A DNA stretch of 64,000 nucleotides, taken from the IMG/VR virus record IMGVR_UViG_3300031612_000002, positions 53,471-117,470 of that record; one strand, given 5' to 3'. The DNA is from a virus. This document shows positions 1 to 64,000 of the stretch, piece after piece. Below the pieces are notes generated by a model that worked only from the letters and a program-made list of their open reading frames with translations, was not told the DNA's origin and did not search any database. The position numbers were made by a program, and so were the translations under genes. Numbering within the stretch: the first letter of the stretch is position 1; each line of letters starts with the position of its first letter.

Positions 1-17
1 CAAAGCGAGCAACTATT

Positions 18-218
18 ATGAACAACAAAACTGAAACATTTATCTCATACCTTCTTGATTTTTACGGTAAAGGCGGAATCTACGATTTCGGTGCTACACG
101 TGACGATATTCTGTTGGCGCTAGGAATGCGTCTATCTAAGTTTCCTGATATGGATTTTGATGGCGATTCAATGGATCGTGAATACGTTCGTGATATCATG
201 CTAGCAAATCGCCCATAG
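18..218 (+). CDS. Hypothetical protein, 66 aa
   Basis: Small acidic soluble protein with no recognised domain, signal peptide or membrane segment. It is first in a run of closely spaced small plus-strand genes; the next gene begins 10 nt after its stop. The start is the first ATG in a complete frame. Function unknown. Confidence 0.6.
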   Translation: MNNKTETFISYLLDFYGKGGIYDFGATRDDILLALGMRLSKFPDMDFDGDSMDREYVRDIMLANRP

Positions 219-228
219 GAGAAATCAA

Positions 229-372
229 TTGAAGACATCAAGATTAGACTGGATTATTGTTAAAAGTGGCAGTTCATGGACTGCTACCTATAAACCAGAT
301 GGAACTGTATTAACTGCAAAAACCAAATCGGCACTAATGCCAGAAATTATTAAATTTGAACAACAACTATAG
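229..372 (+). CDS. Small hypothetical protein with TTG start, 47 aa
   Basis: A complete frame opens with TTG at 229, seven bases after a strong AGGAG at 217-221 that overlaps the stop of the previous gene. The product begins MKTSRLDWIIV and ends FEQQL. It fills the gap between two genes and shares their strand and spacing, which supports it as real. No domain recognised. Confidence 0.55.
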   Translation: MKTSRLDWIIVKSGSSWTATYKPDGTVLTAKTKSALMPEIIKFEQQL

Positions 373-384
373 GAAGTAACATAT

Positions 385-672
385 ATGCGAGCTGAATTAT
401 ACGAAGATGGAATTAAGCGAATCAATACGAAAATTGTAGTACCAATGGATATCACCGATGTAGCAGATTATATTCTAAGTGCGGTACAATCGGGAACTGT
501 GCGACCGTATATGGTGACTAGTCTCAACAAGCGACAATTATTACAAGTAGCGAAATTTGCAGTCGAGAGTGATGGAATCCATCGACCTAAAGAGAGTCTT
601 ATTGACATTGATGCACTAGTAGAAGCAAGAGTACGAACCTATGTTGGGGATATGTTCCCAGAGTTGATGTAG
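385..672 (+). CDS. Hypothetical protein, 95 aa
   Basis: Start ATG 385 lies behind AGGAAG at 371-376, which overlaps the preceding stop. The protein is mixed alpha/beta with no membrane segment and no recognised family. It sits in the left-end cluster of small plus-strand genes, probably cotranscribed. Confidence 0.6.
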   Translation: MRAELYEDGIKRINTKIVVPMDITDVADYILSAVQSGTVRPYMVTSLNKRQLLQVAKFAVESDGIHRPKESLIDIDALVEARVRTYVGDMFPELM

Positions 673-687
673 GTAGGGGATTAATAT

Positions 688-855
688 ATGGAAGACTATG
701 ATTATGCTAAATATGATGAAATAATTGAAGAATATAAATCACTTACAGACCGCCGTTATGTCAGCAAATTAAACAAAAAAGGCAAATTGAAGATAAAGTC
801 AGGCGTACTTGGCGTTGATGTATTACAGCATATTAATAAACTGGGAGAACAATAA
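688..855 (+). CDS. Small charged protein, 55 aa
   Basis: Complete frame ATG 688 to TAA 853-855, behind AGGTAGGGG. The N-terminus is acidic and tyrosine-rich (MEDYDYAKYDEI) and the C-terminal half is lysine-rich. Its stop overlaps the ATG of the next gene by one base (TAATG), a translational-coupling arrangement. No family recognised. Confidence 0.55.
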   Translation: MEDYDYAKYDEIIEEYKSLTDRRYVSKLNKKGKLKIKSGVLGVDVLQHINKLGEQ

Positions 856-1376
856 TGAAAAATTATAAAAGAGCAATCGTATTAGGTGGTGTATTACTAT
901 TATCCACCGTGGTGACTACAGTAGCGTCGGCAGAGACATATATGCAGACCGCAGTGGTAAAATCTATACAGACAGTATACAGTAATGTCATTGTACAAAA
1001 ACCCGTAGAAGTATGTACAAATGTTAATGTGCCTATCTATGGGGAGACGAATGATGCAAGTACAGCCGATGTCCTCGCAGGCGCGATTTTTGGAGGTCTG
1101 ATAGGTAACAGCGTTGGTGGTGGTAAAGGCAAAGATGCAGCGACATTGCTTGGTGCAATTGCTGGTGCAGATATTGCGAAGAAGAAGTCGTCTAATAAGA
1201 TTATTGGTTATCAGAATCAACGTCAATGTAACACTAGTTACACTACAGAAACTATCAAGCAATATGATGGTAGTGTAGTTGTTGCTGAATATAACAAAAT
1301 GAAGTTATCATTCAAAACGAATAAACTATTCAAGGTTGGTGATTATATTTCTGTTAGAGTTTCCATTGAATTCTAA
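855..1376 (+). CDS. Exported glycine-zipper envelope protein (SlyB/17-kDa antigen-like)
   Basis: 173 aa. Residues 1-26 form a signal peptide ending VASA before E27; there is no lipobox cysteine. Around residues 75-105 is a glycine-zipper stretch (AGAIFGGLIGNSVGGGKG, then LLGAIAGAD), the hallmark of the glycine-zipper 2TM / Rickettsia 17-kDa antigen families of outer-membrane proteins. Cysteines flank the zipper. Such proteins are usually host genes, so a phage copy may alter the envelope of the infected cell (inference). It overlaps its upstream neighbour by one base. Confidence 0.7.
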   Translation: MKNYKRAIVLGGVLLLSTVVTTVASAETYMQTAVVKSIQTVYSNVIVQKPVEVCTNVNVPIYGETNDASTADVLAGAIFGGLIGNSVGGGKGKDAATLLGAIAGADIAKKKSSNKIIGYQNQRQCNTSYTTETIKQYDGSVVVAEYNKMKLSFKTNKLFKVGDYISVRVSIEF

Positions 1377-1432
1377 TGAGTAATCCAATTATTGTAATCA
1401 ATGTGAATATGACATTGAAAAGTGATAACTAA
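1376..1432 (+). pseudogene. Remnant: 5-prime end of a paralogue of the gene at 2961
   Basis: An 18-codon frame starts on the TAATG overlap with the previous stop and encodes MSNPIIVINVNM before diverging and stopping. The full gene at 2961 begins MNPIIVINVNM, and the two DNA stretches are nearly identical over about 35 nt. The intact ANL gene lies between the copies. This looks like a duplication remnant, or a short leader peptide copied from the same source. Confidence 0.5.
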
Positions 1433-1477
1433 ATAAAGATATTACAACACAATCAACCAATTTACAAGGAACAAGAC

Positions 1478-2917
1478 ATGAAAGAATATTATGCGGATTT
1501 ATATGCGAATAATCCAACTCACACTTTACGAAATGACGATGCTATTGCATTATCTGCTAACGGCAATGAAATCACATATGCTGAATTTAATAAGAGGATG
1601 AAAGAAGTTGCGTCTAATCTAGCAGATGCTGGTATCACCGATAAACATCGCGTCTTGGTAATCGCAGAGGAATCAGATATGATATCCTCTGTGGTACTAG
1701 CATGGGCTGCGATGTATCTGGATGCTAGTCCGGCTAATACAACAAGTTTACAGAGTAATAGGGAAATTGATATAAAGCGACGATCAGCTAATTGTAGTGC
1801 TGTGTTATGGGTCGATGGTACTATCGATATATGCGCAGATCTGAAAAATATTACTAAATCACATACAGGAGAGAAATCTGTATATTTTAGTAGTGGTACC
1901 ACTAGAACAGACGGCGATCTGTATTCAATGGTACCCGGCAGATATACATACCAGACTGACTACGAACGAGGTGCCGCAATAATAGATGAAATTATTTTAG
2001 CAAATAATATGCTTGGCGACGAGTATACACAACTTGTAACAGTATGTAGTTCATCATGGGACGTAGCATGGACGCCTCAGATAGTAACCAAATGCTTATT
2101 AACTGGAGGATCCTTTCATTGGGTACAGACTGATAAAGAAGTTCCTGCCGCACATGCGAAATACAAGGCAAATATGATGTCTGTCTATCCGAGTCAAGCT
2201 CATCGACTATGCGAATTTGAATATGATTCTCCAATAGATTACATTGATATCTCTGGTGGTGTAGTATCGAGCGATTTAGTTGAAAGTATACAACGAACAA
2301 TGAAACCCCATACAATATGCGACTGGTTCGGGACTGTAGGTACAGGCGTTATGCTTTGTAATGTAATCAAAGAGGGTGCTACTCGTGGTGATTGGTTTAC
2401 TCCATTCACGGACACAAACTTGAAAATGAGATTAACAGACAGCGGTGTAATTTGGTCGTGTCGAGGAACTGAATGGCATTCTGATAATGATGTATTTGAA
2501 GAAAAAGATGGAAAATATAGATATACCGGACGCACGAGTGAAGAATTTATATCGTTTGGAGGAGGGAAGATCTATCCTTGGGAAGTTGAAACTTACATAC
2601 GAGAGTTATCTATAGCAGAAGCGACCACTACTGATCAGGTATACGTATTTCCCATGAACGGATTGAACGACTACGACAGACATGGATTGGTATATAGCGG
2701 CGATCTAAGCATCGATATGGTAGGAGATATGGTCACACAACTAACCAAATACAAGCGTCCAGAGCAAATATTCCAAGTGTCGCATGAATTTTGGGGACTG
2801 TATCTTAAAGTCGGAAGAAATAGTATGGCAAGTCGTTTAAAAGCACACCCTGATCATATATTGCATACAATTCATACGCACATGCTCGTCAACAAGATAA
2901 TTAATAATGGCGACTGA
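1478..2917 (+). CDS. AMP-forming acyl/aryl-adenylate synthetase (ANL superfamily)
   Basis: 479 aa, close to the usual ANL length. Family motifs appear in order: the ATP P-loop YFSSGTTRTDG (about 138-148), an A5-like WFGTVGTGV (about 283), the hinge region YTGRTSEEFISFGGGKIYPWEVE split around residue 350, and a C-terminal LKVGRNS that may supply the A10 lysine. ANL enzymes activate a carboxylate as an adenylate and often pass it to CoA or a carrier thiol; the substrate cannot be read here. The hinge has E-E-F where many members have a charged D-x-x-K. SD AAGGAAC precedes ATG 1478. No partner carrier protein is nearby. Confidence 0.8.
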   Translation: MKEYYADLYANNPTHTLRNDDAIALSANGNEITYAEFNKRMKEVASNLADAGITDKHRVLVIAEESDMISSVVLAWAAMYLDASPANTTSLQSNREIDIKRRSANCSAVLWVDGTIDICADLKNITKSHTGEKSVYFSSGTTRTDGDLYSMVPGRYTYQTDYERGAAIIDEIILANNMLGDEYTQLVTVCSSSWDVAWTPQIVTKCLLTGGSFHWVQTDKEVPAAHAKYKANMMSVYPSQAHRLCEFEYDSPIDYIDISGGVVSSDLVESIQRTMKPHTICDWFGTVGTGVMLCNVIKEGATRGDWFTPFTDTNLKMRLTDSGVIWSCRGTEWHSDNDVFEEKDGKYRYTGRTSEEFISFGGGKIYPWEVETYIRELSIAEATTTDQVYVFPMNGLNDYDRHGLVYSGDLSIDMVGDMVTQLTKYKRPEQIFQVSHEFWGLYLKVGRNSMASRLKAHPDHILHTIHTHMLVNKIINNGD

Positions 2918-2933
2918 TATTTAATATCAGTCG
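2911..2933 (+). terminator. Perfect 10-bp hairpin at the end of the ANL gene
   Basis: CGACTGATAT, loop TTA, ATATCAGTCG. The left arm overlaps the stop codon of the ANL gene. There is no long T-tract, so it may be a weak terminator or an mRNA 3-prime stabilising hairpin. Confidence 0.45.
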
Positions 2934-2960
2934 TAATATTACACACAAACAGAGAACCAC

Positions 2961-3593
2961 ATGAACCCAATTATCGTAATCAATGTGAATATGGCATCGA
3001 AAGGTCATCAAATTGGCAGACTAATTGCAAGTTGTTCTAATGTCGTATGGTACAACCACAAGGACAACGGAAGTAATCCATGGGACCCATGCAATGGAAT
3101 ATTAAATTCAGAACTTAGTGGATTTCATTTTGATAGAAGATTTGCAGACTCAACAACTATTCCTCCTGTATTGGATTATGCAACGCGTAGTGGATTACCA
3201 GAAAGACCAGAATTATCATTTGATAGATGTAATGATGGACAGTTTATGATATACGTGACACATAGTGACTTAGATAAATCAAGAAATTATTTTAAAGGAC
3301 AGCACCTAGTTGTATTAGACACGGATTTTGAAAGATTCATGAGTACATCATGGAATTTTAGAGTTGGTAAAACAAAAAAACTCATTAGCGAGTTGTACAC
3401 TATCGATGAGGCGGAAAATATGCTAGCAAACACATTAAAAAATTATGAAACGAATGTAAATTCGAATGATTTCGTAATAGATACGATTGACGACTTACTT
3501 GATATAGATAATTTTAAATTGTTATGTGAAAAATTTAGTCTTGAATTCAACGAAGATAGATATAATAAAGTAAGAATATTTTTAAGAAAATAA
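2961..3593 (+). CDS. Hypothetical protein, 210 aa
   Basis: Soluble alpha/beta protein starting with a hydrophobic beta strand (MNPIIVINVNM), then a basic/glycine turn (SKGHQIGR). This resembles the start of a nucleotide- or PAPS-binding fold, but there is no complete Walker motif. The C-terminal third is helical and charged. A short copy of its 5-prime end occurs at 1376. No family is assigned with confidence; a sulfotransferase-like fold is only a guess. Confidence 0.6.
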   Translation: MNPIIVINVNMASKGHQIGRLIASCSNVVWYNHKDNGSNPWDPCNGILNSELSGFHFDRRFADSTTIPPVLDYATRSGLPERPELSFDRCNDGQFMIYVTHSDLDKSRNYFKGQHLVVLDTDFERFMSTSWNFRVGKTKKLISELYTIDEAENMLANTLKNYETNVNSNDFVIDTIDDLLDIDNFKLLCEKFSLEFNEDRYNKVRIFLRK

Positions 3594-3614
3594 AACATTA
3601 ATTCAAATAAACGT

Positions 3615-3643
3615 TTGACAAGCAATACTTATTGTTGTATAAT
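3615..3643 (+). promoter_or_regulatory. Sigma70-type promoter
   Basis: TTGACA 3615-3620 and TATAAT 3638-3643 with a 17-nt spacer. The spacer begins AAGCAA and ends TATTGTTG, like other promoters here. The AAGTAAATTAATAAAG leader also belongs to the recurring family. It serves the gene at 3680. Confidence 0.85.
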
Positions 3644-3679
3644 ATTTAAGTAAATTAATAAAGTCAAGCGAGAAAGATT

Positions 3680-3892
3680 ATGAATGCTGTACAAATTGCA
3701 AAGATGGTCATTGATAATGGTTATTTGAATGATGGAGAAAATCGATATGAAGACAATTCTATTAACTGGAATTTCGTGTCTGCTGATTTGCACATCGATT
3801 CTCCGTTAGAATTTTCACATGACGCAGAAGAAGAAGCGTTCGATTTATTACAAGACTGTATAAATCAGTTTCGCATGAAGGCGCTACACTAA
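3680..3892 (+). CDS. Hypothetical protein, 70 aa
   Basis: First gene behind the 3615 promoter, with SD-like GCGAGAAAG. A small acidic protein with no recognised domain. Its stop overlaps the next ATG by one base (TAATG), implying coupled translation with the gene at 3892. Confidence 0.65.
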   Translation: MNAVQIAKMVIDNGYLNDGENRYEDNSINWNFVSADLHIDSPLEFSHDAEEEAFDLLQDCINQFRMKALH

Positions 3893-4440
3893 TGAATTTA
3901 TTCATACTTGATAACGACCCTACCAAGGCAGCCCAACTACAATGTGATAAGCATGTAGTCAAAATGATTTTAGAGTCAGCACAGATGTTGTCTACAGTTC
4001 ATCGTATGTTAGATGGTAAGTTGTACACAGCCCCATCTAATTCTGGCAAGCGCATGGTAAAGAAATGGTCACATCCCATCCATGACGATGTATTGTATAA
4101 AGCGGTACATATGTATCATCCGTGTACTGAGTGGACACTTGAATCGGACAGCAACTATCAATGGCATTATGCTCATTTCATTGCATTATGTGACGAATAC
4201 ACGCATCGCTATGGAAAAGTACATGCATCAGATACTAAACTACGTACAGTACTTAAATCAATTCCTACCAATATCGTAAGCAAATCAAAGACTGAATTCA
4301 GGCTTGCGATGCAATCTAATCCAGAATGTATACATCCTGGCGATGCGGTTAGATCGTATCGCGAGTACTATATGACTAAGCAATCTAGATTTAAAATGAC
4401 ATGGACAGGTCGTTCAATGCCTACATGGTTTATATCTTAA
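3892..4440 (+). CDS. Conserved phage protein, possibly pyrimidine-dimer-glycosylase-like
   Basis: 182 aa. Features recalled from a family found in many T4-like phages are an N-terminal DKHVVKMILESAQMLSTVH, then HPCTEWTLESDSNYQW, and YTHRYGKVH. Members are sometimes annotated as related to pyrimidine dimer DNA glycosylase, but similarity to T4 DenV is not obvious by eye, so the enzymatic call is weak. Conserved His, Lys and Trp residues suggest an enzyme acting on nucleic acid (inference). Confidence 0.55.
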   Translation: MNLFILDNDPTKAAQLQCDKHVVKMILESAQMLSTVHRMLDGKLYTAPSNSGKRMVKKWSHPIHDDVLYKAVHMYHPCTEWTLESDSNYQWHYAHFIALCDEYTHRYGKVHASDTKLRTVLKSIPTNIVSKSKTEFRLAMQSNPECIHPGDAVRSYREYYMTKQSRFKMTWTGRSMPTWFIS

Positions 4441-4458
4441 TTAATATGGAACACACTA

Positions 4459-4851
4459 ATGATAATTTCTGATACGTTGATGGATGCAGTACAATCATTT
4501 TATGCATCTTGCAAGACTGAACTTGGTGACGAGTTTGGTGGCGATCAAGCATTGTCGATGTTTGACGCATTAGATCCATCTATACGAGGATCTATGTTAA
4601 TGACTATGTTCTCTGGAGACAGTACAAAACATGCGACATTAAAATATGATAATACGCGAGGTGACGAAGATACTTATATTTCTTCAATCAAGGCACTTCG
4701 CATGGTATTTGGCTGGGAATTGAGAACCGCCAAATCCGCAGTTGATACAGCAAGAGATTATGGTCAATATGATTTGGGTATAACAGATCGTGCCCAGCGA
4801 ACGAAATTATCTACCGCGTTATCGTCATCAGCATGGCATATTAGGGATTGA
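4459..4851 (+). CDS. Hypothetical protein with ribosomal L7/L12 C-terminal-like helix-turn-helix
   Basis: 130 aa. Residues about 76-100 (IKALRMVFGWELRTAKSAVD) match the shape of the L7/L12 C-terminal domain core, in which an I-K-x-h-R segment leads to G-x-x-L-x-x-A-K-x-x-V-D. The rest is unrecognised. Several phage proteins carry this motif; a role in contacting host translation factors is inference. The next promoter overlaps its last codons. Confidence 0.6.
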   Translation: MIISDTLMDAVQSFYASCKTELGDEFGGDQALSMFDALDPSIRGSMLMTMFSGDSTKHATLKYDNTRGDEDTYISSIKALRMVFGWELRTAKSAVDTARDYGQYDLGITDRAQRTKLSTALSSSAWHIRD

Positions 4852-4876
4852 CAAACACGCATAATCATAGTATAAT
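4848..4876 (+). promoter_or_regulatory. Sigma70-type promoter for queC
   Basis: TTGACA 4848-4853 and TATAAT 4871-4876, spacer 17 nt. The -35 box overlaps the stop of the preceding gene. The queC ATG is 24 nt past the -10 box. Confidence 0.85.
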
Positions 4877-4899
4877 GATTTAACAATTAAGAGGCATTT

Positions 4900-5640
4900 A
4901 TGAAATTAAACGAAGTACTGAATACATTACCTGATACGGACAAAGTCGTTATTACACACAGTGGTGGACTTGATAGTTCAACTGCTGTTATTATTGCTGC
5001 ACACAAATACGGCGCTGAAAATGTATTCTCAGTTGGTTATGATTACGGACAAAAGCAGCGAGTAGAATTAGATCGCGCAGCACAGTTATGTGAGAAACTT
5101 GGTGTTCATCGTCAATTGTTTGATCTTTCTATTCTAGGTGAAATTGCAAAACCTATGAGTGCAAACATTGCGGGCACTGATGTAGTAATGCCGACTATTC
5201 AAGATGTATTAGGTGAACCACAGCCTTCGACATATGTGCCATATCGTAATATGATCTTATTTTCATTGACTGCTGCATATGCAGAAGCGATGGGTGCAGA
5301 ATATGTATTTGCTGGTATTCAAGCAACTGATGCATATGGTTATTGGGATACTACGCCTAGTTTTGCAGACGCATTGAATAATGTAATGAGTATGAATCGT
5401 AATTGTCCTGTACAATTGGTAGCACCATTTAATACATTGACCAAAGATGAAGAGATTGCATTATTAGAGGAACTTGACTTAGTACATTTATACGAGTATA
5501 CATTGACATGTTACGATCCTGATATTGATGGTAAGTCATGTGGTGTATGTCCTAGTTGTGCAGAACGTATCAAAGCATTCATGGATAGGTCTATTGCAGA
5601 TCCTATTGAATACCAAATACAGATTCCTTGGAATGTGTAG
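4900..5640 (+). CDS. queC: 7-cyano-7-deazaguanine (preQ0) synthase QueC
   Basis: 246 aa, full length. QueC uses ATP and ammonia to convert 7-carboxy-7-deazaguanine to preQ0. The PP-loop SGGLDSSTA lies at about residues 21-29. The C-terminal zinc site has four cysteines at about 204, 214, 217 and 220 (CGVCPSC). SD is AAGAGG. In phages this enzyme usually belongs to 7-deazaguanine DNA modification rather than tRNA queuosine. The next gene, an amidotransferase, overlaps it by 8 bases, pointing to a joint reaction. FolE, QueD, QueE and a DpdA-type transferase are not in this window. Confidence 0.93.
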   Translation: MKLNEVLNTLPDTDKVVITHSGGLDSSTAVIIAAHKYGAENVFSVGYDYGQKQRVELDRAAQLCEKLGVHRQLFDLSILGEIAKPMSANIAGTDVVMPTIQDVLGEPQPSTYVPYRNMILFSLTAAYAEAMGAEYVFAGIQATDAYGYWDTTPSFADALNNVMSMNRNCPVQLVAPFNTLTKDEEIALLEELDLVHLYEYTLTCYDPDIDGKSCGVCPSCAERIKAFMDRSIADPIEYQIQIPWNV

Positions 5641-6232
5641 TATTTTTGGTAGTTATAATGTAGCAGAGTTTAACGAGTTAGCGAACTTAAATTCACATCG
5701 TGGGCAACATTCGTTTTCTACTGCTACATACGATGGTGAAGTGCTAGATGTAATTGAGAAGAGTTTAGGTAAATTTAAGTCACAAGAACTTGATACAGGT
5801 AATTTGTATATTGGTCATGTGCAGTCGCCTACAACTAATGCACGATCAATTGCATCAGTGCATCCGTCAGTGATTGATGGTACGTTGTTATGGCACAATG
5901 GTATTATCAAAGAGACACAAATGAGGAAATGGAATTATCATGATAAATGGGACACTGCGTGTTTGCATAAGTATATTTCCAGTGGGTTAGATAAGTTGGG
6001 TGATGTAGATGGTTCATTTGCTTGTGTCTATTATAAAGAAGGTAAGTTGTATATTTGGCGAAATGAGAATTGTCCGATGTTTGTAAATGGTAGTAGTTTT
6101 TCGTCAGTAAAATTTAAGAACGCTGTACGCATAGAAGCGAATATTGTATATAAGTTAGATGGTAAAAACTGGGTAAAAACTGATAAAGCATTTACAACGA
6201 AAAATACATTTTATTGGTCGCCAGCAGCGTAA
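5633..6232 (+). CDS. Class II glutamine amidotransferase (Ntn) domain protein, QueC partner
   Basis: 199 aa. The start at ATG 5633 gives MCSIFG, putting a cysteine at position 2 as the N-terminal nucleophile of class II (GATase2) domains. SHRGQHS and the LLWHNGII segment fit the glutamine-binding part of the fold. A longer upstream frame through queC would bury the catalytic cysteine and is rejected. Archaeal and some phage Gat-QueC proteins fuse these two domains for archaeosine synthesis; here they are separate overlapping genes. It probably feeds amide nitrogen to preQ0 or a preQ0-DNA product (inference). Followed by a strong terminator. Confidence 0.8.
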   Translation: MCSIFGSYNVAEFNELANLNSHRGQHSFSTATYDGEVLDVIEKSLGKFKSQELDTGNLYIGHVQSPTTNARSIASVHPSVIDGTLLWHNGIIKETQMRKWNYHDKWDTACLHKYISSGLDKLGDVDGSFACVYYKEGKLYIWRNENCPMFVNGSSFSSVKFKNAVRIEANIVYKLDGKNWVKTDKAFTTKNTFYWSPAA

Positions 6233-6260
6233 GGATAAATAAACAGCATAGTTTATATTT

Positions 6261-6294
6261 AAAGCCTCTTAATTCGCGTTAAGGGGCTTTTTTT
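6261..6294 (+). terminator. Rho-independent terminator after queC-GAT
   Basis: A 12-bp stem AAAGCCTCTTAA / TTAAGGGGCTTT with one G-U pair and a 6-nt loop is followed by a run of T. It ends the queC operon just before the next promoter. Confidence 0.9.
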
Positions 6295-6316
6295 ACTATT
6301 AAATAGTAAATAGTTC

Positions 6317-6345
6317 TTGACAAGCAAGGAGTATTATTATATAAT
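6317..6345 (+). promoter_or_regulatory. Sigma70-type promoter
   Basis: TTGACA 6317-6322 and TATAAT 6340-6345, spacer 17 nt starting AAGCAAGG as in the recurrent promoter family. It drives 6378 and probably the following genes through rtcB. Confidence 0.85.
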
Positions 6346-6377
6346 TAGTATAGTTAATGAGTTAAGGAGAGTATGAA

Positions 6378-6572
6378 ATGAAAGCAGTACATTTGATGAA
6401 GACAAAGAATGCACGATCACCGAAGAATGTAGTCATGGCGCTGAATGCAGTAGCAAAGAATCTAAAGGTTGCTAACAAGAGTGTAGTGATGAAGGATCGC
6501 AAGAAAGCGGCAAAGAGTGGTGCAGTTAAGCACAAGAACAAGCGGTTTGATAATTATAAGATTGCCGCATAA
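6378..6572 (+). CDS. Small highly basic protein, 64 aa
   Basis: Lysine/arginine-rich throughout (for example KDRKKAAKSGAVKHKNKR), with no acidic region and few hydrophobic residues except a central VVMALNAVAKNL helix. It probably binds nucleic acid (inference). SD is AAGGAGAG, though the last base lies only 8 nt before the ATG. First gene of its transcript. Confidence 0.65.
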   Translation: MKAVHLMKTKNARSPKNVVMALNAVAKNLKVANKSVVMKDRKKAAKSGAVKHKNKRFDNYKIAA

Positions 6573-6607
6573 TTTTATAATTATCAGACTTAGAGAAGGA
6601 GAGAATT

Positions 6608-6859
6608 ATGTACCAAATTAAAGATTTTACAACTAAAAGTAATATGATTAATGGTGTAGATAAAATTAATTTATGTATTGGTGATAAAGTTCTAAGAACT
6701 ATGGACCTTAATTCTTTTGTTGTACTGTTTAAAGCCGATCATCAAAAGTGGGCAGAATTTTATATGAGCGAACGTCAATCTCGTATTGATTGTAATATAG
6801 CTCAAATTAATCGTTTAGAACGTGCTAATGAAGAAATTGAAGAAGAAATGGGAAATTAA
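6608..6859 (+). CDS. Hypothetical protein with C-terminal coiled coil, 83 aa
   Basis: SD AAGGAGAG precedes ATG 6608. The N-terminal half is beta-like; residues about 50-83 form an amphipathic, glutamate-rich helix (INRLERANEEIEEE) likely to coil. The next small gene begins 1 nt after its stop. No family recognised. Confidence 0.6.
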   Translation: MYQIKDFTTKSNMINGVDKINLCIGDKVLRTMDLNSFVVLFKADHQKWAEFYMSERQSRIDCNIAQINRLERANEEIEEEMGN

Positions 6860-6860
6860 A

Positions 6861-6983
6861 ATGAAAGTTTTTACTATTGGTCGTTTAACATATTCAAATT
6901 GTGAATATCGTCATAATATTATGATTTATAATTACCCACATAAGCATTTATTCTGGCGCTTTTGGTGGAAAATAACTTTATAA
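6861..6983 (+). CDS. Small aromatic-rich protein, 40 aa
   Basis: Complete frame ATG 6861 to TAA 6983, with GGGAA seven bases before the ATG. The protein starts MKVFTIGRLTYSNC and ends with a Trp/Phe/His-rich patch (HLFWRFWWKITL) that could contact a membrane. It fits exactly between two genes. Function unknown. Confidence 0.45.
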   Translation: MKVFTIGRLTYSNCEYRHNIMIYNYPHKHLFWRFWWKITL

Positions 6984-7017
6984 TTATCAGATTGTAAATA
7001 AAAGAGAGAGAAGTAAA

Positions 7018-8235
7018 ATGAAGTATCGTAATATAGAATCAAAAGGTGTACCAATAAAAGCGTGGATAGACGGCGTTAATTTGGAAGATCAAGCAAAAGA
7101 GCAATTGCAAAACATAGCACAATTGCCGATCATACACAGTCACATAGCAGTGATGCCAGACGTTCACTTAGGTAAAGGAGCAACGATAGGTAGTGTTATA
7201 CCTACGTTAAAAGCAATCATACCTAATGCGGTTGGAGTTGATCTAGGTTGTGGAATGATGGCTGCAATGACAACATTGTATGCTAAAGATTTACCAGATA
7301 ATTTACTCGCTGTTCGTACTGCTATAGAAAAAGCAGTACCACACGGACGTACAAATAACGGCAAAGCAGTTAATGACAAAGGTGCTTGGAATGATATACC
7401 AAAACTTGCATCTGATTTATGGAAAATGCACCTTGAGCAACAGTTCAATAAAATGGTTGATAAGTATCCAGAGATAGGTCAGTGTAACCACATTGTACAC
7501 CTTGGAACATTGGGAACTGGTAATCATTTTATAGAGTTATGTCTTGATGAAAATCAGCAAGTATGGATAATGTTACACTCTGGTTCACGTGGTGTTGGTA
7601 ATCGTATTGCGTCAACTTTCATAGCGAAAGCGAAGCAAGATATGATAAATCAGCAGACACATTTGCCAGATAAAGAGTTGGCATATTTGCAAGAAGGATC
7701 GCCATACTTTGACGACTATGTAGAAGGTGTTACATGGGCGCAAGAGTTTGCCAAGATCAATCGTCAAGTGATGATGCAACTAACCATAGAAGCATTGGAA
7801 TCAGTATTGCCACCATTTAAGGCTAACGTGTTGGCGGTTAATTGTCACCACAACTACGTGAGTAAAGAGCATCACTTCGGTGAAGATGTTTACTTGACAC
7901 GTAAAGGTGCGGTTTCTGCTAAGGCTGGTGAGTTGGGTATAATCCCAGGATCAATGGGTGCTAAAAGTTTCATTGTGCGTGGTTTAGGTAATCCTGAATC
8001 ATTTTCATCATGTAGTCACGGCGCAGGTCGTACAATGTCACGTACTGCGGCACGTAAGCAGTTCACCGTAGATGACCACATCAAGGCGACAGCAGGAGTA
8101 GAGTGTCGTAAAGACGAAGATGTGATTGATGAAACCCCAATGGCATATAAAGACATCGAAGCGGTAATGAAAGCACAGGATGATTTAGTTGAAGTTGTTC
8201 ACACATTAAAGCAAGTTGTTTGCGTAAAGGGTTGA
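7018..8235 (+). CDS. rtcB: RNA-splicing ligase RtcB (3-prime-phosphate RNA ligase)
   Basis: 405 aa, complete. RtcB joins RNA ends carrying 2,3-cyclic phosphate or 3-prime phosphate to 5-OH using GTP and Mn2+. Visible motifs are MPDVHLGKG, VGVDLGCGM (metal-binding Asp and Cys), GTLGTGNHFIE, AVNCHHNYV and CSHGAGR, which holds the histidine that is guanylylated. In a phage it could repair tRNAs cut by host anticodon nucleases (inference). SD is AGAGAGAAG. A new promoter overlaps its 3-prime end. Confidence 0.95.
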   Translation: MKYRNIESKGVPIKAWIDGVNLEDQAKEQLQNIAQLPIIHSHIAVMPDVHLGKGATIGSVIPTLKAIIPNAVGVDLGCGMMAAMTTLYAKDLPDNLLAVRTAIEKAVPHGRTNNGKAVNDKGAWNDIPKLASDLWKMHLEQQFNKMVDKYPEIGQCNHIVHLGTLGTGNHFIELCLDENQQVWIMLHSGSRGVGNRIASTFIAKAKQDMINQQTHLPDKELAYLQEGSPYFDDYVEGVTWAQEFAKINRQVMMQLTIEALESVLPPFKANVLAVNCHHNYVSKEHHFGEDVYLTRKGAVSAKAGELGIIPGSMGAKSFIVRGLGNPESFSSCSHGAGRTMSRTAARKQFTVDDHIKATAGVECRKDEDVIDETPMAYKDIEAVMKAQDDLVEVVHTLKQVVCVKG

Positions 8236-8260
8236 CAAGTAAGGCTTATTACGTTATAAT
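8232..8260 (+). promoter_or_regulatory. Sigma70-type promoter, conserved spacer family
   Basis: TTGACA 8232-8237 and TATAAT 8255-8260, spacer 17 nt. The spacer starts AAGTAAGGCTTATT, shared with promoters at 9734, 11336 and the minus-strand copy near 60.8 kb. The leader contains AAGTTAAT. The -35 box overlaps the rtcB stop. Confidence 0.85.
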
Positions 8261-8294
8261 AGTTATATAAGTTAATCAAAGCAAGGAAAGTATT

Positions 8295-8456
8295 ATGTTT
8301 CAAGCATTATTGGGAGTTTGGATAGTTTGGATAGTCGCAGCGTGGTTCACCCATGTGTTTACGTGTTTCGCTAGTGCATCATGGGGTTTCCTCGTTGCTG
8401 GTGCAATAGCATTTCCAGTAGCGTGGGCGCATGGAACTTGGTTGTGGTTTCAATAA
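8295..8456 (+). CDS. Small two-helix membrane protein, 53 aa
   Basis: Frame ATG 8295 to TAA 8456 behind AAGGAAAG. It has two hydrophobic helices (about 4-18 and 30-46), the second containing WGFLVAGAIAFPVAWAHG. I recall this type of short membrane protein (a GAI-FP-HG core) from many phages, without assigned function. Superinfection or envelope roles are speculation. Confidence 0.6.
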   Translation: MFQALLGVWIVWIVAAWFTHVFTCFASASWGFLVAGAIAFPVAWAHGTWLWFQ

Positions 8457-8475
8457 ATTAATAAAGCAGAGTAAT

Positions 8476-8706
8476 ATGATTATGGAAGGTTTAGTAGAAA
8501 TCACAGGTGAGGAATTCCCACCACATACATATTTTTTGAATCCCGAAGGTAAGTTGTTTGCATACATTCGGGTTAATGATGGTAAGTTGATTGAGTTCAA
8601 AAAGCCGTTATCATTTTACAAGTCTCGTCGCAAGTTTAAAAAAGTGACGCACGATACGTTTACAGATAATTATTCAGACAACTTTCGTAAAAAGGAAAAG
8701 GTATGA
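8476..8706 (+). CDS. Hypothetical protein, 76 aa
   Basis: ATG 8476 lies behind AGCAGAG; an upstream in-frame ATG inside the previous gene is less likely. Beta-rich core with a lysine/arginine-rich C-terminus (YKSRRKFKKV). Its end overlaps the next start by 4 nt (ATGA). No family recognised. Confidence 0.55.
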   Translation: MIMEGLVEITGEEFPPHTYFLNPEGKLFAYIRVNDGKLIEFKKPLSFYKSRRKFKKVTHDTFTDNYSDNFRKKEKV

Positions 8707-8918
8707 TCTTATTCAGTGGTCGCTCGAAAAAGAATGTCGGGTGGGAATTATTAGCATTACGCAAAGATAAGAACTTCTCAGAAGGTTTATCATTGGTAGA
8801 TTTCAAGGTAAACATCTTGCGAGGCGACTTTACGCTACATACTCCCATATTTCAATTGTACATTGAATTGTTAAACATAACACTATTAGATTTCAGCATT
8901 GTAAAAGTTGAACATTAG
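8703..8918 (+). CDS. Hypothetical protein, 71 aa
   Basis: ATG 8703 overlaps the previous stop and is preceded by AAAAGG. The short protein has a basic N-terminus (FSGRSKKNVG) and a hydrophobic C-terminal third (LYIELLNITLLDFSIV). Probably translated together with its upstream neighbour. Function unknown. Confidence 0.55.
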   Translation: MILFSGRSKKNVGWELLALRKDKNFSEGLSLVDFKVNILRGDFTLHTPIFQLYIELLNITLLDFSIVKVEH

Positions 8919-8926
8919 AGAGAATT

Positions 8927-9730
8927 ATGTCTACCGCAATTTTTAACCCACAAGTCACATTAAATACTCTACTAAAACATGATGAAATTGAAGACATGCA
9001 CAGTAATTTTGAAAATAATGTCTCGCCAAAAAAGTTATCAGTTAGCATAGAAGGTGCATTGGCTGTATTACTCTATATGAATAGAACTCGTTCAATCAAG
9101 GAGGCAATGAATCTTTTCATTAACTGCTTAGAAGGCAATACACTTAACGCAACAGTTCCTCTTGCAGAAGATTGCGCAAACGCTGCTGATATATTTTCAT
9201 ATTGGGAAAAAAAGTTCTTCATGGCGAAATTAAGTGATGATATTACACTTACGTCTTGGCGAAAAAAACTGCTTCATATGTGTAGTAATCGAAATACACC
9301 AATGATGGAATCGTACAAGAAGATGTTAATTACGTTGCCGCGAATCACTTCGTATGAAAAACGCACTGATGCTATTGCTGACAAATATGTGTCTCATGAT
9401 TATAATCATCACTCTCATTGTGAATTTGAGGGATTACAGTTACGTCTTATCGAAAAATATAGACATGACACAGTACGTGAGAAGTCATTCATATATAGGT
9501 TGGCAGATAATCATAATAAGGTATATGAATTATCTATTTCAAAAAGACGCGATGGTGATTCTACTGTGTCTGACATGATTAGTACGGCATCCGCATTTGA
9601 TGCATTGTTTGGTATGACAGGTAGTGTGAGATTAGATGGTAGAGGACAATTAAAACCACTTAACAATGTGCTTCACGATAAGTTTCTGTATAAGACGCTA
9701 AAGAATATTACTTCAATTACTCCTATTTAA
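8927..9730 (+). CDS. Hypothetical protein, 267 aa
   Basis: SD AGAGAG precedes ATG 8927. Mostly helical soluble protein with a histidine-rich segment near residue 155 (DYNHHSHCEFEG) that could bind metal. No membrane segment and no recognised family. It ends at the conserved promoter cassette for the next gene. Confidence 0.65.
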   Translation: MSTAIFNPQVTLNTLLKHDEIEDMHSNFENNVSPKKLSVSIEGALAVLLYMNRTRSIKEAMNLFINCLEGNTLNATVPLAEDCANAADIFSYWEKKFFMAKLSDDITLTSWRKKLLHMCSNRNTPMMESYKKMLITLPRITSYEKRTDAIADKYVSHDYNHHSHCEFEGLQLRLIEKYRHDTVREKSFIYRLADNHNKVYELSISKRRDGDSTVSDMISTASAFDALFGMTGSVRLDGRGQLKPLNNVLHDKFLYKTLKNITSITPI

Positions 9731-9796
9731 GTGTTGACAAGTAAGGCTCATTGTTATATAATAGTTACATAAGTTAATAAAGAGAGCAAGACTATG
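9730..9796 (+). repeat. 67-nt promoter-leader cassette, copy A
   Basis: Identical, base for base, to 11332-11398: from one base before GTGTTGACA through the -10 box and leader to the ATG of the downstream gene. A close inverted-strand relative lies at 60760-60826. The genes downstream are unrelated, so the regulatory unit itself has been copied. Confidence 0.9.
9734..9762 (+). promoter_or_regulatory. Sigma70-type promoter
   Basis: TTGACA 9734-9739 and TATAAT 9757-9762, spacer 17 nt, followed by the leader GTTACATAAGTTAATAAAG and SD-like AGAGAGCAAG. Confidence 0.9.
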
Positions 9797-10066
9797 ATTA
9801 AAACAGCAAAGGGCGCAAAGGTTTACGAGCAATGGTCTAAAGCATACGTGCGTGACCACGACGGTGTCGTATTATGGAAGTCTAATGATCGTAGTCCGTT
9901 TGAGGATGTGTTAGGTGATTTCCTAGCATTCGGTTACATTAGTCAGTTATCGTATGATAACACTGTTGTAGCAAAAGCAGCACAAGATAACGAAGCGTTA
10001 GAAAGTTTCTTTAGTAGCAAGCCTACGCGTGAGCAGTTATTTGAACGCAACGCTAATCGGTTTTAA
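9794..10066 (+). CDS. Hypothetical protein, 90 aa
   Basis: First gene after promoter cassette A. A soluble mixed-charge protein (MIKTAKGAKVYEQWSKAYVR, then a helical acidic second half). No domain recognised. Followed 3 nt later by another small gene. Confidence 0.65.
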   Translation: MIKTAKGAKVYEQWSKAYVRDHDGVVLWKSNDRSPFEDVLGDFLAFGYISQLSYDNTVVAKAAQDNEALESFFSSKPTREQLFERNANRF

Positions 10067-10069
10067 ATC

Positions 10070-10282
10070 ATGATTAACTCTAATCATTTCAAAGAATCCA
10101 TTGTAGTAGATATCACTGGTGAAGGTGGTACACCTGCTAACTTAATCGCATTGGCAACTAGCCTCGCTCGTCCTGATCATGCAGATATCGTAAGAGATAT
10201 GAATAGTGGTGATTACGAGCATTTAGTTAATGTATTTGACGAACACTTTAGTGATATCGTTACGTTAACTGCGCCCACCTAA
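10070..10282 (+). CDS. Hypothetical acidic protein, 70 aa
   Basis: Starts 3 nt after the previous stop. Contains GEGGTPANLIALATSLAR and a C-terminal acidic helix. No recognised family and no clear SD, so it may rely on coupling to the upstream gene. Confidence 0.55.
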   Translation: MINSNHFKESIVVDITGEGGTPANLIALATSLARPDHADIVRDMNSGDYEHLVNVFDEHFSDIVTLTAPT

Positions 10283-10296
10283 ACGGAAAAATATTA

Positions 10297-10620
10297 ATGA
10301 CCAACGAACATCCCGCTATATTAATTGCACCAATTGATGTACAATCCAAAGTAGAAGCAGGTGCTAAATTACTAGATATACGTAATGAAGCAGATTTCAA
10401 TCAATCTAAAATCAAGAATAGTCACCATCTTGATAAAGATAACATGTCGTCATATTTCAATAATATTGACAAAACCCTTCCAATCATCGTGTGTTGTTAC
10501 AAAGGTATTAGTGCACGTCAAGTAGCATCCCAACTTGTAAGCACTGGATACGACGAAGTATACGTTGTTATAGGTGGTTTTAATAACTACGTTATGCAAT
10601 GTCCAACTGAGTGTATTTAA
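10297..10620 (+). CDS. Rhodanese-like sulfurtransferase (GlpE type)
   Basis: 107 aa single rhodanese domain. DIRNEADF is the substrate-loop region and the active-site loop is VCCYKGISA, where the second cysteine would carry the persulfide, close to GlpE-like loops. IGGFNNY closes the domain. It transfers sulfane sulfur between thiols. Whether it supplies sulfur to the IscS/IscU or radical SAM genes of this phage is inference. Confidence 0.8.
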   Translation: MTNEHPAILIAPIDVQSKVEAGAKLLDIRNEADFNQSKIKNSHHLDKDNMSSYFNNIDKTLPIIVCCYKGISARQVASQLVSTGYDEVYVVIGGFNNYVMQCPTECI

Positions 10621-10633
10621 TCTGTAATAAGTG

Positions 10634-10662
10634 TTGACAGGCAATGCTTATTGTTGTATAAT
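10634..10662 (+). promoter_or_regulatory. Sigma70-type promoter
   Basis: TTGACA 10634-10639 and TATAAT 10657-10662, spacer 17 nt (GGCAATGCTTATTGTTG), a variant of the conserved spacer. Confidence 0.85.
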
Positions 10663-10691
10663 ATTTATATATAAGTTAAAGGAATTTAAAA

Positions 10692-11318
10692 ATGGCAAAT
10701 CATGTACACTTTTATGTGCAATTCCATCAAATCAATGATGATGCACGAACAAAACTGAAAGAGATGTTTGGGCGTATTCGCGAGGATGCACCACACAAAT
10801 GGTTTTCTGATATCTTTGTTGAGGATGACCTGACATATGAAGAGACAGAAAAGTATGAGTGGACTACCAATAACATAGGTCCTAAGTGGAGTTATTTTGA
10901 GGACTACTCTGTCGAAGAGGGTGATGTATATTTCGTAGGAGAATCTGCTTGGTCAGCGCCAGCACAGGGGTTGCAGAAACTACTAGGTATTCTTGTAGAA
11001 TATGATCCTAAAATTATTACATCTATTATGTATGAGGATGAAGCACCAAACTTCTTTGGCGCAGATATATATGAAGGCGATGACATGTCTGATTGGATTG
11101 AATATGTTTCTGAAGAAATCATTCATCTTGTCATTAATGAATCTGAACAGTTGACAGAAGAATCTTATGTTGATGATGAATGGGTTGATGAAGCAGCAGA
11201 TGTGTTCGATGAAGAAGTATGGGAAACAATTAATAATACTCAAGCCGGGCTTGTTGGTGAATGGCTTGAAGCAATTAAGAGTGATCAAGAAGAGCAAATA
11301 AAGAATGAGAATTTGTAA
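10692..11318 (+). CDS. Conserved phage-type acidic protein, 208 aa
   Basis: SD AAAGGAA precedes ATG 10692. Strongly acidic with many Trp and Tyr. The NNIGPKWSYFEDYS segment resembles a motif I recall from other phage proteins of unknown function. The C-terminal half is mostly Glu/Asp helices. A DNA-mimic or inhibitor role is possible but unsupported. Confidence 0.65.
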   Translation: MANHVHFYVQFHQINDDARTKLKEMFGRIREDAPHKWFSDIFVEDDLTYEETEKYEWTTNNIGPKWSYFEDYSVEEGDVYFVGESAWSAPAQGLQKLLGILVEYDPKIITSIMYEDEAPNFFGADIYEGDDMSDWIEYVSEEIIHLVINESEQLTEESYVDDEWVDEAADVFDEEVWETINNTQAGLVGEWLEAIKSDQEEQIKNENL

Positions 11319-11331
11319 ACTTATTATAATT

Positions 11332-11398
11332 AGTGTTGACAAGTAAGGCTCATTGTTATATAATAGTTACATAAGTTAATAAAGAGAGCAAGACTATG
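11332..11398 (+). repeat. 67-nt promoter-leader cassette, copy B
   Basis: Exact duplicate of 9730-9796, ending in the ATG of the HAD phosphatase gene. Confidence 0.9.
11336..11364 (+). promoter_or_regulatory. Sigma70-type promoter
   Basis: TTGACA 11336-11341 and TATAAT 11359-11364, 17-nt spacer identical to that of the promoter at 9734. Confidence 0.9.
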
Positions 11399-11968
11399 AA
11401 AGATAAAATTATATTGACAGATTGCGACGGAGTGTGTCTAGATTGGGAAGCATCTTTCCAAGAATGGATGGCTACTAAAGGATATGTACAACAACAGTTT
11501 GCAGTATATGACATTTCCGTTATGTATGGTATTGAGAAAGCAGAAGGAAAGCGTTTAATACATGAGTTTAACAACTGTGGTTGGATGGCATCTTTACCAG
11601 CGATGCGTGATTCACGTTCTGGTATTGCGAAGTTGGTTGAAGCGGGCTACAAGTTTGTTGCAATCACTAGTTTAAGTTTAGATCTAAAGTCAAAAGCATT
11701 GCGTGTTCGCAACTTGAAAGAGTTATACGGTGATGCATTTGTTGATGTAATCTGCCTTGATACGGGTGCTGATAAAGATGAAGAACTAGAACACTATCGC
11801 GGTAGTGAAATGTATTGGATTGAGGATAAGTGGTCTAATGCTGTGTTGGGCGCAGATTTGGGATTGAAATCAATTTTAATTGACCATCCTCATAATGCTG
11901 CATATAGTGATGAAAGAATAGTACGAGCGAGTACTTGGGCAGATATAGTCGAGGAAATCCTCGGTTAA
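11396..11968 (+). CDS. HAD-superfamily phosphatase / nucleotidase-like
   Basis: 190 aa. Motif I is LTDCDGVCLDW (nucleophile Asp, then D-G-V). Motif II is AITSLS near residue 100. The C-terminal acidic motif IV is WIEDKWSNAVLGADLG. The cap is small and helical. The size resembles 5(3)-deoxyribonucleotidases, which many phages carry to adjust nucleotide pools, but the substrate cannot be read. Its stop abuts the convergent phoH gene. Confidence 0.75.
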   Translation: MKDKIILTDCDGVCLDWEASFQEWMATKGYVQQQFAVYDISVMYGIEKAEGKRLIHEFNNCGWMASLPAMRDSRSGIAKLVEAGYKFVAITSLSLDLKSKALRVRNLKELYGDAFVDVICLDTGADKDEELEHYRGSEMYWIEDKWSNAVLGADLGLKSILIDHPHNAAYSDERIVRASTWADIVEEILG

Positions 11969-12709
11969 TTAGTCTTCATCACCATAAATTGTTAATATGG
12001 CTTGTACTACGATATGTCGTTCTATGTCTTGTTTTTCGAATTCAATGACACCGATCATATCACTTTTTTGTTCTTTAAGTCGGATTAAAAAGTCTTTTAG
12101 ACCGTTCGCTTCAAACCCTCTATCGTGCTGTGCGAGATCGCCTGTTACGAAGATGCGACTATTTGTGCCGATACGTGTTAGAAGCATTTTCATTTGACTT
12201 GGTGTGGCGTTTTGCATTTCATCTCCGATGATCCATGCATTTTTAAATGTGCGTCCTCTCATGTATGCGAGTGGTGCGACTTCGATAACGCCATCTTCTA
12301 CCATACTTTCGATTTCTTGTGGTGTCCAATATTCTTCAAATACGTCGAATATTGGTCGAGTCCATGGAGCCATTTTTTCTACTAGACTGCCTGGAAGAAA
12401 GCCGTGTTGTTCGTCTACACTAACTGCGGGTCGTGTAATGACTATTTTTTCACATGTGCCTGCTTTGAATGCTCGAATAGCGGCTAAAACTGCTAGCATG
12501 GTTTTTCCTGTTCCCGCTGGTCCCATTGCGAATACTATGTGTCTATTGTTGTCATCGAGTAATTCGATGTAGTCTTCTTGTCTGCGGTTTTTTGGAATCA
12601 TGGTAACGAATCGCTCTCTGCGCTTCATTCCATTAAGTTGAATAACGTCCTGTTTAACATCGTGATCTTGACGTTGTTGGTTTTTTGTTTTTCTTGCTCG
12701 TCTGGCCAT
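11969..12709 (-). CDS. phoH: PhoH-family P-loop ATPase
   Basis: 246 aa. Walker A is GPAGTGKTMLA (about residues 62-72) and Walker B/DEAD-like is WIIGDEMQNATPSQMK. GDLAQHDRG is the sensor region typical of PhoH. N-terminal lysine/arginine-rich tail. PhoH is widespread in marine T4-like phages; the role is uncertain (RNA metabolism or phosphate stress). SD on the minus strand is AAAGGAG, with a late-type promoter about 55 nt upstream. Confidence 0.92.
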   Translation of the reverse strand: MARRARKTKNQQRQDHDVKQDVIQLNGMKRRERFVTMIPKNRRQEDYIELLDDNNRHIVFAMGPAGTGKTMLAVLAAIRAFKAGTCEKIVITRPAVSVDEQHGFLPGSLVEKMAPWTRPIFDVFEEYWTPQEIESMVEDGVIEVAPLAYMRGRTFKNAWIIGDEMQNATPSQMKMLLTRIGTNSRIFVTGDLAQHDRGFEANGLKDFLIRLKEQKSDMIGVIEFEKQDIERHIVVQAILTIYGDED

Positions 12710-12763
12710 TAAAAACTCCTTTTAAGTTTTAGTGAGTGTGCCTCATACTTGCTCGTACACTAT

Positions 12764-12771
12764 TATTTAGC
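12764..12771 (-). promoter_or_regulatory. T4-type late promoter for phoH
   Basis: On the minus strand the octamer reads GCTAAATA, followed by ATAGTG, close to the TATAAATA late element. A small GCATT-T5-AATGC hairpin sits immediately upstream at 12770-12784. Confidence 0.5.
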
Positions 12772-12836
12772 ATTTTTTTAATGCTCACATTAACAACATA
12801 TATAATTAATATACAGTAAGTCAATTAATAAAAAAG

Positions 12837-12845
12837 ACTAAATAC
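12837..12845 (+). promoter_or_regulatory. T4-type late promoter
   Basis: ACTAAATAC followed by TGTTAT, about 28 nt upstream of ATG 12873. The motif also occurs at 40316. With 12764 it forms a divergent pair in this intergenic region. Confidence 0.6.
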
Positions 12846-12872
12846 TGTTATATTAATAGTTAGGAGAATACT

Positions 12873-13394
12873 ATGGAACAAACAGACATCATTACCCAGT
12901 TGGGTAAGAACATCAAGCGAAATTCGGCATTAGAAACATTAATGCAAATTGATGGTGTATTAGAGTCATTAAATGTGTATGCATATAAGAACTGGATTGA
13001 AGGCGAAATCGTAGACGGTCCGCATATCGAGCGTTATTGGGTAACAGTGACTTTGTTATATCCGCATAAGATGATGCCAGATCCTACTGGAGCAGAACGA
13101 TTGCTTAACAATGGTTGTAAGGTATTCTATACAAAAGATACACTTACTACAGCAGCAAAATTAATCGAGCCAGAAGATACTGAGATAGACCCAAATCATT
13201 CGAACAAGCGTAGAGCAAAGAAGATTGAACGTCCAGTATGGTTGGTTACGCTTGAAGTACCACGTGGTTTAATCGATACAGTTGAGACAAGTCGTGTGAA
13301 AGTAGATGATATGCAGTTTGATAGTCATTCAGTCGAGCAAGCATATGATCAAAATTTAGGAGACGATGATGCAATCATATCAGACGACACTTAA
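12873..13394 (+). CDS. Putative late/virion protein, 173 aa
   Basis: Behind a late promoter and SD TTAGGAGAA. Mixed alpha/beta; contains RYWVTVTLLYPHKM and RPVWLVTLEVPRG beta strands and an acidic tail ([11 protein letters not shown]). I recall similar sequences in marine T4-like phages without function. A structural role is inferred from the promoter. Overlaps the next gene by about 25 nt. Confidence 0.6.
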   Translation: MEQTDIITQLGKNIKRNSALETLMQIDGVLESLNVYAYKNWIEGEIVDGPHIERYWVTVTLLYPHKMMPDPTGAERLLNNGCKVFYTKDTLTTAAKLIEPEDTEIDPNHSNKRRAKKIERPVWLVTLEVPRGLIDTVETSRVKVDDMQFDSHSVEQAYDQNLGDDDAIISDDT

Positions 13395-13866
13395 TGAAGC
13401 AATGCAGTACAATGATCTACGTGGTCTTGTAAGCAATGTGGTTAGTATTGATCAATACAAAAGTAAGATTGGAGATGACAAGAACATTGTTGTAGTCGCA
13501 CTTGAAGTTGATCATATTGAAGCAGCCTCAGATCTTAGTCAGTTCATAGAGACTGGGCACAAAGATGCAATAGATGTTGATGTATCAGTGGGTCCTACAC
13601 CAGAAGGAAAATACACGGTATTTGTTGAATACAATCGTAACAGTTTCCTATTCAAGTTAATTGATGTGATGTTGCAAGACATTCTCAATGTTGACAATGA
13701 AGTTGCTTATTGGCAATTTGTTTCTTACAAAGACACTATTCCAAAAGAATGGACACATGAAGAGTTTGAAGAAGCAGTACACACCTCAAGTTATGAATAT
13801 GTTATTGCAACTGATGCAGATGCAAAAGTAATATCAGAACGAATTAAGTTTCTAACTAATTACTAA
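13369..13866 (+). CDS. Putative late/virion protein, 165 aa
   Basis: SD TAGGAGA lies inside the upstream gene; tandem ATGs at 13366 and 13369 are both possible, and the second has better spacing. Soluble, acidic, beta-rich core ([20 protein letters not shown]). Its stop overlaps the infA ATG by one base. No recognised family. Confidence 0.6.
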
Positions 13867-14087
13867 TGGCTAAGGAAGAAACAATAAGAGTAACGGGCAC
13901 TGTAACCGAGTGCCTACCAAATGCCCAATTTAGAGTTAAGTTAGAAGCGAATCAACATATTCTTCTAGCACACTTGAGTGGTAAGATGCGAAAAATGAAT
14001 ATCAATGTACTTCTAGATGATAACGTTGAAGTAGAAATATCACCATATGATTTGACAAAATGTAGAATCGTATATAGGAACAAATAA
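13866..14087 (+). CDS. infA: Translation initiation factor IF-1
   Basis: 73 aa, matching bacterial IF-1 (about 72 aa) end to end. An S1/OB fold with [20 protein letters not shown] at the start, [10 protein letters not shown] in the middle, and [18 protein letters not shown] at the end. IF-1 binds the 30S A site and checks initiation. It retains the basic surface residues of the family. Start and stop both overlap neighbours (TAATG), so it is translated with a late operon that also encodes spanins. A phage copy is unusual; it may bias initiation toward late phage mRNAs (inference). Confidence 0.93.
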
Positions 14088-14557
14088 TGTTTTCACGTAT
14101 TAAAATATATCTAATAGCAGCAGTGATCTTCGGCGCAGTTGGTTATGGTGCATGGCAATATTATAAATATACCCAAGCACAAATTCAAGCATATGCAGTC
14201 AGTGCAGCACAATCGGAACAAGCACGACAATCCACTGATACGGCATTGAAAGCAGTACAAGTTGATTTGATAAATGTTAAAGCACAGTTTTCGGTTGTGA
14301 CTACTAAATTTCAACAAGCGAACCTACGAGTTAAAGATCTACAGGCTAAATTAAGTAGACATGAACTAGGTGCATTAGCAGAAGCAAAGCCTGGATTAGT
14401 AGAGAAGATTGTTGACAATGGCACTAAAGATGTGCTAAGATGTTTTGAGATAGTAAGTGGTTCACCACTAACAAAGGAAGAATTAAATGCAGTTAAGAAA
14501 AGTCAAACGAATAGCAGTTGTCCTGACATTGCTAATCCCAACTATATTCCTAAGTAG
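14087..14557 (+). CDS. Rz-like inner-membrane spanin
   Basis: 156 aa. A single N-terminal membrane helix (about 6-23) is followed by a long periplasmic coiled coil rich in Ala/Gln/Lys (about 30-105), then a C-terminal tail with two cysteines (LRCFEIVSGSPL, SSCPDI). This is i-spanin architecture. The next gene, a lipoprotein, starts inside its 3-prime end in another frame, the classic Rz/Rz1 nesting. Spanins fuse inner and outer membranes in the last step of lysis. Confidence 0.75.
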   Translation: MFSRIKIYLIAAVIFGAVGYGAWQYYKYTQAQIQAYAVSAAQSEQARQSTDTALKAVQVDLINVKAQFSVVTTKFQQANLRVKDLQAKLSRHELGALAEAKPGLVEKIVDNGTKDVLRCFEIVSGSPLTKEELNAVKKSQTNSSCPDIANPNYIPK

Positions 14558-14954
14558 TTGTTCATCTGTACCAAAGACAGTTACATACCAATCAGCACCC
14601 ATTGACAAGCCTAATTTAATATTACCAGATGCTACTGTGTTGGAATTGCGTGATGTAGATTTCGTGATAGTGACGCTTGCTAATATGGATGAAGTGATGT
14701 TAGAGTTACAAAAAGTAAACAGTAATATTGCCTTATTTGCATTAACTGATATTGGGTACGAAAATTTAAGTCTGAATAATGCCGATATATTAAAATTAGT
14801 AGCAGAGCAAAAATCAATCATAGCAGCATACAAATCGTACTACGAGGGTATAAATACTAATGTCGATGATTACAACGATAATCGCGATGTAACTATTCCA
14901 GTTCCCGTTGAAGCAGATATTGCTGACAAAGTGCTAAAGATATTTAATGACTAG
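14487..14954 (+). CDS. Rz1-like outer-membrane lipoprotein spanin
   Basis: 155 aa. Signal peptide with lipobox FLSS-C at about residue 25, giving a lipidated cysteine followed by SSVPK. Starts 71 nt inside the preceding Rz-like gene in a different frame, behind AAGGAAG. Longer than most Rz1 proteins, with a helical middle and an acidic C-terminus. Predicted to pair with the i-spanin across the periplasm. The lipobox is clear; the partner assignment comes from gene order. Confidence 0.7.
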   Translation: MQLRKVKRIAVVLTLLIPTIFLSSCSSVPKTVTYQSAPIDKPNLILPDATVLELRDVDFVIVTLANMDEVMLELQKVNSNIALFALTDIGYENLSLNNADILKLVAEQKSIIAAYKSYYEGINTNVDDYNDNRDVTIPVPVEADIADKVLKIFND

Positions 14955-15035
14955 TAAAAAACGCAGTTTATATATAGTGATGTATAACTCATGTAGAAAC
15001 CTAGTTAAATACAGTTACACTAGAAGTGTGATTGT

Positions 15036-15100
15036 TCATTGTTGAGCAATGAGATATATGGCAACGTTGACGAAATAGTTTATAGGAACACACTATTTCG
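15036..15100 (+). promoter_or_regulatory. Two hairpins in the leader of dnaJ-clpA-pepA
   Basis: The 161-nt gap before dnaJ has a 6-bp hairpin TCATTG-TTGAG-CAATGA at 15036-15052. A perfect 9-bp hairpin, CGAAATAGT / ACTATTTCG with a 12-nt loop, lies at 15071-15100, 15 nt before the ATG. A late-like TTAAATACAG lies at 15005-15014. The second hairpin could mask or protect the ribosome entry region. Confidence 0.4.
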
Positions 15101-15115
15101 ACAATAAGAAACACT

Positions 15116-15811
15116 ATGAAACAAACAAACAGCAATCCTTGGGATATACTAAACATCGCGACAACTTCGTCCCAGGAAGAGATAAAACACGCATTTAAGC
15201 AACTTGCAATGAAGCATCATCCAGATCGTGGTGGTAAAGCGGTTGATTTCAATCGTATTGCGGTAGCATACGAGCAATTACGAAAGAGTACTATTGTACC
15301 TATTATTGTAACTCCACATACACATTTGGTAAATGTAAAATTAACAATCAAGCAGCAGATAGAAGGTGTAGATGATTACATTGAGACAGATACTGGCGAG
15401 ATATTAAAAGTAACAATACCAGCAGGATCTAAGTTAGATGATAAGTATAAAGTGAACACACCTATTGACAAATATATTGTTAATATCAAAGAATTATCAC
15501 ATAAAGCATTGACAAGACACGGTTTATCGCTTATAATGAATATCACAATTGATATTGTAGATGCAATGCGAGGCAGTGTAATTCCAGTAGTAGGTCCGTG
15601 TGATGAACATTTAGAAATAGAAATTCCAGCGGGAACGTCAGATGGTAAAGTTATTGTTGTTCCACAAAAGGGATTGATGAATAAACTAACAAAGAAGCGT
15701 GCAGCTTTGCACATTATTGTAAATACAAAAATCCCAACATTAGATACTGATACTAGTATCGATCAATTTATATTAAGGTTAAGAGAATGTCAGAAATTGA
15801 AAACATTGTAG
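15116..15811 (+). CDS. DnaJ/CbpA-like J-domain co-chaperone
   Basis: 231 aa. J domain at about residues 6-60 with HPDRGG and flanking helices. After a short linker comes a beta-rich DnaJ C-terminal domain (IKQQIEGVDDYIE, TIPAGSKLDDKYK, EIPAGTSDGKVI). There is no zinc-finger or long Gly/Phe region, so it is CbpA-type. It stimulates DnaK and presents clients. It overlaps clpA by 25 nt, implying coupled synthesis with an unfoldase. Confidence 0.88.
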   Translation: MKQTNSNPWDILNIATTSSQEEIKHAFKQLAMKHHPDRGGKAVDFNRIAVAYEQLRKSTIVPIIVTPHTHLVNVKLTIKQQIEGVDDYIETDTGEILKVTIPAGSKLDDKYKVNTPIDKYIVNIKELSHKALTRHGLSLIMNITIDIVDAMRGSVIPVVGPCDEHLEIEIPAGTSDGKVIVVPQKGLMNKLTKKRAALHIIVNTKIPTLDTDTSIDQFILRLRECQKLKTL

Positions 15812-18063
15812 TTCGCGCAATTGATCTAGCGAAAAGTCACAAGCATGAATATGTGACGCTAGAGCATTTGGCTTTGGTCATTTTAGATGACACAGCAGTA
15901 CGTATTATGTGTTATGAAATACAAGCAGATTGTGAGAGTATCCAAATAGCGATTGAAGATTATCTAGCAGCAGAATGCGATGAATTGGTTATGTCATCAG
16001 ATGAAGAGGTCACACCACGTAAGACACAGATGTTAGAGCGAGTATTCAATCGTGCTATGACACAGGCTGTATTTTACGGAAAGAAATCAATCAACAATGT
16101 TGATTTACTGTTGAGCATCTTGTCAGAAGAGCAATCAGTAACTGCACACTACGCATACGAGTGTGGGTTAGATAAGCATTCATTGTCAGCATGGTTACAT
16201 GACGTGAATATGGCAGTTGGCGATGCGTTGTCCGATGGCACGGGCGCCCGCACCACTAGTGCACCATCACGTCAAGCAGCAGCACCAACTGCGCTTGAGC
16301 AATTCACTGTTAATATGAATGAAGAATCGAGTAATTATGATGATGTAGTTGGTCGTCGTGATGAGTTGCGAGATCTTGTACAAACATTAGCACGTAAGAA
16401 GAAATCCAATGCAGTATTGGTAGGTGGTAGTGGTGTTGGTAAAACTGCTATTGTAGAAGGATTAGCAAAACTTATCGTAGAAGATGAAGTACCAGATGTT
16501 ATTAAAGGCAAAACAGTATTGATGCTCGATATGGCAAAATTGGTTGCAGGTACTAAGTATCGTGGTGATTTTGAAGAACGCATGAAATTACTTGTAGAAG
16601 AATTAGAAAAGCGCGACGATGTCATATTGTTCATTGATGAAATTCATATGGTGATCGGAGCAGGATCTACGAGTGGCGGGTCAGGTGGAATGGACGCAGG
16701 TAATTTACTAAAACCATCATTATCTAGCGGCAAATTAAAAGTAATTGGTGCAACCACAGATCAAGAATATCGTAAATTATTTGAAAAAGAAGCAGCATTG
16801 GCACGACGATTCACTAAGATTAATATTGAAGAACCATCTGTAGAAGAAGCAAAAGTGATTCTGCGTAATGCAGCAATGTCATATGAAATTCATTATGGGT
16901 TTGAGATTGAACCATCTGCGTGTGATTTGGCAGTTGATTTAAGTGCAGAGTATGTATTTAATAAGAAATTACCAGATAAGGCATTTGATGTAATTGATCG
17001 CGCATGTGCATTCAATAAGATTCAACCTAGCGACGATCAAGTTACATTGATAACTGACGAAGCAATTCGTGCAGAATTATCTCGCTATACTGGTATCCCA
17101 GCAGAGCATTTGGGAACTAAAGCAGAAGAACAAACAAGTAATAAACATACTCAAGTAGAGACATTCCTACGAAACAATGTATTTGGACAAGAAGAAGCGA
17201 TCAATCGTGTAATCAATTCAATTACCATTAGTTTAGCAGGATTAAAAGAACCAAACAAGCCTATCGCAAGTTATCTATTCACTGGTCCCACTGGTGTTGG
17301 TAAAACTGAAACAGCGAAGCGATTATCAGAATCGATGGATATGAAACTTGTACGATTTGATATGAGTGAGTATCAAGAAGCACATTCAGTATCTAAGTTA
17401 ATCGGTTCACCTCCTGGTTATGTCGGACATGGTGACGGCAAAGCGGGAGATGGTTTGTTGATCACTGCATTGGAAGATTCACCAAATTGCGTATTGTTGT
17501 TAGACGAAGTAGAAAAAGCACATCCAGATATTATGTCAGTATTATTAGCATTATTGGATGATGGTGTAATCACGTCTAGTACAGGTAAAAAGGTATCGGG
17601 TAAGAATTCAATCATCATTATGACATCTAACTTAGGTGCACGTGAAGGTTCAAAGAAAGCGATTGGATTTGGTGATCAAGCATATAACGCGTTAGCAGTT
17701 AATGAAGCAATCAACAAATTCTTTGCACCAGAATTCCGAAATCGCTTAGATGGTATTGTACAATTTAATGCATTAAAATTAAAATATATGCGCAGTATCG
17801 TACTAAAGTTCTTGGGACAATTAGAAGGTTATATCGCAGCACGTGGTGTTGAGATTGAATGGGATGAAAGTGTATTAGTATTCCTTGAAACAGAAGGTTA
17901 TGATCCAGCGATGGGTGCACGACCGCTGTCACGACTAATTAACGAGCGTATTAAATTACCATTAGCAAAGCATATTATGAATGACACCATCTCTGAAAAA
18001 CTGATGATCAGTTATACAGACGGTGAAGTGTTAATAACAAATAAAGAACTGGAGGCAGTGTGA
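15787..18063 (+). CDS. clpA: ClpA-like AAA+ unfoldase
   Basis: 758 aa, the length of E. coli ClpA. An N-terminal Clp repeat domain (about 1-145) is followed by an AAA1 domain with Walker A GGSGVGKTA (about 213) and Walker B LFIDEIH, then AAA2 with GPTGVGKTET (about 500) and LLLDEVEKAH. There is no ClpB-type middle domain. An IGF tripeptide in AIGFGDQ at about 625 matches the ClpP-docking loop, so it could deliver proteins to host ClpP. Sandwiched between dnaJ and pepA with overlapping ends. No clpS in the window. Confidence 0.9.
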   Translation: MSEIENIVVRAIDLAKSHKHEYVTLEHLALVILDDTAVRIMCYEIQADCESIQIAIEDYLAAECDELVMSSDEEVTPRKTQMLERVFNRAMTQAVFYGKKSINNVDLLLSILSEEQSVTAHYAYECGLDKHSLSAWLHDVNMAVGDALSDGTGARTTSAPSRQAAAPTALEQFTVNMNEESSNYDDVVGRRDELRDLVQTLARKKKSNAVLVGGSGVGKTAIVEGLAKLIVEDEVPDVIKGKTVLMLDMAKLVAGTKYRGDFEERMKLLVEELEKRDDVILFIDEIHMVIGAGSTSGGSGGMDAGNLLKPSLSSGKLKVIGATTDQEYRKLFEKEAALARRFTKINIEEPSVEEAKVILRNAAMSYEIHYGFEIEPSACDLAVDLSAEYVFNKKLPDKAFDVIDRACAFNKIQPSDDQVTLITDEAIRAELSRYTGIPAEHLGTKAEEQTSNKHTQVETFLRNNVFGQEEAINRVINSITISLAGLKEPNKPIASYLFTGPTGVGKTETAKRLSESMDMKLVRFDMSEYQEAHSVSKLIGSPPGYVGHGDGKAGDGLLITALEDSPNCVLLLDEVEKAHPDIMSVLLALLDDGVITSSTGKKVSGKNSIIIMTSNLGAREGSKKAIGFGDQAYNALAVNEAINKFFAPEFRNRLDGIVQFNALKLKYMRSIVLKFLGQLEGYIAARGVEIEWDESVLVFLETEGYDPAMGARPLSRLINERIKLPLAKHIMNDTISEKLMISYTDGEVLITNKELEAV

Positions 18064-19481
18064 GCGAATATGAAAATAATTCAGCAATCGTAGTTGAATA
18101 TAAATCAAAGTATTACAAAGTATTAGACAAAGCAACTAAGGGACAGTTACAAGCAGCATGGGATATGAACAATTCCAGTAAAGATGATGATATGATTGAA
18201 GTATCATATCCATCTGGATTGTCTGTACACGCAGTGCTTATTGTAAAAACAACAGCAGCGACAGATGACGAATTCCGTAATCTTGGTGGTAAATGTTTTT
18301 CCAAATATAATAAAAAGCGCAGTCATGTTTATTTTGAGTTTAATGATAAGACCTCTGCGTCTATCATCGAAGGTGCACGTCTTGCTGCATACTCATTCAG
18401 CAAGTACAAGACAGATTACGCAAGTGATGCGTTTACATATATTCACGGTACAGATTCAATAAAAACCATTGAAGAAAGTGTATTCTTAGCACGTGACCTA
18501 GTTACTGAGCCGGGTAACGAACTGTATCCAGAAGAGTACGCGGATCGTATCAACCAAATGTTAACACCGTTAGGTGTAACGGTAAAGGTCATGCATGAGA
18601 AGTTTCTACGTAAACTAGGATTTGATCTACTATTGAGTGTTGGTGAAGGTTCTGATCGTGACAGTTATGTTGTTGTGATGGAATACATGAATGCTGGTAC
18701 AGATGCAGCACCACTTGCTCTAGTAGGAAAAGGTGTTACATTTGATTCTGGTGGTATCTCACTAAAGCCTGGAAAGGGTATGGGTGATATGAAGACTGAC
18801 ATGGGTGGTTCAGCAGCAGTGGTTGGTGCTATGCATGCAATTGCTTCACAGAATGTAAAAGCCAATGTAGTAGGAATCGTAGGACTTGTAGAAAACATGC
18901 CGTCTGGTGGTGCAACCCGTCCAGGAGATGTGATTGGGTCATTGAATGGTCAAACAGTTGAGAACTTGAATACAGATGCAGAAGGTCGCTTAGTACTTGC
19001 TGATATTCTAACATATGTACAAAATGAATACAAGCCATCAGAGATCATTGATTTGGCAACATTAACTGGTGCTATTTTGGTAACACTGGGTCACGAAGCA
19101 GCAGGCTTGTTTAGTAATTCTACTGGTTTCGCTAGTCATATTGCATCAGTTGGTTCAGATGCGGGAGAGAATTATTTCCGTATGCCGATGGGCAAAGTAT
19201 GGAATAAGATGATTGATTCGCCTATTGCAGATATGCAGAACATTGGTGGTCCGTATGGTGGTTCTACCACAGCAGCAGAGTTCTTATATCGTTTCGTTGA
19301 TAGTGATACTCCATGGGCGCATTTGGATATTGCTGGAATGGCATGGACTGATAGTCCTAAAGATACAACACCAAAAGGTGCAGTAGGATTTGGCGTGCGT
19401 ACCCTGTACGATATCGCTTGTGGGTTAACCCACGACCAACCAACGACTCACTGGGCGATTGATCCAGATATGCAATACTAA
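18060..19481 (+). CDS. pepA: Leucyl aminopeptidase, M17 family
   Basis: 473 aa, full length. GTG start at 18060 inside the clpA stop, behind GGAGG. The two-metal catalytic domain shows VGKGVTFDSGGISLKPG, DMKTDMGGSAAVVG and NTDAEGRLVLAD, with the metal and catalytic Lys, Asp, Glu and Arg residues of M17 enzymes. It removes N-terminal residues from peptides; some homologues also bind DNA. Placed after ClpA, it could finish degradation and recycle amino acids (inference). Confidence 0.93.
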   Translation: MSEYENNSAIVVEYKSKYYKVLDKATKGQLQAAWDMNNSSKDDDMIEVSYPSGLSVHAVLIVKTTAATDDEFRNLGGKCFSKYNKKRSHVYFEFNDKTSASIIEGARLAAYSFSKYKTDYASDAFTYIHGTDSIKTIEESVFLARDLVTEPGNELYPEEYADRINQMLTPLGVTVKVMHEKFLRKLGFDLLLSVGEGSDRDSYVVVMEYMNAGTDAAPLALVGKGVTFDSGGISLKPGKGMGDMKTDMGGSAAVVGAMHAIASQNVKANVVGIVGLVENMPSGGATRPGDVIGSLNGQTVENLNTDAEGRLVLADILTYVQNEYKPSEIIDLATLTGAILVTLGHEAAGLFSNSTGFASHIASVGSDAGENYFRMPMGKVWNKMIDSPIADMQNIGGPYGGSTTAAEFLYRFVDSDTPWAHLDIAGMAWTDSPKDTTPKGAVGFGVRTLYDIACGLTHDQPTTHWAIDPDMQY

Positions 19482-19504
19482 TCATTAAGTACTCTCTTTA
19501 TAAT

Positions 19505-19513
19505 GATAAATAC
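19505..19513 (+). promoter_or_regulatory. T4-type late promoter
   Basis: GATAAATAC within TAATGATAAATACTATTATTA. The same 21-nt context recurs before 20076. Confidence 0.7.
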
Positions 19514-19539
19514 TATTATTATAAAGAGAGATTAATCCA

Positions 19540-20013
19540 ATGGCATTTAGAGGCATACAAACAACAAATTTAATAAGTACAGACACAGCATTTGATGATT
19601 CTTTACTTATATTAAATAAATCAGGAACTACCCCAGAAGATGTGGGATTCTTAGGAAGAATCGGTGCATCATCTTATGCTGGACTGATAAAAGATTCCGA
19701 TTCTGGAAAATTCATTCTAATTGATTCGATTACGTTAAGTTCACAGACTAACAATGATGTCAGTGCAATGGACGCAAGTCTGGTAAAAGGTACACTAGAC
19801 GTTGGTACAATCAATGCGTCTGTTATCAACACAGATGTCATGAATATAAGCACGACTGAGTTCGTACTACCAAAAGGTACAGAAGCACAACGTCCTACCA
19901 ACCCCGTAGAAGCACAGATGTTTTTCAATACAGAAACCAAAATGTTTGAAGGATATGACGGAACATCATGGATACAACTAATCCCCGCTACATTCGTACC
20001 AGCTACGCCATAA
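19540..20013 (+). CDS. Putative tail-fibre/baseplate-associated structural protein
   Basis: 157 aa behind a late promoter and AAAGAGAG. The C-terminal part (LPKGTEAQRP, AQMFFNTETKMFEGYDGTSW) is a recurring motif in phage tail-fibre-type proteins. The N-terminal half is beta-rich. It begins a block of adhesin-like genes. Confidence 0.65.
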   Translation: MAFRGIQTTNLISTDTAFDDSLLILNKSGTTPEDVGFLGRIGASSYAGLIKDSDSGKFILIDSITLSSQTNNDVSAMDASLVKGTLDVGTINASVINTDVMNISTTEFVLPKGTEAQRPTNPVEAQMFFNTETKMFEGYDGTSWIQLIPATFVPATP

Positions 20014-20043
20014 TCACAACATAGTTAACGCTATCTCTTTAAT

Positions 20044-20052
20044 GATAAATAC
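20044..20052 (+). promoter_or_regulatory. T4-type late promoter
   Basis: GATAAATAC in a context nearly identical to 19501-19521, 24 nt before ATG 20076. Confidence 0.7.
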
Positions 20053-20075
20053 TATTATTAGAATAGGAGTATCTT

Positions 20076-20252
20076 ATGGCTAAGATAGCAGAAACAGTCA
20101 TCGTGATTAAAGCAAGTAAATTGTTAAAAGATGGTGAAGAATCAATAGAAGTATTAGATAGCGAAGCAATCGCCCAACTTACAGCAGTAATTGAAGAATT
20201 GGCTGGTGTTGGTGTATTGATTGAAATTGAAACATTAGACGGACAAGAATAA
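20076..20252 (+). CDS. Small acidic late protein, 58 aa
   Basis: ATG 20076 behind AATAGGAG to TAA 20252. Starts MAKIAETVIVIKASKLL and ends IEIETLDGQE; helical and acidic, no signal. One base separates it from the next gene. Probably a virion or assembly protein, judged only from promoter and place. Confidence 0.6.
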   Translation: MAKIAETVIVIKASKLLKDGEESIEVLDSEAIAQLTAVIEELAGVGVLIEIETLDGQE

Positions 20253-20253
20253 A

Positions 20254-20625
20254 ATGGCTAGTTCAACAGTAATTTTAACAAACAAGGCAGAAATGTCATA
20301 CACAGGCGATAAAGCCAGAGGTGATGGATTTTATGGATACAGTGATGGTTTACATACCGTTAGTTTTCATGTAAATAATTTCACGGGTCGTATTTGGTTA
20401 CAAGCAACATTGCTTGATTCTCCAACAGAAGCCGATTGGTTCAATATTGCATTAGCAACAGCAACTGAATATTTGCAGATAGATGGCACATCGGCAACAG
20501 AAGGTGTCACATTTGTTGGTAATTTTGTATATGTACGTGCAAAAATAGACAGAACGTATTTGGTTGATCAGACATATGATCCATCAGTGCATGGCTCGGT
20601 AAACAAAATAGTATTAATGATTTAA
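20254..20625 (+). CDS. Putative virion structural protein, 123 aa
   Basis: Beta-rich with GDKARGDGFYGYSDGLHTV and FTGRIWLQATLLDSPTEADW, a combination I recall from structural proteins of marine T4-like phages next to tail-fibre genes. No catalytic motif. Cotranscribed with 20076 and the fibre gene at 20637. Confidence 0.65.
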   Translation: MASSTVILTNKAEMSYTGDKARGDGFYGYSDGLHTVSFHVNNFTGRIWLQATLLDSPTEADWFNIALATATEYLQIDGTSATEGVTFVGNFVYVRAKIDRTYLVDQTYDPSVHGSVNKIVLMI

Positions 20626-20636
20626 GGAGTTAAAAA

Positions 20637-23078
20637 ATGGCAATTAACGCAGCAAGGCCACGTGCAGTCACTGATGGATCACAATCAGGTATCGTTGATA
20701 CCGAAATGCGAGTAACGCATGGTGATTTATTAAAGTATGACGCAACAAAGAAAATGTATGTACCAGCATCTGGTAATACGTTTGCACTAAGTGAGTTTTT
20801 CAATGACCTTGATGTCATTTCACTTGCGGATGTTAATTCAGCAATTGATGCCCATGCAATAGCAGGTGCAAGCAATGGCGACGCTATTGATTTGTCATCA
20901 TATGCAACCGATGCGCAAGTACAATCATTATTCGCTGCATATGTACCAGTTGTAGATTATACCAATGTAACAAACACACCATCATTGGCATCATATGCAA
21001 CTAGTGCATACGTAGATCAACAAGTAGCAGCAGTTGCTGTATTCAGTGGAAATTTTGCTGATTTGGTTGGCACACCTACAATATTCAGTGGTAGTTATAG
21101 TGATTTACTCAATGTACCAATTATTCCAAGTATTGATGGATTATCTACGATTGCGTATGTAGATCAACAAATTGCAGCAGTAACACATCCAGCAACTGAT
21201 TTATCTGCACATGCATTGATAAGTAGTTTGCCAACTGATGTAAATGAATTAACAGACACAACTGGGCTACTTACGACGGATTTATCTGCGCATTCAACCA
21301 TAGCATACGTTGATCAGCAAATTGCAAATGTAAGTGGTACTGATCTTAGTGATTATGTAACTTCAACTTCATTAACTAGTTCGCTTGCAGGATATGCATT
21401 GACATCGTCTGTGTTCGGTGGTAGTTATACTGATCTAACTAATGTACCACAAGATTTGGTAACAACGGGTTATCTTGCGAATACATTAGCAAGTTATCAG
21501 CCATCTATTGATTTAAGTGGGTATGCATTAACGACTTCTTTATTCAGTGGTGACTATACAGATTTAACTAACAAGCCTACAGTATTCAGTGGCAATTTTG
21601 CTGATTTGATCGGTACACCTATCATATTCAGTGGTAGTTATACTGATTTGACAGATCAGCCAATTATTCCAAGTATTGCTGGATTATCAACGATTTCATA
21701 TGTAGATCAACAAATTGCAAATGTCGCTGGTGGTGGTATTATTGATTTGTCTAGTTATGTAACAGATGCAGAGTTAGCAACATCATTGGCAGATTATCAA
21801 CCAACAGTTGATTTAAGTTCATATGCAACTACTACTTCACTAAACACTGCTATTTCAGCAATCGTACACCCAACTATACCAACAGACGTACGTGACTTAA
21901 CGGATACCACAAGTTTGTTAGGCGGTGGTGGAACGACCAATTATAACGATTTAACTAACACGCCGACAATCCCAAGTATTGCAGGATTGGCAACAGAAAC
22001 ATATGTGACTAATGCAATTAGCAGTGCAAGTATCGCTGCCATTAGTTCAATAAATGACTTAAATGATGTTGCAATAGACGGTACAGAAGCAAATACACAT
22101 ACTCTTATGTACAATGCATTGAGTTCAATGTGGGAGAATGTAGACTTATCAGAAAACTGGGCAAGTAAAGATTATGTCACATCGCAATTATCATCATTTA
22201 GTACAGATGGCACAATTGATTTAGAAGGATATGCTAGAGAAAGTTGGACAATACAGAAATTAGTAGAACGCGGAAACCACTTTAGTGGAAACTATAATGA
22301 TTTAGTGAATCGTCCTATATTGTTTAGTGGTGATTATAATGATTTATACAATACTCCAACAGAACAATCTGCATCGTTGTCACTTACATTAGTCGACAAT
22401 GTATTAGCATTAAGTAACGGAAACCAGATTGACTTAGGTGATCTTGCATTAGATTATAACAACTTTACAAACTCGCCGACATTGTTTACTGGCGATTACA
22501 ATGCGCTAATAAATTTACCAGTACTGTTTAGTGGTAATTATTTAGACCTAGCCAATAAGCCTTATATTCCGAGTATTGCCGGGTTAGCAACTGAAGATTT
22601 TGTTAATAACCGATGGGCAGAACCAGATATTACTGGTGATAGAAACTTCACTCATAATGTTGAGTTTAGAGCAGACATTAGACAAGTAGCAAGTGGGGTA
22701 TCAACTACTGCACAGAAACGTGACTTGGTATTTGCAATACAAACTACTGATGCAATAGAAACAGAAGTATCATTTAGTGATAGTACTTATATTACATTAT
22801 CTGATAATACAACTGCTAAATTTACTGCTACCTATGTTGCTACTAGTGGCACTGTACATGATAGTTTTAAAGTTACTGGAATTGTTCACAAGATGGCAGG
22901 TAATTTGGTTGCAATCGGAAATAATAGTTATGAAGTAACACAAGATAGTGATTCTGGATTCACTGGTGTAGTATCAGTCGATAGCGTTAACGATAGAATG
23001 ACAGTTACAGTTCAAGGCGCAGCCGCTACTACTGTAGACTGGGTTGTATTTGTTGAACTAACAGAAGTAACACGATAA
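20637..23078 (+). CDS. Repetitive tail-fibre/adhesin protein
   Basis: 813 aa. Residues about 80-650 carry many imperfect repeats of the type F-S-G-x-Y-x-D-L-x-N-x-P followed by IPSIxGLxTxxYVDQQIA, alternating with S-S-Y-A-T segments. These are typical of long trimeric phage fibres. The C-terminal ~170 residues (from EFRADIRQVASGV) form a different beta-rich domain that may be the tip. SD is AAGGAG. The repeats are also visible in DNA and could recombine, changing fibre length. Confidence 0.8.
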   Translation: MAINAARPRAVTDGSQSGIVDTEMRVTHGDLLKYDATKKMYVPASGNTFALSEFFNDLDVISLADVNSAIDAHAIAGASNGDAIDLSSYATDAQVQSLFAAYVPVVDYTNVTNTPSLASYATSAYVDQQVAAVAVFSGNFADLVGTPTIFSGSYSDLLNVPIIPSIDGLSTIAYVDQQIAAVTHPATDLSAHALISSLPTDVNELTDTTGLLTTDLSAHSTIAYVDQQIANVSGTDLSDYVTSTSLTSSLAGYALTSSVFGGSYTDLTNVPQDLVTTGYLANTLASYQPSIDLSGYALTTSLFSGDYTDLTNKPTVFSGNFADLIGTPIIFSGSYTDLTDQPIIPSIAGLSTISYVDQQIANVAGGGIIDLSSYVTDAELATSLADYQPTVDLSSYATTTSLNTAISAIVHPTIPTDVRDLTDTTSLLGGGGTTNYNDLTNTPTIPSIAGLATETYVTNAISSASIAAISSINDLNDVAIDGTEANTHTLMYNALSSMWENVDLSENWASKDYVTSQLSSFSTDGTIDLEGYARESWTIQKLVERGNHFSGNYNDLVNRPILFSGDYNDLYNTPTEQSASLSLTLVDNVLALSNGNQIDLGDLALDYNNFTNSPTLFTGDYNALINLPVLFSGNYLDLANKPYIPSIAGLATEDFVNNRWAEPDITGDRNFTHNVEFRADIRQVASGVSTTAQKRDLVFAIQTTDAIETEVSFSDSTYITLSDNTTAKFTATYVATSGTVHDSFKVTGIVHKMAGNLVAIGNNSYEVTQDSDSGFTGVVSVDSVNDRMTVTVQGAAATTVDWVVFVELTEVTR

Positions 23079-23093
23079 TTATTTTCAATAAAA

Positions 23094-23119
23094 GATAAAT
23101 ACAATTAGTGCAAAAGCAC
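23094..23119 (+). promoter_or_regulatory. Late promoter with 5-prime hairpin
   Basis: GATAAATAC 23094-23102 is followed at the expected transcript start by GTGC-AAAA-GCAC (23108-23119). The same unit precedes 23535. Confidence 0.65.
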
Positions 23120-23147
23120 ACAAAATTAAAATTAAAGGAGTCAAATT

Positions 23148-23414
23148 ATGACAACTAAAGTAAACAACACATGGGCAGTAGGACAATTCGTAACAGGATC
23201 TGTAGATCACTTCACACTAACAGCAGGCGGGGCAATCGTTGCAACAGACCTAGAAGCAATCACCGTGGCAGTAGCACAAAAAGCAACAATCGTTTTAATC
23301 GGTGCACTTGGTGATACTACTCTTAACATCGCAATCGAAAATGACGGCGCTTGGACAGCAGCAGACCTAGAAGCAGCATTGACAGGTTACACAGTAGCAG
23401 TTCTTGCATACTAA
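23148..23414 (+). CDS. Small putative virion protein with WTAADLE motif, 88 aa
   Basis: Behind a late promoter with 5-prime hairpin and SD AAAGGAG, and followed by a strong terminator, so it has its own mRNA. Ala/Thr/Val-rich, beta-like, no Cys or Lys-rich region. The C-terminal WTAADLEAALTG matches the paralogue at 23535. The expression signals suggest an abundant virion component such as a decoration or fibre-associated protein (inference). Confidence 0.65.
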   Translation: MTTKVNNTWAVGQFVTGSVDHFTLTAGGAIVATDLEAITVAVAQKATIVLIGALGDTTLNIAIENDGAWTAADLEAALTGYTVAVLAY

Positions 23415-23437
23415 TCTAAGTTGAAATTAACAATTTT

Positions 23438-23461
23438 AAAACCACCTTCGGGTGGTTTTTT
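23438..23461 (+). terminator. Rho-independent terminator with UUCG loop
   Basis: AAAACCACC-TTCG-GGTGGTTTT followed by T residues, between the two WTAADL genes. Confidence 0.93.
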
Positions 23462-23483
23462 ATTGGCCAGAAATAATTAAAAA

Positions 23484-23509
23484 GATAAATACATATAGTG
23501 CAAAAGCAC
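23484..23509 (+). promoter_or_regulatory. Late promoter with 5-prime hairpin, second copy
   Basis: GATAAATAC 23484-23492 and GTGC-AAAA-GCAC 23498-23509, matching the unit at 23094. Confidence 0.65.
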
Positions 23510-23534
23510 AGATAATTAAAAAGGAGTCATAAAC

Positions 23535-23840
23535 ATGGCAACACGTAATCCAGCAAACGAAATCGAATTTAACGTAGTTAACTTTGGTGCAACAGTATCA
23601 ATTTTTGCAATAGCAGGCGCAACAGGTGCAGACGCACAAGTAGCACCAGGCGAAGACATGGAAGCATTCATCGAAGCAGTACAGATGAAAGGCACATCAT
23701 TGGGACTTGGCGTATTTGCATCAGGCGCATTCAACGTTTATGTTGAAGGTTCATCTTGGACAGCAGCAGACCTACAAACAGCAGTACAGGCAACTGGCGG
23801 CGTTTTCGCAGCAGCAACTGTTACTGACGGCGGACTATAA
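23535..23840 (+). CDS. Small putative virion protein with WTAADLQ motif, 101 aa
   Basis: Paralogue of 23148 in its C-terminal part (SSWTAADLQTAVQATGG) with a different N-terminal half. Own late promoter, 5-prime hairpin, SD AAGGAG and terminator. Gly/Ala-rich and acidic. Likely virion surface or fibre-associated; function unknown. Confidence 0.65.
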   Translation: MATRNPANEIEFNVVNFGATVSIFAIAGATGADAQVAPGEDMEAFIEAVQMKGTSLGLGVFASGAFNVYVEGSSWTAADLQTAVQATGGVFAAATVTDGGL

Positions 23841-23861
23841 GACTAACGTTTTAAGTTAATT

Positions 23862-23900
23862 AAAAAACCGAGTATGTTTTCCTGCATGCTCGGTTTTTTT
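23862..23900 (+). terminator. Rho-independent terminator
   Basis: Stem AAAAAACCGAGTATG / CATGCTCGGTTTTTT with one G-U pair and an 8-nt loop, ending in T7. Confidence 0.93.
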
Positions 23901-23914
23901 ACGGCTTGACTTTA

Positions 23915-23922
23915 TATAAATA
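23915..23922 (+). promoter_or_regulatory. Consensus T4 late promoter
   Basis: Exact TATAAATA followed by CTATCATA, 26 nt before ATG 23948. Best match to the T4 late consensus in the structural region. Confidence 0.8.
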
Positions 23923-23947
23923 CTATCATATAATAGAGGAAGTAAAT

Positions 23948-24199
23948 ATGTCAAATACAGATTTAAATGAAGACGGTAAAGTAAGTATGCTAGAAGCATT
24001 TCCATATTGGTTTGATAGATTGAGATTGTTTCCAAGAGCATTCATTAGTGTATATATCTATTTGTTATATGATGTATCGCAATGGTTCATGCTACTAGAA
24101 GATCCTAACATGGCACAAGCGGGATTAGTATCAGTCATAGTGGGTGCAGGCGCAGCATGGTTTGGTCTGTATGTGAGTTCAGATTCACAAAAAACATAA
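23948..24199 (+). CDS. Small membrane protein, possible holin
   Basis: 83 aa from ATG 23948 behind AGAGGAAG; a longer TTG start at 23906 would place the late promoter inside the gene and is rejected. The N-terminus has an EF-hand-like DLNEDGKVSMLE. Then come two hydrophobic helices (about 28-48 and 58-77) with GAGAAWFGLYV, and a polar tail. The two-helix form and late expression suggest a holin-like protein, but the spanin genes are 9 kb away and this is inference. Confidence 0.55.
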   Translation: MSNTDLNEDGKVSMLEAFPYWFDRLRLFPRAFISVYIYLLYDVSQWFMLLEDPNMAQAGLVSVIVGAGAAWFGLYVSSDSQKT

Positions 24200-24219
24200 A
24201 AACAAAAGGATTAAGTAAA

Positions 24220-24786
24220 ATGTATTATCAGCATCACATTCAATTAAAAACAGCAGAGCCGTTAACACAAGTACAAGCATTAACTTGGTATAAGGCAGTT
24301 AAGGAATTTTCACCAATTGAAACAGTATTAAAGTATCAGTTAGGTGAAGATCTAATAGGCATGGAGTATGGTCATTGTGCAGATTGCGATTTCCCTCATA
24401 CATATGTTGTCCCGTTAACACGTGATATCACAGCAGAAGAAGCATTGTTTATTGTTAATGTCTGGGATTATCAATTTGATGGTGATTTTGATATTGAATT
24501 GTCTAGTCAATATGATGCTGGTATAATGGGAAGTATGGATAGTTCAGTTCATATTGATGAAGATGTAAAAAATCAAGCAGTGTTTGATATGAAGAAGTGG
24601 CATCATAATCGCTGGGTTAGTGAGAAAGTGTCTGAAGGTTGGAGACATGGATCTTATTTCAATTCATCAGAAAAAACGCATCCAGCATTGCGAGATTGGG
24701 ATAGTCTTACAGAAACGCATCGTCGCGCACCAGAGTTTGATAATAATGAAATATTGGAATGGTTAGAAAGACGCGGAATAATCTAG
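24220..24786 (+). CDS. RyR-domain-like protein, 188 aa
   Basis: ATG 24220 behind AAAGGA; upstream frame extension lies within the previous gene. The C-terminal half has HHNRWVSEKVSEGWRHG, then K-THPALRDWDSLTETHR, matching the pattern of RyR domains (W-x-x-x-K-x-x-x-GW-x-G then HP-x-L-x-x-x-x-x-L). RyR domains occur in ryanodine receptors and in phage and bacterial proteins, perhaps as ligand-binding modules. The N-terminal half is unrecognised. Confidence 0.6.
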   Translation: MYYQHHIQLKTAEPLTQVQALTWYKAVKEFSPIETVLKYQLGEDLIGMEYGHCADCDFPHTYVVPLTRDITAEEALFIVNVWDYQFDGDFDIELSSQYDAGIMGSMDSSVHIDEDVKNQAVFDMKKWHHNRWVSEKVSEGWRHGSYFNSSEKTHPALRDWDSLTETHRRAPEFDNNEILEWLERRGII

Positions 24787-24815
24787 TTGACGTAGTATCA
24801 TTATTGTGTTATAAT
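24787..24815 (+). promoter_or_regulatory. Sigma70-type promoter, likely leaderless transcript
   Basis: TTGACG 24787-24792 and TATAAT 24810-24815, spacer 17 nt. The ATG of the next gene is 7 nt past the -10 box, where transcription should start. Confidence 0.75.
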
Positions 24816-24822
24816 ATTCTTT

Positions 24823-25161
24823 ATGAAAATAATAGAAATGCTACACGTTACCGTACATGTAATAACCATCTCACGTTACGAATATCAGATACACGCAGAA
24901 ACACCACCACGTGAGAAGATGGGATATTACCCATATCTATCTGATTGGTATGTGAATGATGCTTTAGGTAAACATCTATGTAATATAGAAGACCCTAATA
25001 ATCTTGATATAAGATTTGAGTTAGATCATGCATCTGATTGCTATCGTCTTGCTATCACCGCATGGTTGTCTACAACCGATATTGATAAGATTGAAACAGC
25101 GTTCTTTATTAACCTACCCCGAATAAATTCTCGTAATGATACTAAATATAAGTATGAATAA
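24823..25161 (+). CDS. Hypothetical protein, 112 aa
   Basis: Starts at the expected first base of its transcript with no SD. Soluble, with MLHVTVHVITISRYEYQIHAE beta strands split around residue 10 and an acidic centre. No recognised family. Overlaps the next gene by 8 nt. Confidence 0.6.
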   Translation: MKIIEMLHVTVHVITISRYEYQIHAETPPREKMGYYPYLSDWYVNDALGKHLCNIEDPNNLDIRFELDHASDCYRLAITAWLSTTDIDKIETAFFINLPRINSRNDTKYKYE

Positions 25162-25402
25162 TAAAATACCCACAGTAGAGCAATTAGTAGAAATCGCAAG
25201 AGAAGTAGAAATTGAAGATCCCATTAATTGGGAAGAGTTAAATGTGAGTGAAGAGTCAGCATATAACCTCATAGCGAATCAGGTATTGTCTGATCATATG
25301 ATGCGAAGCCCAGATGATCACGAAGTAGTGTTACTTGCAACGGTCACAAAATTGATTGTTGAAAATTTCATATTAAACATAAAGTTGTTACAAAATAAGT
25401 AA
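25154..25402 (+). CDS. Hypothetical acidic protein, 82 aa
   Basis: ATG 25154 overlaps the previous stop; coupling is likely because no clear SD is present. Helical and acidic (EIAREVEIEDPINWEEL). Its stop shares a base with the next ATG. Unknown function. Confidence 0.5.
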   Translation: MNNKIPTVEQLVEIAREVEIEDPINWEELNVSEESAYNLIANQVLSDHMMRSPDDHEVVLLATVTKLIVENFILNIKLLQNK

Positions 25403-25803
25403 TGTTACTTGGATTTGATTTAGTCCGTTGCTTGAGCGATATTCTAGAAAAGAAAGTAGATTATAGCGATGTGTTACTAATAGTAACTTGCGTTGAAATT
25501 GATTTCAGAGATGACGACCAATGGAATATATTCTGGAAGAATACGATTGATCCTATTCATTTGATGATGGGAAATAACAGACATAAATTGAATTTCTACG
25601 ATAAAGAAGATGTTCACAATTTGATAGATGATTTGTTATTTGATGGAAAATTAGTAAAACGAGAACGCACACACGTGCTAGATTCAATAAGTAGTTTGCC
25701 AAATTATTGGTACAACATTATACCGTTAGAAGAACATATGACACCCGCAGTTCAAGATGCTTGGGATTATTTCAAGATGCTTGAAGCATTGTGCAGAAGT
25801 TAG
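25402..25803 (+). CDS. Hypothetical protein, 133 aa
   Basis: Third member of the tightly coupled group after the 24787 promoter. Alpha/beta, Trp- and Asp-rich, no membrane segment despite a hydrophobic VLLIVTCVEI strand. No family recognised. Confidence 0.55.
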   Translation: MLLGFDLVRCLSDILEKKVDYSDVLLIVTCVEIDFRDDDQWNIFWKNTIDPIHLMMGNNRHKLNFYDKEDVHNLIDDLLFDGKLVKRERTHVLDSISSLPNYWYNIIPLEEHMTPAVQDAWDYFKMLEALCRS

Positions 25804-25837
25804 TGTACTTTAAAACTCTCAGTAAATTAAACAACAG

Positions 25838-25845
25838 CATAAATA
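25838..25845 (+). promoter_or_regulatory. T4-type late promoter before the packaged-protein-like genes
   Basis: CATAAATA followed by CTACTATAA, 29 nt before ATG 25874. Confidence 0.7.
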
Positions 25846-25873
25846 CTACTATAATTAATAGAGGTATTATGTC

Positions 25874-26113
25874 ATGTCCATGTCTTTAGAAGAAGAAATT
25901 AAACAACTAAAAATATTAGCAGGAATTTATCAACCGTACAATACCGATAAGGATATTGTAGACGGAGATGATGAATCTAATATATCAATTACGGGTTCAG
26001 AAAAACGTAAACTTGAACGAGAGCATGACATCAAGCCTGGCACGCCCGAATGGTTTAAACTATGGTTTTCGTTGCCAAAAATGACAGGCGAAAAGCCGTA
26101 TGAAAAGGATTAG
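25874..26113 (+). CDS. Conserved small late phage protein, 79 aa
   Basis: ATG 25874 with GAGG 9 nt upstream. Ends with EHDIKPGTPEWFKLWF and SLPKMTGEKP, a motif I recall from marine T4-like phages without function. Helical N-terminus. Leads a late operon of proteins with capsid-targeting-like leaders, so a head or assembly role is possible. Confidence 0.6.
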   Translation: MSMSLEEEIKQLKILAGIYQPYNTDKDIVDGDDESNISITGSEKRKLEREHDIKPGTPEWFKLWFSLPKMTGEKPYEKD

Positions 26114-26116
26114 ATT

Positions 26117-26983
26117 ATGAGATTAAATGAATTTGATGGTTCAATGAGAATCACAGAAGGTAAGGGCGCGTTCCCAGGAGTTGGTGCAATCCATGTATCC
26201 GAAATAACTCCCACATTGCAATCATTAGAGAAAGTGTTAGGTATTGATTTGCTTAACAATGTATTAGGTTCAGTGGGTAAGAAGCAATTTTCAGGTGATA
26301 TTGATGTAGCATTAAATATCCCAGCAGAAGATATCCCAGCCTTCTATGAAAAATTAAAGACTATTCCAGAAATAATTGATACGTCAAAGAGTAGTGTTAT
26401 CATGACAAAAGTAAAAATACAAGATTATGATGACAGTAAAGAAGTTGATGGAAAAGATAGAACTGGTTTTGTCCAAGTTGATTTTATGCCAGGCGATCCT
26501 GATTGGATGAAGGTGTATTATCATTCACCACATGAAGCAGGAATGTCAGATGATGGTCGTTCAAGTAAGTACAAAGGTATGCATCGTAACATTATGGTTG
26601 CGTCAATTGCAGCAGTATTTAATAGAGAAAATCGTGGTAATCAACTACCAGACGGACGATATGAAGAAACAGAAATGTTTATGTTTAGCCCAAGAGATGG
26701 ATTAGTTCGTGTTAATCGTACACCAGTACCAAGAAAAGATGGTAATGGATTCACAGCAAAAAACAAGAACACAATAATTGCTGGACCTTGGAAGACAGAT
26801 GAGCAGATTGCAGATGTATTAAACCTAGGTGATAGTGATGTGTTGTATAGTCTTGAGACATTGGTAGATGCGGTAACACAGAATTTCACAGATGAAGATA
26901 AAAATACGATATTTGCAAATTTTGCAAATAATGCACAAGTAGGTGCAGTTGGTATTCCAGATGAACTAAAGGATCACGTATGA
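26117..26983 (+). CDS. Nucleotidyltransferase-fold protein with capsid-targeting-like leader
   Basis: 288 aa. Residues 1-14 (MRLNEFDGSMRITE) end in I-T-E, the L/I-x-E pattern cut by T4 gp21 protease. The core has GS at 51-52 and DID at 61-63, with a third Asp in VQVDFMPGD (about 122), the signature of the polymerase-beta nucleotidyltransferase fold. It would transfer a nucleotide to an unknown acceptor. The leader and late promoter suggest it is packaged in the head and injected (inference). Overlaps the next gene by 4 nt. Confidence 0.7.
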   Translation: MRLNEFDGSMRITEGKGAFPGVGAIHVSEITPTLQSLEKVLGIDLLNNVLGSVGKKQFSGDIDVALNIPAEDIPAFYEKLKTIPEIIDTSKSSVIMTKVKIQDYDDSKEVDGKDRTGFVQVDFMPGDPDWMKVYYHSPHEAGMSDDGRSSKYKGMHRNIMVASIAAVFNRENRGNQLPDGRYEETEMFMFSPRDGLVRVNRTPVPRKDGNGFTAKNKNTIIAGPWKTDEQIADVLNLGDSDVLYSLETLVDAVTQNFTDEDKNTIFANFANNAQVGAVGIPDELKDHV

Positions 26984-27978
26984 AAATAAACGAAATAGTA
27001 GAACCAGCAAAATTAGAATTGCCTGATATAGAAGTAGGCGATGAGGTATTGGTTGGTAAATTCAAGAATAGTAAAGCGGTAGTAAAGGGATTCACTAAAG
27101 ACAAGAATAATCATCCTGTTATGAAGACGACGAAAGGTGACAAGAAAGTATTTAAGGATCGTCATAGTAAGTTGGTACAAGAAGACCAATCGCCGGCATT
27201 GCCAGTTACATCAGTGAAAGATTTATATCATGTTGGCACATTAGATGCGTCAAAGAAGCGTGATGGATATGAGGGCGCAGGGTTGAGCGTGAGTACCCAT
27301 CCAGAAGATTGGAAAAAGATTGCTAGAGGACATGTAACTGGGGATACATATAGTGCTATCAAAAATGGAAACAGATTCCTAAATGCACATGCACTTACAG
27401 ATTCGCATGACGAAGTAATCAAACAATGGGCAATTGAAAATGAATACTTAGCCCAGCAAGAAACGGTTACAGTATGTGCTTACGATGATGAAATGGAAGA
27501 TACTTTATGTCAAACATTCACCTCAATGGCAGATGCAGAATATGAATATGATGGTGAATTAGAACACTATGACGTTGAAGTAGACAAGGGTGGGATTGTT
27601 CCAACTGATAAACTGAAAAAAGCAGCAAGACAGAAACGCATGGAAGCAACTGGTGTACTAGATTTTGTTCTACCCTTATATGCAGAGCAAGCAGGACTTG
27701 ATGGAGTATGGTGGCAAGATACGCTAGATGTAAGTAGATATTCAGCGCCTCGTGGTGTTATTGTTCCTAGCAAAATTGACTCTTGGGAGTTTAAAGTAAA
27801 CGAATCAATAGTAGAAGATGGAAAGATTGTACAGGGCGTTAATACCACAGTAGATGTAAAGCCGGGTGAAACTGAGCGACAAGCAGCAAAGTTCGGAAAC
27901 AAAATAACAAAGAAGGGTCCGCCTATATTGGGCGGCAGTTCATCTCATAAATTATTTAATATGGGACTAGGAGAATAA
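26980..27978 (+). CDS. ADP-ribosyltransferase-like protein with capsid-targeting-like leader
   Basis: 332 aa. N-terminus MKINEIVE fits the L/I-x-E leader pattern. Residues 17-66 look like a small SH3/KOW-type beta domain. Then YHVGT (83-87) and GAGLSVSTHPEDW (99-111) resemble the NAD-binding H-G-T/S and S-x-S motifs of ADP-ribosyltransferases; a later GLDGVWWQ and SAPRGVIVP (about 236-262) recalls ART-like toxins. T4 Alt is a packaged ADP-ribosyltransferase, so the parallel is notable. The catalytic Glu is not identified; moderate confidence. Confidence 0.5.
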   Translation: MKINEIVEPAKLELPDIEVGDEVLVGKFKNSKAVVKGFTKDKNNHPVMKTTKGDKKVFKDRHSKLVQEDQSPALPVTSVKDLYHVGTLDASKKRDGYEGAGLSVSTHPEDWKKIARGHVTGDTYSAIKNGNRFLNAHALTDSHDEVIKQWAIENEYLAQQETVTVCAYDDEMEDTLCQTFTSMADAEYEYDGELEHYDVEVDKGGIVPTDKLKKAARQKRMEATGVLDFVLPLYAEQAGLDGVWWQDTLDVSRYSAPRGVIVPSKIDSWEFKVNESIVEDGKIVQGVNTTVDVKPGETERQAAKFGNKITKKGPPILGGSSSHKLFNMGLGE

Positions 27979-27980
27979 GA

Positions 27981-28487
27981 ATGAAAATTAATGAAGTAGT
28001 TACCATTAAAGAAGACGCTATGGAAATAGCAAAGACATTGATGTCATTGTCTGGTGAAGAGATAGTAGCATTAAGCGCAGCATTGACTATGACAGTTCCA
28101 GTGTTGAAAGGATTGTTTAAAACTGGTAAAGGCATCATGAAAGTGAAGCGTATGATGGATAGAGCAAGTGTACGTATCGCTAATGGCATTGTTAACGAAA
28201 TTGAGTACACCAATGACATTAGACTCGCCGCAACCACAGATAATGTCTTAGACGAGTCTATAGGAGCATTAATGGGTATGGTGCTTCCATCACATGCAAA
28301 GATGTATAATAAAGCAGCAGAAATGATGTCTAGTTTTCATGTGGAATTCCCATCGTATGGTTTAAACAAACTAGCAGCGTTAGTATCAAGGCGTACTGCA
28401 CATGATTTTGACAGACGAGCATTGGTGAAGGTATTTAATAAGCAGTATCCAAATGTAACCATAAGTGAACAAGATATAGAGAAATAA
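27981..28487 (+). CDS. Helical protein with capsid-targeting-like leader, 168 aa
   Basis: N-terminus MKINEVVTIKE ends in I-K-E, a possible prohead-protease site. The rest is helical, with a hydrophobic stretch (VALSAALTMTVPVLKGLF) and basic segments (KGIMKVKRMMDR). No recognised domain. Between the ART-like gene and a GNAT gene in one late operon; a packaged internal protein is inferred from the leader. Confidence 0.55.
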   Translation: MKINEVVTIKEDAMEIAKTLMSLSGEEIVALSAALTMTVPVLKGLFKTGKGIMKVKRMMDRASVRIANGIVNEIEYTNDIRLAATTDNVLDESIGALMGMVLPSHAKMYNKAAEMMSSFHVEFPSYGLNKLAALVSRRTAHDFDRRALVKVFNKQYPNVTISEQDIEK

Positions 28488-28867
28488 TGAATATTACTGT
28501 ATGTAGATTAAAGGCTACTGATGTATATAAACTGCAAGCCATCGTAAAGAAAGATATAGCAGAAGCAGCATACATCACGTGGCCATTTACAAAAGAAGTA
28601 GCGTTATCATTTATTACTGAGTATAATACATGGGGTATTTGGATTAACGGTGGTATACTTGCAGGTGCAATAGAGATAAAAGATACACACGAGACTGCAT
28701 ATTTGGTTGCAAGTATATATCAAAATAATGGTATAGCGACCGCAGCGATTAAGGAAATAAAAGAAATATTTTACGATAGACAATTGTGGTGCATGATTAA
28801 CCCAGATAATAAAGCGAGTTTAAAAGTTGCAAATAATGCAAAGATGAGAGTTCAATTTTATAGATAA
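28487..28867 (+). CDS. GNAT-family acetyltransferase-like protein
   Basis: 126 aa. Middle and C-terminal parts follow the GNAT fold: an AYLVASIYQNNGIATAAIKEI segment (acetyl-CoA loop and helix, with Q-N-N-G-I-A in place of the usual Q-x-x-G-x-G/A), and NPDNKASLKVANNAKMR. Short but complete. No capsid-targeting leader. Overlaps the previous stop by one base (TAATG). Target unknown. Confidence 0.7.
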   Translation: MNITVCRLKATDVYKLQAIVKKDIAEAAYITWPFTKEVALSFITEYNTWGIWINGGILAGAIEIKDTHETAYLVASIYQNNGIATAAIKEIKEIFYDRQLWCMINPDNKASLKVANNAKMRVQFYR

Positions 28868-28870
28868 ATA
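28863..28870 (+). promoter_or_regulatory. T4-type late promoter
   Basis: GATAAATA overlapping the stop of the GNAT gene, 21 nt before ATG 28891. Confidence 0.55.
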
Positions 28871-28890
28871 GTTATGTAGGGAGACAATTT

Positions 28891-29124
28891 ATGGCTAACA
28901 AGAAAGTAGAACACCATGACATCGAAGATTTACATGGTCCTATGAATAGTGTTGCAAAAGAAGATGCAAAAATATGGACAGGACTAGAACATAAAGACGA
29001 AGAAGATTATGAATTATATGAACATAGGACAGTAGTTGCAAAGAAACAGAAAGCGAAGAAGTCTAGCAAAAAGCAAGATAGACGTATATCGAAGCAATTA
29101 GTTAAGCAAACAGATAAGGAGTAA
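28891..29124 (+). CDS. Small basic protein, 77 aa
   Basis: SD TAGGGAG and its own late promoter. Acidic N-terminal half and lysine-rich C-terminal half (KKQKAKKSSKKQDRR), suggesting nucleic-acid binding. It lacks the MKINE-type leader of its neighbours. Function unknown. Confidence 0.6.
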   Translation: MANKKVEHHDIEDLHGPMNSVAKEDAKIWTGLEHKDEEDYELYEHRTVVAKKQKAKKSSKKQDRRISKQLVKQTDKE

Positions 29125-29136
29125 AGTGCATTATTG

Positions 29137-29144
29137 CATAAATA
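29137..29144 (+). promoter_or_regulatory. T4-type late promoter, very close to start
   Basis: CATAAATA followed by ATATT and then ATG 29150, so the transcript from it would be nearly leaderless. Confidence 0.5.
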
Positions 29145-29149
29145 ATATT

Positions 29150-29353
29150 ATGAAAATTAATGAAATTATAAGTGAAGAGGCAGCAGCAGGTGATACAATG
29201 GCAGGCAATATAGCCAGTGTTTCGTTTCCAATGACTCCCGGAACTACCAAAATGGCTTCTAGAAAGGCAGTTGATCCGAAAGGACATTTAGGTTCAGGAA
29301 AATCAAATAAATCATTTAAAGGCTTTAGGCAATACAAACTGGATAAGAAATAG
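29150..29353 (+). CDS. Small basic protein with capsid-targeting-like leader, 67 aa
   Basis: MKINEIISE then EAAAGD: a good L/I-x-E processing site, like T4 internal proteins. The mature part would be short, Gly/Ser/Lys-rich and basic, resembling DNA-bound internal head proteins. A GTG at 29126 with a better SD (AAGGAG) would add 8 residues before the leader; the ATG is preferred because the leader then begins the protein. Confidence 0.6.
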   Translation: MKINEIISEEAAAGDTMAGNIASVSFPMTPGTTKMASRKAVDPKGHLGSGKSNKSFKGFRQYKLDKK

Positions 29354-29355
29354 AA

Positions 29356-30393
29356 ATGAGATTTAATCAATTAAGTGAAAACACAAAAATAAAGAAAAAA
29401 GACCTTGCGAATTGGAATCACATGTACGGCGCAGATGCAATAGAATATGGAACTGAGATTATAAATCTATATAATATACACGATTCTAGTGAGCAGCAGT
29501 TTATTATAGAAATTATTGATTCATATACTGATGAATTTGATATACGAGATCCAGCGGATCGTAAGAAGTTATCAAGTAAGATGAAAAAATGGTGGCGCAA
29601 GATGTCAGGTAAATCAATAAAGCATGGCAGCCAATTTGATGAATCTGGTAAAAACTCAACATTACCGTTATCACAAGAAGTTTCTAACTTGATTGGACGT
29701 GGTGATACAGTTTATATTGAAATTGATGATACTAATGTAGCAGAAATAGTAGGAGTCAATCTTGATAAAGATAAGCGAACAGTAATTGTAGGATTTGGTA
29801 AATCTAGAAAATCTATCCCAGTACATAACGACACATACAGAATTGATGATAGCCAAGGCTACAACGTAATTCGTAAAATTGAAGAATCAACCAAACAGGA
29901 AATCCCCATGACAAACAAAAAAATTAACGAAGGCGTATTAAGTGAAGAAGAAGACACTGGTGTAATGGCTAAGTACACATTGTACATGCTTGCAAAAAGT
30001 GCAACACGTCTACACAAAATGGTACAAGATGAAGAAGAAGTATCACAAGAAGTGCTTGATAAGTTACGCGCAGCGTACGAGATCATTACTGAGATCAAGA
30101 CAGGTTACGATGCAGTTAAATCTCTTGAAAATCTACCACTAGCACCAACTGTAGTAGGTGTTACAGAAGAAGAAGCATTGCGTCCGTATAAAGTGCTTCA
30201 TGTAAAGAAGCAACCAATTGAAGTTAAAGCATCTACTAGTTATGAAGCAGCAACCAAAGCAGCAGCGATTTGGAAATTAAAATCAACGGCTGGTGTATCA
30301 GCATATTTGCTAGATACTGTACATGTTGCAGAACAGGCATCATCTATGTTTGAATCTGCTAGAAAGAAAGCAAAATTAAACGCGAAAAAGTAA
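29356..30393 (+). CDS. Two-part late protein with leader-like sequences, possible core polyprotein
   Basis: 345 aa. Starts MRFNQLSE (L-S-E site). Residues 10-180 are charged and helical, then beta-rich (DTVYIEIDDTNVAEIVGV). At residue 185 an internal Met begins KKINEGVLSE, a second leader-like sequence, preceded in DNA by AGGAAAT 8 nt before ATG 29908, so a shorter product may also be made. The C-terminal part (RPYKVLHVKKQPIEVKASTSYEAATKAAA) recalls a domain common in marine T4-like phages. Likely head-internal or scaffold-related (inference). Confidence 0.6.
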   Translation: MRFNQLSENTKIKKKDLANWNHMYGADAIEYGTEIINLYNIHDSSEQQFIIEIIDSYTDEFDIRDPADRKKLSSKMKKWWRKMSGKSIKHGSQFDESGKNSTLPLSQEVSNLIGRGDTVYIEIDDTNVAEIVGVNLDKDKRTVIVGFGKSRKSIPVHNDTYRIDDSQGYNVIRKIEESTKQEIPMTNKKINEGVLSEEEDTGVMAKYTLYMLAKSATRLHKMVQDEEEVSQEVLDKLRAAYEIITEIKTGYDAVKSLENLPLAPTVVGVTEEEALRPYKVLHVKKQPIEVKASTSYEAATKAAAIWKLKSTAGVSAYLLDTVHVAEQASSMFESARKKAKLNAKK

Positions 30394-30554
30394 TGTTTGA
30401 ACCCTCACTGGAAAGTAAGACAGAATGCAAGCAATGTGGTGGAATCTGTCATGGACACGCCGCAAAATATCGCACACTAACCATCTTGGGCGAACCGCCT
30501 AGACGAATTAAAGTGTGTGATTCATGTCAGTGCAATAAGTGCATACCATCTTAA
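30393..30554 (+). CDS. Small zinc-ribbon-like protein, 53 aa
   Basis: ATG 30393 overlaps the previous stop (TAATG). Cysteine pattern CKQCGGICHGH and later CDSCQCNKC could bind one or two zinc ions. Basic middle. No SD, so coupled to the upstream gene. Complete frame fitting the gap. Confidence 0.55.
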   Translation: MFEPSLESKTECKQCGGICHGHAAKYRTLTILGEPPRRIKVCDSCQCNKCIPS

Positions 30555-30567
30555 TAAGAGAACTATT

Positions 30568-31569
30568 ATGAAAGCAATACAATTTTTACAAGAAGCATCG
30601 CTAACTCAACAAGAGTTACGCAAATATGGAGGCAAACGTTTGGAAACATTCATAGCAAAAATCCAATCGGGTTCTCCATTTGTAAAAGTTGGAGAGACTG
30701 AGCCATCTATTGTGTTAGTTAATGATTCAGATGTGATTGAGCGTTTGCAGAAGAATGATATACCAGCGATATTTGAGTTGGTAGATGGTGGTTCAATACG
30801 ACTCACTCAATTACTGAAAACAAAAGAATTCGGTGGTATTGGTAGTAAAAAAGAAACTTCTGAAAAGCAAGAATATGGTTTAATAAACATTATCAATAAT
30901 AACCCAGGCAGTGTTATTGACACAATGGGTATTACAGCGCAGTCATCCCGTAGTAATGAGGGAATGAATGCAATGAACAAAGAACGATACATTGATATAT
31001 TCATAACTGATAGTACTGGTAAAGATTATGGTATCTCAATGAAAGGAACAACTGCTCCTTCATTAGGTGGTGGTGGTGCAGCGGGCATTAATTCAGTAGC
31101 CCCAGATTTATTCAAAAAGATATTCGCAAGAATTGAAGAGTTTATGAAGAATGAATTGGGATTAAGCAATGGTGATATTATCGCAGCAAAGCATATTCCA
31201 GAAATATTTGTTCGTGTACCAGATGATTATGTAGAAAGCATCATGAGAGGTAACGAAGAAATGGGCGGTCCTATTGATTATATGTATGTGGGTCCTATGA
31301 ATGCTATTGGTGAAGTTGGTGATAATAATATATTGAATTTAAATGGAAAATTCTATACAGTAGAAGAGTATATTAATAAAATAGGTAATTTCTATTTTAG
31401 AATGCGTAAGCGTGACTTAGCAGATAACCAGACAGTTCAAGTAGCATATGATGAAAAAAATACATTAGGCTTGTCTAAGTTATTAAAGAATCCAGAAACG
31501 CATAAAAACAATTTAAGACTAGTGGTTACTAATGCACCATTTTCCACTGGAGTTGTATTAGACTTGTAG
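30568..31569 (+). CDS. Protein with capsid-targeting-like leader, possible nuclease fold
   Basis: 333 aa from ATG 30568 behind AAGAG; the longer GTG frame at 30517 is rejected. MKAIQFLQE then ASLTQQ fits the L/I-x-E cleavage pattern closely, like T4 MKTYQEF-type leaders. The middle has YIDIFITDSTGKDYGISMKGTT followed by a Gly-rich loop, compatible with a D...S-x-K restriction-endonuclease-like core, but this is tentative. Last gene of the late block, ended by a hairpin. Confidence 0.55.
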   Translation: MKAIQFLQEASLTQQELRKYGGKRLETFIAKIQSGSPFVKVGETEPSIVLVNDSDVIERLQKNDIPAIFELVDGGSIRLTQLLKTKEFGGIGSKKETSEKQEYGLINIINNNPGSVIDTMGITAQSSRSNEGMNAMNKERYIDIFITDSTGKDYGISMKGTTAPSLGGGGAAGINSVAPDLFKKIFARIEEFMKNELGLSNGDIIAAKHIPEIFVRVPDDYVESIMRGNEEMGGPIDYMYVGPMNAIGEVGDNNILNLNGKFYTVEEYINKIGNFYFRMRKRDLADNQTVQVAYDEKNTLGLSKLLKNPETHKNNLRLVVTNAPFSTGVVLDL

Positions 31570-31575
31570 TATCCC

Positions 31576-31600
31576 TTGATTGCACTACTCAGTGCAATTA
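31576..31600 (+). terminator. Hairpin after the late block
   Basis: Perfect 8-bp stem ATTGCACT-ACTC-AGTGCAAT, extended by G-U and T-A pairs; followed by TCATTCTCTTTG rather than a clean T-tract. Probable weak terminator. Confidence 0.55.
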
Positions 31601-31632
31601 TCATTCTCTTTGTAAATAACCTAAAAAATCAA

Positions 31633-31661
31633 TTGACAACTCTGTGTTTATAGTGTATTAT
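31633..31661 (+). promoter_or_regulatory. Sigma70-type promoter for dsbA-DNA polymerase
   Basis: TTGACA 31633-31638 and TATTAT 31656-31661, spacer 17 nt. The leader to ATG 31715 is 53 nt and ends in AAAGAGAA. Confidence 0.75.
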
Positions 31662-31714
31662 AGTGTAATGCATTGACTAATATGCATATTCATTAATTTA
31701 AAGAGAATATCAAA

Positions 31715-31969
31715 ATGGCTCATTTTTCACCAGAAGACGTAAAAAAACTAAAGCAAATTATCACTGAAGGCATGCATATCACAGAAGAAGTGAATGTGTT
31801 AAAAGAAGGTCTAAAGGATACCGTAGCAGCAATTGCAGAAGAACTAGATGTAAAACCTGCAATTCTAAACAAAGCAATCCGTATTGCATATAAATCAGAA
31901 TTTCAAAAGAACCGTGAAGATTTCAGTGAACTGGAAGATATCCTTGAGATCACTGGACGCACTCTGTAA
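31715..31969 (+). CDS. DsbA-like dsDNA-binding protein
   Basis: 84 aa, the size of T4 DsbA (about 89 aa). Helical throughout; the pattern VKPAILNKAIRIAYKSEFQKN then EDFSELEDILEITGRTL matches the C-terminal part of DsbA-family proteins in T4-like phages. T4 DsbA binds DNA near late promoters. The position directly before DNA polymerase without a gap suggests coordinated expression. The N-terminus has ITEG and ITEE sites, but no typical leader. Confidence 0.6.
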   Translation: MAHFSPEDVKKLKQIITEGMHITEEVNVLKEGLKDTVAAIAEELDVKPAILNKAIRIAYKSEFQKNREDFSELEDILEITGRTL

Positions 31970-34612
31970 ATGAGTTATGTCGACGGGTTAATTGATCGTG
32001 ACAAGGATATCATTCATGTGGTGGAACGTGTGAATGGTGTCCGTCGTTTTCTTGAATATCCTGCGCATCATACATTGTACTATCCGTCACCGAAGGGAAA
32101 ATATACTTCGATCTTTGGTGATTCGTTAGAGCGAGTGGTGTGTAATTCTGGTCGTAAATTTGCCGCAGAGAAGAAGTTGCATCATCGTAAAGGTTTATTT
32201 GAGAGTGACACAAACCCAGTGTTTCGATGTCTCGCAGATAATTATCTTGATGCTGAACCACCCACACTCAACGTAGCATTATTCGATATCGAGACAGACT
32301 TTAATAAAGAGATAGGTTATGCGCCGCCAGATGATCCGTTTAACGCGATTACTGCTATATCGGTGCATATGAGTTGGATGAAACAAACAGTGTGTTTGGC
32401 AATCAAGCCTAGTACAATGACTGAGGAAGATGCACAAGCGATTGTTGATAGGTTTGACAATGCTATCTTGTGTGAGACTGAAGAGTCAATGTTGATATCA
32501 TTCTTGGAGTTAATTCAAGAAGCAGATGTGTTGACGGGTTGGAACAGTGAGGGATTTGATATTCCGTATACAGTAAATCGTATAGCGCGTATATTGAGTA
32601 AGAGTCACACACGACAATTATGTTTATGGGATCAGTTTCCAAAGCAGAAAGAAGTTGTTAAATACGGAAAAGAAACACAGACATATGATTTGATTGGTCG
32701 TATACATCTTGATTATCTTGAATTGTATCGTAAATATACATATCACGAAATGCACTCATACTCATTGGATGCTATATGTGAATATGAATTAGGTGATCAA
32801 AAGGTTGAATACGAAGGAACACTAGATCAATTATACCATAATGACTTTTTTAAGTTCATTCAGTATAGTATACAAGATGTTGACTTGATGGTTCGATTAG
32901 ATGAGAAACTTCAATTTATTGATTTGGCAAATCTTATTGCACACTCAAACACTGTTCTACTACCAACAACAATGGGATCAGTTGCACAGATTGATCAGGC
33001 AATCATTAATGAAGCACATGCAAACGGTTTAATTGTACCTGACAAGAAGCGTGGAGAAAAGCCTATTGCAGCAGCAGGAGCGTATGTAGCAACTCCTGTG
33101 AAGGGTGTTCATAGAGACATCGCATCAATTGACTTGAATTCATTATATCCGTCTATCTTGCGTGCATGTAATATGTCTACCGAGACAATTATTGGTCAGA
33201 TAAAGCACACACATACTAGACAGATGCTTGAAGAGCATGACTTAAACGTACCAAAGGCTTGGGAAGGTAGATTTGCTTGTATAGAATATGAAATGGTTAT
33301 GGAAAAGAACACCACGTCATTACTGACACTTGAATTTGAAGATGGTACTGCTCATACTTTATCTGGTGCAGAAATCTACGAACTTGTATTTGAAAGTGAT
33401 CAACCTTGGATACTTACAGCAAACGGTACATTATTCACACATGAGAAGAAAGGCATTGTTCCACAATTGCTTGAAACTTGGTATGCAGAACGAAAGGTAC
33501 TACAAGCAAAAGCACGTGATTCTCGCGATGAAGGTGGCGATAAATTTGCATATTGGGATAAACGACAGTTAGTTAAAAAGATCTTGCTTAACTCATTGTA
33601 TGGTGCCCTACTAAACCCTGGATCTCGTTTCTTTGATGAGCGATTGGGTCAGTCGACTACACTGACAGGTCGTTGCATTGCTCGACATATGTCTGCGAAA
33701 GTGAATGAAGTTATTGCTGGTGAATACAATCACGTAGGTAAATCTATTGTATATGGTGATACTGACTCTGCGTACTTTAGTGCATATCCTATCCTAAAAG
33801 ATCAAATCGAAGATGGTTCGATTAACTGGGATAAAGATACAATGATTGCGTATTACGATGCGGTATGCGAAGAGGTTGATACTTCTTTTGCTAAATTCAT
33901 GCAAGACACATTCCATGCTACACACGCGTTAGGAACGATCATCGCAGCGGGTCGTGAAGTTGTTGCGAGTTCTGGTCTCTTTGTAAAAAAGAAGCGTTAT
34001 GCACTTATGGTGATTGACGACGAGGGAAAGCGAACTGATGTAGATGACAAGCCCGGCAAAATCAAAGCGATGGGACTTGACTTGAAGCGTAGTGATACAC
34101 CTAAGTTCATGCAAGAGTTCTTGAAAGAGATTCTTGAAATGGTACTAACCAGTGTTGACGAGCCTATCGTAATAGATCGTATTGTGGCATTCCGTAGTGA
34201 GTTCAGGGCAATGGATAGTTGGCAGAAGGGTACACCTAAGCGTGTAAACAACTTGACTAATCATACAAAGAAATATAATAAGATTGGTAAGTGTGGTGTT
34301 GGTCATGCGATGGCAGCAATCAATTGGAATCGTTTGAAACATATCAATGATGATGCATATAGTATTGATATCACTGATGGTATGAAAACGATTGTGTGTA
34401 AGTTGAAGAAGAATCCGATGGGTATGACTAGTATTGGTTATCCTACTGACACTAAGCGTATTCCTGATTGGTTTAAAGAACTACCATTCGATGATGGATT
34501 AATGGAAGAAACTATTATCACCAAGAAGATTGAAAATCTAATCGGTGTGTTGAAATGGGATTTGCAATCAGCAGCAGCGAATAACACATTCTCTGATTTA
34601 TTTGAATTTTGA
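31970..34612 (+). CDS. 43: Family B DNA polymerase (T4 gp43-like)
   Basis: 880 aa, close to T4 gp43. The exonuclease domain shows FDIETDF (about 105), NSEGFDIPYTVNR and YSIQDVDLMVRL. The polymerase domain has DLNSLYPSILR (about 388), KILLNSLYGALL (about 537) and YGDTDSAYFS (about 594) with both metal-binding aspartates. All catalytic motifs look intact, so it is an active proofreading replicase. Starts immediately after the DsbA-like stop. Confidence 0.97.
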   Translation: MSYVDGLIDRDKDIIHVVERVNGVRRFLEYPAHHTLYYPSPKGKYTSIFGDSLERVVCNSGRKFAAEKKLHHRKGLFESDTNPVFRCLADNYLDAEPPTLNVALFDIETDFNKEIGYAPPDDPFNAITAISVHMSWMKQTVCLAIKPSTMTEEDAQAIVDRFDNAILCETEESMLISFLELIQEADVLTGWNSEGFDIPYTVNRIARILSKSHTRQLCLWDQFPKQKEVVKYGKETQTYDLIGRIHLDYLELYRKYTYHEMHSYSLDAICEYELGDQKVEYEGTLDQLYHNDFFKFIQYSIQDVDLMVRLDEKLQFIDLANLIAHSNTVLLPTTMGSVAQIDQAIINEAHANGLIVPDKKRGEKPIAAAGAYVATPVKGVHRDIASIDLNSLYPSILRACNMSTETIIGQIKHTHTRQMLEEHDLNVPKAWEGRFACIEYEMVMEKNTTSLLTLEFEDGTAHTLSGAEIYELVFESDQPWILTANGTLFTHEKKGIVPQLLETWYAERKVLQAKARDSRDEGGDKFAYWDKRQLVKKILLNSLYGALLNPGSRFFDERLGQSTTLTGRCIARHMSAKVNEVIAGEYNHVGKSIVYGDTDSAYFSAYPILKDQIEDGSINWDKDTMIAYYDAVCEEVDTSFAKFMQDTFHATHALGTIIAAGREVVASSGLFVKKKRYALMVIDDEGKRTDVDDKPGKIKAMGLDLKRSDTPKFMQEFLKEILEMVLTSVDEPIVIDRIVAFRSEFRAMDSWQKGTPKRVNNLTNHTKKYNKIGKCGVGHAMAAINWNRLKHINDDAYSIDITDGMKTIVCKLKKNPMGMTSIGYPTDTKRIPDWFKELPFDDGLMEETIITKKIENLIGVLKWDLQSAAANNTFSDLFEF

Positions 34613-34614
34613 TA

Positions 34615-34764
34615 ATGTTTCCTAAGCACGAACAATATAGGTATCTTTATATTCTACGCTCCCATTGGTGGAATATTCAGATTACTTGTTGGTTATACAA
34701 ATACAATGCAATACAAGAGGTAAAGAAATGGAAAGAACAATTTTTGAAACAGAACACAATCTAA
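34615..34764 (+). CDS. Possible small ORF between polymerase and acyl-CoA dehydrogenase
   Basis: ATG 34615 follows the polymerase stop (TGATAATG) and runs 49 codons, ending inside the start of the dehydrogenase in another frame. Product is Tyr/Trp/Lys-rich (MFPKHEQYRYLYILRSHWWN). It has no SD of its own but could be coupled. It may only be leader sequence of the next gene. Confidence 0.25.
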   Translation: MFPKHEQYRYLYILRSHWWNIQITCWLYKYNAIQEVKKWKEQFLKQNTI

Positions 34765-35873
34765 TCCGAGATGCAGTGCGTAGTTTTGCGACTGAGCATA
34801 TTGCTCCATTCTATGAGCAATGGGAAGAAGATGGTCAAGTAGATCGTGAAATGTGGCGTAAAGCAGGTGAAGCGGGATTATTATCACCTAATGTATCAGC
34901 AGAGTTTGGTGGAATGGAAGCAGATTTCCGAGTCAACGCTGTCATCGGTGAAGAACTATCAGCGATGGGATTTATTAGTCCAGCGGTAGGTTTTAGTATT
35001 CATTCGGATATCACTGTTCCATATATAATGAATTATGGTACACAAGAACAAAAAGAAAAATATCTTCCGGGATGTATTACGGGCGATATTGTATTAGCAC
35101 TTGCTATGTCAGAACCAGCAGCAGGATCAGATTTGCAAGGTATTAAAACGACAGCAGTAAAAGATGGCAACGATTATATATTGAATGGTTCTAAAGTATT
35201 CATTACTAATGGTCAACATGCTGATCTAGTGTTAGTAGTTGCAAAGACTGATTCGACAGCGGGCGCAAAGGGAATTTCTCTATTCTTAGTAGAAGCAGAT
35301 AGTGTCGGATTCTCTCGTGGTCAGAACTTGAAGAAGATCGGATTACATTCGCAAGATACTTCTGAATTATTTTTTGATAATGTTCGCGTTCCAGTAGAGA
35401 ACCTATTGGGAAGTGAAGGTATGGGTTTCATTATGCTTATGAGTGAATTACCAACCGAGCGTATGTCAGTATCGGTAGGTGCTATTGCATCAGCACAGTC
35501 TATTCTACAGCAGACTATTGCATATACAGCAGAGCGTAAAGCATTTGGCAAACCTATTGCAGTTTTTCAGAACACTCAGTTCAAGTTAGCAGAAATGGAT
35601 ACTGACATTACAGTAGCACAAGTGTTCGTTGATCGTTGTCTTGAACTGTTAGTAGAAGGTAAGTTAGATGATGTTACGGCAGCAAAAGTAAAGTTGATGA
35701 CTTCTGAACTACAATGTAAAGTGATTGATGAGTGTTTACAATTACATGGTGGTTATGGATATATGATGGAATATCCAGTGGCGAGAGCATTCCTTGATTC
35801 ACGCGTTCAGCGTATATATGCAGGCACGAGCGAGATTATGAAAGTAATAATTTCTCGTAATTTATTTTCATAA
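34728..35873 (+). CDS. Acyl-CoA dehydrogenase (FAD)
   Basis: 381 aa, full length from ATG 34728 behind AAGAGG. FAD/CoA motifs: LALAMSEPAAGSDL (about 125), ELFFDNVRVP and QLHGGYGYMMEYP. At the C-terminal position where MCAD/SCAD have the catalytic Glu (Y-E-G) it has YAGTSEIM. A Glu in ELPTERM (about 244) matches the alternative base used by long-chain and isovaleryl types, so it is predicted active. It would oxidise an acyl-CoA at alpha-beta and needs ETF from the host. An odd enzyme for a phage; lies between DNA polymerase and MoxR. Confidence 0.9.
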   Translation: MERTIFETEHNLIRDAVRSFATEHIAPFYEQWEEDGQVDREMWRKAGEAGLLSPNVSAEFGGMEADFRVNAVIGEELSAMGFISPAVGFSIHSDITVPYIMNYGTQEQKEKYLPGCITGDIVLALAMSEPAAGSDLQGIKTTAVKDGNDYILNGSKVFITNGQHADLVLVVAKTDSTAGAKGISLFLVEADSVGFSRGQNLKKIGLHSQDTSELFFDNVRVPVENLLGSEGMGFIMLMSELPTERMSVSVGAIASAQSILQQTIAYTAERKAFGKPIAVFQNTQFKLAEMDTDITVAQVFVDRCLELLVEGKLDDVTAAKVKLMTSELQCKVIDECLQLHGGYGYMMEYPVARAFLDSRVQRIYAGTSEIMKVIISRNLFS

Positions 35874-35889
35874 AAATACTTGAAAACGC

Positions 35890-35918
35890 TTGACAAAAGT
35901 AAGGATTCTTGATATAAT
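35890..35918 (+). promoter_or_regulatory. Sigma70-type promoter
   Basis: TTGACA 35890-35895 and TATAAT 35913-35918, spacer 17 nt. The leader AAGTAAGTTAATAAAGCAAAGCGAGAAAGATT matches that at 3647-3679 closely. Confidence 0.85.
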
Positions 35919-35954
35919 TATTAAGTAAGTTAATAAAGCAAAGCGAGAAAGATT

Positions 35955-36284
35955 ATGAATACTGTACTTAGCACTGAAATGAATACCTTGTTAGACAACA
36001 TCAAAGCAGACTACTTGTTTGTTGGTGGTAAGTCTGAAATTCGTCAGCGCATGACTAAAGACTTCAATGATGGGTTGTCTTACAAAGTTGGTAAAAAATA
36101 CATAAAAGTAATGACTGATCGTGCTGTATGGGGCTTCGTTGTTAATGTTGATGATGATGTTAAATTTAAAAAAGGCGATATCTTAATGGCAGCAGGTTAT
36201 TCTACTCCAGCACGCAATAAGCCTCGTGGTAACATTGTTGATGGTGGTTATACTGTTCAATGGACAGGTCCGCGTTATCTTTAA
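35955..36284 (+). CDS. Hypothetical protein, 109 aa
   Basis: Monocistronic-looking gene between two strong promoters. Beta-rich C-terminal two thirds (KYIKVMTDRAVWGFVVNV, then KKGDILMAAGY). No cysteine or signal. Not recognised. Confidence 0.65.
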   Translation: MNTVLSTEMNTLLDNIKADYLFVGGKSEIRQRMTKDFNDGLSYKVGKKYIKVMTDRAVWGFVVNVDDDVKFKKGDILMAAGYSTPARNKPRGNIVDGGYTVQWTGPRYL

Positions 36285-36301
36285 ATAGTTGTCGAAAAGA
36301 G

Positions 36302-36330
36302 TTGACAGTCTCTCAGTTATTTGTTATAAT
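36302..36330 (+). promoter_or_regulatory. Sigma70-type promoter for moxR
   Basis: TTGACA 36302-36307 and TATAAT 36325-36330, spacer 17 nt; SD AAAGGAAAAG precedes ATG 36375. Confidence 0.85.
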
Positions 36331-36374
36331 TATTAAGTAAATTAAATTAAGTAAATCCTAAAAGGAAAAGTATT

Positions 36375-37487
36375 ATGTCTAATGTAACGCAAACTCGTAC
36401 TATCAAGATGTCAGAAGCAAATCAGATTCTACCGATTGCATTCCGTCAAAAGCGTCCTATCTTTATGTGGGGACCTCCTGGTATTGGCAAATCGGAAATG
36501 GTTAAATCTATTGCTGATTCTGGTGTACTTGGTACTACCAAAGTAATTGATATGCGTTTGGCATTATTTGAGCCTACCGATCTTCGTGGTTATCCTGTGC
36601 CTAATGTTGATACAGGTACTATGCAATGGCTACCACCATCTGATCTACCTACCGCAGAATTGTCTGCACAGTATGAGACAATTATCTTGTTCCTTGACGA
36701 ACTTAACTCAGCAGCGCCTAGTGTACAGGCAGCAGCATATCAGTTGATTCTTGATCGTAAGATTGGTCAATATGTGTTACCAGAAAATGTTGTTGTGATG
36801 GCAGCAGGCAACCGTGAGTCTGACAAGGGTGTATCGTATCGTATGCCTAAGCCGTTGGAAAACCGTTTTGTTCACTTTGAGTTGCGTGTAGACTTTGACG
36901 ATTGGTTTAACTGGGCAGTAGATAAAAAAATCAATTCTGATGTGGTAGGTTTCTTGAACTTTGCAAAGAACGATTTGTATCAGTTTGATCCTAAGTCATC
37001 GTCGCGTGGATTTGCAACACCTCGTTCATGGACTTATGTTGGTGAATTCCTTGATGGCGAGGCAGGTGTATTGCCAGAAGGTTTACAGACTGATATTGTA
37101 GCAGGTTGTGTTGGCGAAGGTACTGCGATCAAGTTCATGGCACATCGCAAGATTGCTAGTGATCTACCTAATCCGTCTGATGTTTTAGATGGTAAAGTGT
37201 CTACTCTAAAAACCAAAGAGATTTCAGCGATGTATGCACTTGCTACTAGTATGTGTTATGAGTTGAAGGATCGCTCTGATAAGTGCAAAGAGACTAAAGA
37301 TTCAACTATTTTTGATGAATCATTCAGTAACTTTATTAGTTACATGATGGATAACTTCGAAACTGAAATGGTTATCATGGCATCACGAATCGCGATGAAA
37401 AACTACGGGCTTGTACCGCAGCAAAGCAAGATTGCTCGTTTCCAAGACTTTTTTGATAAATACGGAAGGCTGGTTTTAGACTCATAA
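36375..37487 (+). CDS. MoxR-type AAA+ ATPase
   Basis: 370 aa. Walker A is WGPPGIGKSEM (about 35-45), Walker B LFLDELNSA, sensor 1 VVMAAGNRES, and arginine-rich RMPKPLENRF. MoxR ATPases usually act with a VWA-domain partner as chaperones for metal-cofactor or complex assembly; phage members are common in marine T4-like genomes. No VWA gene is adjacent here. Ends at a shared bidirectional terminator. Confidence 0.88.
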   Translation: MSNVTQTRTIKMSEANQILPIAFRQKRPIFMWGPPGIGKSEMVKSIADSGVLGTTKVIDMRLALFEPTDLRGYPVPNVDTGTMQWLPPSDLPTAELSAQYETIILFLDELNSAAPSVQAAAYQLILDRKIGQYVLPENVVVMAAGNRESDKGVSYRMPKPLENRFVHFELRVDFDDWFNWAVDKKINSDVVGFLNFAKNDLYQFDPKSSSRGFATPRSWTYVGEFLDGEAGVLPEGLQTDIVAGCVGEGTAIKFMAHRKIASDLPNPSDVLDGKVSTLKTKEISAMYALATSMCYELKDRSDKCKETKDSTIFDESFSNFISYMMDNFETEMVIMASRIAMKNYGLVPQQSKIARFQDFFDKYGRLVLDS

Positions 37488-37520
37488 CGCAGAAGTTAGC
37501 GTCTTTTAGAAGAAGTTATA

Positions 37521-37551
37521 AAAGGGATTCTATTGCAGAATCCCTTTTTTC
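37521..37551. terminator. Terminator shared by moxR and the convergent GIY-YIG gene
   Basis: Perfect 11-bp stem AAAGGGATTCT-ATTGC-AGAATCCCTTT followed by T residues on the plus strand. The arm overlaps the stop codon of the minus-strand gene. Confidence 0.92.
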
Positions 37552-37805
37552 TTGCAGTTATTATTGTGCCACCGTGAAAGATTTTGGTTGGTTGCTTTTT
37601 TACCGCAATGTGGGCATTTACCAGTTGGTCTATTCTTGGCATTTATTGATATATTTTTCTTATGTTCATCAGATAATCCACCAGCATTGGGGTTATTTGA
37701 CCATGCGCGGTCTTCTTTGCCCTTGCCGATATAGTAGGGTGTATTGTCTTCGCGTAGGTATTGGTAAACGTAGTAGATGTTATTTTGGGATTGATAAATA
37801 TTCAT
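37530..37805 (-). CDS. Free-standing GIY-YIG homing-type endonuclease
   Basis: 91 aa from ATG 37805 behind CAGGAG; the longer frame is rejected. YYVYQYLREDNTPYYIGKGKEDRAW is the GIY-YIG core with its downstream Arg, split here around residue 8. GLSDEHKKNISINAKN is a NUMOD3-type DNA-binding repeat, and CPHCGKK...WHNNNC is a zinc finger. Compact relative of the Seg/Mob endonucleases of T4. Opposite in strand to its neighbours, as expected for an inserted mobile gene. The usual catalytic Glu is not obvious. Confidence 0.8.
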   Translation of the reverse strand: MNIYQSQNNIYYVYQYLREDNTPYYIGKGKEDRAWSNNPNAGGLSDEHKKNISINAKNRPTGKCPHCGKKATNQNLSRWHNNNCKKKGILQ

Positions 37806-37889
37806 GTTGATACTCCTGTTTAGTATTAAAGCGATTAGGGATTGCCGTCCAGTGAATCGCACTTCTATATCTATTTATCCTTTTATATG

Positions 37890-37918
37890 TTGACAAGATG
37901 ATTATACTCTGTTATAAT
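37890..37918 (+). promoter_or_regulatory. Sigma70-type promoter
   Basis: TTGACA 37890-37895 and TATAAT 37913-37918, spacer 17 nt, upstream of 37947. Confidence 0.85.
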
Positions 37919-37946
37919 AGTTGTTATACTAGATTTGGAATATAAT

Positions 37947-38270
37947 ATGTTAACAGATAAACAGAAAGAAATAAGCGAAGTTGATTTTTCTCAATACAAT
38001 CCGACTGAACGTAAGAACATTCGATTATATGGAAAAGCACATAAAGATTGGACAGTTTGGCATTGCATTGACCATAAACATAGTTGGTTCTCTAGAGGAT
38101 TAGATGTTCGAATCACCGCTACTAATACAGAAGAAATGCAGAAATGGTGCACAAATAATATCTATCTACAATCGTGGAATGTCATTAAGCGATTAGAGGG
38201 AGACAACAATAAGCATCAGTTTTTGTTTGAAAACCAAAATGATGCATTCATATTTAAATTACTATTTTAG
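37947..38270 (+). CDS. Hypothetical protein, 107 aa
   Basis: ATG 37947 behind TTGGAA; the TTG at 37935 is less likely because it lies over that SD. Trp- and His-rich. The C-terminal ENQNDAFIFKLLF resembles the end of the protein at 38819 (SEKDALLFKLRW), suggesting a shared small domain flanking the exonuclease gene. Unknown function. Confidence 0.6.
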   Translation: MLTDKQKEISEVDFSQYNPTERKNIRLYGKAHKDWTVWHCIDHKHSWFSRGLDVRITATNTEEMQKWCTNNIYLQSWNVIKRLEGDNNKHQFLFENQNDAFIFKLLF

Positions 38271-38279
38271 GAATATACC

Positions 38280-38822
38280 ATGACAACACATGCAATGATT
38301 GATATTGAAACATTGGGCACTGATACAGATGCCGTGGTACTTACTATTGGTGGGGTTAAATTTGATCCCAACGATGAATCTCGTGGTACATGGGATGAAT
38401 TCTATTACAGTCTAGATATAGCAGAACAGTTAGATACTCGTAGCACTACTGATGAAACAATTGCATGGTGGGCTAAAACAAATGGCGCAATGTTACTTGA
38501 AGAACTTGACAATCCTAATCGTACGCCTGTAATTGATGTATTAAAAGCGTTGTGTAAATGGCAAGTTGGTCCCTCTCATATTTGGGCACAGGGTCCGCAG
38601 TTTGATTTCGGTATTCTTGAAAACATGTATCGCCAGTATGATCATCATATTCCGTGGTCTGGTTTTTGGCGAATTAGAGATAGTCGTACATTGCTAGGAC
38701 TTATGGAAATTGATCCTCGTAAGGCGATTGAGTTTGAAGCGCATAATGCGATGGAAGATTGTAAAGTACAAGCATTGTGTGTACAGCGCACATTGAAGCA
38801 TTTTGGTGTTCACCATTCATGA
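38280..38822 (+). CDS. dexA: DnaQ-like 3-to-5 exonuclease (T4 DexA-like)
   Basis: 180 aa. ExoI motif MIDIETLGTDTDAV (about 6-19), ExoII region WAQGPQFDFGILE, and ExoIII HNAMEDCKVQA with the DEDD acidic residues and His. Also RSTTDETIAWWAK, typical of the ExoVIII/DexA branch. It degrades DNA (or RNA) 3-to-5; in T4 DexA helps degrade host DNA. SD is TAGGAAT. Confidence 0.85.
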   Translation: MTTHAMIDIETLGTDTDAVVLTIGGVKFDPNDESRGTWDEFYYSLDIAEQLDTRSTTDETIAWWAKTNGAMLLEELDNPNRTPVIDVLKALCKWQVGPSHIWAQGPQFDFGILENMYRQYDHHIPWSGFWRIRDSRTLLGLMEIDPRKAIEFEAHNAMEDCKVQALCVQRTLKHFGVHHS

Positions 38823-39253
38823 TACTGGATTTCATACGATCACGCTATAAACGCAGGGTTGATAAGCGATATCTAAAGAAACATAACTGTACAAGTTGGG
38901 AACAATATAATCATGTATATGATACTTGCAGGGATAAATCTGCCCCCAATCTTGTAGATTATTATTTTGGATACAAGTCTATTGTTCATGTAAGATGGGC
39001 TGTCATCACTAATTTCCCATCATGGTATCATCCATTTGCATCCACCCCATATGAATTGACTGATTGGTGTAAAGAGCATTGTACAGATGAGTTTAGACTT
39101 GATCGCATACATGGTAAATTTATAAATTCTAAATTCGTGATAAGCACTGATGTAGATGCCGTGGCGATTGCATTACACAATACTTATCCAGAAGTGTTCA
39201 TGGCATTCAAGTCAGAAAAAGATGCCTTATTATTTAAGTTGCGTTGGATATGA
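38819..39253 (+). CDS. Hypothetical protein, 144 aa
   Basis: ATG 38819 overlaps the dexA stop (ATGA). Basic N-terminus (RSRYKRRVDKRYLKKHNCTSW), then a Trp/Tyr-rich body. The C-terminal 40 residues end in KDALLFKLRW, as in the protein at 37947. Probably coupled to dexA. No recognised family. Confidence 0.6.
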   Translation: MILDFIRSRYKRRVDKRYLKKHNCTSWEQYNHVYDTCRDKSAPNLVDYYFGYKSIVHVRWAVITNFPSWYHPFASTPYELTDWCKEHCTDEFRLDRIHGKFINSKFVISTDVDAVAIALHNTYPEVFMAFKSEKDALLFKLRWI

Positions 39254-39266
39254 GGTAGAGGGATAA

Positions 39267-39354
39267 CATCTATGCGAGATCAACATATGTGACTACAAAA
39301 GCGCGTGCGGTTCTCACCTCCCGAGTTGGTGTTATATTGCGCTTTGCATAGATG
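39267..39354 (+). ncRNA. Candidate structured RNA in a 302-nt gene-free region
   Basis: Outer 9-bp stem CATCTATGC (39267-39275) / GCATAGATG (39346-39354). Directly stacked on its 3-prime arm is a 7-bp stem AAAGCGC (39298-39304) / GCGCTTT (39339-39345). Inside, CACC / GGTG (39315-39318, 39328-39331) can close a further hairpin. A 22-nt segment branches between the two stems. The loop region includes TCACCTCC, identical to the anti-SD end of 16S rRNA. There is no ORF, and it is not a tRNA. A small RNA or mRNA 3-prime structure is possible; strand assumed from neighbours. Confidence 0.45.
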
Positions 39355-39431
39355 TCTGATTTTCTTAGAAACATGTTCTTAAATCATCACTTGTATTTAG
39401 TAAAATAAAAAACATGATATTCTCAGTCTAT

Positions 39432-39477
39432 ATAAATGGTATGAATAACAAATATATACTATATAACTACCATTTAT
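39432..39477. repeat. 10-bp inverted repeat
   Basis: ATAAATGGTA / TACCATTTAT, perfect, with a 26-nt AT-only-like spacer. Lies between the candidate RNA and the late promoter at 39490; could be an operator or a hairpin. An imperfect palindrome CTTAGAA-ACATGT-TCTTAAA is nearby at 39364-39383. Confidence 0.4.
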
Positions 39478-39489
39478 GTAATACTTTAG

Positions 39490-39497
39490 TATAAATA
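39490..39497 (+). promoter_or_regulatory. Consensus T4 late promoter
   Basis: Exact TATAAATA, 59 nt before ATG 39556. A second weak -10-like TATAAT lies at 39514. Confidence 0.55.
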
Positions 39498-39555
39498 AAG
39501 GTGTTAGTATGCTATAATGTGTACTGATTATTAAATCATACTGGAGGGACATACA

Positions 39556-39729
39556 ATGTCAATATTACAAAGAGTGCGAACAAAATTCGCAAAACGCTCT
39601 GCTATTACCAAGGCTAATAGAGAATTGGAAAGCTGGGCGAGAATTGAATACAAGAACGATTGGCAAATGGTATATAACCATATGTTAAACAACAAGGGCA
39701 AAGTCCCATCAAAAGAGGAATTATCATAA
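39556..39729 (+). CDS. Small basic protein, 57 aa
   Basis: ATG 39556 behind GGAGGG to TAA 39729. Begins MSILQRVRTKFAKRSAITKAN and ends KGKVPSKEELS; helical, basic N-terminus that may associate with a membrane surface. Overlaps the next ATG by one base. Unknown function. Confidence 0.55.
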   Translation: MSILQRVRTKFAKRSAITKANRELESWARIEYKNDWQMVYNHMLNNKGKVPSKEELS

Positions 39730-39896
39730 TGAGTAGAATCAAACGAGTACTGAAGCGATTGAATAAAAAATTACATACACCAACACAGGAAGAGCAGTAT
39801 CTGTCAAGTGCATCTAGTTTATCTAATCTTGAACATAGACAGCAAAACATTCAACGTGGTTCTGCGCCATATCAGAAACGTGTAAATCATTACTGA
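39729..39896 (+). CDS. Small DUF3563-like protein, 55 aa
   Basis: ATG 39729 to TGA 39896. Basic N-terminus (IKRVLKRLNKKLH) followed by EEQYLSSASSLSNLEHRQQNIQRG, the Y-L-x-x-A-x-x-L-x-x-L-E-x-R pattern of short DUF3563-type proteins of bacteria. Coupled to 39556 and followed by a terminator. Confidence 0.55.
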   Translation: MSRIKRVLKRLNKKLHTPTQEEQYLSSASSLSNLEHRQQNIQRGSAPYQKRVNHY

Positions 39897-39916
39897 TATA
39901 AACGAATTTAAAAAAT

Positions 39917-39938
39917 AGGTGCTTATTGCGCCTTTTTT
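39917..39938 (+). terminator. Rho-independent terminator
   Basis: AGGTGC-TTATT-GCGCCT with one G-U pair, then T6. Confidence 0.85.
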
Positions 39939-39997
39939 ATTGTCTATTTTTTGTCATCAATCAGATTAACTACTAAGTGCATTCTCTCGTCTTTAAA

Positions 39998-40276
39998 TTA
40001 AGTGTATGCTATATCAACATCGGTAAAATAACCTTCTATTATATTCTGTACGATGATAGGGTTACAATGTACATACTCTCTATTAACTTTGAATGATTCT
40101 TTCAATAGTTTTAGTATTGTACGCTCATGTATAATGTCGGGGATGTCATATATTTTCTTGAAGTAACAATCTGGCGCAGCCGTTCGGTATGCCTTTATGC
40201 GTTGTTCTGGATCTTTCGTGATACCCAATTTACAGTAGTCTGGTTTGTGTGGGTCAATCAAAATATAATATTTCAA
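39998..40276 (-). CDS. T5orf172/GIY-YIG-like protein, 92 aa
   Basis: Minus-strand gene convergent with 39729. YILI...YCKLGITKDPEQRIKAYRTAAP followed by ERTILKLLKESF matches the compact T5orf172 / MUG113 branch of the GIY-YIG fold (Y-x-K-I/L-G-x-T, then R-x-x-x-Y/L). Possible nuclease or a DNA-binding remnant of one. SD TAGGAGAT precedes ATG 40276. Confidence 0.7.
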   Translation of the reverse strand: MKYYILIDPHKPDYCKLGITKDPEQRIKAYRTAAPDCYFKKIYDIPDIIHERTILKLLKESFKVNREYVHCNPIIVQNIIEGYFTDVDIAYT

Positions 40277-40313
40277 TATAGTTTATCTCCTATAATTATA
40301 TAGGTATTTATTC

Positions 40314-41315
40314 ATGCTAAATACTGTTATGAATAGAATAGCAACAATACGTAGAGTCGCAGATGCATTGACATTAGCGACAACTCAAGAAGAAAAATTA
40401 TTAATATTAGAAAAATATGAAGAAAACTCATTGATCAAAATGTTAGTTACCTTTGCATATGATCCAATGCTTCAATTTGATATGAAAGATTGGACACCAC
40501 TGAACGCTGGCAAAATGCATGGCATGGGAATCCCAAGATTCATGCATTTATTTGAAGAAATTTTAAATAACAAATACACAACATCAGAAGCAAAATTCGC
40601 ATGTAATCTAGCAGTGACACATATGAACGATCAAGAAGTGCCAATATTTGTCGCAATCATGAAAAACGAATGCGATTGGGGACTTGATGCAGATACTATC
40701 AACACTGTATGGAATAATTTAATAAAAGGTTATCCAGTGCAATGTGCTAGTGAATACACGGAAGAGAATATGAAAAACATCTCGTTTCCTTGCGTGGTAC
40801 AACAGATGATGGACGGTGTGCGATTGAATATTATTGTTCGTGGCGAAGTGGTAGAATTTAGGAGTGTATCTGGCGAGTTCATCCATACGGTTGACGTATG
40901 TGCAGATCAGTTTAAGATATTGACACAGTCTGGCACTACAGTATTTGATGGGTGTGCAGTAGTTGTAGATGATAATATGAATGTAGTAGGTACTACAATG
41001 AATGATATTATGTCAGCAGATGTAGCAGATATCAGATTCTACTTATGGGATTCTATACGACATGATGGATTTGTGCAGCATGAAGATACCCGTATAGGAT
41101 ATAACTGGCGATACAATGGTATAGAACATATGATGTTCTTAGCAGCAGATAAGAATGCAGATCCTTGTTATTTAATTACACTATCCGAAGTAGTAGCAGA
41201 TCTAGATGGTGTAACTAAATTTATGGAATCTAATAATTGTGATGTAATTATAAAAGATTTTGCTGGGACCTGGAGAGATGGTATCACGCCATTTGAAGTA
41301 ATAATTCGTAAATAA
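40314..41315 (+). CDS. Degenerate ATP-dependent DNA ligase homologue (T4 gp30-like), catalytically altered
   Basis: 333 aa against about 487 in T4 gp30. The N-terminus (MLNTVMNRIATIRRV...LILEKYEENSLIKMLV) follows T4 ligase. The motif I region reads VVQQMMDGVR, so the nucleotide-accepting Lys of K-x-D-G is Met165. Motif III is FDGCAVV where D-G-E is expected, motif IIIa is FYLWDS, and motif IV is altered. The chain stops at TPFEVIIRK before the OB-fold domain. It keeps the family fold but should not form ligase-AMP. The frame is intact over 1 kb, so it is maintained, perhaps for DNA binding. A late-like CTAAATAC lies just inside the start; ATG 40329 is an alternative. Confidence 0.75.
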   Translation: MLNTVMNRIATIRRVADALTLATTQEEKLLILEKYEENSLIKMLVTFAYDPMLQFDMKDWTPLNAGKMHGMGIPRFMHLFEEILNNKYTTSEAKFACNLAVTHMNDQEVPIFVAIMKNECDWGLDADTINTVWNNLIKGYPVQCASEYTEENMKNISFPCVVQQMMDGVRLNIIVRGEVVEFRSVSGEFIHTVDVCADQFKILTQSGTTVFDGCAVVVDDNMNVVGTTMNDIMSADVADIRFYLWDSIRHDGFVQHEDTRIGYNWRYNGIEHMMFLAADKNADPCYLITLSEVVADLDGVTKFMESNNCDVIIKDFAGTWRDGITPFEVIIRK

Positions 41316-41320
41316 ATACC

Positions 41321-41350
41321 TTGACAGAACATATAAACATAGTATATAAT
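41321..41350 (+). promoter_or_regulatory. Sigma70-type promoter of the radical SAM region
   Basis: TTGACA 41321-41326 and TATAAT 41345-41350, spacer 18 nt. No comparable promoter was seen from here to 56.9 kb, so it may drive the whole array. Confidence 0.75.
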
Positions 41351-41401
41351 AGTATCAATGTTATAATACATACATATATATAAAACTTATAGGGGATTAC
41401 C

Positions 41402-41632
41402 ATGATTAATGCAGACGTAGTAACAAATATCATCCAAGATGAGATTAATAAAAGTACAGATATGAGTGTAACAAAAGTGTTATCTTCAATTAAATCACAG
41501 ATTGTGAATTTAGAAGAGAATGAACTGAAAAATATGTTTGAAGATTACATGCAGCGAGAAATTGCAGCAGCAGACGTAAATCGTCGTACAAAGAAGAAAG
41601 CAGAAGAGAAATTATTAAGAGAACTGTTTTAA
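41402..41632 (+). CDS. Hypothetical helical protein, 76 aa
   Basis: First gene of the radical SAM array, SD AGGGG. All-helical and charged, with a lysine-rich C-terminus (RRTKKKAEEKLLREL). Could be a small regulator or a substrate peptide of the modifying enzymes, but nothing in it shows this. Confidence 0.6.
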   Translation: MINADVVTNIIQDEINKSTDMSVTKVLSSIKSQIVNLEENELKNMFEDYMQREIAAADVNRRTKKKAEEKLLRELF

Positions 41633-41634
41633 TA

Positions 41635-42396
41635 ATGTATAAGAAATTAATGCCAGATAAGTTCGAACCCGGTGATCCTAATGAGAGATCATGTCATATG
41701 CCAAGGTGGGCATATGACGATGGTAATTTTATTGTAAAAATAATACCAGCTATTGATGAAGAATGTATTCAAGGACAAATTGATCTAATAAATTCATTAC
41801 ACCCTAAAAAACTAATACATGATGATTGGGAAATTATTGAAAGACTAGATTATTCTTGGAATGGTAATGAGTCAAACTCAAATTCTTTTATTAAGTATAA
41901 AATGACAAGAGTTCCTTACGGGTTTGAATTAGACAAAAATTTATCTTGGTTGGAGAATGACTCTAACCCATTATCCTCAATATACAACGATATGGATATG
42001 TATAATAAACACGTATTTCCAAAATATATAGAAACAAATCTGAAGATATTTCCTTATTGTAATGTTGACGGCGGACGTAGTAATATATTGCAGTTTGATA
42101 TTGGTGATTGGATTATTATTGATTGGGATGATTGCATTCTTGGTCAAATTCACGATTCACAATACATAGGTGAATGCCTAGTAATAGATGCTGTAGAAAC
42201 TTTGTATGAAGCCGCAAAGATTGGCGCTGACTATAATTTGCTGTTTGAGTATTATAATAGTACATATGACGTTTATAAAAAATTAACGTATAATACTGTA
42301 TTAGATGATTGTGAGATTAACATAGAAACAGCAGCACGTATATCTTATGAAAAATTAAAGGAAATAAACAGGCGTAACATAGGTTCTATAAATTAA
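41635..42396 (+). CDS. Kinase/phosphotransferase-like protein, 253 aa
   Basis: The centre has CNVDGGRSNILQFDIGDWIIIDWDDCILGQ, split around residue 160, resembling the N-x-L...D-W-D/E region of aminoglycoside-phosphotransferase-type kinases (metal-binding Asp in IIDWDD). The N-terminal lobe has FIVKII and a later VP segment compatible with a hinge. The catalytic loop lacks the usual H-G-D. Two nucleotides separate it from the gene before and none from the first radical SAM gene. Moderate to low confidence on fold. Confidence 0.5.
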   Translation: MYKKLMPDKFEPGDPNERSCHMPRWAYDDGNFIVKIIPAIDEECIQGQIDLINSLHPKKLIHDDWEIIERLDYSWNGNESNSNSFIKYKMTRVPYGFELDKNLSWLENDSNPLSSIYNDMDMYNKHVFPKYIETNLKIFPYCNVDGGRSNILQFDIGDWIIIDWDDCILGQIHDSQYIGECLVIDAVETLYEAAKIGADYNLLFEYYNSTYDVYKKLTYNTVLDDCEINIETAARISYEKLKEINRRNIGSIN

Positions 42397-43647
42397 ATGA
42401 AAAACACATTCGTAAATAGAAAAGATCTACCTACCTGTTTAGCACCTTGGCACGCATTAACTGTTAAATGGGGTGGTAACGTCATCCCAGACATTATCTA
42501 TAAAGGTAAATTAGGTAATATTGGTAAGCAATCATTGCGTGAAATACTAGAGGGAGATGCATACACTGAATTGAGAGAATCACATCGTAAGCGTGAGATT
42601 CCAGAATCATGTCAGGGTTGCGTGAAGAAAGAGAAAGTTGGGCGCAGTCGTCGTTTATATTTCTGGGATAGAATTGATCATGAAACAAAGGTTGCGAGTA
42701 AAGATCTTACAGTAGATTCTGTTCCTGATATTAGGTATCTTGATTTTACTCTTAGTAATAAATGTAATCTAGCATGTATTCATTGTGATCCGTTCGTAAG
42801 TACAGGCTGGACTAAAGATGGTAAATCTCTTAATAGAGAAAAGCCAGAATATTGGAGTAAACAGCCAATAGGTTATCATGGTGCAAGTATAGACTTCATG
42901 GATAATCTATTTAAGAATCCAGAGTATTTTCGCAATCTGCAATGGGTGGCACTGCGTGGTGGTGAGCCGTTGTATGATGAAATCTGTTTATCAGTATTGC
43001 AATGGTTTGTAGACAATGGTATTGCAAGTAGCGTATCATTAGACATCAGTACAAATGCAACCGTATTCAAAGAAGAATTTAGAGAATTATTCAGTCACTT
43101 TAAGCATGTAGAATTATTAATTAGTGTAGAAGCAACTGATGAATTATATAGTATTATTCGTGGCGGTCCTAGTTACACATGGGATCAATTGAACGAGAAC
43201 ATAGAAAAATTCTACGATATCCCAAATGTAGAGGTAGTGTTTGCTGTTACGGTAATGATTACCAATATATTTAATTTAGATAAAGTCTGGGAATGGTTTG
43301 CTACCCATCATGCGCATCGTGCAAGTATTTCGATGAGTAACGTGGTAGTTCATCCTGGCTATTTGAATATAGGAAATATGCCAGAAGAGTTGAAAGCATT
43401 GGCGTATGATAAAATAAAGCATATCCCTAATTTAGAAATGTGGCCACTTACTAGTGCAAACTCAGATGAAGGTGGATATCAGACAGGTATTGAATCCATT
43501 CGTAATGGGTTAATGTTATCAAACGAAGATGATCAAGAATCTGATAAGCAATGGAATTGGTTTCTAAGGTACACTGACGATTTAGATAGATTACGAAAAA
43601 CAGAAACATTGCAGTATATACCAGAAATCGAGAGTTATGTCAGATAG
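42397..43647 (+). CDS. Radical SAM protein 1 (N-twitch-like)
   Basis: 416 aa. Core motif CNLACIHC (about 126-133) binds the SAM-reducing 4Fe-4S cluster, and ALRGGEPLYD is the SAM-contact GGE motif. The N-terminal region has CLAPWHALTVKWGGNVIP at about 12-29 and CQGC at about 72-75. It lacks the double cysteine after the glycine strand that other copies have, so its auxiliary cluster may differ. The barrel strands DISTNAT and LISVEATDE are visible. Product chemistry unknown. Confidence 0.88.
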   Translation: MKNTFVNRKDLPTCLAPWHALTVKWGGNVIPDIIYKGKLGNIGKQSLREILEGDAYTELRESHRKREIPESCQGCVKKEKVGRSRRLYFWDRIDHETKVASKDLTVDSVPDIRYLDFTLSNKCNLACIHCDPFVSTGWTKDGKSLNREKPEYWSKQPIGYHGASIDFMDNLFKNPEYFRNLQWVALRGGEPLYDEICLSVLQWFVDNGIASSVSLDISTNATVFKEEFRELFSHFKHVELLISVEATDELYSIIRGGPSYTWDQLNENIEKFYDIPNVEVVFAVTVMITNIFNLDKVWEWFATHHAHRASISMSNVVVHPGYLNIGNMPEELKALAYDKIKHIPNLEMWPLTSANSDEGGYQTGIESIRNGLMLSNEDDQESDKQWNWFLRYTDDLDRLRKTETLQYIPEIESYVR

Positions 43648-43888
43648 TGCAACTTGCACATTTGTAGTAACAAACGATGGTATCGTGATCGTACATCATA
43701 GAGAATATTGCGGCTACATATACGACGATGAGTGTATATGGCATAATGAGATTGGACCTGCGGTTATATGGCCTGATGGTCACGCTGCATGGTGGATTGA
43801 TGGAATTAATTATACATTCAATGAATGGGTTACTCTAGTTGACCTACCAGATGAAGAAATATTTTTATTAAAGATGGCATATTTATAA
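43637..43888 (+). CDS. Small phage protein with GPA-WPDG motif, 83 aa
   Basis: WHNEIGPAVIWPDGHAAWW then GINYTFNEWV follows a MORN-like H-x-x-x-GPA-x-x-W-x-D-G-x-x-x-W-x-x-x-G pattern that I recall from many phage proteins. Overlaps radical SAM gene 1 by 11 nt and the next ATG by one base. Function unknown; small enough to be considered as a substrate candidate. Confidence 0.6.
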   Translation: MSDSATCTFVVTNDGIVIVHHREYCGYIYDDECIWHNEIGPAVIWPDGHAAWWIDGINYTFNEWVTLVDLPDEEIFLLKMAYL

Positions 43889-44151
43889 TGATAAAACGAC
43901 AATATATAAAAACGACAGAAGACTTCAAAGACAATATGGGTGCTAATAACGATTTAGTTATACTCACATATTCGGATGAAACAATTACAGACAAATATAG
44001 TGTTACACTTAGTGGTACAACAAGTGAAATAGTATTTGAATCTATATTTAATGATTACGATGAAGCGAGAGATTTCTTTATGCTCGTTGTAAGCGCACAT
44101 CCTATTACATTTGATAATGCAATAGCACTAGGACTAACAAGGAATACATGA
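43888..44151 (+). CDS. Hypothetical protein, 87 aa
   Basis: Thr/Asp-rich, beta-like (LVILTYSDETIT, VTLSGTTSEIVFES) with a C-terminal helix. Sits between radical SAM gene 1 and the aminotransferase-like gene, overlapping both neighbours. No recognised domain. Confidence 0.6.
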   Translation: MIKRQYIKTTEDFKDNMGANNDLVILTYSDETITDKYSVTLSGTTSEIVFESIFNDYDEARDFFMLVVSAHPITFDNAIALGLTRNT

Positions 44152-45065
44152 TGAGTAACAACCCAGATTTCGGTAAGACAGGCAACAGTATTTGGAATCA
44201 ACCATTTATTGACTATATACAAGATGAAGTATTGCCAAATATGAATTTGGCAGAAGTGGGTACAGCACCAGCAGAATTCTTAGAATTATATCCCAAATGG
44301 ATACAAAGCAGCAAATTAAATAACTTTACTGGGTTAGATACATATCCTGATCGTTATGTTAGTTTAGGTACTACACAAGCATTAGAATGGTGGCAGTATT
44401 GGTGCATCGCTACTGGACAGAACTTAAAGGTGTTCCGTGGTGAATATCCGTATAACCGTGATGTATGGTTGGGACCAGAAATGAATTGGTCAGATAGCAT
44501 TGACGATACTGGGTTATCCGTAGGTGATGCGGTTATCGTTAGTATTCCATTCAGTGGTAACGGACGCAAGCACGAGCGATGGGATTGGTTGATTGAAGAG
44601 TGTACAGCAAAGAATATTCCTATTCTGGTAGATTGTGCATGGTTTGGAACTTGTTTTGATATTGATGTTGATTTGTCACATGATTGTATTAAGATGGTTG
44701 CATTCAGCACTGGTAAAGGATTAAGTGGTGGTAACTGGCGTGCTGGTATTGTGTTCAGTCGTTTAGATGAAGAGCGTTGTGGTATGCGAGTGCAGACAGA
44801 ATGGAATCACGGTATTCATTTGAATGTAGCATTGTCTAATGCGTTAATGAAAAAGTTCAGCCCAGATACTATGCCTAACAAATATAGAGAAGCACATAAA
44901 ATTGTATGTGAACATTATGGATTGCAAGAGACTAATACGATACATATTGCCCAAGCACCTGATACACCAGAATGGGATATGTTCCATCGTGATCGCGCAT
45001 ACAATCGCATCAACTTAGCGAAAGCACTAAAGAGGTATAAAAATAATGGCAAATTTGCCGAGTAA
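44148..45065 (+). CDS. PLP-dependent aminotransferase-like protein (fold type I)
   Basis: 305 aa. VSLGTTQALEWWQYW fits the N-terminal phosphate-binding region. IPILVDCAWFGTCFD has the PLP-contacting Asp. AFSTGKGLSGGNWRAGIVF has the Schiff-base Lys in the S-x-x-K-x-L/F pattern. Shorter than typical class I enzymes (about 380-400) and lacking most of the C-terminal domain. Might install an amino group in the pathway of the surrounding radical SAM enzymes. Tandem ATGs at 44148 and 44151. Confidence 0.72.
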   Translation: MMSNNPDFGKTGNSIWNQPFIDYIQDEVLPNMNLAEVGTAPAEFLELYPKWIQSSKLNNFTGLDTYPDRYVSLGTTQALEWWQYWCIATGQNLKVFRGEYPYNRDVWLGPEMNWSDSIDDTGLSVGDAVIVSIPFSGNGRKHERWDWLIEECTAKNIPILVDCAWFGTCFDIDVDLSHDCIKMVAFSTGKGLSGGNWRAGIVFSRLDEERCGMRVQTEWNHGIHLNVALSNALMKKFSPDTMPNKYREAHKIVCEHYGLQETNTIHIAQAPDTPEWDMFHRDRAYNRINLAKALKRYKNNGKFAE

Positions 45066-46179
45066 CGCTTGTGCATATCCGTTCAAAGCAGCAATGCTTG
45101 CAAACGGTACTCCCGCTACACCATGTTGTAAATTTCATGATCGTTACTTATCTGATGATGATAACAAGTATGTGTTTAAAGATATTCGCGAGACGATGTT
45201 AAGGAACGAATGGCATGAGGGTTGCTGGAAATGCAAAGCCGATGAAGATACTGGTCTTACTAGTATGCGAACAGAAGCAGACGAATTCTTTGATGATTTC
45301 ACAGATTCAATCCAATTAGAATATCTAGAGATTACAGTGGGCAATCTATGTAATCTTGCATGTGTTGGTTGCGGACCTGAGTATAGTCATACATGGGATA
45401 AAGACGCACTAGCGATTGATTTAGTGATGGTTGAAGTATTAGAACATTTTGCAAAGAATAGAGAATATGATTTAGATGCACTATCCATGGATCAACTATC
45501 TCATTTGAAATATATGAAAGTGACAGGTGGTGAGCCGTTCATGCATAAGCAGTTTTTACGATTCATTAAACGATTGGTAGATAGTGGTATTGCACCTCAG
45601 ATCGATATTGAGATATTTACGAATTGCACATACTGGCCAGCGAAGATGAACTTAGATTATCTATTAGAATTCAATAACTTGCGAATTACGAATAGTATAG
45701 ATGCAGTTGGCGAATTAAACGATATATTACGTCACCCATCCAAATTCCCTGCTATTGAATCTGTACTGAAGCAATGGACAGAATTGGGAACTAAATACGA
45801 CAAGGTAGAAGTATTTGTCGCTTGCACAGTTGGTGTATTAAATGCACCAGTGTTAATAGATCTAATGAGATGGGCAAGATTTGAGATAGGTGTACCAGTA
45901 ATGTTACAGACTATACATGAGCCTGATTGGTTGAGTATTGCGCATCAGACAGATACATATAAGAATAATTTGAGAGCGATAGTAGAAGAGCAATACAAAG
46001 ACTGTCACTGGAAATTAAAGAAAGCATATACATTATTAATTTCATTATGTAAAACAAATAACGCACCAGATAATAGTGAAATTTATTTAGATCAAATGCA
46101 CGAATTGTTTGATTTACGTAATAATGATGCAGAAGAATATATACAAGGATATAAGAAATTATTAAATGAAAGATATTAA
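45046..46179 (+). CDS. Radical SAM protein 2 (N-twitch)
   Basis: 377 aa. N-terminal auxiliary cysteines C9, PCC (about 25-26), and CWKC (about 62-65); core CNLACVGC at about 101-108; GGE motif VTGGEPFMH. The order C...PCC...CxxC-core is that of radical SAM proteins with an N-terminal twitch domain. Overlaps the aminotransferase by 20 nt and the next radical SAM gene by 14 nt. Confidence 0.9.
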   Translation: MANLPSNACAYPFKAAMLANGTPATPCCKFHDRYLSDDDNKYVFKDIRETMLRNEWHEGCWKCKADEDTGLTSMRTEADEFFDDFTDSIQLEYLEITVGNLCNLACVGCGPEYSHTWDKDALAIDLVMVEVLEHFAKNREYDLDALSMDQLSHLKYMKVTGGEPFMHKQFLRFIKRLVDSGIAPQIDIEIFTNCTYWPAKMNLDYLLEFNNLRITNSIDAVGELNDILRHPSKFPAIESVLKQWTELGTKYDKVEVFVACTVGVLNAPVLIDLMRWARFEIGVPVMLQTIHEPDWLSIAHQTDTYKNNLRAIVEEQYKDCHWKLKKAYTLLISLCKTNNAPDNSEIYLDQMHELFDLRNNDAEEYIQGYKKLLNERY

Positions 46180-47392
46180 TGAACTAGCAAAAACAACATC
46201 ATTTTGTATGATACCATTCATGCATACTTACGGATCAGCGGGCGGCGATATAGTACCTTGCTGTGAAGCACAAACTAAGATTTTCAATGAGCCGGGTGCT
46301 GCTATTGAAGACACATGGAATAATGACAACTACAAAGAACTTCGTAGGGCACTCACTAGCAATGAGATACCATCAGAGTGTGATGTATGTTGGCATAATG
46401 AAGCAAGTGGTGTTGTATCAAATAGACAGCAATGGTTTGACGATGATTGGGATAATTATAAAGACTTGATCAAACTCAATGATGATTACTCTGTAGATAA
46501 TCCACCATTGTGGATAGAGTTGAAGGTTTCTAACTTCTGTAATTTGAAATGTATTATGTGTAGTACACATAGTTCGTACAAGCGCGTACAGGACTTAGAC
46601 ATCATTGAGAAGTATATGGGTACAGAGCATCACGAAACACGTCTCCTACGACCAACTACGTTGTTTGATAGCATAGGCAAATGGGATGGGTTCTGGGATA
46701 CAGTTAAAGTATTACAATTCACTGGTGGCGAACCTATCATTAATCAAGAGCATTACGACTTACTTGAATCGATACCAGAGCATCTACGATCTACGATCAA
46801 ATTGCGATATGCTACTAATCTGAGTCATCTAACATTTAAAAAATATAATTTGCTAGAAATTTGGAGTCAATTCAAGCATGTTAATATCAAAGTATCACTT
46901 GATGGTGTCAATGATGTTTATGATTACATTCGTGAAGGTGGTGATTGGAGTACAGTAGAATCTAATCTGAGTGTATTGAATGACATAGAGCATATAGACT
47001 TAGCATTGGGTATTACTATACAAGCACATAATATATTTCAGATGCCAGAATTTTATGAATACTGGAAGCAGAGTGACATTGAATTGACATTCATTACTGC
47101 TAACATATTACATACACCAAAGATACTAAGCCCAGCGATATGGCCTGAGCCTTATAGATCGGCTATTATTAATAAATTACGAAAGCATGAAAAAGAACAT
47201 CCAGAGATGGATACATTTGCTACTTATATGGAAAATAATCAACGAGATTATATACAATATACTAAGATGCGTAAGTACACACGTGATTTAGAAAATAGAT
47301 ACAATCCTAAGATTAAATTAAGTGAGATGATAGAACAATATCTTGATATGCCACTTACTGATTTTTTAATAGACATCAATAATGATATATAA
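46166..47392 (+). CDS. Radical SAM protein 3 (N-twitch)
   Basis: 408 aa. N-terminal FCMIPFMHTYGSAGG, PCC and CDVC auxiliary cysteines; core CNLKCIMC (about 126-133); FTGGEPIIN. TIM-barrel strands VSLDGVND and the C-terminal helical segment are complete. Related to copies 2, 5 and 6 by the same cysteine layout but with different spacing. Overlaps the next gene by 11 nt. Confidence 0.9.
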   Translation: MKDINELAKTTSFCMIPFMHTYGSAGGDIVPCCEAQTKIFNEPGAAIEDTWNNDNYKELRRALTSNEIPSECDVCWHNEASGVVSNRQQWFDDDWDNYKDLIKLNDDYSVDNPPLWIELKVSNFCNLKCIMCSTHSSYKRVQDLDIIEKYMGTEHHETRLLRPTTLFDSIGKWDGFWDTVKVLQFTGGEPIINQEHYDLLESIPEHLRSTIKLRYATNLSHLTFKKYNLLEIWSQFKHVNIKVSLDGVNDVYDYIREGGDWSTVESNLSVLNDIEHIDLALGITIQAHNIFQMPEFYEYWKQSDIELTFITANILHTPKILSPAIWPEPYRSAIINKLRKHEKEHPEMDTFATYMENNQRDYIQYTKMRKYTRDLENRYNPKIKLSEMIEQYLDMPLTDFLIDINNDI

Positions 47393-48080
47393 GTACGACG
47401 ATGTAGACGCTCATAAAGTGGAAATGGAAATAACTACATATTGCAATGCAAGATGTAGACGGTGTCCACGTACTAATCCTGATACTGGTGAACCTGTTGA
47501 TTGGTTAGTACAAGAGCATATGTCGCTTGAAACATTTAAAATGATTTTTTCCAGCGAATATAATGTATCTAATAAAGTACGATATGTTAAGTTATGTGGA
47601 CAATATGGTGATCCCATGATGAATCCGCATATTAATGAAATGATGGAATATGTGTTAGCAGATGAAGATAAAGATGTATCTATGATTATAAGTACCAATG
47701 GAGGTCTTAGAAATGCTAATTGGTATGCAACAATTGCTAAAAAATATTCTGGAAGACTGAGTATTATATTTGGTATTGATGGATTAGATCATGATACTAA
47801 TTGGAAATATAGAGAGGGTGTAGTATTTGATAAGGCATATGCCAATATGCGAGCGTTTAATGATAATGATGGTGAGACGCGATGGCAGTTTATATTATTT
47901 GAATGGAATATACATCAAATAGAAGAAGCATATTTACACGCAGGTGAACTTGATATCGAGATGAATTTTATAGTAGATCTTGAATATGCAATGCGTTTGC
48001 GTGAACGCGACGAGCATCACGTAATAGAAGAATTAAAGCAGCGATTTCAAAATCTAGGAGTACGGTATGAAGGAATCTAA
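47382..48080 (+). CDS. Radical SAM protein 4, short, core only
   Basis: 232 aa. Core CNARCRRC (about 20-27) near the N-terminus, then KLCGQYGDPMMN where others have GGEP, and ISTNGGLRNANW. There is no N-terminal cysteine region and no C-terminal SPASM. The next gene, overlapping by 14 nt, has SPASM-like cysteines, so the two may be halves of one enzyme. Confidence 0.85.
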   Translation: MIYKYDDVDAHKVEMEITTYCNARCRRCPRTNPDTGEPVDWLVQEHMSLETFKMIFSSEYNVSNKVRYVKLCGQYGDPMMNPHINEMMEYVLADEDKDVSMIISTNGGLRNANWYATIAKKYSGRLSIIFGIDGLDHDTNWKYREGVVFDKAYANMRAFNDNDGETRWQFILFEWNIHQIEEAYLHAGELDIEMNFIVDLEYAMRLRERDEHHVIEELKQRFQNLGVRYEGI

Positions 48081-48402
48081 TAAAAATAACATTGAGTGTA
48101 TAGTCGCATGTGAGACAAAAGACGATAAAGTGAAGCGCCAATTTGAGATAACTGTAGCGGGCAGGGTCTGGCCATGTTGTTATTATGCTACTGAACTAAA
48201 AAAGTCTTCCAATAGTCATGTTGATCTTACTGATACCGTATTGGATAAACTTAATGAAGAAGATCCTGATTGGAATAATGCTGTAGTACATGGAGTCGAA
48301 AATGTAACGAAGCATAATTTATTTTGGACATATCTATGGGATGAAGGATTTGATAGTGATAATCCACCAACAGTTTGTTCCTATTTTTGTGGGAATAAAT
48401 GA
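48067..48402 (+). CDS. SPASM/twitch-like auxiliary-cluster protein, 111 aa
   Basis: Contains C14, VAGRVWPCCYYA (about 31-42) and a C-terminal VCSYFC. The G-x-V-x-P-C-C strand is what SPASM and twitch domains have just before their cluster cysteines. There is no radical SAM core motif. Interpreted as the detached auxiliary-cluster domain of radical SAM protein 4 (inference from overlap and cysteine pattern). Confidence 0.6.
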   Translation: MKESNKNNIECIVACETKDDKVKRQFEITVAGRVWPCCYYATELKKSSNSHVDLTDTVLDKLNEEDPDWNNAVVHGVENVTKHNLFWTYLWDEGFDSDNPPTVCSYFCGNK

Positions 48403-48432
48403 ACATATGAAATCAGACGATAAGGACGAAAA

Positions 48433-49992
48433 ATGAAGAAAGGACAGAGTCTGTGGAATTATTATCATGGAGAAAATTCATGGCCAATAGTTCACGCATT
48501 CAATTCAAATAACACTGATAGTATTGAATTAAGTGACACACCTATATTAAAGCAAAAGTTACGTGAAATAGCAGAGGTAGAACATAATAATCATCTTCGG
48601 GGAGGCATAGTTAACATTGTAGGACAATCCGAAATTAGTTGGATGATCGCTATGCGCAAATTAGGATATCGTTATGCATGTATGTGGTTTGACGGCACTT
48701 GGTCAGCATCTGATGATGTTAACTTAAAATTACTTGATGAAATAAATCGTATTAATGAAGAATTTGATATCACTAAATGGATAGTTGCAGGAAATATATT
48801 ACAAACCGATGATGAAAGATATTCTCATTTTGAAAGAAACATCATACTGATTAATTTAGATACGTGGTATGAGCAAGGTGCACAAGATCCCGCTGATGTA
48901 TTATACAATCAAGATCCCGCAGATCGGTATTCTCGTCAAGGTACACGACATGAAAAGCCAAGTGACAATTGGGTTACTAGAAAACAAGGAATAGTTGAAG
49001 ATTTTGAGGATAGTTTATTTGGTATTGTAAAACTTGGTGGTGCACGATTAAATATCAAACATGCTACATGGAATACGTGGATAACACACGAAGAATTTAA
49101 TGAACAATACCATCATAAATTGTGCAATCCGTTATTGACATGGTCATTGCGACAAGAACTAATTGTCCCAGGATTGAGTGCAGATTTTATGAATTGTTTA
49201 GCCACGATGAAGCCGCATGTTGGTTCAATTGAATTTGAGAAGGCTATACAAGGTTTACCGTTTGACAGTGATAAACTAACATTTCAAGCAAATCGAATGA
49301 TAAGAGAGATGTTCGCACCAGATAGTCCTATATATTTTGTAAATACAGAATCTAGTCAGCCTGGTATTGCAGAACAAATTGAAGGAACGGTATTTGATCA
49401 ATATGTTGGTGCAACTGCGGGCTTTAAATTATTCTACTATGCATACAAGTATGGTTTTACAAAAGACACGAAATTTGTGTTATATGATTTTGATCCATTG
49501 AGTTGTAAATTCAAACGAGATATGTTAGAACAATGGGATGGTATAAACTATCCTGAGTTTGTCGATGCATGGATTGAACAGCATCCAGATGCAAATGGAA
49601 ATTTAAGAGATTTGACTTTTGAGAGATGGCCAAACGTAATACAGCAATTTGATGGAGATACTAATTGGTTATCAGTATGGGATAGAATCAGACAGAGCAA
49701 CTGGGAAGTAATTGAATGTGATTTAATATATGGACATGATAAATTATTTGAAGCAGTAGAAAATAAAAGAACATTGATGTGGACATCTAATATCTATAGT
49801 TATATTGTGCCAAAGATGCTTAGTAAACCGTTTGCAATGGAATTGAGTTTCATTAGTTTAATAACTAAATTAAATGAATTGCATGATGATTGTTGGTTTT
49901 CGGGCACTGATATAAACGATAACGACTTAACATGTCCATCAAGGGCTATTATAAGTACAACCAATAATGAAACATTAACATTTGAACAATAG
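48433..49992 (+). CDS. Large unknown protein of the radical SAM array, 519 aa
   Basis: SD AAGGAC region before ATG 48433. Alpha/beta with LRGGIVNIVGQSEISWMIAM near residue 55, which might be a nucleotide- or SAM-binding turn, and KFVLYDFDPLSCKFKRDML near residue 355. Many Trp, Asp and Tyr; no signal peptide or membrane helix. The glycine turn and D-x-D could fit a methyltransferase or glycosyltransferase fold but neither is convincing. Confidence 0.65.
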   Translation: MKKGQSLWNYYHGENSWPIVHAFNSNNTDSIELSDTPILKQKLREIAEVEHNNHLRGGIVNIVGQSEISWMIAMRKLGYRYACMWFDGTWSASDDVNLKLLDEINRINEEFDITKWIVAGNILQTDDERYSHFERNIILINLDTWYEQGAQDPADVLYNQDPADRYSRQGTRHEKPSDNWVTRKQGIVEDFEDSLFGIVKLGGARLNIKHATWNTWITHEEFNEQYHHKLCNPLLTWSLRQELIVPGLSADFMNCLATMKPHVGSIEFEKAIQGLPFDSDKLTFQANRMIREMFAPDSPIYFVNTESSQPGIAEQIEGTVFDQYVGATAGFKLFYYAYKYGFTKDTKFVLYDFDPLSCKFKRDMLEQWDGINYPEFVDAWIEQHPDANGNLRDLTFERWPNVIQQFDGDTNWLSVWDRIRQSNWEVIECDLIYGHDKLFEAVENKRTLMWTSNIYSYIVPKMLSKPFAMELSFISLITKLNELHDDCWFSGTDINDNDLTCPSRAIISTTNNETLTFEQ

Positions 49993-50002
49993 GAGATAAA
50001 TT

Positions 50003-50758
50003 ATGTGGTTTGAAGGATCACCTTTAGATAGGGAAGAAATTGATGATGAATCAATTATATGGCATGAAGAAAATAGAATTATTAAACCTGATTTTAAAAT
50101 ATTAGATGCAGGGAATTTTTTAGAAGAAAGTGAGCACGATGTTGATTACATCATGGACAATACCCGTTTTCCATATATATCGATACCAGAAATTAATGTA
50201 CCACACAAGGATTTGTTTGAAGAAGCAAATAATTTGTTATATACGTCATGCTTTACTGCACACCGTCCTTGTAGTTCGGGGTGGTTGAGTTTGTCGATTC
50301 ATGGAATAAGCAGTGTACATACTAATTGTGCAGAAGATTATAACTTACCAGATGATTATGAAGAAACCCATAGTGACTGGACTGATATTGCTAAATTTTG
50401 CCCTAAAACAGTACAATGGATGCAAGATGAAATGTTGTACAACCAGTTTGCTCGTGTAAGGTTCATGGCACTGTTACCAGATGGTTGGTTGGGCATTCAC
50501 AACGATAGACCTAATCCAGTTGGAGTAGGTGCAACTAATGTAGCATTAAACAATCCAGATGGATGCGAATTCGTATTTGAAGGTATGGGTATTGTTCCAT
50601 TTGAAGCAGGTTCAGTGATGAAATTGAATACAGGATATAAGCATTCTGTATGGAATAAAAGTGAAGAACCAAGGATACATATGATCTTTGATGGTGGTCC
50701 TAGTGATGAATTTAAACAACAGGTGAATCGCGGCTATGCCAAAATGCTTGGCGTTTAA
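50003..50758 (+). CDS. 2OG-Fe(II)/Asp-Asn hydroxylase-like protein 1
   Basis: 251 aa, SD TAGGAG. The C-terminal half is a double-stranded beta helix: FMALLPDGWLGIHNDRP has the iron-binding H-x-D, NNPDGCEFVFEGMG and FEAGSVMKLNTGYKHSVWN have the distal His, and EPRIHMIFDGG the Arg for 2-oxoglutarate. It resembles aspartyl/asparaginyl beta-hydroxylase-type enzymes. Probably hydroxylates the product or protein target of the array. Overlaps radical SAM gene 5 by 23 nt. Confidence 0.72.
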   Translation: MWFEGSPLDREEIDDESIIWHEENRIIKPDFKILDAGNFLEESEHDVDYIMDNTRFPYISIPEINVPHKDLFEEANNLLYTSCFTAHRPCSSGWLSLSIHGISSVHTNCAEDYNLPDDYEETHSDWTDIAKFCPKTVQWMQDEMLYNQFARVRFMALLPDGWLGIHNDRPNPVGVGATNVALNNPDGCEFVFEGMGIVPFEAGSVMKLNTGYKHSVWNKSEEPRIHMIFDGGPSDEFKQQVNRGYAKMLGV

Positions 50759-51668
50759 ACATGCAGTAACGATAGGCGTAACAGGCGAAGTTAGACCATG
50801 CTGTGCTTGGAATGCGGCATCATCTGGTGTTGCAATTACCGATGATTGGGAATCGTTGCACAACAAATACTATGTTGAGTCATTGCGAGGTTGGTTGCCT
50901 GAATGCATAGAGTGCCAACAAGATGAAGAATCAAATGGTAAGAGTTATCGAATGTATATGAATGATGTACTAGCAGATAGCATTGGCACAGAGCAATGGG
51001 ACTTAAAGATTAACAACACGTGTAATCTCACGTGCGTCTCATGTGATAGTTATAGTTCAAGTTCGTGGGCAGTAAAAACTGGTAAGCGCAAAGCAAATAC
51101 AGGTTGGCACAAAGATATTGAGCAGATATACCCACAATTGCATTTTGCAAAGATTCTTAAATTTACAGGTGGTGAACCATTCATGATACCACAAGTAAAG
51201 AAGATAATTAAATATCTGATCGATGCAGACGTTTCATCTACGATTGAATTACAATTCATTACTAATGGAACAATAGATATTAATGCATATTATCCCTTGT
51301 TCGAATCGTTTAAACGTGTTATAATAGTTGCAAGTGTAGATGCCATAGGTGAGCGTTTTGAATACCTTAGACGAGGAGCAAACTGGGAACAAGTAAGTAA
51401 TAATATCATTGACATACACAAGAGTTCACCTGATAATACGAGTATATGTATTACGTGTTTACCAAGTGTACTAAATATTAATAACATTCACGAAGTGAAT
51501 GATTGGGCGACAAGTCACGATATTCACTTCAATAGAGCGAGTGATTTGATTAGTCCCGCATACATGGCTCCGGGTGCATTGGATGATCAAGATAATAAAC
51601 AACAATTGATTGATCATGTAATGATACTAGATGATAGTGATGGCAAAGATTATACAAAATGGATTTAA
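50736..51668 (+). CDS. Radical SAM protein 5 (N-twitch)
   Basis: 310 aa. C4, RPCCAW (about 20-25) and CIEC (about 57-60) are the N-terminal cluster; core CNLTCVSC (about 91-98); FTGGEPFMI. Shorter at both ends than copies 3 and 6 but with complete core strands. The start may be a little upstream, since the first cysteine is only four residues in. Confidence 0.88.
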   Translation: MPKCLAFKHAVTIGVTGEVRPCCAWNAASSGVAITDDWESLHNKYYVESLRGWLPECIECQQDEESNGKSYRMYMNDVLADSIGTEQWDLKINNTCNLTCVSCDSYSSSSWAVKTGKRKANTGWHKDIEQIYPQLHFAKILKFTGGEPFMIPQVKKIIKYLIDADVSSTIELQFITNGTIDINAYYPLFESFKRVIIVASVDAIGERFEYLRRGANWEQVSNNIIDIHKSSPDNTSICITCLPSVLNINNIHEVNDWATSHDIHFNRASDLISPAYMAPGALDDQDNKQQLIDHVMILDDSDGKDYTKWI

Positions 51669-51672
51669 ACCA

Positions 51673-52893
51673 ATGACAAAAAAAGTAAGTGACACGTTCT
51701 GTGTTTTACCCTTTATGCACGTAGCAACTAATGCTGCGGGATCTTATCGAGTATGCTGTAATAGCACGCCCGGTGAGAACACAATATTACAAGAGAATGG
51801 CAAGCCATATAAAATCTACAAGCATGATTTAGATGAAGTATGGAATAGCCCAACCTATACAACTATCAGAAAACAGTTCATCGATGGTGAGCGACCAGAT
51901 ATGTGTGCGCGTTGTTTCAGAGAAGAAGATGCTGGCATTCGTAGTGCGCGAGCAGGATTTAATGAAAAGTGGCTGAAAGAAGATGTGAAGATAGATGTTG
52001 AAATTCCAGTTGATGTGAAATATGTTGACTTACGCTTGGGTAACTTATGTAACCTAAAATGTCGCATGTGTAATCCGTGGGCAAGTAGCATGTGGGTTAA
52101 AGATTGGAATAAAGTAGTTGATGCAGCATATTTAGATCCACCAAAGAAATTGGATGAAGACACATTAGAATTCATGAATACCATGACTGAATGGCCAGAT
52201 TGGGAAAAGACAGGTATTACATTCACTGAAATTGCTCATACGGTTGAAGAAATTTATTTAACTGGTGGTGAGCCTACATTGGCAGTTAGTCAATATAAGT
52301 TGTTAGACTATTGTATTGAAAATGATCTTGCATCGGGCATTCGTTTAAAGTACAACACCAACCTAACTAATGTGCCACCGAAGATGATCGAATATTGGTC
52401 ACATTTCAAGCGTGTACAATTAAATTGCTCAATTGATGCAATTGGTGCGCGTGACAGATATATTCGTTACCCTAGTCATTGGCATATAGTAGAAAAGAAT
52501 TTTGATGAATTATCTAAATTGGATAATGTATATATTCAGATTCATTGTACGGTACAAGCATTGAATGTATGTGCACTACACGAGGTTATCGAGTTTGCGG
52601 AATCACGTGGATTAGAACATGATCAGTTATATTTCAATATATTAAACCATCCGCGTAGTATGAATATACAAGTATTGCCACATCATTTAAAGACGTTGGC
52701 ATTGTATAATTTAAAAAGTCATAAAGCATGGCCTAAGGTAGACGATGTGATTAAGTATTTAAATGCTGGGAATACACATGCTGAACACTGGCAAGAATTT
52801 ATTGATTATAATTTGAAGATGGATGAATTGCAACGTGGTACGTTAGTAGAATCATGTCCAGAATTTAAAGGACAAATCAATGACAATAACTAA
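51673..52893 (+). CDS. Radical SAM protein 6 (N-twitch)
   Basis: 406 aa from ATG 51673, four nt after the previous stop; an overlapping start at 51631 or 51640 is also possible and no SD decides it. FCVLPFMHVATNAAG, VCC and CARC are the auxiliary cysteines; core CNLKCRMC; LTGGEPTLA. Long helical C-terminus. Closest in layout to copy 3, suggesting duplication. Confidence 0.88.
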   Translation: MTKKVSDTFCVLPFMHVATNAAGSYRVCCNSTPGENTILQENGKPYKIYKHDLDEVWNSPTYTTIRKQFIDGERPDMCARCFREEDAGIRSARAGFNEKWLKEDVKIDVEIPVDVKYVDLRLGNLCNLKCRMCNPWASSMWVKDWNKVVDAAYLDPPKKLDEDTLEFMNTMTEWPDWEKTGITFTEIAHTVEEIYLTGGEPTLAVSQYKLLDYCIENDLASGIRLKYNTNLTNVPPKMIEYWSHFKRVQLNCSIDAIGARDRYIRYPSHWHIVEKNFDELSKLDNVYIQIHCTVQALNVCALHEVIEFAESRGLEHDQLYFNILNHPRSMNIQVLPHHLKTLALYNLKSHKAWPKVDDVIKYLNAGNTHAEHWQEFIDYNLKMDELQRGTLVESCPEFKGQINDNN

Positions 52894-52999
52894 TCAGATT
52901 CTATGCCCATATTGTGGTACCTACGTTGACGATATGCCACACCGATGTACAAAAGAAATATGGACGTTGCGTCCAGTAGTAAAAAGGAAAGTAAAGTGA
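52880..52999 (+). CDS. Small zinc-ribbon-like protein, 39 aa
   Basis: ATG 52880 behind AAAGGA inside the end of radical SAM gene 6, to TGA 52999. CPYCGTYVDDMPHRC gives a C-x2-C...H-x2-C zinc knuckle, followed by a basic tail (RPVVKRKVK). Overlaps the next GTG start. Too short for a function call. Confidence 0.5.
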   Translation: MTITNQILCPYCGTYVDDMPHRCTKEIWTLRPVVKRKVK

Positions 53000-53595
53000 T
53001 TGATTTAACTAATAAGAAAATATTATGTACAGGTAATCCAGAGATTGGTCTAGCGAGTGAGATATTAAAACGATATCCACAGACAGATTTTATTAGTCAA
53101 AGCATCAGTGACCATGATCTAACATTGAATCATGTGAAAAAAACTGTTGCAAATAAAGCACTAGAATACGACATTTTTATTAACTGTAGTGCACTATGGC
53201 AGTACCATCAGGCACTGCTACTAGATGTAGTATATAAAACCGCACAGAGTGCCCGGAAATCCCTACATATAGTGTCTGTCGGGTCCACCACGGACAGGGC
53301 TACAAAAGGGTCGGATTGGACATATCAACAAGAGAAGAAAGCATTACGTAGTGCGAGTAACGCTATGGGATTGAAAAGTATCTGGCAAGGTGGCCCAAAG
53401 GTGAGTTATGTTACGTTTGGTACATTGCCGAATAACGCAGACAAGCATCCAGGACGCAAGTTGATGACATTTGAAGAAGCGGTAGATTGTATTGAATATG
53501 CGATGATATTGCCTGAACATCTGTCATTGAATGAATTAAGTATTGATCCTATACAAGTGACAGATGAAGAATGGATTAACCGTTCAAAAAATTAA
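52996..53595 (+). CDS. SDR-like (Rossmann) oxidoreductase, 199 aa
   Basis: GTG 52996 behind AAAGGAAAG gives MIDLTNKKILCTGNPEIGLA, a first beta strand and a degenerate glycine loop (T-G-N-P-E-I-G-L). INCSA corresponds to the N-x-A region, VSVGST to the catalytic-serine strand, and YQQEKKAL to Y-x-x-x-K. Short for an SDR but with all landmarks. Probably a NAD(P)-dependent reductase or epimerase for the pathway product. The longer frame from 52945 would overlap the zinc protein and is less likely. Confidence 0.7.
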   Translation: MIDLTNKKILCTGNPEIGLASEILKRYPQTDFISQSISDHDLTLNHVKKTVANKALEYDIFINCSALWQYHQALLLDVVYKTAQSARKSLHIVSVGSTTDRATKGSDWTYQQEKKALRSASNAMGLKSIWQGGPKVSYVTFGTLPNNADKHPGRKLMTFEEAVDCIEYAMILPEHLSLNELSIDPIQVTDEEWINRSKN

Positions 53596-53604
53596 GGAAT
53601 AATT

Positions 53605-53721
53605 ATGAAAATATATATTAAGCAAGCAGTAGTGCTATTGGCTAAAGTGGCGTCAGTCACATTGGCTATAATTTTAACATCATCGCCTATCATGGCTATG
53701 CCTAATTACCTTGCACTATGA
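53605..53721 (+). CDS. Small membrane or secreted peptide, 38 aa
   Basis: ATG 53605 behind AAGGAAT to TGA 53721. One hydrophobic stretch (VVLLAKVASVTLAIILTSS) followed by IMAMPNYLAL, either a signal peptide with a tiny mature end or a single-span membrane peptide. Overlaps the next ATG (ATGA). Confidence 0.5.
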   Translation: MKIYIKQAVVLLAKVASVTLAIILTSSPIMAMPNYLAL

Positions 53722-54656
53722 ACATCGGAATATATCAAGTAGTAAATGCACATGCACCTGCGATTCATTGGTGGCTTGCACAAGATCATAGATTTGGTCC
53801 TCAAATCTATTCTGGATTAAAGCCAACACCTGAACGACTAGCAATTGGAACCATAGTTGAAGAGAACCGATATACCCATCTTATTGATCAAGATTTATAT
53901 TATAGTCATCAAGAAACGCTTAGAATGATGGAAAATAAAACAGAAACAGATGGTGGGATTGATTGCCTTTCCGAATATTTTAAATTTAATGAAGATTTTC
54001 AATATAAAGTGTGGAGTAATTATTTCGGTGCTACATATGATTCAAGGTTCGCACCAATTGCTGACAAACTCATATTCACCCAAGTCACAACCGAACAAAG
54101 TGCAATGTTCTATATAACGCAATATGCATTTATTGAATTAACAGAAGATGAGATAATTGAACAAACGCAGTTGTGGTGGGAAGATCACATGCTAATGGAC
54201 GGAGATATTATTGGCAAATGGAAAGAAGTTTGGTATAGAGATTATCACGACAAATGTATAGAGGATTTTCACGATGGTAAGTTGAAATATATGTGGCAAT
54301 TAAATTTTGCACATTGGGATTTGAAGAAATCGCTAAGTCACATAGACGATAACACTGGTGATGGTATTTTTGAATTTGAGTATTCGTTCCATAGGCTATT
54401 TGAAGAAAAACACGATTACGAAGATGTGTTTGTTCAAAATGAGTCATTATCCTATATAGAAGAAGATAAAATTGATCATTTAGTAGTAGACGTTGAATGG
54501 TTTAAAAATACAGATGTTATACTTGATTACTTAGGTGTAAGTAACAGTGATATATTAAAAGAAGCAGCACAGATATATGGTAGGCGTTACAAACAGGTCG
54601 TAGACGCATACGATATACTTTATAATAAATACTACATTAACGGAGAGACAGCATGA
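53718..54656 (+). CDS. Hypothetical protein, 312 aa
   Basis: Soluble, Trp/Tyr/Asp-rich. Begins MNIGIYQVVNAHAPAIHWW; mostly helical after residue 130 with KWKEVWYRDYHDKC. No motif recognised. Tightly fitted between the small membrane peptide and the secreted nuclease gene, overlapping both by 4 nt. Confidence 0.65.
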   Translation: MNIGIYQVVNAHAPAIHWWLAQDHRFGPQIYSGLKPTPERLAIGTIVEENRYTHLIDQDLYYSHQETLRMMENKTETDGGIDCLSEYFKFNEDFQYKVWSNYFGATYDSRFAPIADKLIFTQVTTEQSAMFYITQYAFIELTEDEIIEQTQLWWEDHMLMDGDIIGKWKEVWYRDYHDKCIEDFHDGKLKYMWQLNFAHWDLKKSLSHIDDNTGDGIFEFEYSFHRLFEEKHDYEDVFVQNESLSYIEEDKIDHLVVDVEWFKNTDVILDYLGVSNSDILKEAAQIYGRRYKQVVDAYDILYNKYYINGETA

Positions 54657-55090
54657 GAACGATTATAATTTTATTAATTGCAATACTATCAACAATGCCA
54701 GCAATGGCAAAAGAAGTAGAGATGACCATCTACGATTATAAGATTACAAGAGTGATTGATGGCGACACCGTTGCATTTGAAGCTACCTTTTTACCAGCAC
54801 CATTGAAGCAGGAATTAAGTATTCGTGTATATGGTGTAGATACTCCAGAAAAAAGTTGGAGAGCAGAATGTCCTAAAGAAGCAGCATGGGGTGAAGAAGC
54901 GTCACAGTTTACTAAAGATATGTTAAATGCAGCAACGGTTATACAAGTAGCCATTTATAAATGGGACAAGTATGGTGGTCGAGTACTTGGTGATATCATT
55001 ATAGATGGCAAGAGTTTAAGACACATGCTCATAGCAGAAGGCTTTGCTAGAGAATATTATGGCGATAAAAAGATTTCATGGTGCATCTAA
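54653..55090 (+). CDS. Secreted staphylococcal-nuclease-like (thermonuclease) protein
   Basis: 145 aa. Signal peptide about 1-19 ending AMA. SNase fold: ITRVIDGDTVAFEA, IRVYGVDTPE (Arg and Asp of the active site), KWDKYGGRVLGDI (second catalytic Arg), and LIAEGFAREYYG. Full length for the domain. Predicted periplasmic Ca-dependent nuclease; could degrade competing or leaked DNA. Its place inside a radical SAM array is unexplained. Confidence 0.88.
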   Translation: MRTIIILLIAILSTMPAMAKEVEMTIYDYKITRVIDGDTVAFEATFLPAPLKQELSIRVYGVDTPEKSWRAECPKEAAWGEEASQFTKDMLNAATVIQVAIYKWDKYGGRVLGDIIIDGKSLRHMLIAEGFAREYYGDKKISWCI

Positions 55091-55091
55091 A

Positions 55092-56261
55092 ATGAGCGAA
55101 GATTTAAAATACAGTACATACGATTTTACTAAAATACCATTTGATGATTTAGTAAGAGTAGGGCAACGCACAATGCTTCATCGCGATTTATTCAGTATTA
55201 GTTGGTTACTGGGACGCTATTGTAACTATCGTTGTAGTTACTGCTGGCCTTACGCTCGTAGTGATAAGAAAGACTTTAGACCTACTGAGTTATGTTTACG
55301 TACAGTTGACGAGATTAAGCGTCAAGCACGAGACAATGGTTTCAATAGTTTTCACTTTAGTTTAAGCGGGGGTGAACCAACATTCCATCCGGGATATTTG
55401 GATATAATGAAACACCTTGCAGATGATGTAGATAACACTAATTACACATCAGTTCACATGACAACTAATATGTCACGTCCCATGAAGTGGTTTGAGACTT
55501 ATGTTAAGAATGTCGCACCATTTCATAGAGCAAGTATTACAGCAAGTTTGCACACAGAGCATTTAGACACTAGAGAAAAGATGCAAGTCTTTGCTGATAA
55601 GTTAATATTCTGTCAAGAACATGATGTACAAGTAACTATCAATCAAGTGATGGTTCCAGAATGGTTTGAGCGAGATTGGGATAATGCGTTATTCTTTCAT
55701 AATCAGGGAATCAACTGTACATTAAAGCCTATGTCTGATCCTACTGCTAGTAAGATAGTAGATGGTTACACCGCAGAGCAGATGGAGCGATTACACAACG
55801 GTATGCCACAGCGTGGTTATACAGAAGATAAAGCGAAAAAGACTCAGTTGGTTACACGCCCGACACCTACATTTAAGAAAGATGGGGATCCGTTGTATTG
55901 GGAAGAGAATGTAACAGTGCCTCAGCATTTTCAAGTTGAGTTCATGGATAAAGATAACAAGCATTGGTTCATGGATCAGGCTGAACGATTCAACGCATTT
56001 GGTTTTAATAAATTCAAGGGCTGGGAATGTTCATCTGGTCATCGTAGTATTATTATCAGAGAACCAGATGGTAGTGTGAAGCGTAGTTATAGTTGCGTAG
56101 ATCAGCCGTTAGGAAATATAGAAACAGGTTTCAAGTTATTTGATGCACCCACAGTATGTACGACTAATGCGTGCGTGAGTAGTGCAGATAGTAAGATACC
56201 TAAGCGTGCGCCAGGTACACAATTACCATTGTTTCCCGGCGATACATCTTTTAAGGAATAG
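55092..56261 (+). CDS. Radical SAM protein 7
   Basis: 389 aa from ATG 55092; an earlier ATG at 55059 inside the nuclease gene is possible. Core CNYRCSYCWPYA (about 44-55), FSLSGGEPTFHPG, MTTNMSRP. There is no N-terminal cysteine cluster; instead a C-terminal region has several cysteines (ECSSGH, YSCVDQP, CTTNAC) that could bind an auxiliary cluster. Different branch from copies 1-6. Followed after 4 nt by a hydroxylase-like gene. Confidence 0.88.
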   Translation: MSEDLKYSTYDFTKIPFDDLVRVGQRTMLHRDLFSISWLLGRYCNYRCSYCWPYARSDKKDFRPTELCLRTVDEIKRQARDNGFNSFHFSLSGGEPTFHPGYLDIMKHLADDVDNTNYTSVHMTTNMSRPMKWFETYVKNVAPFHRASITASLHTEHLDTREKMQVFADKLIFCQEHDVQVTINQVMVPEWFERDWDNALFFHNQGINCTLKPMSDPTASKIVDGYTAEQMERLHNGMPQRGYTEDKAKKTQLVTRPTPTFKKDGDPLYWEENVTVPQHFQVEFMDKDNKHWFMDQAERFNAFGFNKFKGWECSSGHRSIIIREPDGSVKRSYSCVDQPLGNIETGFKLFDAPTVCTTNACVSSADSKIPKRAPGTQLPLFPGDTSFKE

Positions 56262-56265
56262 TTAT

Positions 56266-56886
56266 ATGTCTGTAATTTTTAATTTAGGAAATCAAATCTT
56301 ATTAGATAAGAGTATTAATACTAGCAGATTTATGGAAGAACTATCACAGTTTGACGATAAATGGGAACAATACAATGAATTTAAACCACATATTAAGCGA
56401 GACGGTCTATGTGTAATAAATGAAAGTGGTTTAAATCAATCTGGTCCCGCATTGAATAGTCTGTATGAATGGAATAGAAAATATAATACAGATTACAGTG
56501 AAAAAGATTTTGATAAAACTACCCCTGTGTATGATCTCACTTCAATGAAAGAGTTACTTGGTGATATATTACATTTATGTGGTAGAACGCATATATTGAG
56601 AGTATCGCCAGGCGGTTATTTCCCACCACATCGAGATAGTCGTGGTGAAAATGTGGATACGTTTAGATTAATAATGGCGTTATCTAATACTACAAATCCG
56701 TGGTTTAGATTTATGTTAGAAGATAAGCCGCTTTATTTTGAAATGGGCCAACTATATGCAGTGAACACTACATTAGAGCATGCATTATTTAATGCAAGTA
56801 CTAAAGATAGTTATTGGTTAGTTATCAATGCGCATAACACGCCTGAAATGCATGACTGGGTTAGATCTAATCTAGCGATTAAGTAG
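56266..56886 (+). CDS. 2OG-Fe(II)/Asp-Asn hydroxylase-like protein 2
   Basis: 206 aa from ATG 56266 behind AAGGAATAG. LRVSPGGYFPPHRDSRG has H-x-D; LYAVNTTLEHALFNAS has the distal His; then SYWLVINAH. Same cupin-type arrangement as the protein at 50003 but little overall likeness. Likely an iron and 2-oxoglutarate dependent hydroxylase. Last plus-strand gene of the array; its end overlaps a convergent minus-strand gene by 15 nt. Confidence 0.7.
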   Translation: MSVIFNLGNQILLDKSINTSRFMEELSQFDDKWEQYNEFKPHIKRDGLCVINESGLNQSGPALNSLYEWNRKYNTDYSEKDFDKTTPVYDLTSMKELLGDILHLCGRTHILRVSPGGYFPPHRDSRGENVDTFRLIMALSNTTNPWFRFMLEDKPLYFEMGQLYAVNTTLEHALFNASTKDSYWLVINAHNTPEMHDWVRSNLAIK

Positions 56887-57555
56887 TAACCATAAGTCGA
56901 GTGCGTAGTCACGCCATGCTTGCTTATATTCCAAGAAATATTTCCCTTCACTATAACGAATGAATTCCCAATTTACGGTACTTACTATTGTTGGATTCCA
57001 TTCGGTGTCTCGTTCCGTACGTTTTAACGCTGGTTCCACTGTACAATCTATGCTATTAGTCGCCTTATACGTGATTGCGTCTAAGAAAGCCTCTGAGGAC
57101 CTCACTTCGGTGCTATTCTGAGGGATAGTAAATATGTCTTCATTGAAGTGAATATAGATGCTTTCTATAGGTTTTATGGGATCACATTTCCACATTGCTG
57201 CGATACGACCCGAACCAGGATGAACACGATATCTATCTGCCCAAGGTTCGTGTAATAGTTGCGGTTTGAATATTAGTTTGTCTTGTTTGATTTGTTCTTC
57301 TAGATAATACAACTTAGTTGCATCTTCGATCAATGCACGATTGGGCATTGAATTGTCTAAGATACGAGAGCCCATGAAATGCTCTACATCTTCGAATGTT
57401 AGTTTTGAGAATCTATCATAGATATCAGTTAGATATGGTTTGGGCGAACCGATAAGTGAAACAGTGTCATGTACTATATGAACACTGCCACCTAATGAGA
57501 TATGGTTATTAAACCAGTTATTAATTATTGAGAAATTGTTCTGCGATGATAACAT
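56872..57555 (-). CDS. Hypothetical protein, 227 aa
   Basis: Second of two overlapping minus-strand genes facing the array. Begins MLSSQNNFSIINNWFNNH; alpha/beta with HEPWADRYRVHPGSGRIAAMW near residue 100. Arg, His and Trp conserved-looking but no family recognised. Starts inside the end of the SGNH hydrolase gene, so probably coupled with it. Confidence 0.65.
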   Translation of the reverse strand: MLSSQNNFSIINNWFNNHISLGGSVHIVHDTVSLIGSPKPYLTDIYDRFSKLTFEDVEHFMGSRILDNSMPNRALIEDATKLYYLEEQIKQDKLIFKPQLLHEPWADRYRVHPGSGRIAAMWKCDPIKPIESIYIHFNEDIFTIPQNSTEVRSSEAFLDAITYKATNSIDCTVEPALKRTERDTEWNPTIVSTVNWEFIRYSEGKYFLEYKQAWRDYALDLWLLLNR

Positions 57556-58243
57556 GCCAATCAGGTCCTGGATGGGTTAAATCCCTTCCGTATGGGTATT
57601 GTGTGTGGTTCATATCTAATACACTTGTTTGGTGTAATTTGATATTATTCATAGAACAAACACCTTCTAGTAGCATTATGTTCTTGATATAATTATATTC
57701 ATCCCACAAATCATTACTAAGATACAATAGTGCGTTATCCCAACTTACCCAAGTTTGTGATAACATTTGAGAGGCTTCTACGGGTGTTACATTCTTAAAT
57801 GCAATCACATTGCCTTTTTCATCTACCCATTCTCTACGTTGTGGAAATGTCCAGCAGACATAGATATCAGTAGGCTTAAAAGTATTTATATAACTAATTG
57901 CGAGTCGTGCAATTTTGTCATTAGAACTGCCGGGTTGACCACAGTTTGCAATGTCTAATATATAGGGCCAATGTTGATTTTCGTCTACGCTTGAACCAAA
58001 TGTAAAACTACAACCGAAAGCGGCAGCAACACCCACTCCTGGTTCAATTGCGCCTCTATAACCATGTTCGTTAATATTGTACGTAACATTGTGTTCACTC
58101 CATCCTAATTTAGTTGCTTCTATTTTATTTGATTCCCAGACACGTTTTTCTCCTTCTTCACGAAAGTGATAAGTGCCGGGTTTGTCATTGCCGATATGAA
58201 ATTTATCAAACCAATTTGATTTAATTACTTGATCTTTATTCAT
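57521..58243 (-). CDS. SGNH/GDSL-type hydrolase
   Basis: 240 aa from ATG 58243. Block I AAAFGCSFTFGSSV has the catalytic Ser; block II NCGQPGSSNDKIAR has Gly and Asn; block III is YVCWTFPQRRE; block V DLTHPGPDWH has the D-x-x-H-like pair (Asp...His). Such enzymes are esterases or acetyl hydrolases acting on lipids or glycans. No signal peptide, so cytoplasmic. Position suggests it modifies the product of the neighbouring array (inference). Confidence 0.78.
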   Translation of the reverse strand: MNKDQVIKSNWFDKFHIGNDKPGTYHFREEGEKRVWESNKIEATKLGWSEHNVTYNINEHGYRGAIEPGVGVAAAFGCSFTFGSSVDENQHWPYILDIANCGQPGSSNDKIARLAISYINTFKPTDIYVCWTFPQRREWVDEKGNVIAFKNVTPVEASQMLSQTWVSWDNALLYLSNDLWDEYNYIKNIMLLEGVCSMNNIKLHQTSVLDMNHTQYPYGRDLTHPGPDWHVIIAEQFLNN

Positions 58244-58484
58244 CAAAATATTTCGATGGTGGCTTCAGTTTGAATTCAGCACCGTTGTTGCAAGTAACTA
58301 ATTCCATATAATCATCGTTATTATCTTCGCTATTAATTGTCATGAAATCGACACCATCGTTGAAAACGCATAAACCAACTGCCATTTCGTAATCTGGTAG
58401 TGTAGTTCTAACTGTTGATTCGCTAACGCCAAATACGAATCCCACACCAACTAGCAACATTAACCCAAAAATAGTTTGTATCAT
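58236..58484 (-). CDS. Small membrane-anchored or exported protein, 82 aa
   Basis: N-terminal hydrophobic helix (MIQTIFGLMLLVGVGFVFGV) followed by a polar acidic domain with two cysteines (LCVFND, VTCNNG), possibly a periplasmic disulfide. SD GGAGAT sits in the end of the upstream gene. Overlaps the SGNH start by 8 nt. Confidence 0.6.
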   Translation of the reverse strand: MIQTIFGLMLLVGVGFVFGVSESTVRTTLPDYEMAVGLCVFNDGVDFMTINSEDNNDDYMELVTCNNGAEFKLKPPSKYFDE

Positions 58485-58663
58485 TATGTGTTATCTCCAT
58501 CTGGTAATTGCTTAGGCATGCTTGGCTTATGCCATTGCTTCACCCCTGCATCTCTTTTATTCTGTAACCGTTGTTTCTCAACGTAGTCAAAATCCCTGAG
58601 AGGAGTATCGTAATACTCCACAACATCAGGTTCATACATATCCCAACAATTACTCATCTTCAT
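58484..58663 (-). CDS. Hypothetical protein, 59 aa
   Basis: Two in-frame ATGs at 58669 and 58663; GAGGA is 2 nt from the first and 8 nt from the second, so 58663 is preferred (MKMSNCWDMYEPD). Polar, Lys/Gln-rich. Ends in PDGDNT, where the GGAGATAA codons also form the SD of the next gene. Confidence 0.5.
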   Translation of the reverse strand: MKMSNCWDMYEPDVVEYYDTPLRDFDYVEKQRLQNKRDAGVKQWHKPSMPKQLPDGDNT

Positions 58664-58720
58664 ATTCATCTTCCTCTACCACTTCTTTTTCAGCGACAAA
58701 CAATAGCAACTCTTCTGCTA

Positions 58721-58945
58721 TTAGGTATTATCTCCGTCTGTATAGGTTAGTTTTGATTTATCAAAAACACCACGGTTTAATTCCTTTTTTTCTTTTACTG
58801 CTTTGCGTTTAGCACGAGCCGCTTCACTTTTGCGCAAACGTTCTGCTGCTGCCTTTTCTGTCATTACTTCATTAATTGTTTCTTCTTCGATCATGTCTAC
58901 ATCCTTCATATAATCACCTGCTGTTGTAAATTTAATATCGCTCAT
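58721..58945 (-). CDS. Hypothetical charged protein, 74 aa
   Basis: Helical, with an acidic N-terminal half and a Lys/Arg-rich stretch (RLRKSEAARAKRKAVKEKKEL). Ends YTDGDNT like its downstream neighbour. Overlaps the upstream gene by 4 nt. No recognised domain. Confidence 0.55.
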   Translation of the reverse strand: MSDIKFTTAGDYMKDVDMIEEETINEVMTEKAAAERLRKSEAARAKRKAVKEKKELNRGVFDKSKLTYTDGDNT

Positions 58946-59385
58946 CGTCTCATCCTTGCAATTTCAATTGCCATCTGTTTGTTATCTTCAAATATAGGAA
59001 CCATGTTACTTTTATGCATTGTAGCGATGCCAAGTAGTTTTTGTTCACCAGTATACGCAGGCGATTCTTTTTTAGATGCTACACCAATGCCAGTTCCCTT
59101 GCTAGGATATTGTTTTGTATCACGCTGAAATGCAGCCGATGGAACAAGTTCCTTGAACTTCTTTGCTTTAGGTTTGTAGTTACCACGTACATACAAATCA
59201 TATTCTGCTAACGACATCATTTGATCATGTGCACCACTTTGCTTCATACGCTTATTGTGATCTCGATGTTGGTTTTCAAATATAGATTGCTGCACTTTAG
59301 TACGATTAGTTTGCTTACGCTTCTTATAAGATGTAGTTGTTAGTCCTGGACCTACTAGTGACATAGTCATTAAAAATTTCCCCAT
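58942..59385 (-). CDS. Conserved-looking basic phage protein, 147 aa
   Basis: Strongly basic, Lys/Gln/Ser-rich, low hydrophobicity. Contains MTMSLVGPGLTTTSYKKRK near the start and SLAEYDLYVRGNYKPK in the middle, which I recall from phage proteins of unknown function. The start at 59385 has AGAAG upstream; ATG 59370 is an alternative. May bind nucleic acid. Confidence 0.6.
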   Translation of the reverse strand: MGKFLMTMSLVGPGLTTTSYKKRKQTNRTKVQQSIFENQHRDHNKRMKQSGAHDQMMSLAEYDLYVRGNYKPKAKKFKELVPSAAFQRDTKQYPSKGTGIGVASKKESPAYTGEQKLLGIATMHKSNMVPIFEDNKQMAIEIARMRR

Positions 59386-59430
59386 TGTTTCTTCTTTTTG
59401 CTTTGAGTTTAAACTCTTTCTGCATCATGC

Positions 59431-59601
59431 TCATTCTTCTAAGAATATCTTTAAAGTGCTGTAATCATCTTGCATACTGATTCTAGCATTCTTAACATAC
59501 TTAACAAGCAATCTACCATCATTTCCAATAACTTCTACACGAGTTATTTTTGGAAGTTCTTGGTTATCTGCAAAAGCATCGATGTCATCTTGTGTTATCA
59601 T
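59431..59601 (-). CDS. Hypothetical protein, 56 aa
   Basis: ATG 59601 behind CAGGAG to TGA 59431. MITQDDIDAFADNQELPKI then RVEVIGNDGRLLVKYV: a helix plus beta hairpin. Immediately follows the HD hydrolase gene on the same strand. No recognised family. Confidence 0.55.
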   Translation of the reverse strand: MITQDDIDAFADNQELPKITRVEVIGNDGRLLVKYVKNARISMQDDYSTLKIFLEE

Positions 59602-59602
59602 T

Positions 59603-60151
59603 TTATTCTCCTGTTAATAACGGTTCATGTGGTGTTCCCACATAATATTGTTCTAGTAATCGCATTGCACGATTGTATATGTCAGTCCCGTGAATTTTGG
59701 TCATGTCACGTAACAATAATTCTTTTTCTTGCATATAGACTATTGTGAACCCTTCATTAGCCTCGCATATAGATTTGGAGTTTGAAATCAAGTCAGCAAC
59801 TTTTACAAATTGAGCCTCTAAAGGAGCATCTGCTAAGTGTGCGCGATCAAGTGCTTTTCTAATTTTCCTGTTACCATCGTCGGGAACAGATACATCAGTT
59901 AGCCAATCTACCATTGTAGCGACTTCTGTACCAAACATTTTAGATATGAAATCAACTGTAAGTGAAGTATCTTCTACCACGTCATGAAGGAATGCGGCTT
60001 GAATTTGAATAGTAGATCCACCGTAAAACCTAACAATCTCTGCTACTTCACGAGGATGAACAATGTATGGTTCATCACTGTATTTCCTTAATTGTCCGAC
60101 TGCTGCATGAGCAGTGTGAGCAACCGTTTCTGCCAAGATTTCTTTACTCAT
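59603..60151 (-). CDS. HD-domain (p)ppGpp hydrolase-like protein (SpoT/Mesh1 type)
   Basis: 182 aa, the size of single-domain Mesh1-like small alarmone hydrolases. AHTAHAAVGQLRKYSDEPYIVHPREVA is the N-terminal helix pair with its metal His (split at residue 20); AAFLHDVVEDT is the HD motif with ED; NSKSICEAN corresponds to the distal N-x-K/S region. No synthetase domain. Predicted to remove host ppGpp during infection (inference). SD before ATG 60151 is weak. Confidence 0.82.
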   Translation of the reverse strand: MSKEILAETVAHTAHAAVGQLRKYSDEPYIVHPREVAEIVRFYGGSTIQIQAAFLHDVVEDTSLTVDFISKMFGTEVATMVDWLTDVSVPDDGNRKIRKALDRAHLADAPLEAQFVKVADLISNSKSICEANEGFTIVYMQEKELLLRDMTKIHGTDIYNRAMRLLEQYYVGTPHEPLLTGE

Positions 60152-60153
60152 TA

Positions 60154-60546
60154 TTATACCGCCATGTTTTTTTCTGCTTGTAGATATGTGTCAACGCGAG
60201 TAAATCTTCCGCCTGCCTCAGTCTGAACTAACCAACCGTCACGAGTATATAAGTAGAAGTATTCACAATCATCATAAAACTTGATGTATTCAAGTACTGA
60301 CTCAAATTCATTAGTAGATGCATCAGTTTCACCACGATCACGACCATATATGATGCAATCTGTAAGATCGTATCCTAGTTGACTCATATCACCTGATTCA
60401 ACTAACTGTGCTACACGATAAGCCGCCTGCCATTCGGTAACTAGTGTTTCGCCAACACCGTTAGTAACGTAGCCATCGAAATGACAATATACTGCACGAA
60501 CACTACCGTTTGGAGTCATGTAACCAATTGCGCTTCTAGTACTCAT
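60154..60546 (-). CDS. Conserved protein with AVYCHFDGY motif, 130 aa
   Basis: ATG 60546 behind AGAGAGAA; the longer frame to 60567 is rejected. STRSAIGYMTPNGSVRAVYCHFDGYVTNG (split near residue 14) is a motif I know from many phage and bacterial proteins of unknown function (S-x-I-G...V-Y-x-H-x-D-G-Y). The C-terminus is aromatic-rich. First gene after the minus-strand promoter at 60586. Confidence 0.7.
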   Translation of the reverse strand: MSTRSAIGYMTPNGSVRAVYCHFDGYVTNGVGETLVTEWQAAYRVAQLVESGDMSQLGYDLTDCIIYGRDRGETDASTNEFESVLEYIKFYDDCEYFYLYTRDGWLVQTEAGGRFTRVDTYLQAEKNMAV

Positions 60547-60585
60547 ATCGTTCTCTCTTTCTTTCATTAATTAACTTATGTAACC

Positions 60586-60614
60586 ATTATACTATAAGGA
60601 GCCTTACGTGTCAA
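60586..60614 (-). promoter_or_regulatory. Sigma70-type promoter, conserved spacer family
   Basis: On the minus strand TTGACA (60609-60614) and TATAAT (60586-60591), spacer 17 nt starting CGTAAGGCT, then the GTTACATAAGTTAAT leader. Confidence 0.85.
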
Positions 60615-60621
60615 CCCCTAA

Positions 60622-60762
60622 TTATACTAATTGTGCTTTTAATTTATTAATTTTTTTGTTGATAGCATACTTCTTCATCTTAATATCAGATGTATTGCCA
60701 TGTAATGAATTTACGTAACGTTCAGCCTGTTCAATCTTCTGCATGATTTCTTCATTGTTCAT
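60622..60762 (-). CDS. Small helical protein, 46 aa
   Basis: Minus-strand frame ATG 60762 to TAA 60622 directly behind a full promoter-leader cassette that ends in the same AGAGAGCAAGACT as at 9796 and 11398. Product MNNEEIMQKIEQAERYVNSL, then a Lys-rich helix. Regulatory context makes it convincing despite its size. Function unknown. Confidence 0.65.
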   Translation of the reverse strand: MNNEEIMQKIEQAERYVNSLHGNTSDIKMKKYAINKKINKLKAQLV

Positions 60763-60826
60763 AGTCTTGCTCTCTTTATTAACTTATGTAACCATTATAC
60801 AATAAGAAGCCTTACTTGTCAACACT
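60760..60826 (-). repeat. Promoter-leader cassette, minus-strand copy C
   Basis: Reverse complement closely matches 9730-9796 and 11332-11398: identical from GTGTTGACA through AAGTAAGGCT, a variable stretch, then an identical 33-nt leader to ATG. Confidence 0.85.
60794..60822 (-). promoter_or_regulatory. Sigma70-type promoter
   Basis: Minus-strand TTGACA (60817-60822) and TATAAT (60794-60799), spacer 17 nt. Confidence 0.88.
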
Positions 60827-60833
60827 TTATTTG

Positions 60834-60841
60834 ACTAAATA
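60834..60841 (+). promoter_or_regulatory. T4-type late promoter for the lipase gene
   Basis: ACTAAATA followed by TATACATAA, 22 nt before ATG 60864. Confidence 0.5.
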
Positions 60842-60863
60842 TATACATAATTGGAGATATTAC

Positions 60864-61622
60864 ATGCCACAAAATAAAGAAGTAGATTGGAAAATTGCAG
60901 AATTATGTGCACATTTATGCGATGAAGCATATTATGATAAAGCAAGAATGTCTGCATACTTAAAAGATAATAATATAAAATATTCTAGTATCAAGTTTTT
61001 TACAAACGATAGTGCACAAGGATATGGTATTGTTATGCCAGACTATATAGTTATAGCATTACGAGGAACCGAGCCAACACAAGCAAAAGATATGTTAGCA
61101 GACATTAAAGCATGGCCATCCGATAGTGAAACAGTTGGTTATGTACACTATGGATTTAAAACAGAAATTGATAAGTTATACCCATCAATCATTAAATGGT
61201 TAGGTAAGCGAGTAACCACTAAAAAACTTGTTATAACAGGACATAGTCTAGGTGCTGCAATGGCAACTATCCTTGCAAGTAGGGTGGCTAAATTAGACGC
61301 AGATTTGGTATTGTATACATATGGATGCCCAAGAACAGGCAATAAGGAATGGGGTGTACAGTTTGATAACATAGAAGCATATCGCTTCGTAAACAATAAT
61401 GACATTATACCACAAGTTCCGATATTAGGATATTATCGTCATGTTGGACAGTTAAATTATATAACTTATGATTTTAAAATATTAACTGATCTTACTTGGT
61501 GGCAACGATTTGTTGATAAAGTAAAAGGTACATTTAAAGCATGGAGTAAGTTTCAATTTTTTGATGGGATTTATGATCACCTAAGTACTAATTATATTGA
61601 AAAGATTAAACAACGCAAATAA
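60864..61622 (+). CDS. Class 3 lipase-like alpha/beta hydrolase
   Basis: 252 aa from ATG 60864 behind TTGGAG; the longer frame would cross the promoter. VIALRGTEPTQ is the oxyanion-loop region, LVITGHSLGAAMA has the catalytic Ser (about 128), NNNDIIPQVP the Asp, and YDHLSTNY a His. No signal peptide. It could hydrolyse host membrane lipids for lysis or envelope breakdown, or be part of the virion (late promoter). Convergent with the fpr operon. Confidence 0.85.
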   Translation: MPQNKEVDWKIAELCAHLCDEAYYDKARMSAYLKDNNIKYSSIKFFTNDSAQGYGIVMPDYIVIALRGTEPTQAKDMLADIKAWPSDSETVGYVHYGFKTEIDKLYPSIIKWLGKRVTTKKLVITGHSLGAAMATILASRVAKLDADLVLYTYGCPRTGNKEWGVQFDNIEAYRFVNNNDIIPQVPILGYYRHVGQLNYITYDFKILTDLTWWQRFVDKVKGTFKAWSKFQFFDGIYDHLSTNYIEKIKQRK

Positions 61623-61625
61623 AAA

Positions 61626-61644
61626 AGCCCAGTTAAACTGGGCT
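61626..61644 (-). terminator. Terminator of the iscS-iscU-fpr operon
   Basis: AGCCCAGT-TAA-ACTGGGCT. On the minus strand it is followed by T6, so it mainly ends the fpr transcript; it also sits just after the lipase stop. Confidence 0.85.
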
Positions 61645-61648
61645 ATTG

Positions 61649-62434
61649 TTATCCTACGAATGCACGTTCTACTACGAATGTGCCTGGATCACTCATGTTA
61701 CCTTCAACGAATCCTTTTTCAAGTAGATGATTTTGTAAATCCTCATTGAATGGAATAGACCCGCAAATCATAACTCTATCGAATTCAGAATCAAGATGTG
61801 GTAACTGTAACTTGTCTTCTATCGAATGATCGAATAGTGCGGTAGTTACTCTGCCTTCATTCTCATATTCTTCACGAGAAACCGTTGCGTAATAATGGAA
61901 TTTATTCTGCACTAACTCACCATACAATTCGTGTTCGTTAAGACCTAACCACATATCTTTCCAAACTAAATCTTCGATCTTTCTAGTACCGTGTACCAAT
62001 ATTACATTATCATAGTTGTCGTAAATATCAAGACTACGTGCTAACCCCATAAATGGTGCTACGCCAGTGCCCGAACTTAACATATATAGATTACGACCTG
62101 GCTTGACATTATCTGGGACTAATGTACCAGTTGGTTTAGTACCTACTAGGATTTTGTCACCTACTTTAACATGCTGTAATTTACTTGTTAAAGGTCCGTC
62201 TTGTACTTTGATACTATAGAATTCCAAGTATTCAGCGTATGATGGTGAAGCAATACTGTATGCTCTTAATATAGGTTTATTCCTTTGGAGTTTTTCAGAG
62301 AAGTGATCTAATCCCATCATGACGAACTCACCATCTTTAAATCTGAATCCTGGATTTCTTGTTGTTTTAAAATAAAATAATTCGTCTGTGTAATGAATTA
62401 CTTCTAACACAGTTTCATATGTTGTTGCTGCCAA
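61649..62434 (-). CDS. fpr: Ferredoxin/flavodoxin-NADP+ reductase (bacterial FPR type)
   Basis: 261 aa. TTG start at 62434 behind AGAGG. FAD motif RAYSIASPSYAEYLEFY; NADP motif LSSGTGVAPFMGLARS; MICGSIPFN; C-terminus VERAFVG as in bacterial FPRs. It passes electrons from NADPH to ferredoxin or flavodoxin, the usual route to reduce radical SAM clusters. It is the last gene of the minus-strand Fe-S operon. Confidence 0.93.
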   Translation of the reverse strand: MAATTYETVLEVIHYTDELFYFKTTRNPGFRFKDGEFVMMGLDHFSEKLQRNKPILRAYSIASPSYAEYLEFYSIKVQDGPLTSKLQHVKVGDKILVGTKPTGTLVPDNVKPGRNLYMLSSGTGVAPFMGLARSLDIYDNYDNVILVHGTRKIEDLVWKDMWLGLNEHELYGELVQNKFHYYATVSREEYENEGRVTTALFDHSIEDKLQLPHLDSEFDRVMICGSIPFNEDLQNHLLEKGFVEGNMSDPGTFVVERAFVG

Positions 62435-62438
62435 TTAA

Positions 62439-62891
62439 CTATCCTCTTATGTTTTGTTTGCCATAGACACTACCATCTTGTCCGGTTTCGTTGCTGTTGG
62501 TGCAGTCTAATTTGTGATCAGTCGCGTGCGGGCATCTTTTATTCCCACAGGTGGGACATAATGTCATTCGCATGCCCGATGTTGCAGGGTTACATGTGAT
62601 ACAGTGACATTTATCTGTTGTTTCTAACGATTTGACGCGTCTTTCTAGATCAACTATCTTGTTATATAGATTAGGGTTTAGTTTTTTCCATGCATCAGGA
62701 TCAGCCTTAAACCATGTCCAACCACATTTGTTTACTAAATAATTTAGCAATGTAGACCATTTACCATAAGTCCATAGTGCGATTTTAGTGTCAGTAATCC
62801 ATGCTATAAACAATGCACCAAAAATACTACCAGCCAATGCAGTCCATATCCATAGTCTATCGGTAGACATACTTTGTATTGTGTCCCACAT
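62439..62891 (-). CDS. Membrane protein with coiled coil and C-terminal zinc motif, 150 aa
   Basis: One hydrophobic helix at about 14-32 (WIWTALAGSIFGALFIAWI), a coiled region (IVDLERRVKSLETTD), then a cysteine cluster: CHCITC, CPTCGNKRCPHATDH, CTNSNETGQ. The last segment is a signature I recall from many unrelated phage proteins, probably zinc-binding. Lies between iscU and fpr, so it may link Fe-S or redox functions to the membrane, but this is only context. Confidence 0.65.
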   Translation of the reverse strand: MWDTIQSMSTDRLWIWTALAGSIFGALFIAWITDTKIALWTYGKWSTLLNYLVNKCGWTWFKADPDAWKKLNPNLYNKIVDLERRVKSLETTDKCHCITCNPATSGMRMTLCPTCGNKRCPHATDHKLDCTNSNETGQDGSVYGKQNIRG

Positions 62892-62905
62892 TGTGCAATC
62901 TCCTA

Positions 62906-63286
62906 TTAAGCGTGCTTTTCTTTATAGTCTGCTACTGCCGCTTTGATAGCGTCTTCTGCTAATACTGAGCAGTGAATTTTAACTGGTGGTAGCGCAAGTT
63001 CCGATGCAATATCACTATTGGAGATAGCAACTGCTTCGTCTAAATCCATACCTTTTAATATTTCTGTCACCAGTGAACTTGATGCAATTGCTGAACCACA
63101 ACCATAGGTTTTGAATTTAGCATCTTCAATAACACCTTCATCGCTAACCTTAATTTGTAATCGCATTACGTCACCACAAGCGGGCGCTCCTACCATGCCA
63201 GTACCTACATTTTCATCTGATTCATCCATCTTACCTACGTTACGTGGGTTTTCATAATGATCTAATACTGCCTTACTGTAACTCAT
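62906..63286 (-). CDS. iscU: Fe-S cluster scaffold IscU
   Basis: 126 aa, full length. DHYENPRNVGKM start; three cluster-binding cysteines in GAPACGD (37), YGCGSAIASSS (63) and LPPVKIHCSVLAEDAI (about 106) with the conserved Asp and His; LPPVK is the HscA-binding motif. It assembles 2Fe-2S and 4Fe-4S clusters with IscS. Looks like a recent beta/gamma-proteobacterial type. SD AAGGAAAT. No hscA, hscB, iscA or fdx in the window. Confidence 0.95.
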   Translation of the reverse strand: MSYSKAVLDHYENPRNVGKMDESDENVGTGMVGAPACGDVMRLQIKVSDEGVIEDAKFKTYGCGSAIASSSLVTEILKGMDLDEAVAISNSDIASELALPPVKIHCSVLAEDAIKAAVADYKEKHA

Positions 63287-63328
63287 ATAATTTCCTTATT
63301 TAATCTACTATTTATTCGGAACCACTCA

Positions 63329-64000
63329 TTAGTGAGCAGCCCATACTACTGTACTTAAATCAACACCATCTTTGAACATGTCCCATAGTGGGGATAAGTC
63401 TCGTAATTTTTGAACTTTTTCACGAACAAGAATGATTGCATCATCTACGTCTTTTTCTGTTGTATAACGACCTACGCTAAACCGAATTGAACTGTGTGCT
63501 AATTCGTCACTAAGTCCCAATGCTCTCAATACGTATGATGGTTCAAGGCTTGCAGATGTACATGCAGAGCCAGATGATACTGCGATATTAGAGATTGCCA
63601 TTAATAGAGATTCACCCTCTACATAATTAAAACTAATATTTAAGTTACTGCCAATACGTTGTTCAAAATCGCCATTGACTACTACTTCTTCCATATCAGA
63701 AAAACCAGCGTATAGCCTATCTCTTAATGCGCGTGTACGAATTTCTTCTGAATCCATGCATTCTTGTGCAATGGCGAATGCTTCTCCCATACCAACAATT
63801 TGATGTGTTGCTAATGTACCAGAGCGCATACCACGTTCATGTCCACCACCATGCATCTGTGCTTCAAGACGAACTCTAGGTTTGCGAGATACATATAGTG
63901 CACCCATGCCTTTAGGTCCGTATATCTTATGTGCGGAAAAACTCATTAAATCTACTGGGAGCGTTGCTAAGTCAATTGGCATTTTGCCTACTGATTGAGC
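63329..64000 (-). CDS. iscS: Cysteine desulfurase IscS, C-terminal part (cut by window end)
   Basis: The frame is open to the window edge; the N-terminal part lies beyond 64000. The visible part begins [17 protein letters not shown]. It holds the PLP Lys in [12 protein letters not shown], the RSGT phosphate motif, and the persulfide Cys in [17 protein letters not shown]. The C-terminus ([11 protein letters not shown]) is the IscU-interacting tail, as in E. coli IscS. It extracts sulfur from cysteine for Fe-S clusters and tRNA thiolation. Heads the operon with iscU. Confidence 0.95.

Follow-up and report, generated by a model that had tools for sequence, protein, structure and literature searches.

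Canonical QueC (E. coli, PDB ID: 2pg3; B. subtilis, PDB ID: 3bl5; phages Dp-1 and KurtStettler) is an enzyme of ATP pyrophosphatase fold with an SGGxDS loop, a zinc-binding Cys motif and the motif YPDCR or YPDCT, and it uses free ammonia. Elsewhere, ATP pyrophosphatases of the N type are joined to a glutaminase, as in asparagine synthetase B, GMP synthetase and glutamine-dependent NAD synthetase; in asparagine synthetase B the glutaminase is of class II and is fused to a synthetase different from QueC, with a different product. A class II amidotransferase is likewise combined with QueC in the Gat-QueC fusion of Enterobacteria phage 9g, Providencia phage PSTCR7 and archaeal homologues, a single chain with the Gat domain first, which is thought to convert the nitrile of preQ0 to the formamidine of G+. 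The DNA of phage 9g contains dG+ (PMC6884629). For phages KVP40 and 6E351A, the published pathway lists together name QueC, QueD, QueE, FolE, DpdA and QueF, and a Gat gene is in neither list (KVP40, PMC8056088; 6E351A, PMC12028318).

The locus described here was found in 64,000 nucleotides (the window) of a marine phage, taken from IMG/VR record IMGVR_UViG_3300031612_000002. It brings together the same two enzyme classes, but unfused, on two chains with QueC first. The two-gene unit is compact, spans window positions 4848-6290 and consists of the following elements:

4848-4876, + strand: promoter TTGACA-N17-TATAAT, matching the sigma-70 consensus at 12/12 positions
4900-5640, + strand: queC, predicted preQ0 (7-cyano-7-deazaguanine) synthase subunit, 246 residues, with YWDTT and an intact C-terminal zinc Cys motif
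5633-5640, + strand: overlap of the QueC and Gat reading frames, 8 nt
5633-6232, + strand: predicted stand-alone class II glutamine amidotransferase (Gat, phrog_12378), 199 residues, ATG at 5633
Residues of Gat: nucleophile Cys2, oxyanion Asn89-Gly90, WD107T, and Gln64 replacing the usual Arg
6261-6290, + strand: intrinsic terminator closing the two-gene unit

Reading frames, profile matches and the flanking promoter and terminator confirm the description given in an earlier sequence-only reading, namely QueC followed, with an 8-nt overlap, by a 199-residue protein with Cys at position 2, on separate genes in the order QueC-Gat and under their own promoter and terminator. The overlap suggests translational coupling of the two genes. 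A longer, TTG-started frame at 5525-6232 was rejected as a mechanical extension; relatives of Gat begin at Met-Cys. Perfect TTGACA-N17-TATAAT sites occur 13 times in the window, against 0.05 expected, and since the site upstream of queC is one of these it looks like the standard host-type promoter of the phage. The 13 sites are spread from 3615 to 60822 and several have a common spacer start, AAGTAAGGCT. Values of dN/dS calculated against sister contigs were 0.11-0.13 for QueC and 0.12-0.18 for Gat, indicating purifying selection on both genes, which, together with their conservation in hundreds of contigs, argues against a chance arrangement. In two of the sister contigs (L012 and L014) identity to the window is about 68% for Gat versus 93-96% for QueC, and dS is several-fold higher for Gat (1.3-1.9) than for QueC (0.24-0.31); this lower conservation and higher dS of Gat suggest that queC was recently exchanged or converted between lineages.

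The first protein was assigned using the Pfam QueC profile (E=1.5e-51), PDB entry 2pg3 (E=6.5e-29) and NCBIfam TIGR00364, for which its score of 166.8 bits passed the curated equivalog cut-off of 150.3. The features shared with canonical QueC include the PP-loop motif SGGxDS (SGGLDS at residues 21-26) and the C-terminal Cys4 zinc motif (C204, C214, C217 and C220). Its match to phrog_1550 (1.1e-62) was stronger than that to phrog_10428, a family of fusion length (1.2e-16). The YPDC motif of lone QueC is replaced by YWDT. Seven lone phage QueCs carry YPDCR or a similar motif, the E. coli enzyme has GYPDCR and two Gat-QueC fusions have YPDNE, while WDT or WDC was present in 122 of the 129 Gat-associated QueCs among the best-matching loci. 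The lone phage QueCs that were examined have no adjoining amidotransferase, unlike the QueC of the window. Because YPDC is no curated defining feature of the family, membership of QueC stands, as a distinct subfamily.

The second gene of the pair is annotated elsewhere as a hypothetical protein, a nucleophile aminohydrolase or a generic hydrolase. No match to Pfam was obtained for Gat, but it matched phrog_12378, a family of unknown function (4.7e-39), and NCBIfam purF (1.1e-5), and a profile of the Gat family matched the glutaminase domain of GlmS (3.1e-6). An AlphaFold (AF2) model with a pLDDT of 93.6 was compared with known structures using Foldseek, yielding PurF (8.5e-9) and GlmS (1.5e-8) in addition to EgtC and AsnB. 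(PDB sequence matches between P0002 and designed 'Cake' proteins were discarded as repeat artefacts.) The nucleophile Cys2, which follows the initiator Met and would be exposed by its removal, was present in 214/214 copies of Gat, and an alignment of 82 members showed R23, H62, Q64, P66, T67, H77, P78, W87 with the adjoining HNG (N89, G90), W106-D107, R143 and N144 to be invariant, so that the Asn-Gly oxyanion site in HN89G90 and the catalytic Asp in WD107T are conserved. By its modelled fold and its catalytic core Gat is thus predicted to be a class II glutamine amidotransferase, an assignment that does not assure glutamine as the substrate. The presence of such an enzyme beside QueC, which had been proposed from Cys2, is supported by the PurF and GlmS profile matches and the confident GATase2 fold.

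The invariant Gln64 aligns to the Arg of HTRWAT in GlmS. In PurF and GlmS the Arg at this position binds the carboxylate of glutamine, and with Gln64 in every member of the family, glutamine may not be the donor used by Gat. This invariant Gln64 where Arg is expected, the proximity of the fold to EgtC, an Ntn hydrolase but no ammonia donor, and the alteration of the QueC motif in step would all suit a non-glutaminase, in which Gat is an Ntn amidohydrolase acting on another substrate (a 7-deazaguanine amide or another donor amine) as the partner of QueC in the formation of an uncharacterised base. This is considered unlikely, given that the remaining glutaminase catalytic residues are kept and that the measured bases of two members are already known (PMC12028318, PMC6884629). 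Lower still is the probability given to co-evolution of YWDT and Gln64 for a non-glutamine donor, or for an undescribed 7-substituted 7-deazaguanine that would then be processed by QueF/DpdA.

The distribution of Gat was determined using tblastn, which identified the gene in 55 phage records, 49 of them Vibrio phages, including KVP40, nt-1, 1.081.O and 2.275.O, and also in Pseudomonas phage pf16. Gat lies directly 3' of queC in all five records inspected (nt-1, pf16, 2.275.O, 1.081.O and 6E35.1a), and at least 295 IMG/VR contigs encode it. Pairing with the QueC subfamily is obligate or nearly so: among the best-matching IMG/VR loci, which are samples containing related, non-independent contigs and several duplicates of one population, QueC lies just 5' of Gat in 121 of the 121 with enough upstream sequence, overlapping or abutting it without a gap in 78, and Gat was found 3' of the subfamily in 70 of 71 (the script counted 68; in two more loci, both of the window phage, the long TTG-started frame of Gat lay beyond the overlap limit). 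This recurrence across phage and IMG/VR contigs ruled out a one-off feature. Only four Gat matches were obtained among 84,980 cellular genomes; all four are on draft-bin contigs of 10-21 kb that also encode QueC and pathway genes and therefore probably represent phage, and a cellular origin of Gat was rejected. Pairwise distances of QueC and Gat were correlated (r=0.66, partial 0.45), more highly than for any other pair among QueC, Gat, QueF and FolE, a weak indication of interaction since shared ancestry contributes. The predicted amidotransferase is thus specific to viruses and tied to a distinct QueC, both in viral contigs numbering in the hundreds and in KVP40 and nt-1; it is missing from the pathway lists of open papers, on which the novelty of the assignment was judged.

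The same two genes, adjacent and in the same order, are present in KVP40, nt-1, 6E35.1a, pf16 and 2.275.O, with identities to the window pair of about 45-53% for QueC and about 33-40% for Gat. Similarity to the Gat of the fusion was by contrast limited to a remote profile match (E=2e-5). In the fusions of 9g and PSTCR7, Gat retains the Arg that is Gln64 in the window, and QueC carries YPDNE where the window QueC has YWDTT and belongs to phrog_1550, not phrog_10428. The sequence-only reading had termed the locus a split Gat-QueC; with Gln64 against the Arg of the fusion and WDT or WDC against its YPDNE, it is more readily understood as a class II amidotransferase and a QueC that were brought together independently, and derivation of Gat from the fusion was ruled out by the residues and profiles.

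The formamidino or amide base that had been expected from the pair also sits poorly with the DNA chemistry of phages carrying it. In phage 6E351A, which was taken to be record MW824377 '6E35.1a' (gene order queD-folE-DpdA2-queF-queC-Gat), 15% of dG is a base with a mass consistent with dPreQ1 (PMC12028318), and the DNA of nt-1, in which QueF was not found, contains mainly dPreQ0 (232 per million nucleotides), with dADG (72) and traces of dG+ (44) (PMC6884629). Neither phage has archaeosine as its main base, and the presence of Gat and QueC is by itself a poor predictor of archaeosine. A two-subunit archaeosine synthase, in which Gat and QueC would aminate the preQ0 nitrile, free or in DNA, to G+, would share its enzyme classes with Gat-QueC and would account for the dG+ of nt-1, traces that leave amidine activity possible. 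It is nonetheless improbable: nt-1 has a fifth as much dG+ as dPreQ0, 6E35.1a carries dPreQ1, the preQ0-consuming QueF is present in many of the same operons, and the key residues of both subunits are unlike those of the fusion.

It is instead considered probable, though well short of certain, that QueC and Gat constitute a two-subunit glutamine-dependent preQ0 synthase. The dPreQ1 of 6E35.1a is a preQ0-derived base that can be reached without amidine chemistry, Gat is a class II amidotransferase by profile and fold with invariant catalytic residues, and its near-obligate pairing with a QueC of special motif, together with the co-occurrence of QueF, points the same way. Gat, its N-terminal Cys acting as nucleophile after removal of Met, would free ammonia from glutamine and pass it to QueC within a physical complex, and QueC would use ATP to convert 7-carboxy-7-deazaguanine via the amide to preQ0. 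In the relatives, preQ0, or preQ1 after the action of QueF, would then be swapped for guanine in DNA by DpdA2 or a DpdA3-like enzyme. Synthesis of preQ0 could strictly do without a glutaminase, since canonical QueC runs on free ammonia, and the motif of the paired QueC, unlike that of preQ0-making QueC, could mean another product. The pair would probably let the phage build preQ0 from glutamine, rather than archaeosine; phrog_12378 thereby gains a concrete, testable function, and the pair provides a clean test of whether phages switch an enzyme from dependence on ammonia to dependence on glutamine.

The proposed link to 7-deazaguanine metabolism is upheld by the gene neighbourhoods of the relatives, in which Gat clusters with FolE, QueD and QueE, often with QueF and sometimes with a YhhQ-type transporter; QueF co-occurs with QueC-Gat in many loci, including that of 6E35.1a. 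The genomes of KVP40, nt-1, 6E35.1a, pf16 and 2.275.O add FolE, QueD, QueE or QueF and mostly DpdA2, whereas only QueC-Gat was found in the record containing the window. Among the best-matching loci, 85 had at least 3.5 kb of upstream sequence; DpdA2 was present in 19 and DpdAx (phrog_19058, a PHROG of unknown function) in 60, never both, and neither was present in six, five of which are the window phage and its sisters. For DpdAx a TGT fold is predicted with confidence (TGT, 2.2e-8; DpdA 7ui4, 5.5e-6), with relatives in Campylobacter CP220 and Flavobacterium immuto phages. Its candidacy as a new family was dropped, as it matches Campylobacter CP220 and a gene of a Flavobacterium phage that already bears the name DpdA; presumably it is the DpdA3 subfamily of Cui et al. 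2023. The Pfam TGT profile is blind to both DpdA2 and DpdAx, and its negatives are uninformative for both; the ArcS gene of nt-1 reported by Hutinet et al. was not located with this profile. A compact example of DpdAx, 265 residues long, is encoded at 4247-5044 of locus L018, and the gene lies beside FolE in about 60 loci. Flavobacterium phage immuto has a cluster of FolE, QueD, QueE, QueF and a DpdA3-like gene, with no QueC and no Gat within the stretch read, which fits Gat going with QueC.

The window is part of a 117,470-base IMG/VR contig. The DNA polymerase of this record has its nearest relatives in phages of 348-490 kb, 2.275.O among them, and the closest named relative of the window QueC is that of 2.275.O, so that the record probably covers only part of a jumbo genome, perhaps about a third. 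Searches with BLASTP/phmmer and iterated HMMs found no FolE, QueD or QueF in the 117-kb record or the searched sister contigs, and no YhhQ in the record. DpdA2 and a DpdA3-like gene were likewise absent from the record and the searched sister contigs, as was TGT from the record, while for QueE the record gave only radical-SAM cross-matches, none clearly QueE. Hence of folE, queD, queE and dpdA, for which a genome check had been advised, none was clearly found in this probable fragment. A phrog_887 search of the record was uninformative, as none of its controls was matched. With FolE, QueD and QueF absent from the record, the 7-deazaguanine precursor may be supplied by the host or by the missing part of the genome.

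In the 349-kb genome of 2.275.O (L008), FolE, QueD, QueF, a QueE-like gene, a YhhQ-type transporter, QueC and Gat were identified, and no DpdA2 or DpdA3-like gene was found; a candidate novel transglycosylase, or use of the pathway for tRNA, is possible in this phage. Extended to the window lineage, the latter would mean that QueC-Gat serves queuosine in host tRNA and not DNA modification, as might be read from the jumbo relative and from the lack of FolE, QueD, QueF and a known transglycosylase in 117 kb. This is thought very unlikely, since the record is probably a fragment in which no tRNA genes were found, a diverged transglycosylase could escape the searches, and most relatives with the same pair have DpdA-type genes.

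Several further features of the genome were recorded. A second, diverged ATP pyrophosphatase of 222 residues with a QueC-type zinc motif is encoded at 34406-35074 of the genome (15406-16074 of L004); sister contig G004 lacks it at the corresponding place and has a QueC-like frame (72373-73035) next to a radical-SAM gene. An AMP-binding (acyl-CoA synthetase-like) enzyme of 479 residues, without a PHROG match and unusual for a phage, is encoded at window positions 1478-2917. Window positions 42397-56258 hold a cluster of seven or more radical-SAM proteins, several of which contain SPASM or twitch domains, together with unknown proteins and one resembling Asp/Asn beta-hydroxylase; some proteins of this cluster show weak similarity to viperin, and its gene content has the look of an island for modifying peptides, glycans or nucleotides.

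Follow-up and report, generated by a model that had tools for sequence, protein, structure and literature searches.

The array described here, in which genes for seven radical SAM proteins lie within 15.6 kb, is likely to be one operon that is behind a host-type promoter and codes for a single multi-step pathway. It is in the window, the 64,000-nucleotide stretch of viral DNA that was analyzed, which is part of a 117-kb record. All seven proteins are encoded on the + strand in the span 41402-56886 (Table 1), and the genes are packed end to end. Gaps between adjacent ORFs were -80 to +122 nt, and total ORF length was 1.002 of the array span. From 41.3 to 57 kb, only the promoter at the head of the array matched at 12/12 positions; it is conserved in one relative (L019, at 1367 there). 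Perfect promoter sites numbered 14 in the window, whereas 60 simulated sequences of 64 kb had 0.18 on average. Within the array there was one 11/12 site (at 51409), weak promoter sites were rarer than in shuffles (71 versus 96.3), and terminator-like sites were close to expectation (7 versus 7.6). An earlier note, made from the sequence alone, had described a single strand with overlapping ORFs, which held, and no internal promoter or terminator, which held for perfect promoter sites, with the 11/12 site internal and no excess of terminators.

Table 1. Features of the array and of the possible Fe-S supply genes in the window.
Feature	Position	Strand	Evidence
Sigma-70-type promoter, TTGACA-N18-TATAAT	41321..41350	+	Heads array; 12/12 match
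o76, 76-aa protein	41402..41632	+	63% identical in L019; no Pfam match over cut-off
Kinase-like protein, 253 aa	41635..42396	+	APH-like motif by eye only
rS1, N-terminal-twitch radical SAM, partial auxiliary Cys set	42397..43647	+	NF033640 5.8e-75; SPASM 1.6e-10 at residues 14-75
o83, 83-aa protein	43637..43888	+	78% identical in L019
o87, 87-aa protein	43888..44151	+	Not found in relatives compared (L019 and four others)
Short PLP-fold aminotransferase-like enzyme, 305 aa	44148..45065	+	PF00155 0.02, below cut-off
rS2, N-terminal-twitch radical SAM	45046..46179	+	NF033640 8.3e-67, over cut-off
rS3, N-terminal-twitch radical SAM	46166..47392	+	NF033640 2.9e-93, over cut-off
rS4, radical SAM core without auxiliary domain, 232 aa	47382..48080	+	Radical_SAM 3.6e-7; GQYGDP
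Detached SPASM/twitch-like domain, 111 aa	48067..48402	+	SPASM 0.0096, below cut-off; Cys 37, 38, 104, 108
u519, 519 aa: GT-A-like (~14-286) and class I methyltransferase-like (~295-519), predicted	48433..49992	+	Structural matches
Asp/Asn beta-hydroxylase-type 2OG oxygenase	50003..50758	+	PF05118 2.4e-11, clear
rS5, N-terminal-twitch radical SAM, 310 aa	50736..51668	+	NF033640 1e-54, over cut-off
rS6, N-terminal-twitch radical SAM	51631..52893	+	NF033640 4e-112, over cut-off
SDR-like Rossmann protein	52945..53595	+	YxxxK by eye
312-aa protein	53718..54656	+	No Pfam match over cut-off; not found in four relatives compared
Staphylococcal-nuclease homolog	54653..55090	+	PF00565 3.3e-13
rS7, radical SAM, C-terminal four-Cys domain	55059..56261	+	Radical_SAM 4.1e-13; listed ORF starts TTG 55044
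Second Asp/Asn hydroxylase-like protein	56182..56886	+	PF05118 8.7e-4, below cut-off (weak)
FAD/NAD(P) reductase, ferredoxin-reductase type	61649..62434	-	NAD_binding_1 1.5e-10; FAD_binding_6 0.0052
IscU-like Fe-S scaffold	62906..63286	-	NifU_N 9.9e-53; three expected Cys present by eye
Cysteine desulfurase (IscS-like), C-terminal part, cut by contig end	63329..63982	-	Aminotran_5 1.4e-29, profile 183-369

The seven radical SAM proteins differ in their auxiliary domains. The C-x3-C-x2-C motif was found in 7/7 and GGEP in six, with GQYGDP replacing it in rS4; both counts were those of the earlier note. Pfam Radical_SAM matched all seven (E values from 9.2e-6 to 4.1e-13), with rS1 below the cut-off, rS2 exactly at it, and the other five above. 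Comparison with radical SAM subfamilies, which the earlier note had suggested, placed five of the seven over the curated cut-off of NCBIfam NF033640, which is 170 bits (rS1, 252.8; rS2, 226; rS3, 313.1; rS5, 186.1; rS6, 375.2), and left rS4 (42.5 bits) and rS7 (42.7 bits) under it. The family gives no function here because its accession was not found in the open-access literature searched. The claim of an N-terminal C..CC..CxxC auxiliary layout in four copies and a partial one in the first also held: rS2, rS3, rS5, and rS6 have the layout, and rS1 has C14, C72, and C75 and no CC. Instead of this layout, rS7 has four C-terminal cysteines (324, 346, 367, and 372), all invariant in an alignment of 23 sequences (the window and 22 relatives) with 85 invariant columns. 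This protein is one of the two most widespread enzymes of the array. In PDB, the N-twitch profile matched the peptide enzyme SkfB best (1.3e-10); the profile also matched the twitch domain of BtrN (2.9e-9), and there was a profile match to anSME (1.7e-4). The 111-aa SPASM-like ORF that follows rS4 might complete that enzyme, a possibility inferred from sequence alone. The split recurs in three relatives (L019, L026, and L082), and the rS4 homolog of G008, rD366, is a single ORF with a C-terminal CC..C..C.

The partner proteins were identified with very different degrees of support. The assignment of a PLP aminotransferase-like enzyme in the earlier note has weak but coherent support: its family profile matched the aminotransferase 3if2 (0.0045), and Asp162 and Lys190 were invariant in 15 aligned sequences. 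Of the two H-x-D...H hydroxylases claimed, one is clear and the other weak. The SDR and kinase-like assignments are supported at the level of motifs only. The SDR-like protein had no sequence match in Pfam or PDB, and its gene is kept after rS6 at 50-70% identity in 7/9 records tallied; the kinase-like protein had no Pfam or PDB match, and comparison with L019 and four other relatives did not recover it. The nuclease homolog, which is 79% identical and on the opposite strand in L026, had not been named, nor had the glycosyltransferase-like and methyltransferase-like domains of the 519-aa protein.

Those two domains came from structure prediction, which the earlier note had proposed for the unknown proteins. 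u519 had no sequence match in PDB, and its AlphaFold model (pLDDT 77.3) matched Majastridin (Z 10.0, 156 residues, 4.0 A) and LARGE1 (Z 9.9) in the N part, and 6ulo (Z 13.0, 207 residues, 3.5 A) and PNMT/NNMT (Z ~10) in the C part. There was no profile homology of u519 to two families that often accompany the array enzymes: MT211, methyltransferase-like by eye and a partner in 49/81 units, and GT230, which has a GT-A fold and is a partner in 32/81. The GT230 model (pLDDT 89.6) matched WrtF (2.4e-4), RmlT (3.0e-4), and B4GALNT1 (Z 12.3, 139 residues, 2.6 A); it also resembles nucleotidyltransferases, the S-glycosyltransferases SunS and ThuS, and polypeptide GalNAc transferases. The GT-A assignments of u519 and GT230 and the methyltransferase assignment are model predictions at the level of fold, from which activity is only inferred. 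GT230 was found in 12/13 array-bearing records, including the window's own, where it lies after two S74 tail-fiber genes and an Anp1-type glycosyltransferase. MT211 was found in 10/13 and is absent from the window's own record.

The order of the core genes is conserved across viruses. The ten-gene order rS1-PLP-rS2-rS3-u519-hydroxylase-rS5-rS6-SDR-rS7 was complete in six other virus records (G008, G007, G005, L026, L027, and L037) and nearly complete in two more, with core gene identities of 36-78%. In L041 only u519 was missing at the 36% identity floor (27% in a separate comparison), and in G004 the contig end truncates the array after rS5. The dN/dS values of four core genes (rS1, 0.085; PLP, 0.036; rS2, 0.079; rS3, 0.097) indicate purifying selection. 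Members have been gained and lost among the arrays of different viruses. Three relatives have 14-15 radical SAM ORFs within 24-27 kb, together with a nucleosidase and an amidinotransferase whose closest matches were HsvA (1e-25), inosamine-phosphate amidinotransferase (5.9e-19), and SxtG (1.1e-18). Related arrays also have a class III aminotransferase (5.5e-41) and, below the cut-off, nitroreductase-like and ABM-like genes. Amidinotransferase, nucleosidase, and rA473 were not found in the window's own 117-kb record. None of the 13 array-bearing records was called 90% complete. The earlier note had held that its reading would be refuted by homologs found singly without a conserved neighborhood, or by several broken frames in relatives. 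Neither was the case: the ten-gene order recurs, and two virus matches, both containing a single in-frame stop, overrun the gene ends, the full frames being 433 and 434 aa. Four bacterial rS7 matches (G012, G017, G120, and G126) have one stop each and open frames of 373-396 aa; these stops were not examined.

A shorter related module is present in assembled bacterial genomes. Homologs of rS7 were found in 15/143 genomes of the class Bdellovibrionia, often beside the partners of the array and glycosyltransferases. At 16 Bdellovibrionota-type loci, rS7 was accompanied by an rA473-like ORF in 15, an rD366-like ORF (24-36%) in 14, GT230 in nine, MT211 in seven, and all four partners in four. Glycos_transf_2 accounted for 16/102 of the other neighbors, in a scan that covered only 102 of 152 neighbors and had no background for the glycosyltransferase count. 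The neighbors also include other pathways, such as homogentisate breakdown genes, and the loci are from metagenome-assembled genomes. Phage families were absent among the 25 of 80 neighbor families considered. Because the set recurs in order in viruses and in a shorter version in bacteria, the array looks like a real biosynthetic pathway. The earlier note's view of a pathway rather than scattered genes is thus supported by gene order, purifying selection, and the head promoter, and we consider a single pathway likely and well supported.

The window also has genes that could supply Fe-S clusters. The reductase, a possible source of electrons, was found in 5/13 array-bearing records and the IscU-like gene in 3/13, the window's own included in both. 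The IscS-like protein had identities of up to 70.5%, and two phage records annotate iscS at 69.3%. Evidence bearing on a T4-like backbone consists of a match to the gp15 tail sheath stabilizer (4.4e-26) and of tail sheath, terminase, and UvsX-like families. Gp23 was not found in the window's own 117-kb record and is present in 4/13 array-bearing records.

T4-like phages with many radical SAM genes have already been published with the product undetermined, and such arrays are not wholly new. In the T4-like Campylobacter phages CP220 and CPt10, which have 11 and 12 radical SAM proteins overall, five of these proteins and a putative amidinotransferase are encoded in a cluster of 10-12 genes; its authors suggested that the module has a metabolic function when oxygen is low and proposed no product (PMC2853527, 2010). 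The likeness is in having at least five radical SAM genes per cluster. However, similarity between CP220 and window array proteins is faint (24-29% locally), the 36 kb of CP220 that were compared did not show the order rS1-PLP-rS2-rS3, and the amidinotransferase of that cluster has no counterpart in the window or the rest of its record, although related arrays have one. In CP220 the cluster is followed by two nucleotide-diphospho-sugar transferases. The 183-kb marine T4-like virus TARA_ERS488813_N000010 has 12 radical SAM genes with Fe-S assembly and related genes (PMC5332604, 2017); the section on radical SAM genes gives the count without order, partners, or pathway. In a pelagimyophage study, radical SAM gene cassettes were described as additions in the host-recognition region. 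Synechococcus phage S-SCSM2R encodes KdsA, KdsB, and glycosyltransferases next to an amidinotransferase and 2OG oxygenases. BtrN is an aminocyclitol dehydrogenase of the twitch radical SAM type; its twitch was matched after the core (residues 159-237), whereas the auxiliary domain of the array enzymes is before the core. The PBCV-1 capsid glycosyltransferase (2p6w), a viral enzyme, was among the Foldseek hits of u519, weakly (E 8.7e-3, TM 0.37 on target). PBCV-1 belongs to a different class of viruses from the window phage, and the full-length 2p6w protein is known to have a methyltransferase domain as well.

The earlier note had left the product open among nucleotide, glycan, lipid, and peptide. 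The evidence leans toward a glycan without settling the matter, and the inference that the pathway builds or decorates one is as likely to be wrong as right; no enzyme here has a tested substrate. In this model, the PLP enzyme, with the amidinotransferase in relatives, would make or set amino or guanidino groups; the radical SAM enzymes would act on unactivated C-H positions in sugar or aminocyclitol units, by oxidation, deoxygenation, epimerization, or some other change, with the twitch/SPASM cluster binding substrate or passing electrons; and adjustments of oxidation state would come from the hydroxylases and the SDR. The role of u519 would be to transfer the unit and cap it. Fe-S clusters would be loaded and reduced with the help of IscU, IscS, and the reductase, and in relatives the nucleosidase would remove 5'-deoxyadenosine and SAH. 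Such a glycan, carried by the host surface or by the virion, may alter adsorption or superinfection. Points for a glycan are the u519 and GT230 folds, the partnership with MT211 and GT230, the Glycos_transf_2 neighbors, the BtrN twitch match, the amidinotransferase of relatives, and the sugar-gene neighborhoods in S-SCSM2R and CP220. Against it, a peptide enzyme is the closest PDB match to the N-twitch profile, and SPASM/twitch radical SAM enzymes in general act mostly on peptides. Also against it, none of the 19 window array proteins had a Pfam match to nucleotide-sugar synthesis, the window's own record is without amidinotransferase, nucleosidase, rA473, and MT211, and GT230 is also nucleotidyltransferase-like. 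A bolder reading, which remains possible, is of a mobile, expandable viral operon (up to ~15 radical SAM genes) that is a whole radical-chemistry line for glycan tailoring and that Bdellovibrionota have in a shorter form. Its products would be amino/guanidino, oxidized, or C-modified sugars unknown from any glycan, with viral IscS/IscU and reductase sustaining the enzymes and split radical SAM enzymes using a separate small auxiliary-cluster protein.

Modification of a peptide or virion protein (RiPP-like or post-translational) remains possible, with the hydroxylases acting on Asp/Asn side chains before glycosyltransferase and methyltransferase steps. The SkfB and anSME matches, the common action of SPASM/twitch enzymes on peptides, the PF05118 hydroxylase, and the resemblance of GT230 to SunS, ThuS, and polypeptide GalNAc transferases all favor it. 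However, no precursor-like small ORF is conserved across arrays (a check by eye only; o76 and o83 recur in L019 alone, and o87 in no relative compared), and none of the 19 window array proteins matched a peptidase in Pfam. Hypermodification of phage DNA bases, possibly with glycosylation, against host nucleases seems unlikely. T4-like phages glycosylate hydroxymethylated bases, and known thymidine hypermodification includes a radical SAM enzyme. In addition, DNA preparations of the Campylobacter phage vB_CcoM-IBB_35, from the radical-SAM-rich group, appeared to hold inhibitors of Taq and phi29 polymerases, and G004 and the record of L026, both with the core array, have a thymidylate-synthase-family gene. 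But this family was found in 2/13 records only, and not in the window's own or the 184-kb G008, an absence that is not decisive because of the incompleteness of the records. Bins of bacterial genomes also contain the module, and the 25 of 80 neighbor families considered there include none from phages.

A free small molecule, such as a guanidino or amino compound that alters the infected cell or its neighbors, is similarly improbable. The amidinotransferase of relatives is near HsvA and SxtG, and related arrays have the class III aminotransferase and the nitroreductase-like and ABM-like genes (the latter two below cut-off), but no transporter or carrier-protein match was found by Pfam among 39 array or neighbor proteins scanned singly, and methyltransferase- and glycosyltransferase-like families are among the commonest partners. 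A collection of unrelated auxiliary genes with separate minor roles, gathered in a hypervariable region, would fit the variable membership of the arrays and the pelagimyophage cassettes. This is very unlikely and is largely refuted by the ten-gene order at 36-78% identity, the overlapping ORFs, the one perfect promoter, and purifying selection.

Viral auxiliary genes have mostly been treated singly; here, a whole set of oxygen-sensitive enzymes keeps its order across divergent viruses. Because the ordered set is kept in such viruses, with Fe-S assembly genes in some, and part of it is shared with Bdellovibrionota, we believe that the array must pay for itself. No answer to the question raised by the Campylobacter phages in 2010, that of the module's product, was found in the open-access literature searched. 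Whatever the product, the array is a source of several uncharacterized radical SAM activities and of a natural split, inferred from its ORFs, between core and auxiliary domains. If the product is a glycan, then the operon would be relevant to superinfection and to the ways in which phages alter or imitate surface sugars.

Seven of the 19 open reading frames in the array encode radical SAM proteins, as recognized by both motif and profile. The window forms the final 64 kb of a virus record of 117,470 bp. The 19 frames lie end to end on the + strand between 41402 and 56886, neighbours being separated by -80 to +122 nt, and the first genes past 56886 are on the opposite strand. The earlier note had proposed seven such proteins (here rS1 to rS7, in gene order), with an N-terminal auxiliary-cluster layout in copies 2, 3, 5, and 6 and a partial version in copy 1, and both claims held. 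rS7 has a four-Cys domain at its C-terminus; rS4 has no auxiliary domain and is followed by an open reading frame for a 111-aa SPASM-like piece. The other members include a short PLP-fold enzyme, a 519-aa protein (u519), two Asp/Asn-hydroxylase-type proteins (one of them a weak match), and small unknown proteins. The labels SDR and kinase-like, also proposed in the note, are supported by motif alone, read by eye, and PDB sequence searches with the SDR and with the kinase-like protein gave no match.

The array genes recur in a conserved order in other viruses. A search with the PLP protein found nine virus loci (59-100% identity, some from one and the same virus), and a search with a radical SAM alignment found at least 595 confirmed stretches; we retained the best 80. 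All records are fragments of environmental assemblies. We tallied gene order in only nine other records, which were picked for core genes already found, using an identity floor of 36%. The order rS1-PLP-rS2-rS3-u519-hydroxylase-rS5-rS6-SDR-rS7 was complete, intervening genes allowed, in six of them (G008, G007, G005, L026, L027, and L037). L041 was missing only u519 at the 36% floor, G004 was truncated after rS5, and L048 kept three of the ten core genes. Compared to the closely related L019, whose contig is 8 kb long, dN/dS was 0.036-0.097 for rS1, PLP, rS2, and rS3, 0.34 for rS4, 0.32 for the unknown protein of 76 aa, and 0.21 for the gene preceding the array.

Based on the gene order conserved in the records tallied, we rejected the possibility that these are scattered auxiliary genes, and we conclude that they very likely constitute one pathway. 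The earlier note had favored a biosynthetic pathway and had suggested looking for the same gene set in other phage genomes, and this part held. It had also held that broken frames in relatives would count against a pathway. Two radical SAM genes of related viruses seemed to contain in-frame stops, which we rejected: the matches overrun the gene ends, and the open reading frames (433 and 434 aa) are full.

The split between rS4 and the 111-aa protein is also present in three related loci (L019, L026, and L082), and we therefore rejected a broken or mis-assembled rS4. There is a second split pair in the relatives, in which the partner of the radical SAM family rG238 is a SPASM-like protein of 109 aa. 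One or more genes separate the two in L107, G007, G005, L027, and L037, and they are immediate neighbours in L036, L045, and L052.

Some related arrays are larger, with 15, 14, and 15 radical SAM open reading frames in G008, G007, and G005, respectively, within 24-27 kb. The whole of G008 has 25 matches to the twitch-domain family NF033640, not all of them separate genes; a single open frame in the same genome has two tandem radical SAM matches (Table). Related arrays also contain an amidinotransferase (HsvA match, 1e-25), a nucleosidase (PNP_UDP_1, 8e-15) that could clear 5'-deoxyadenosine, an ABM-like protein (match below cut-off), a second protein of the u519 type, and SGNH-like proteins (by eye).

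The array is headed by a promoter of a kind that is abundant in the window. We found 14 perfect sigma-70-type promoters, compared to a mean of 0.18 in 60 simulated sequences with matching dinucleotide composition. Several have spacer text in common (TTGACAAGTAAGGC...). The 14 sites are likely a repeated phage promoter family, an inference from sequence alone. The array start in the earlier note, 41321, coincides with the first base of one of these promoters, which is conserved in the divergent L019. The note's claim of no internal promoter held for perfect sites, none of which was found inside the array; an 11/12 match at 51409 leaves an internal transcription start possible. The viral late-promoter motif ATAAATA was not enriched (22 observed versus 39.2 expected), although a single copy is at 41312.

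Features of the window and of related loci (window coordinates unless a locus is named)
Feature	Position	Strand	Remarks
Perfect sigma-70-type promoters (12 sites)	3615, 4848, 6317, 8232, 9734, 10634, 11336, 15509, 35890, 36302, 37890, 41321	+	
Perfect sigma-70-type promoters (2 sites)	60822, 60614	-	
Staphylococcal-nuclease homologue	54653-55090		In array; 79% homologue in L026, opposite strand
SGNH-like protein	57521-58246	-	By eye; adjoins array
HD-domain hydrolase	59603-60151	-	Adjoins array
Class 3 lipase	60816-61622	+	1.1e-23; adjoins array
Ferredoxin-reductase-like flavoprotein	61649-62434	-	Window end
IscU	62906-63286	-	NifU_N 9.9e-53
IscS-like cysteine desulfurase, C-terminal part	63329-63982	-	Truncated by contig end
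Two GT-A-type glycosyltransferase genes	L010 6665-8402 (G000:C1)		Window's own virus; after two S74-chaperone tail-fibre genes
Large acidic-repeat protein region	L145 12405-15163, L146 10270-13673, L147 5920-9082 (-)		Upstream of GT230
rG238	L107 8343-9059		Split pair
109-aa SPASM-like protein	L107 10229-10558		Split pair
916-aa open frame	L108 about 4434-7160 (G008:C1:19460-22159)		Two tandem radical SAM matches

A viral Fe-S assembly set is near the array (61649-63982, - strand). Among 13 array-bearing records, including the window's own and none called 90% complete, NifU_N was found in three, Aminotran_5, a family that extends beyond IscS, in four, and the reductase in five.

Glycosyltransferase-like and methyltransferase-like families are frequent partners of the radical SAM genes. 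We clustered 84 stretches, which came from the window itself, from four related records (seven stretches), and from 76 of the 80 loci; merging those of one record gave 81 units. Duplicates L031, L058, L067, and L091 had been removed and some near-duplicates were left in. An rS7-like protein (≥40% identity) was in 52 of the 84 stretches, one like the radical SAM family rA473 in 62, and both in 39. The commonest families other than radical SAM were MT211 (49 units), Asp/Asn hydroxylases (42), the GT-A-like GT230 (32), and SDR (29). Several partner labels, including methyltransferase-like for MT211, were assigned by eye, and a PDB sequence search with MT211 gave nothing stronger than E 0.11. GT230 had no match in a PDB sequence search; its model (pLDDT 89.6) is nearest to the glycosyltransferases WrtF, RmlT, and B4GALNT1, and same-fold nucleotidyltransferases are also close. 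GT230 was in 12 and MT211 in 10 of the 13 array-bearing records. The window's own record lacks MT211, and its GT230 is outside the window, downstream of two S74-chaperone tail-fibre genes and an Anp1-type glycosyltransferase. In three relatives, a secreted-looking protein of 747-962 aa with acidic repeats and a 169-aa protein directly precede GT230; the large protein had no PHROG match, and a tail-fibre link at these loci is therefore not shown. u519 was without a match in a PDB sequence search; its model combines a GT-A-like and a methyltransferase-like domain, with Z of about 10 and 13, respectively. No homology of u519 to GT230 or MT211 was detectable.

Homologues of the array genes are present in assembled bacterial genomes. 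A pattern-based scan of 84,980 species genomes for rS7 gave 25 loci, all from metagenome-assembled genomes (contigs up to 937 kb): 19 titled as Bdellovibrionota-type taxa, one as 'bacterium', and five with other names that resemble phage contigs. Array genes at L116, L118, L125, L134, and L136 (bins named Rickettsiales, Gammaproteobacteria, Chloroflexi, and Acidimicrobiaceae) resemble viral ones, and by eye these are likely phage contigs in bacterial bins. rS7 was in 15 of 143 genomes of the class of one Bdellovibrionota-type taxon, and four bacterial matches had one in-frame stop apiece. Leaving out these five loci and L124, L132, L135, and L140, we scanned the neighbours of the remaining 16, finding an rA473-like frame at 15, one like the radical SAM family rD366 (24-36% identity) at 14, GT230 at nine, MT211 at seven, and all four at four. 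Among other neighbours (102 of 152 scanned, without a background rate), Glycos_transf_2 matched 16 of 102 and GDP-mannose dehydratase/epimerase families 3 of 102; these had the highest counts among 25 of the 80 families. Families without an evident connection, such as those of the homogentisate pathway, were also among the neighbours. We built a tree from 71 rS7 proteins (rows <250 bits, identical, or X-rich removed beforehand). The window grouped with 24 virus rows and two genome-bin rows (clade support 98/95), with several groups of Bdellovibrionota rows around this clade and a separate, distant group of 20 virus rows (100/100). Because the tree is rooted at its midpoint, it does not tell in which direction the gene was transferred. 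The link to Bdellovibrionota is one of homologues only and is not evidence of a phage host.

Phages with many radical SAM genes are already known. Campylobacter phages CP220 and CPt10 have 11 and 12 radical SAM proteins, and each has a cluster that includes five radical SAM proteins and a putative amidinotransferase (PMC2853527); radical SAM was named an unusual feature of that group (PMC3322345). Five such proteins are reported in phage CC_R7 (PMC12398825), 12 genes in a marine T4-like genome (PMC5332604), cassettes in a pelagimyophage host-recognition region (PMC7029224), and domains of unclear function in Baltic viral contigs (PMC9301287). Phages of the Tasman Sea are reported to be enriched in radical SAM, methyltransferases, and glycosyltransferases (PMC7150976). 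Using tblastn against 50,697 phage records, we found no match to u519 or rS7, one marine record for rA473, four records for rS6 (24-31% identity), 37 Vibrio phage records for rS1 (20.7-23%), and six for the amidinotransferase. No paper on the conserved array or its product was found in the literature searched, which left out most subscription journals. Thus, the kind is known, and this variant, with its gene order, partners, and bacterial counterpart, is likely undescribed in that literature.

The product of the array could be a glycan, a modified peptide or virion protein, or hypermodified DNA. Peptide or virion-protein modification is possible and is the main rival, since peptides are the usual substrates of SPASM enzymes and the N-twitch profile (the auxiliary-cluster domain before the radical SAM core) has its best PDB match in SkfB. 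DNA hypermodification is less likely because hydroxymethylase-family genes are sparse (two of 13 records) and array homologues exist in bacteria; in its favor, both records with such a gene are core-array records. The case for a glycan is indirect in every line, and no enzyme has a tested substrate. It rests on the GT-A-like and methyltransferase-like domains modelled in u519, the frequency of partners of these two types, the many glycosyltransferases among the bacterial neighbours (again without a background rate), the match of the N-twitch domain to the twitch domain of BtrN, and the relatives' amidinotransferase, which is of the HsvA/inosamine-phosphate/SxtG kind. BtrN is an aminocyclitol dehydrogenase. 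In addition, the amidinotransferase of phage S-SCSM2R adjoins KdsA/KdsB and glycosyltransferases, and the radical SAM cluster of CP220 is followed by two nucleotide-diphospho-sugar transferases. Based on these observations, we rank a glycan first as the product of the array, a reading that we consider slightly less likely to be right than wrong.
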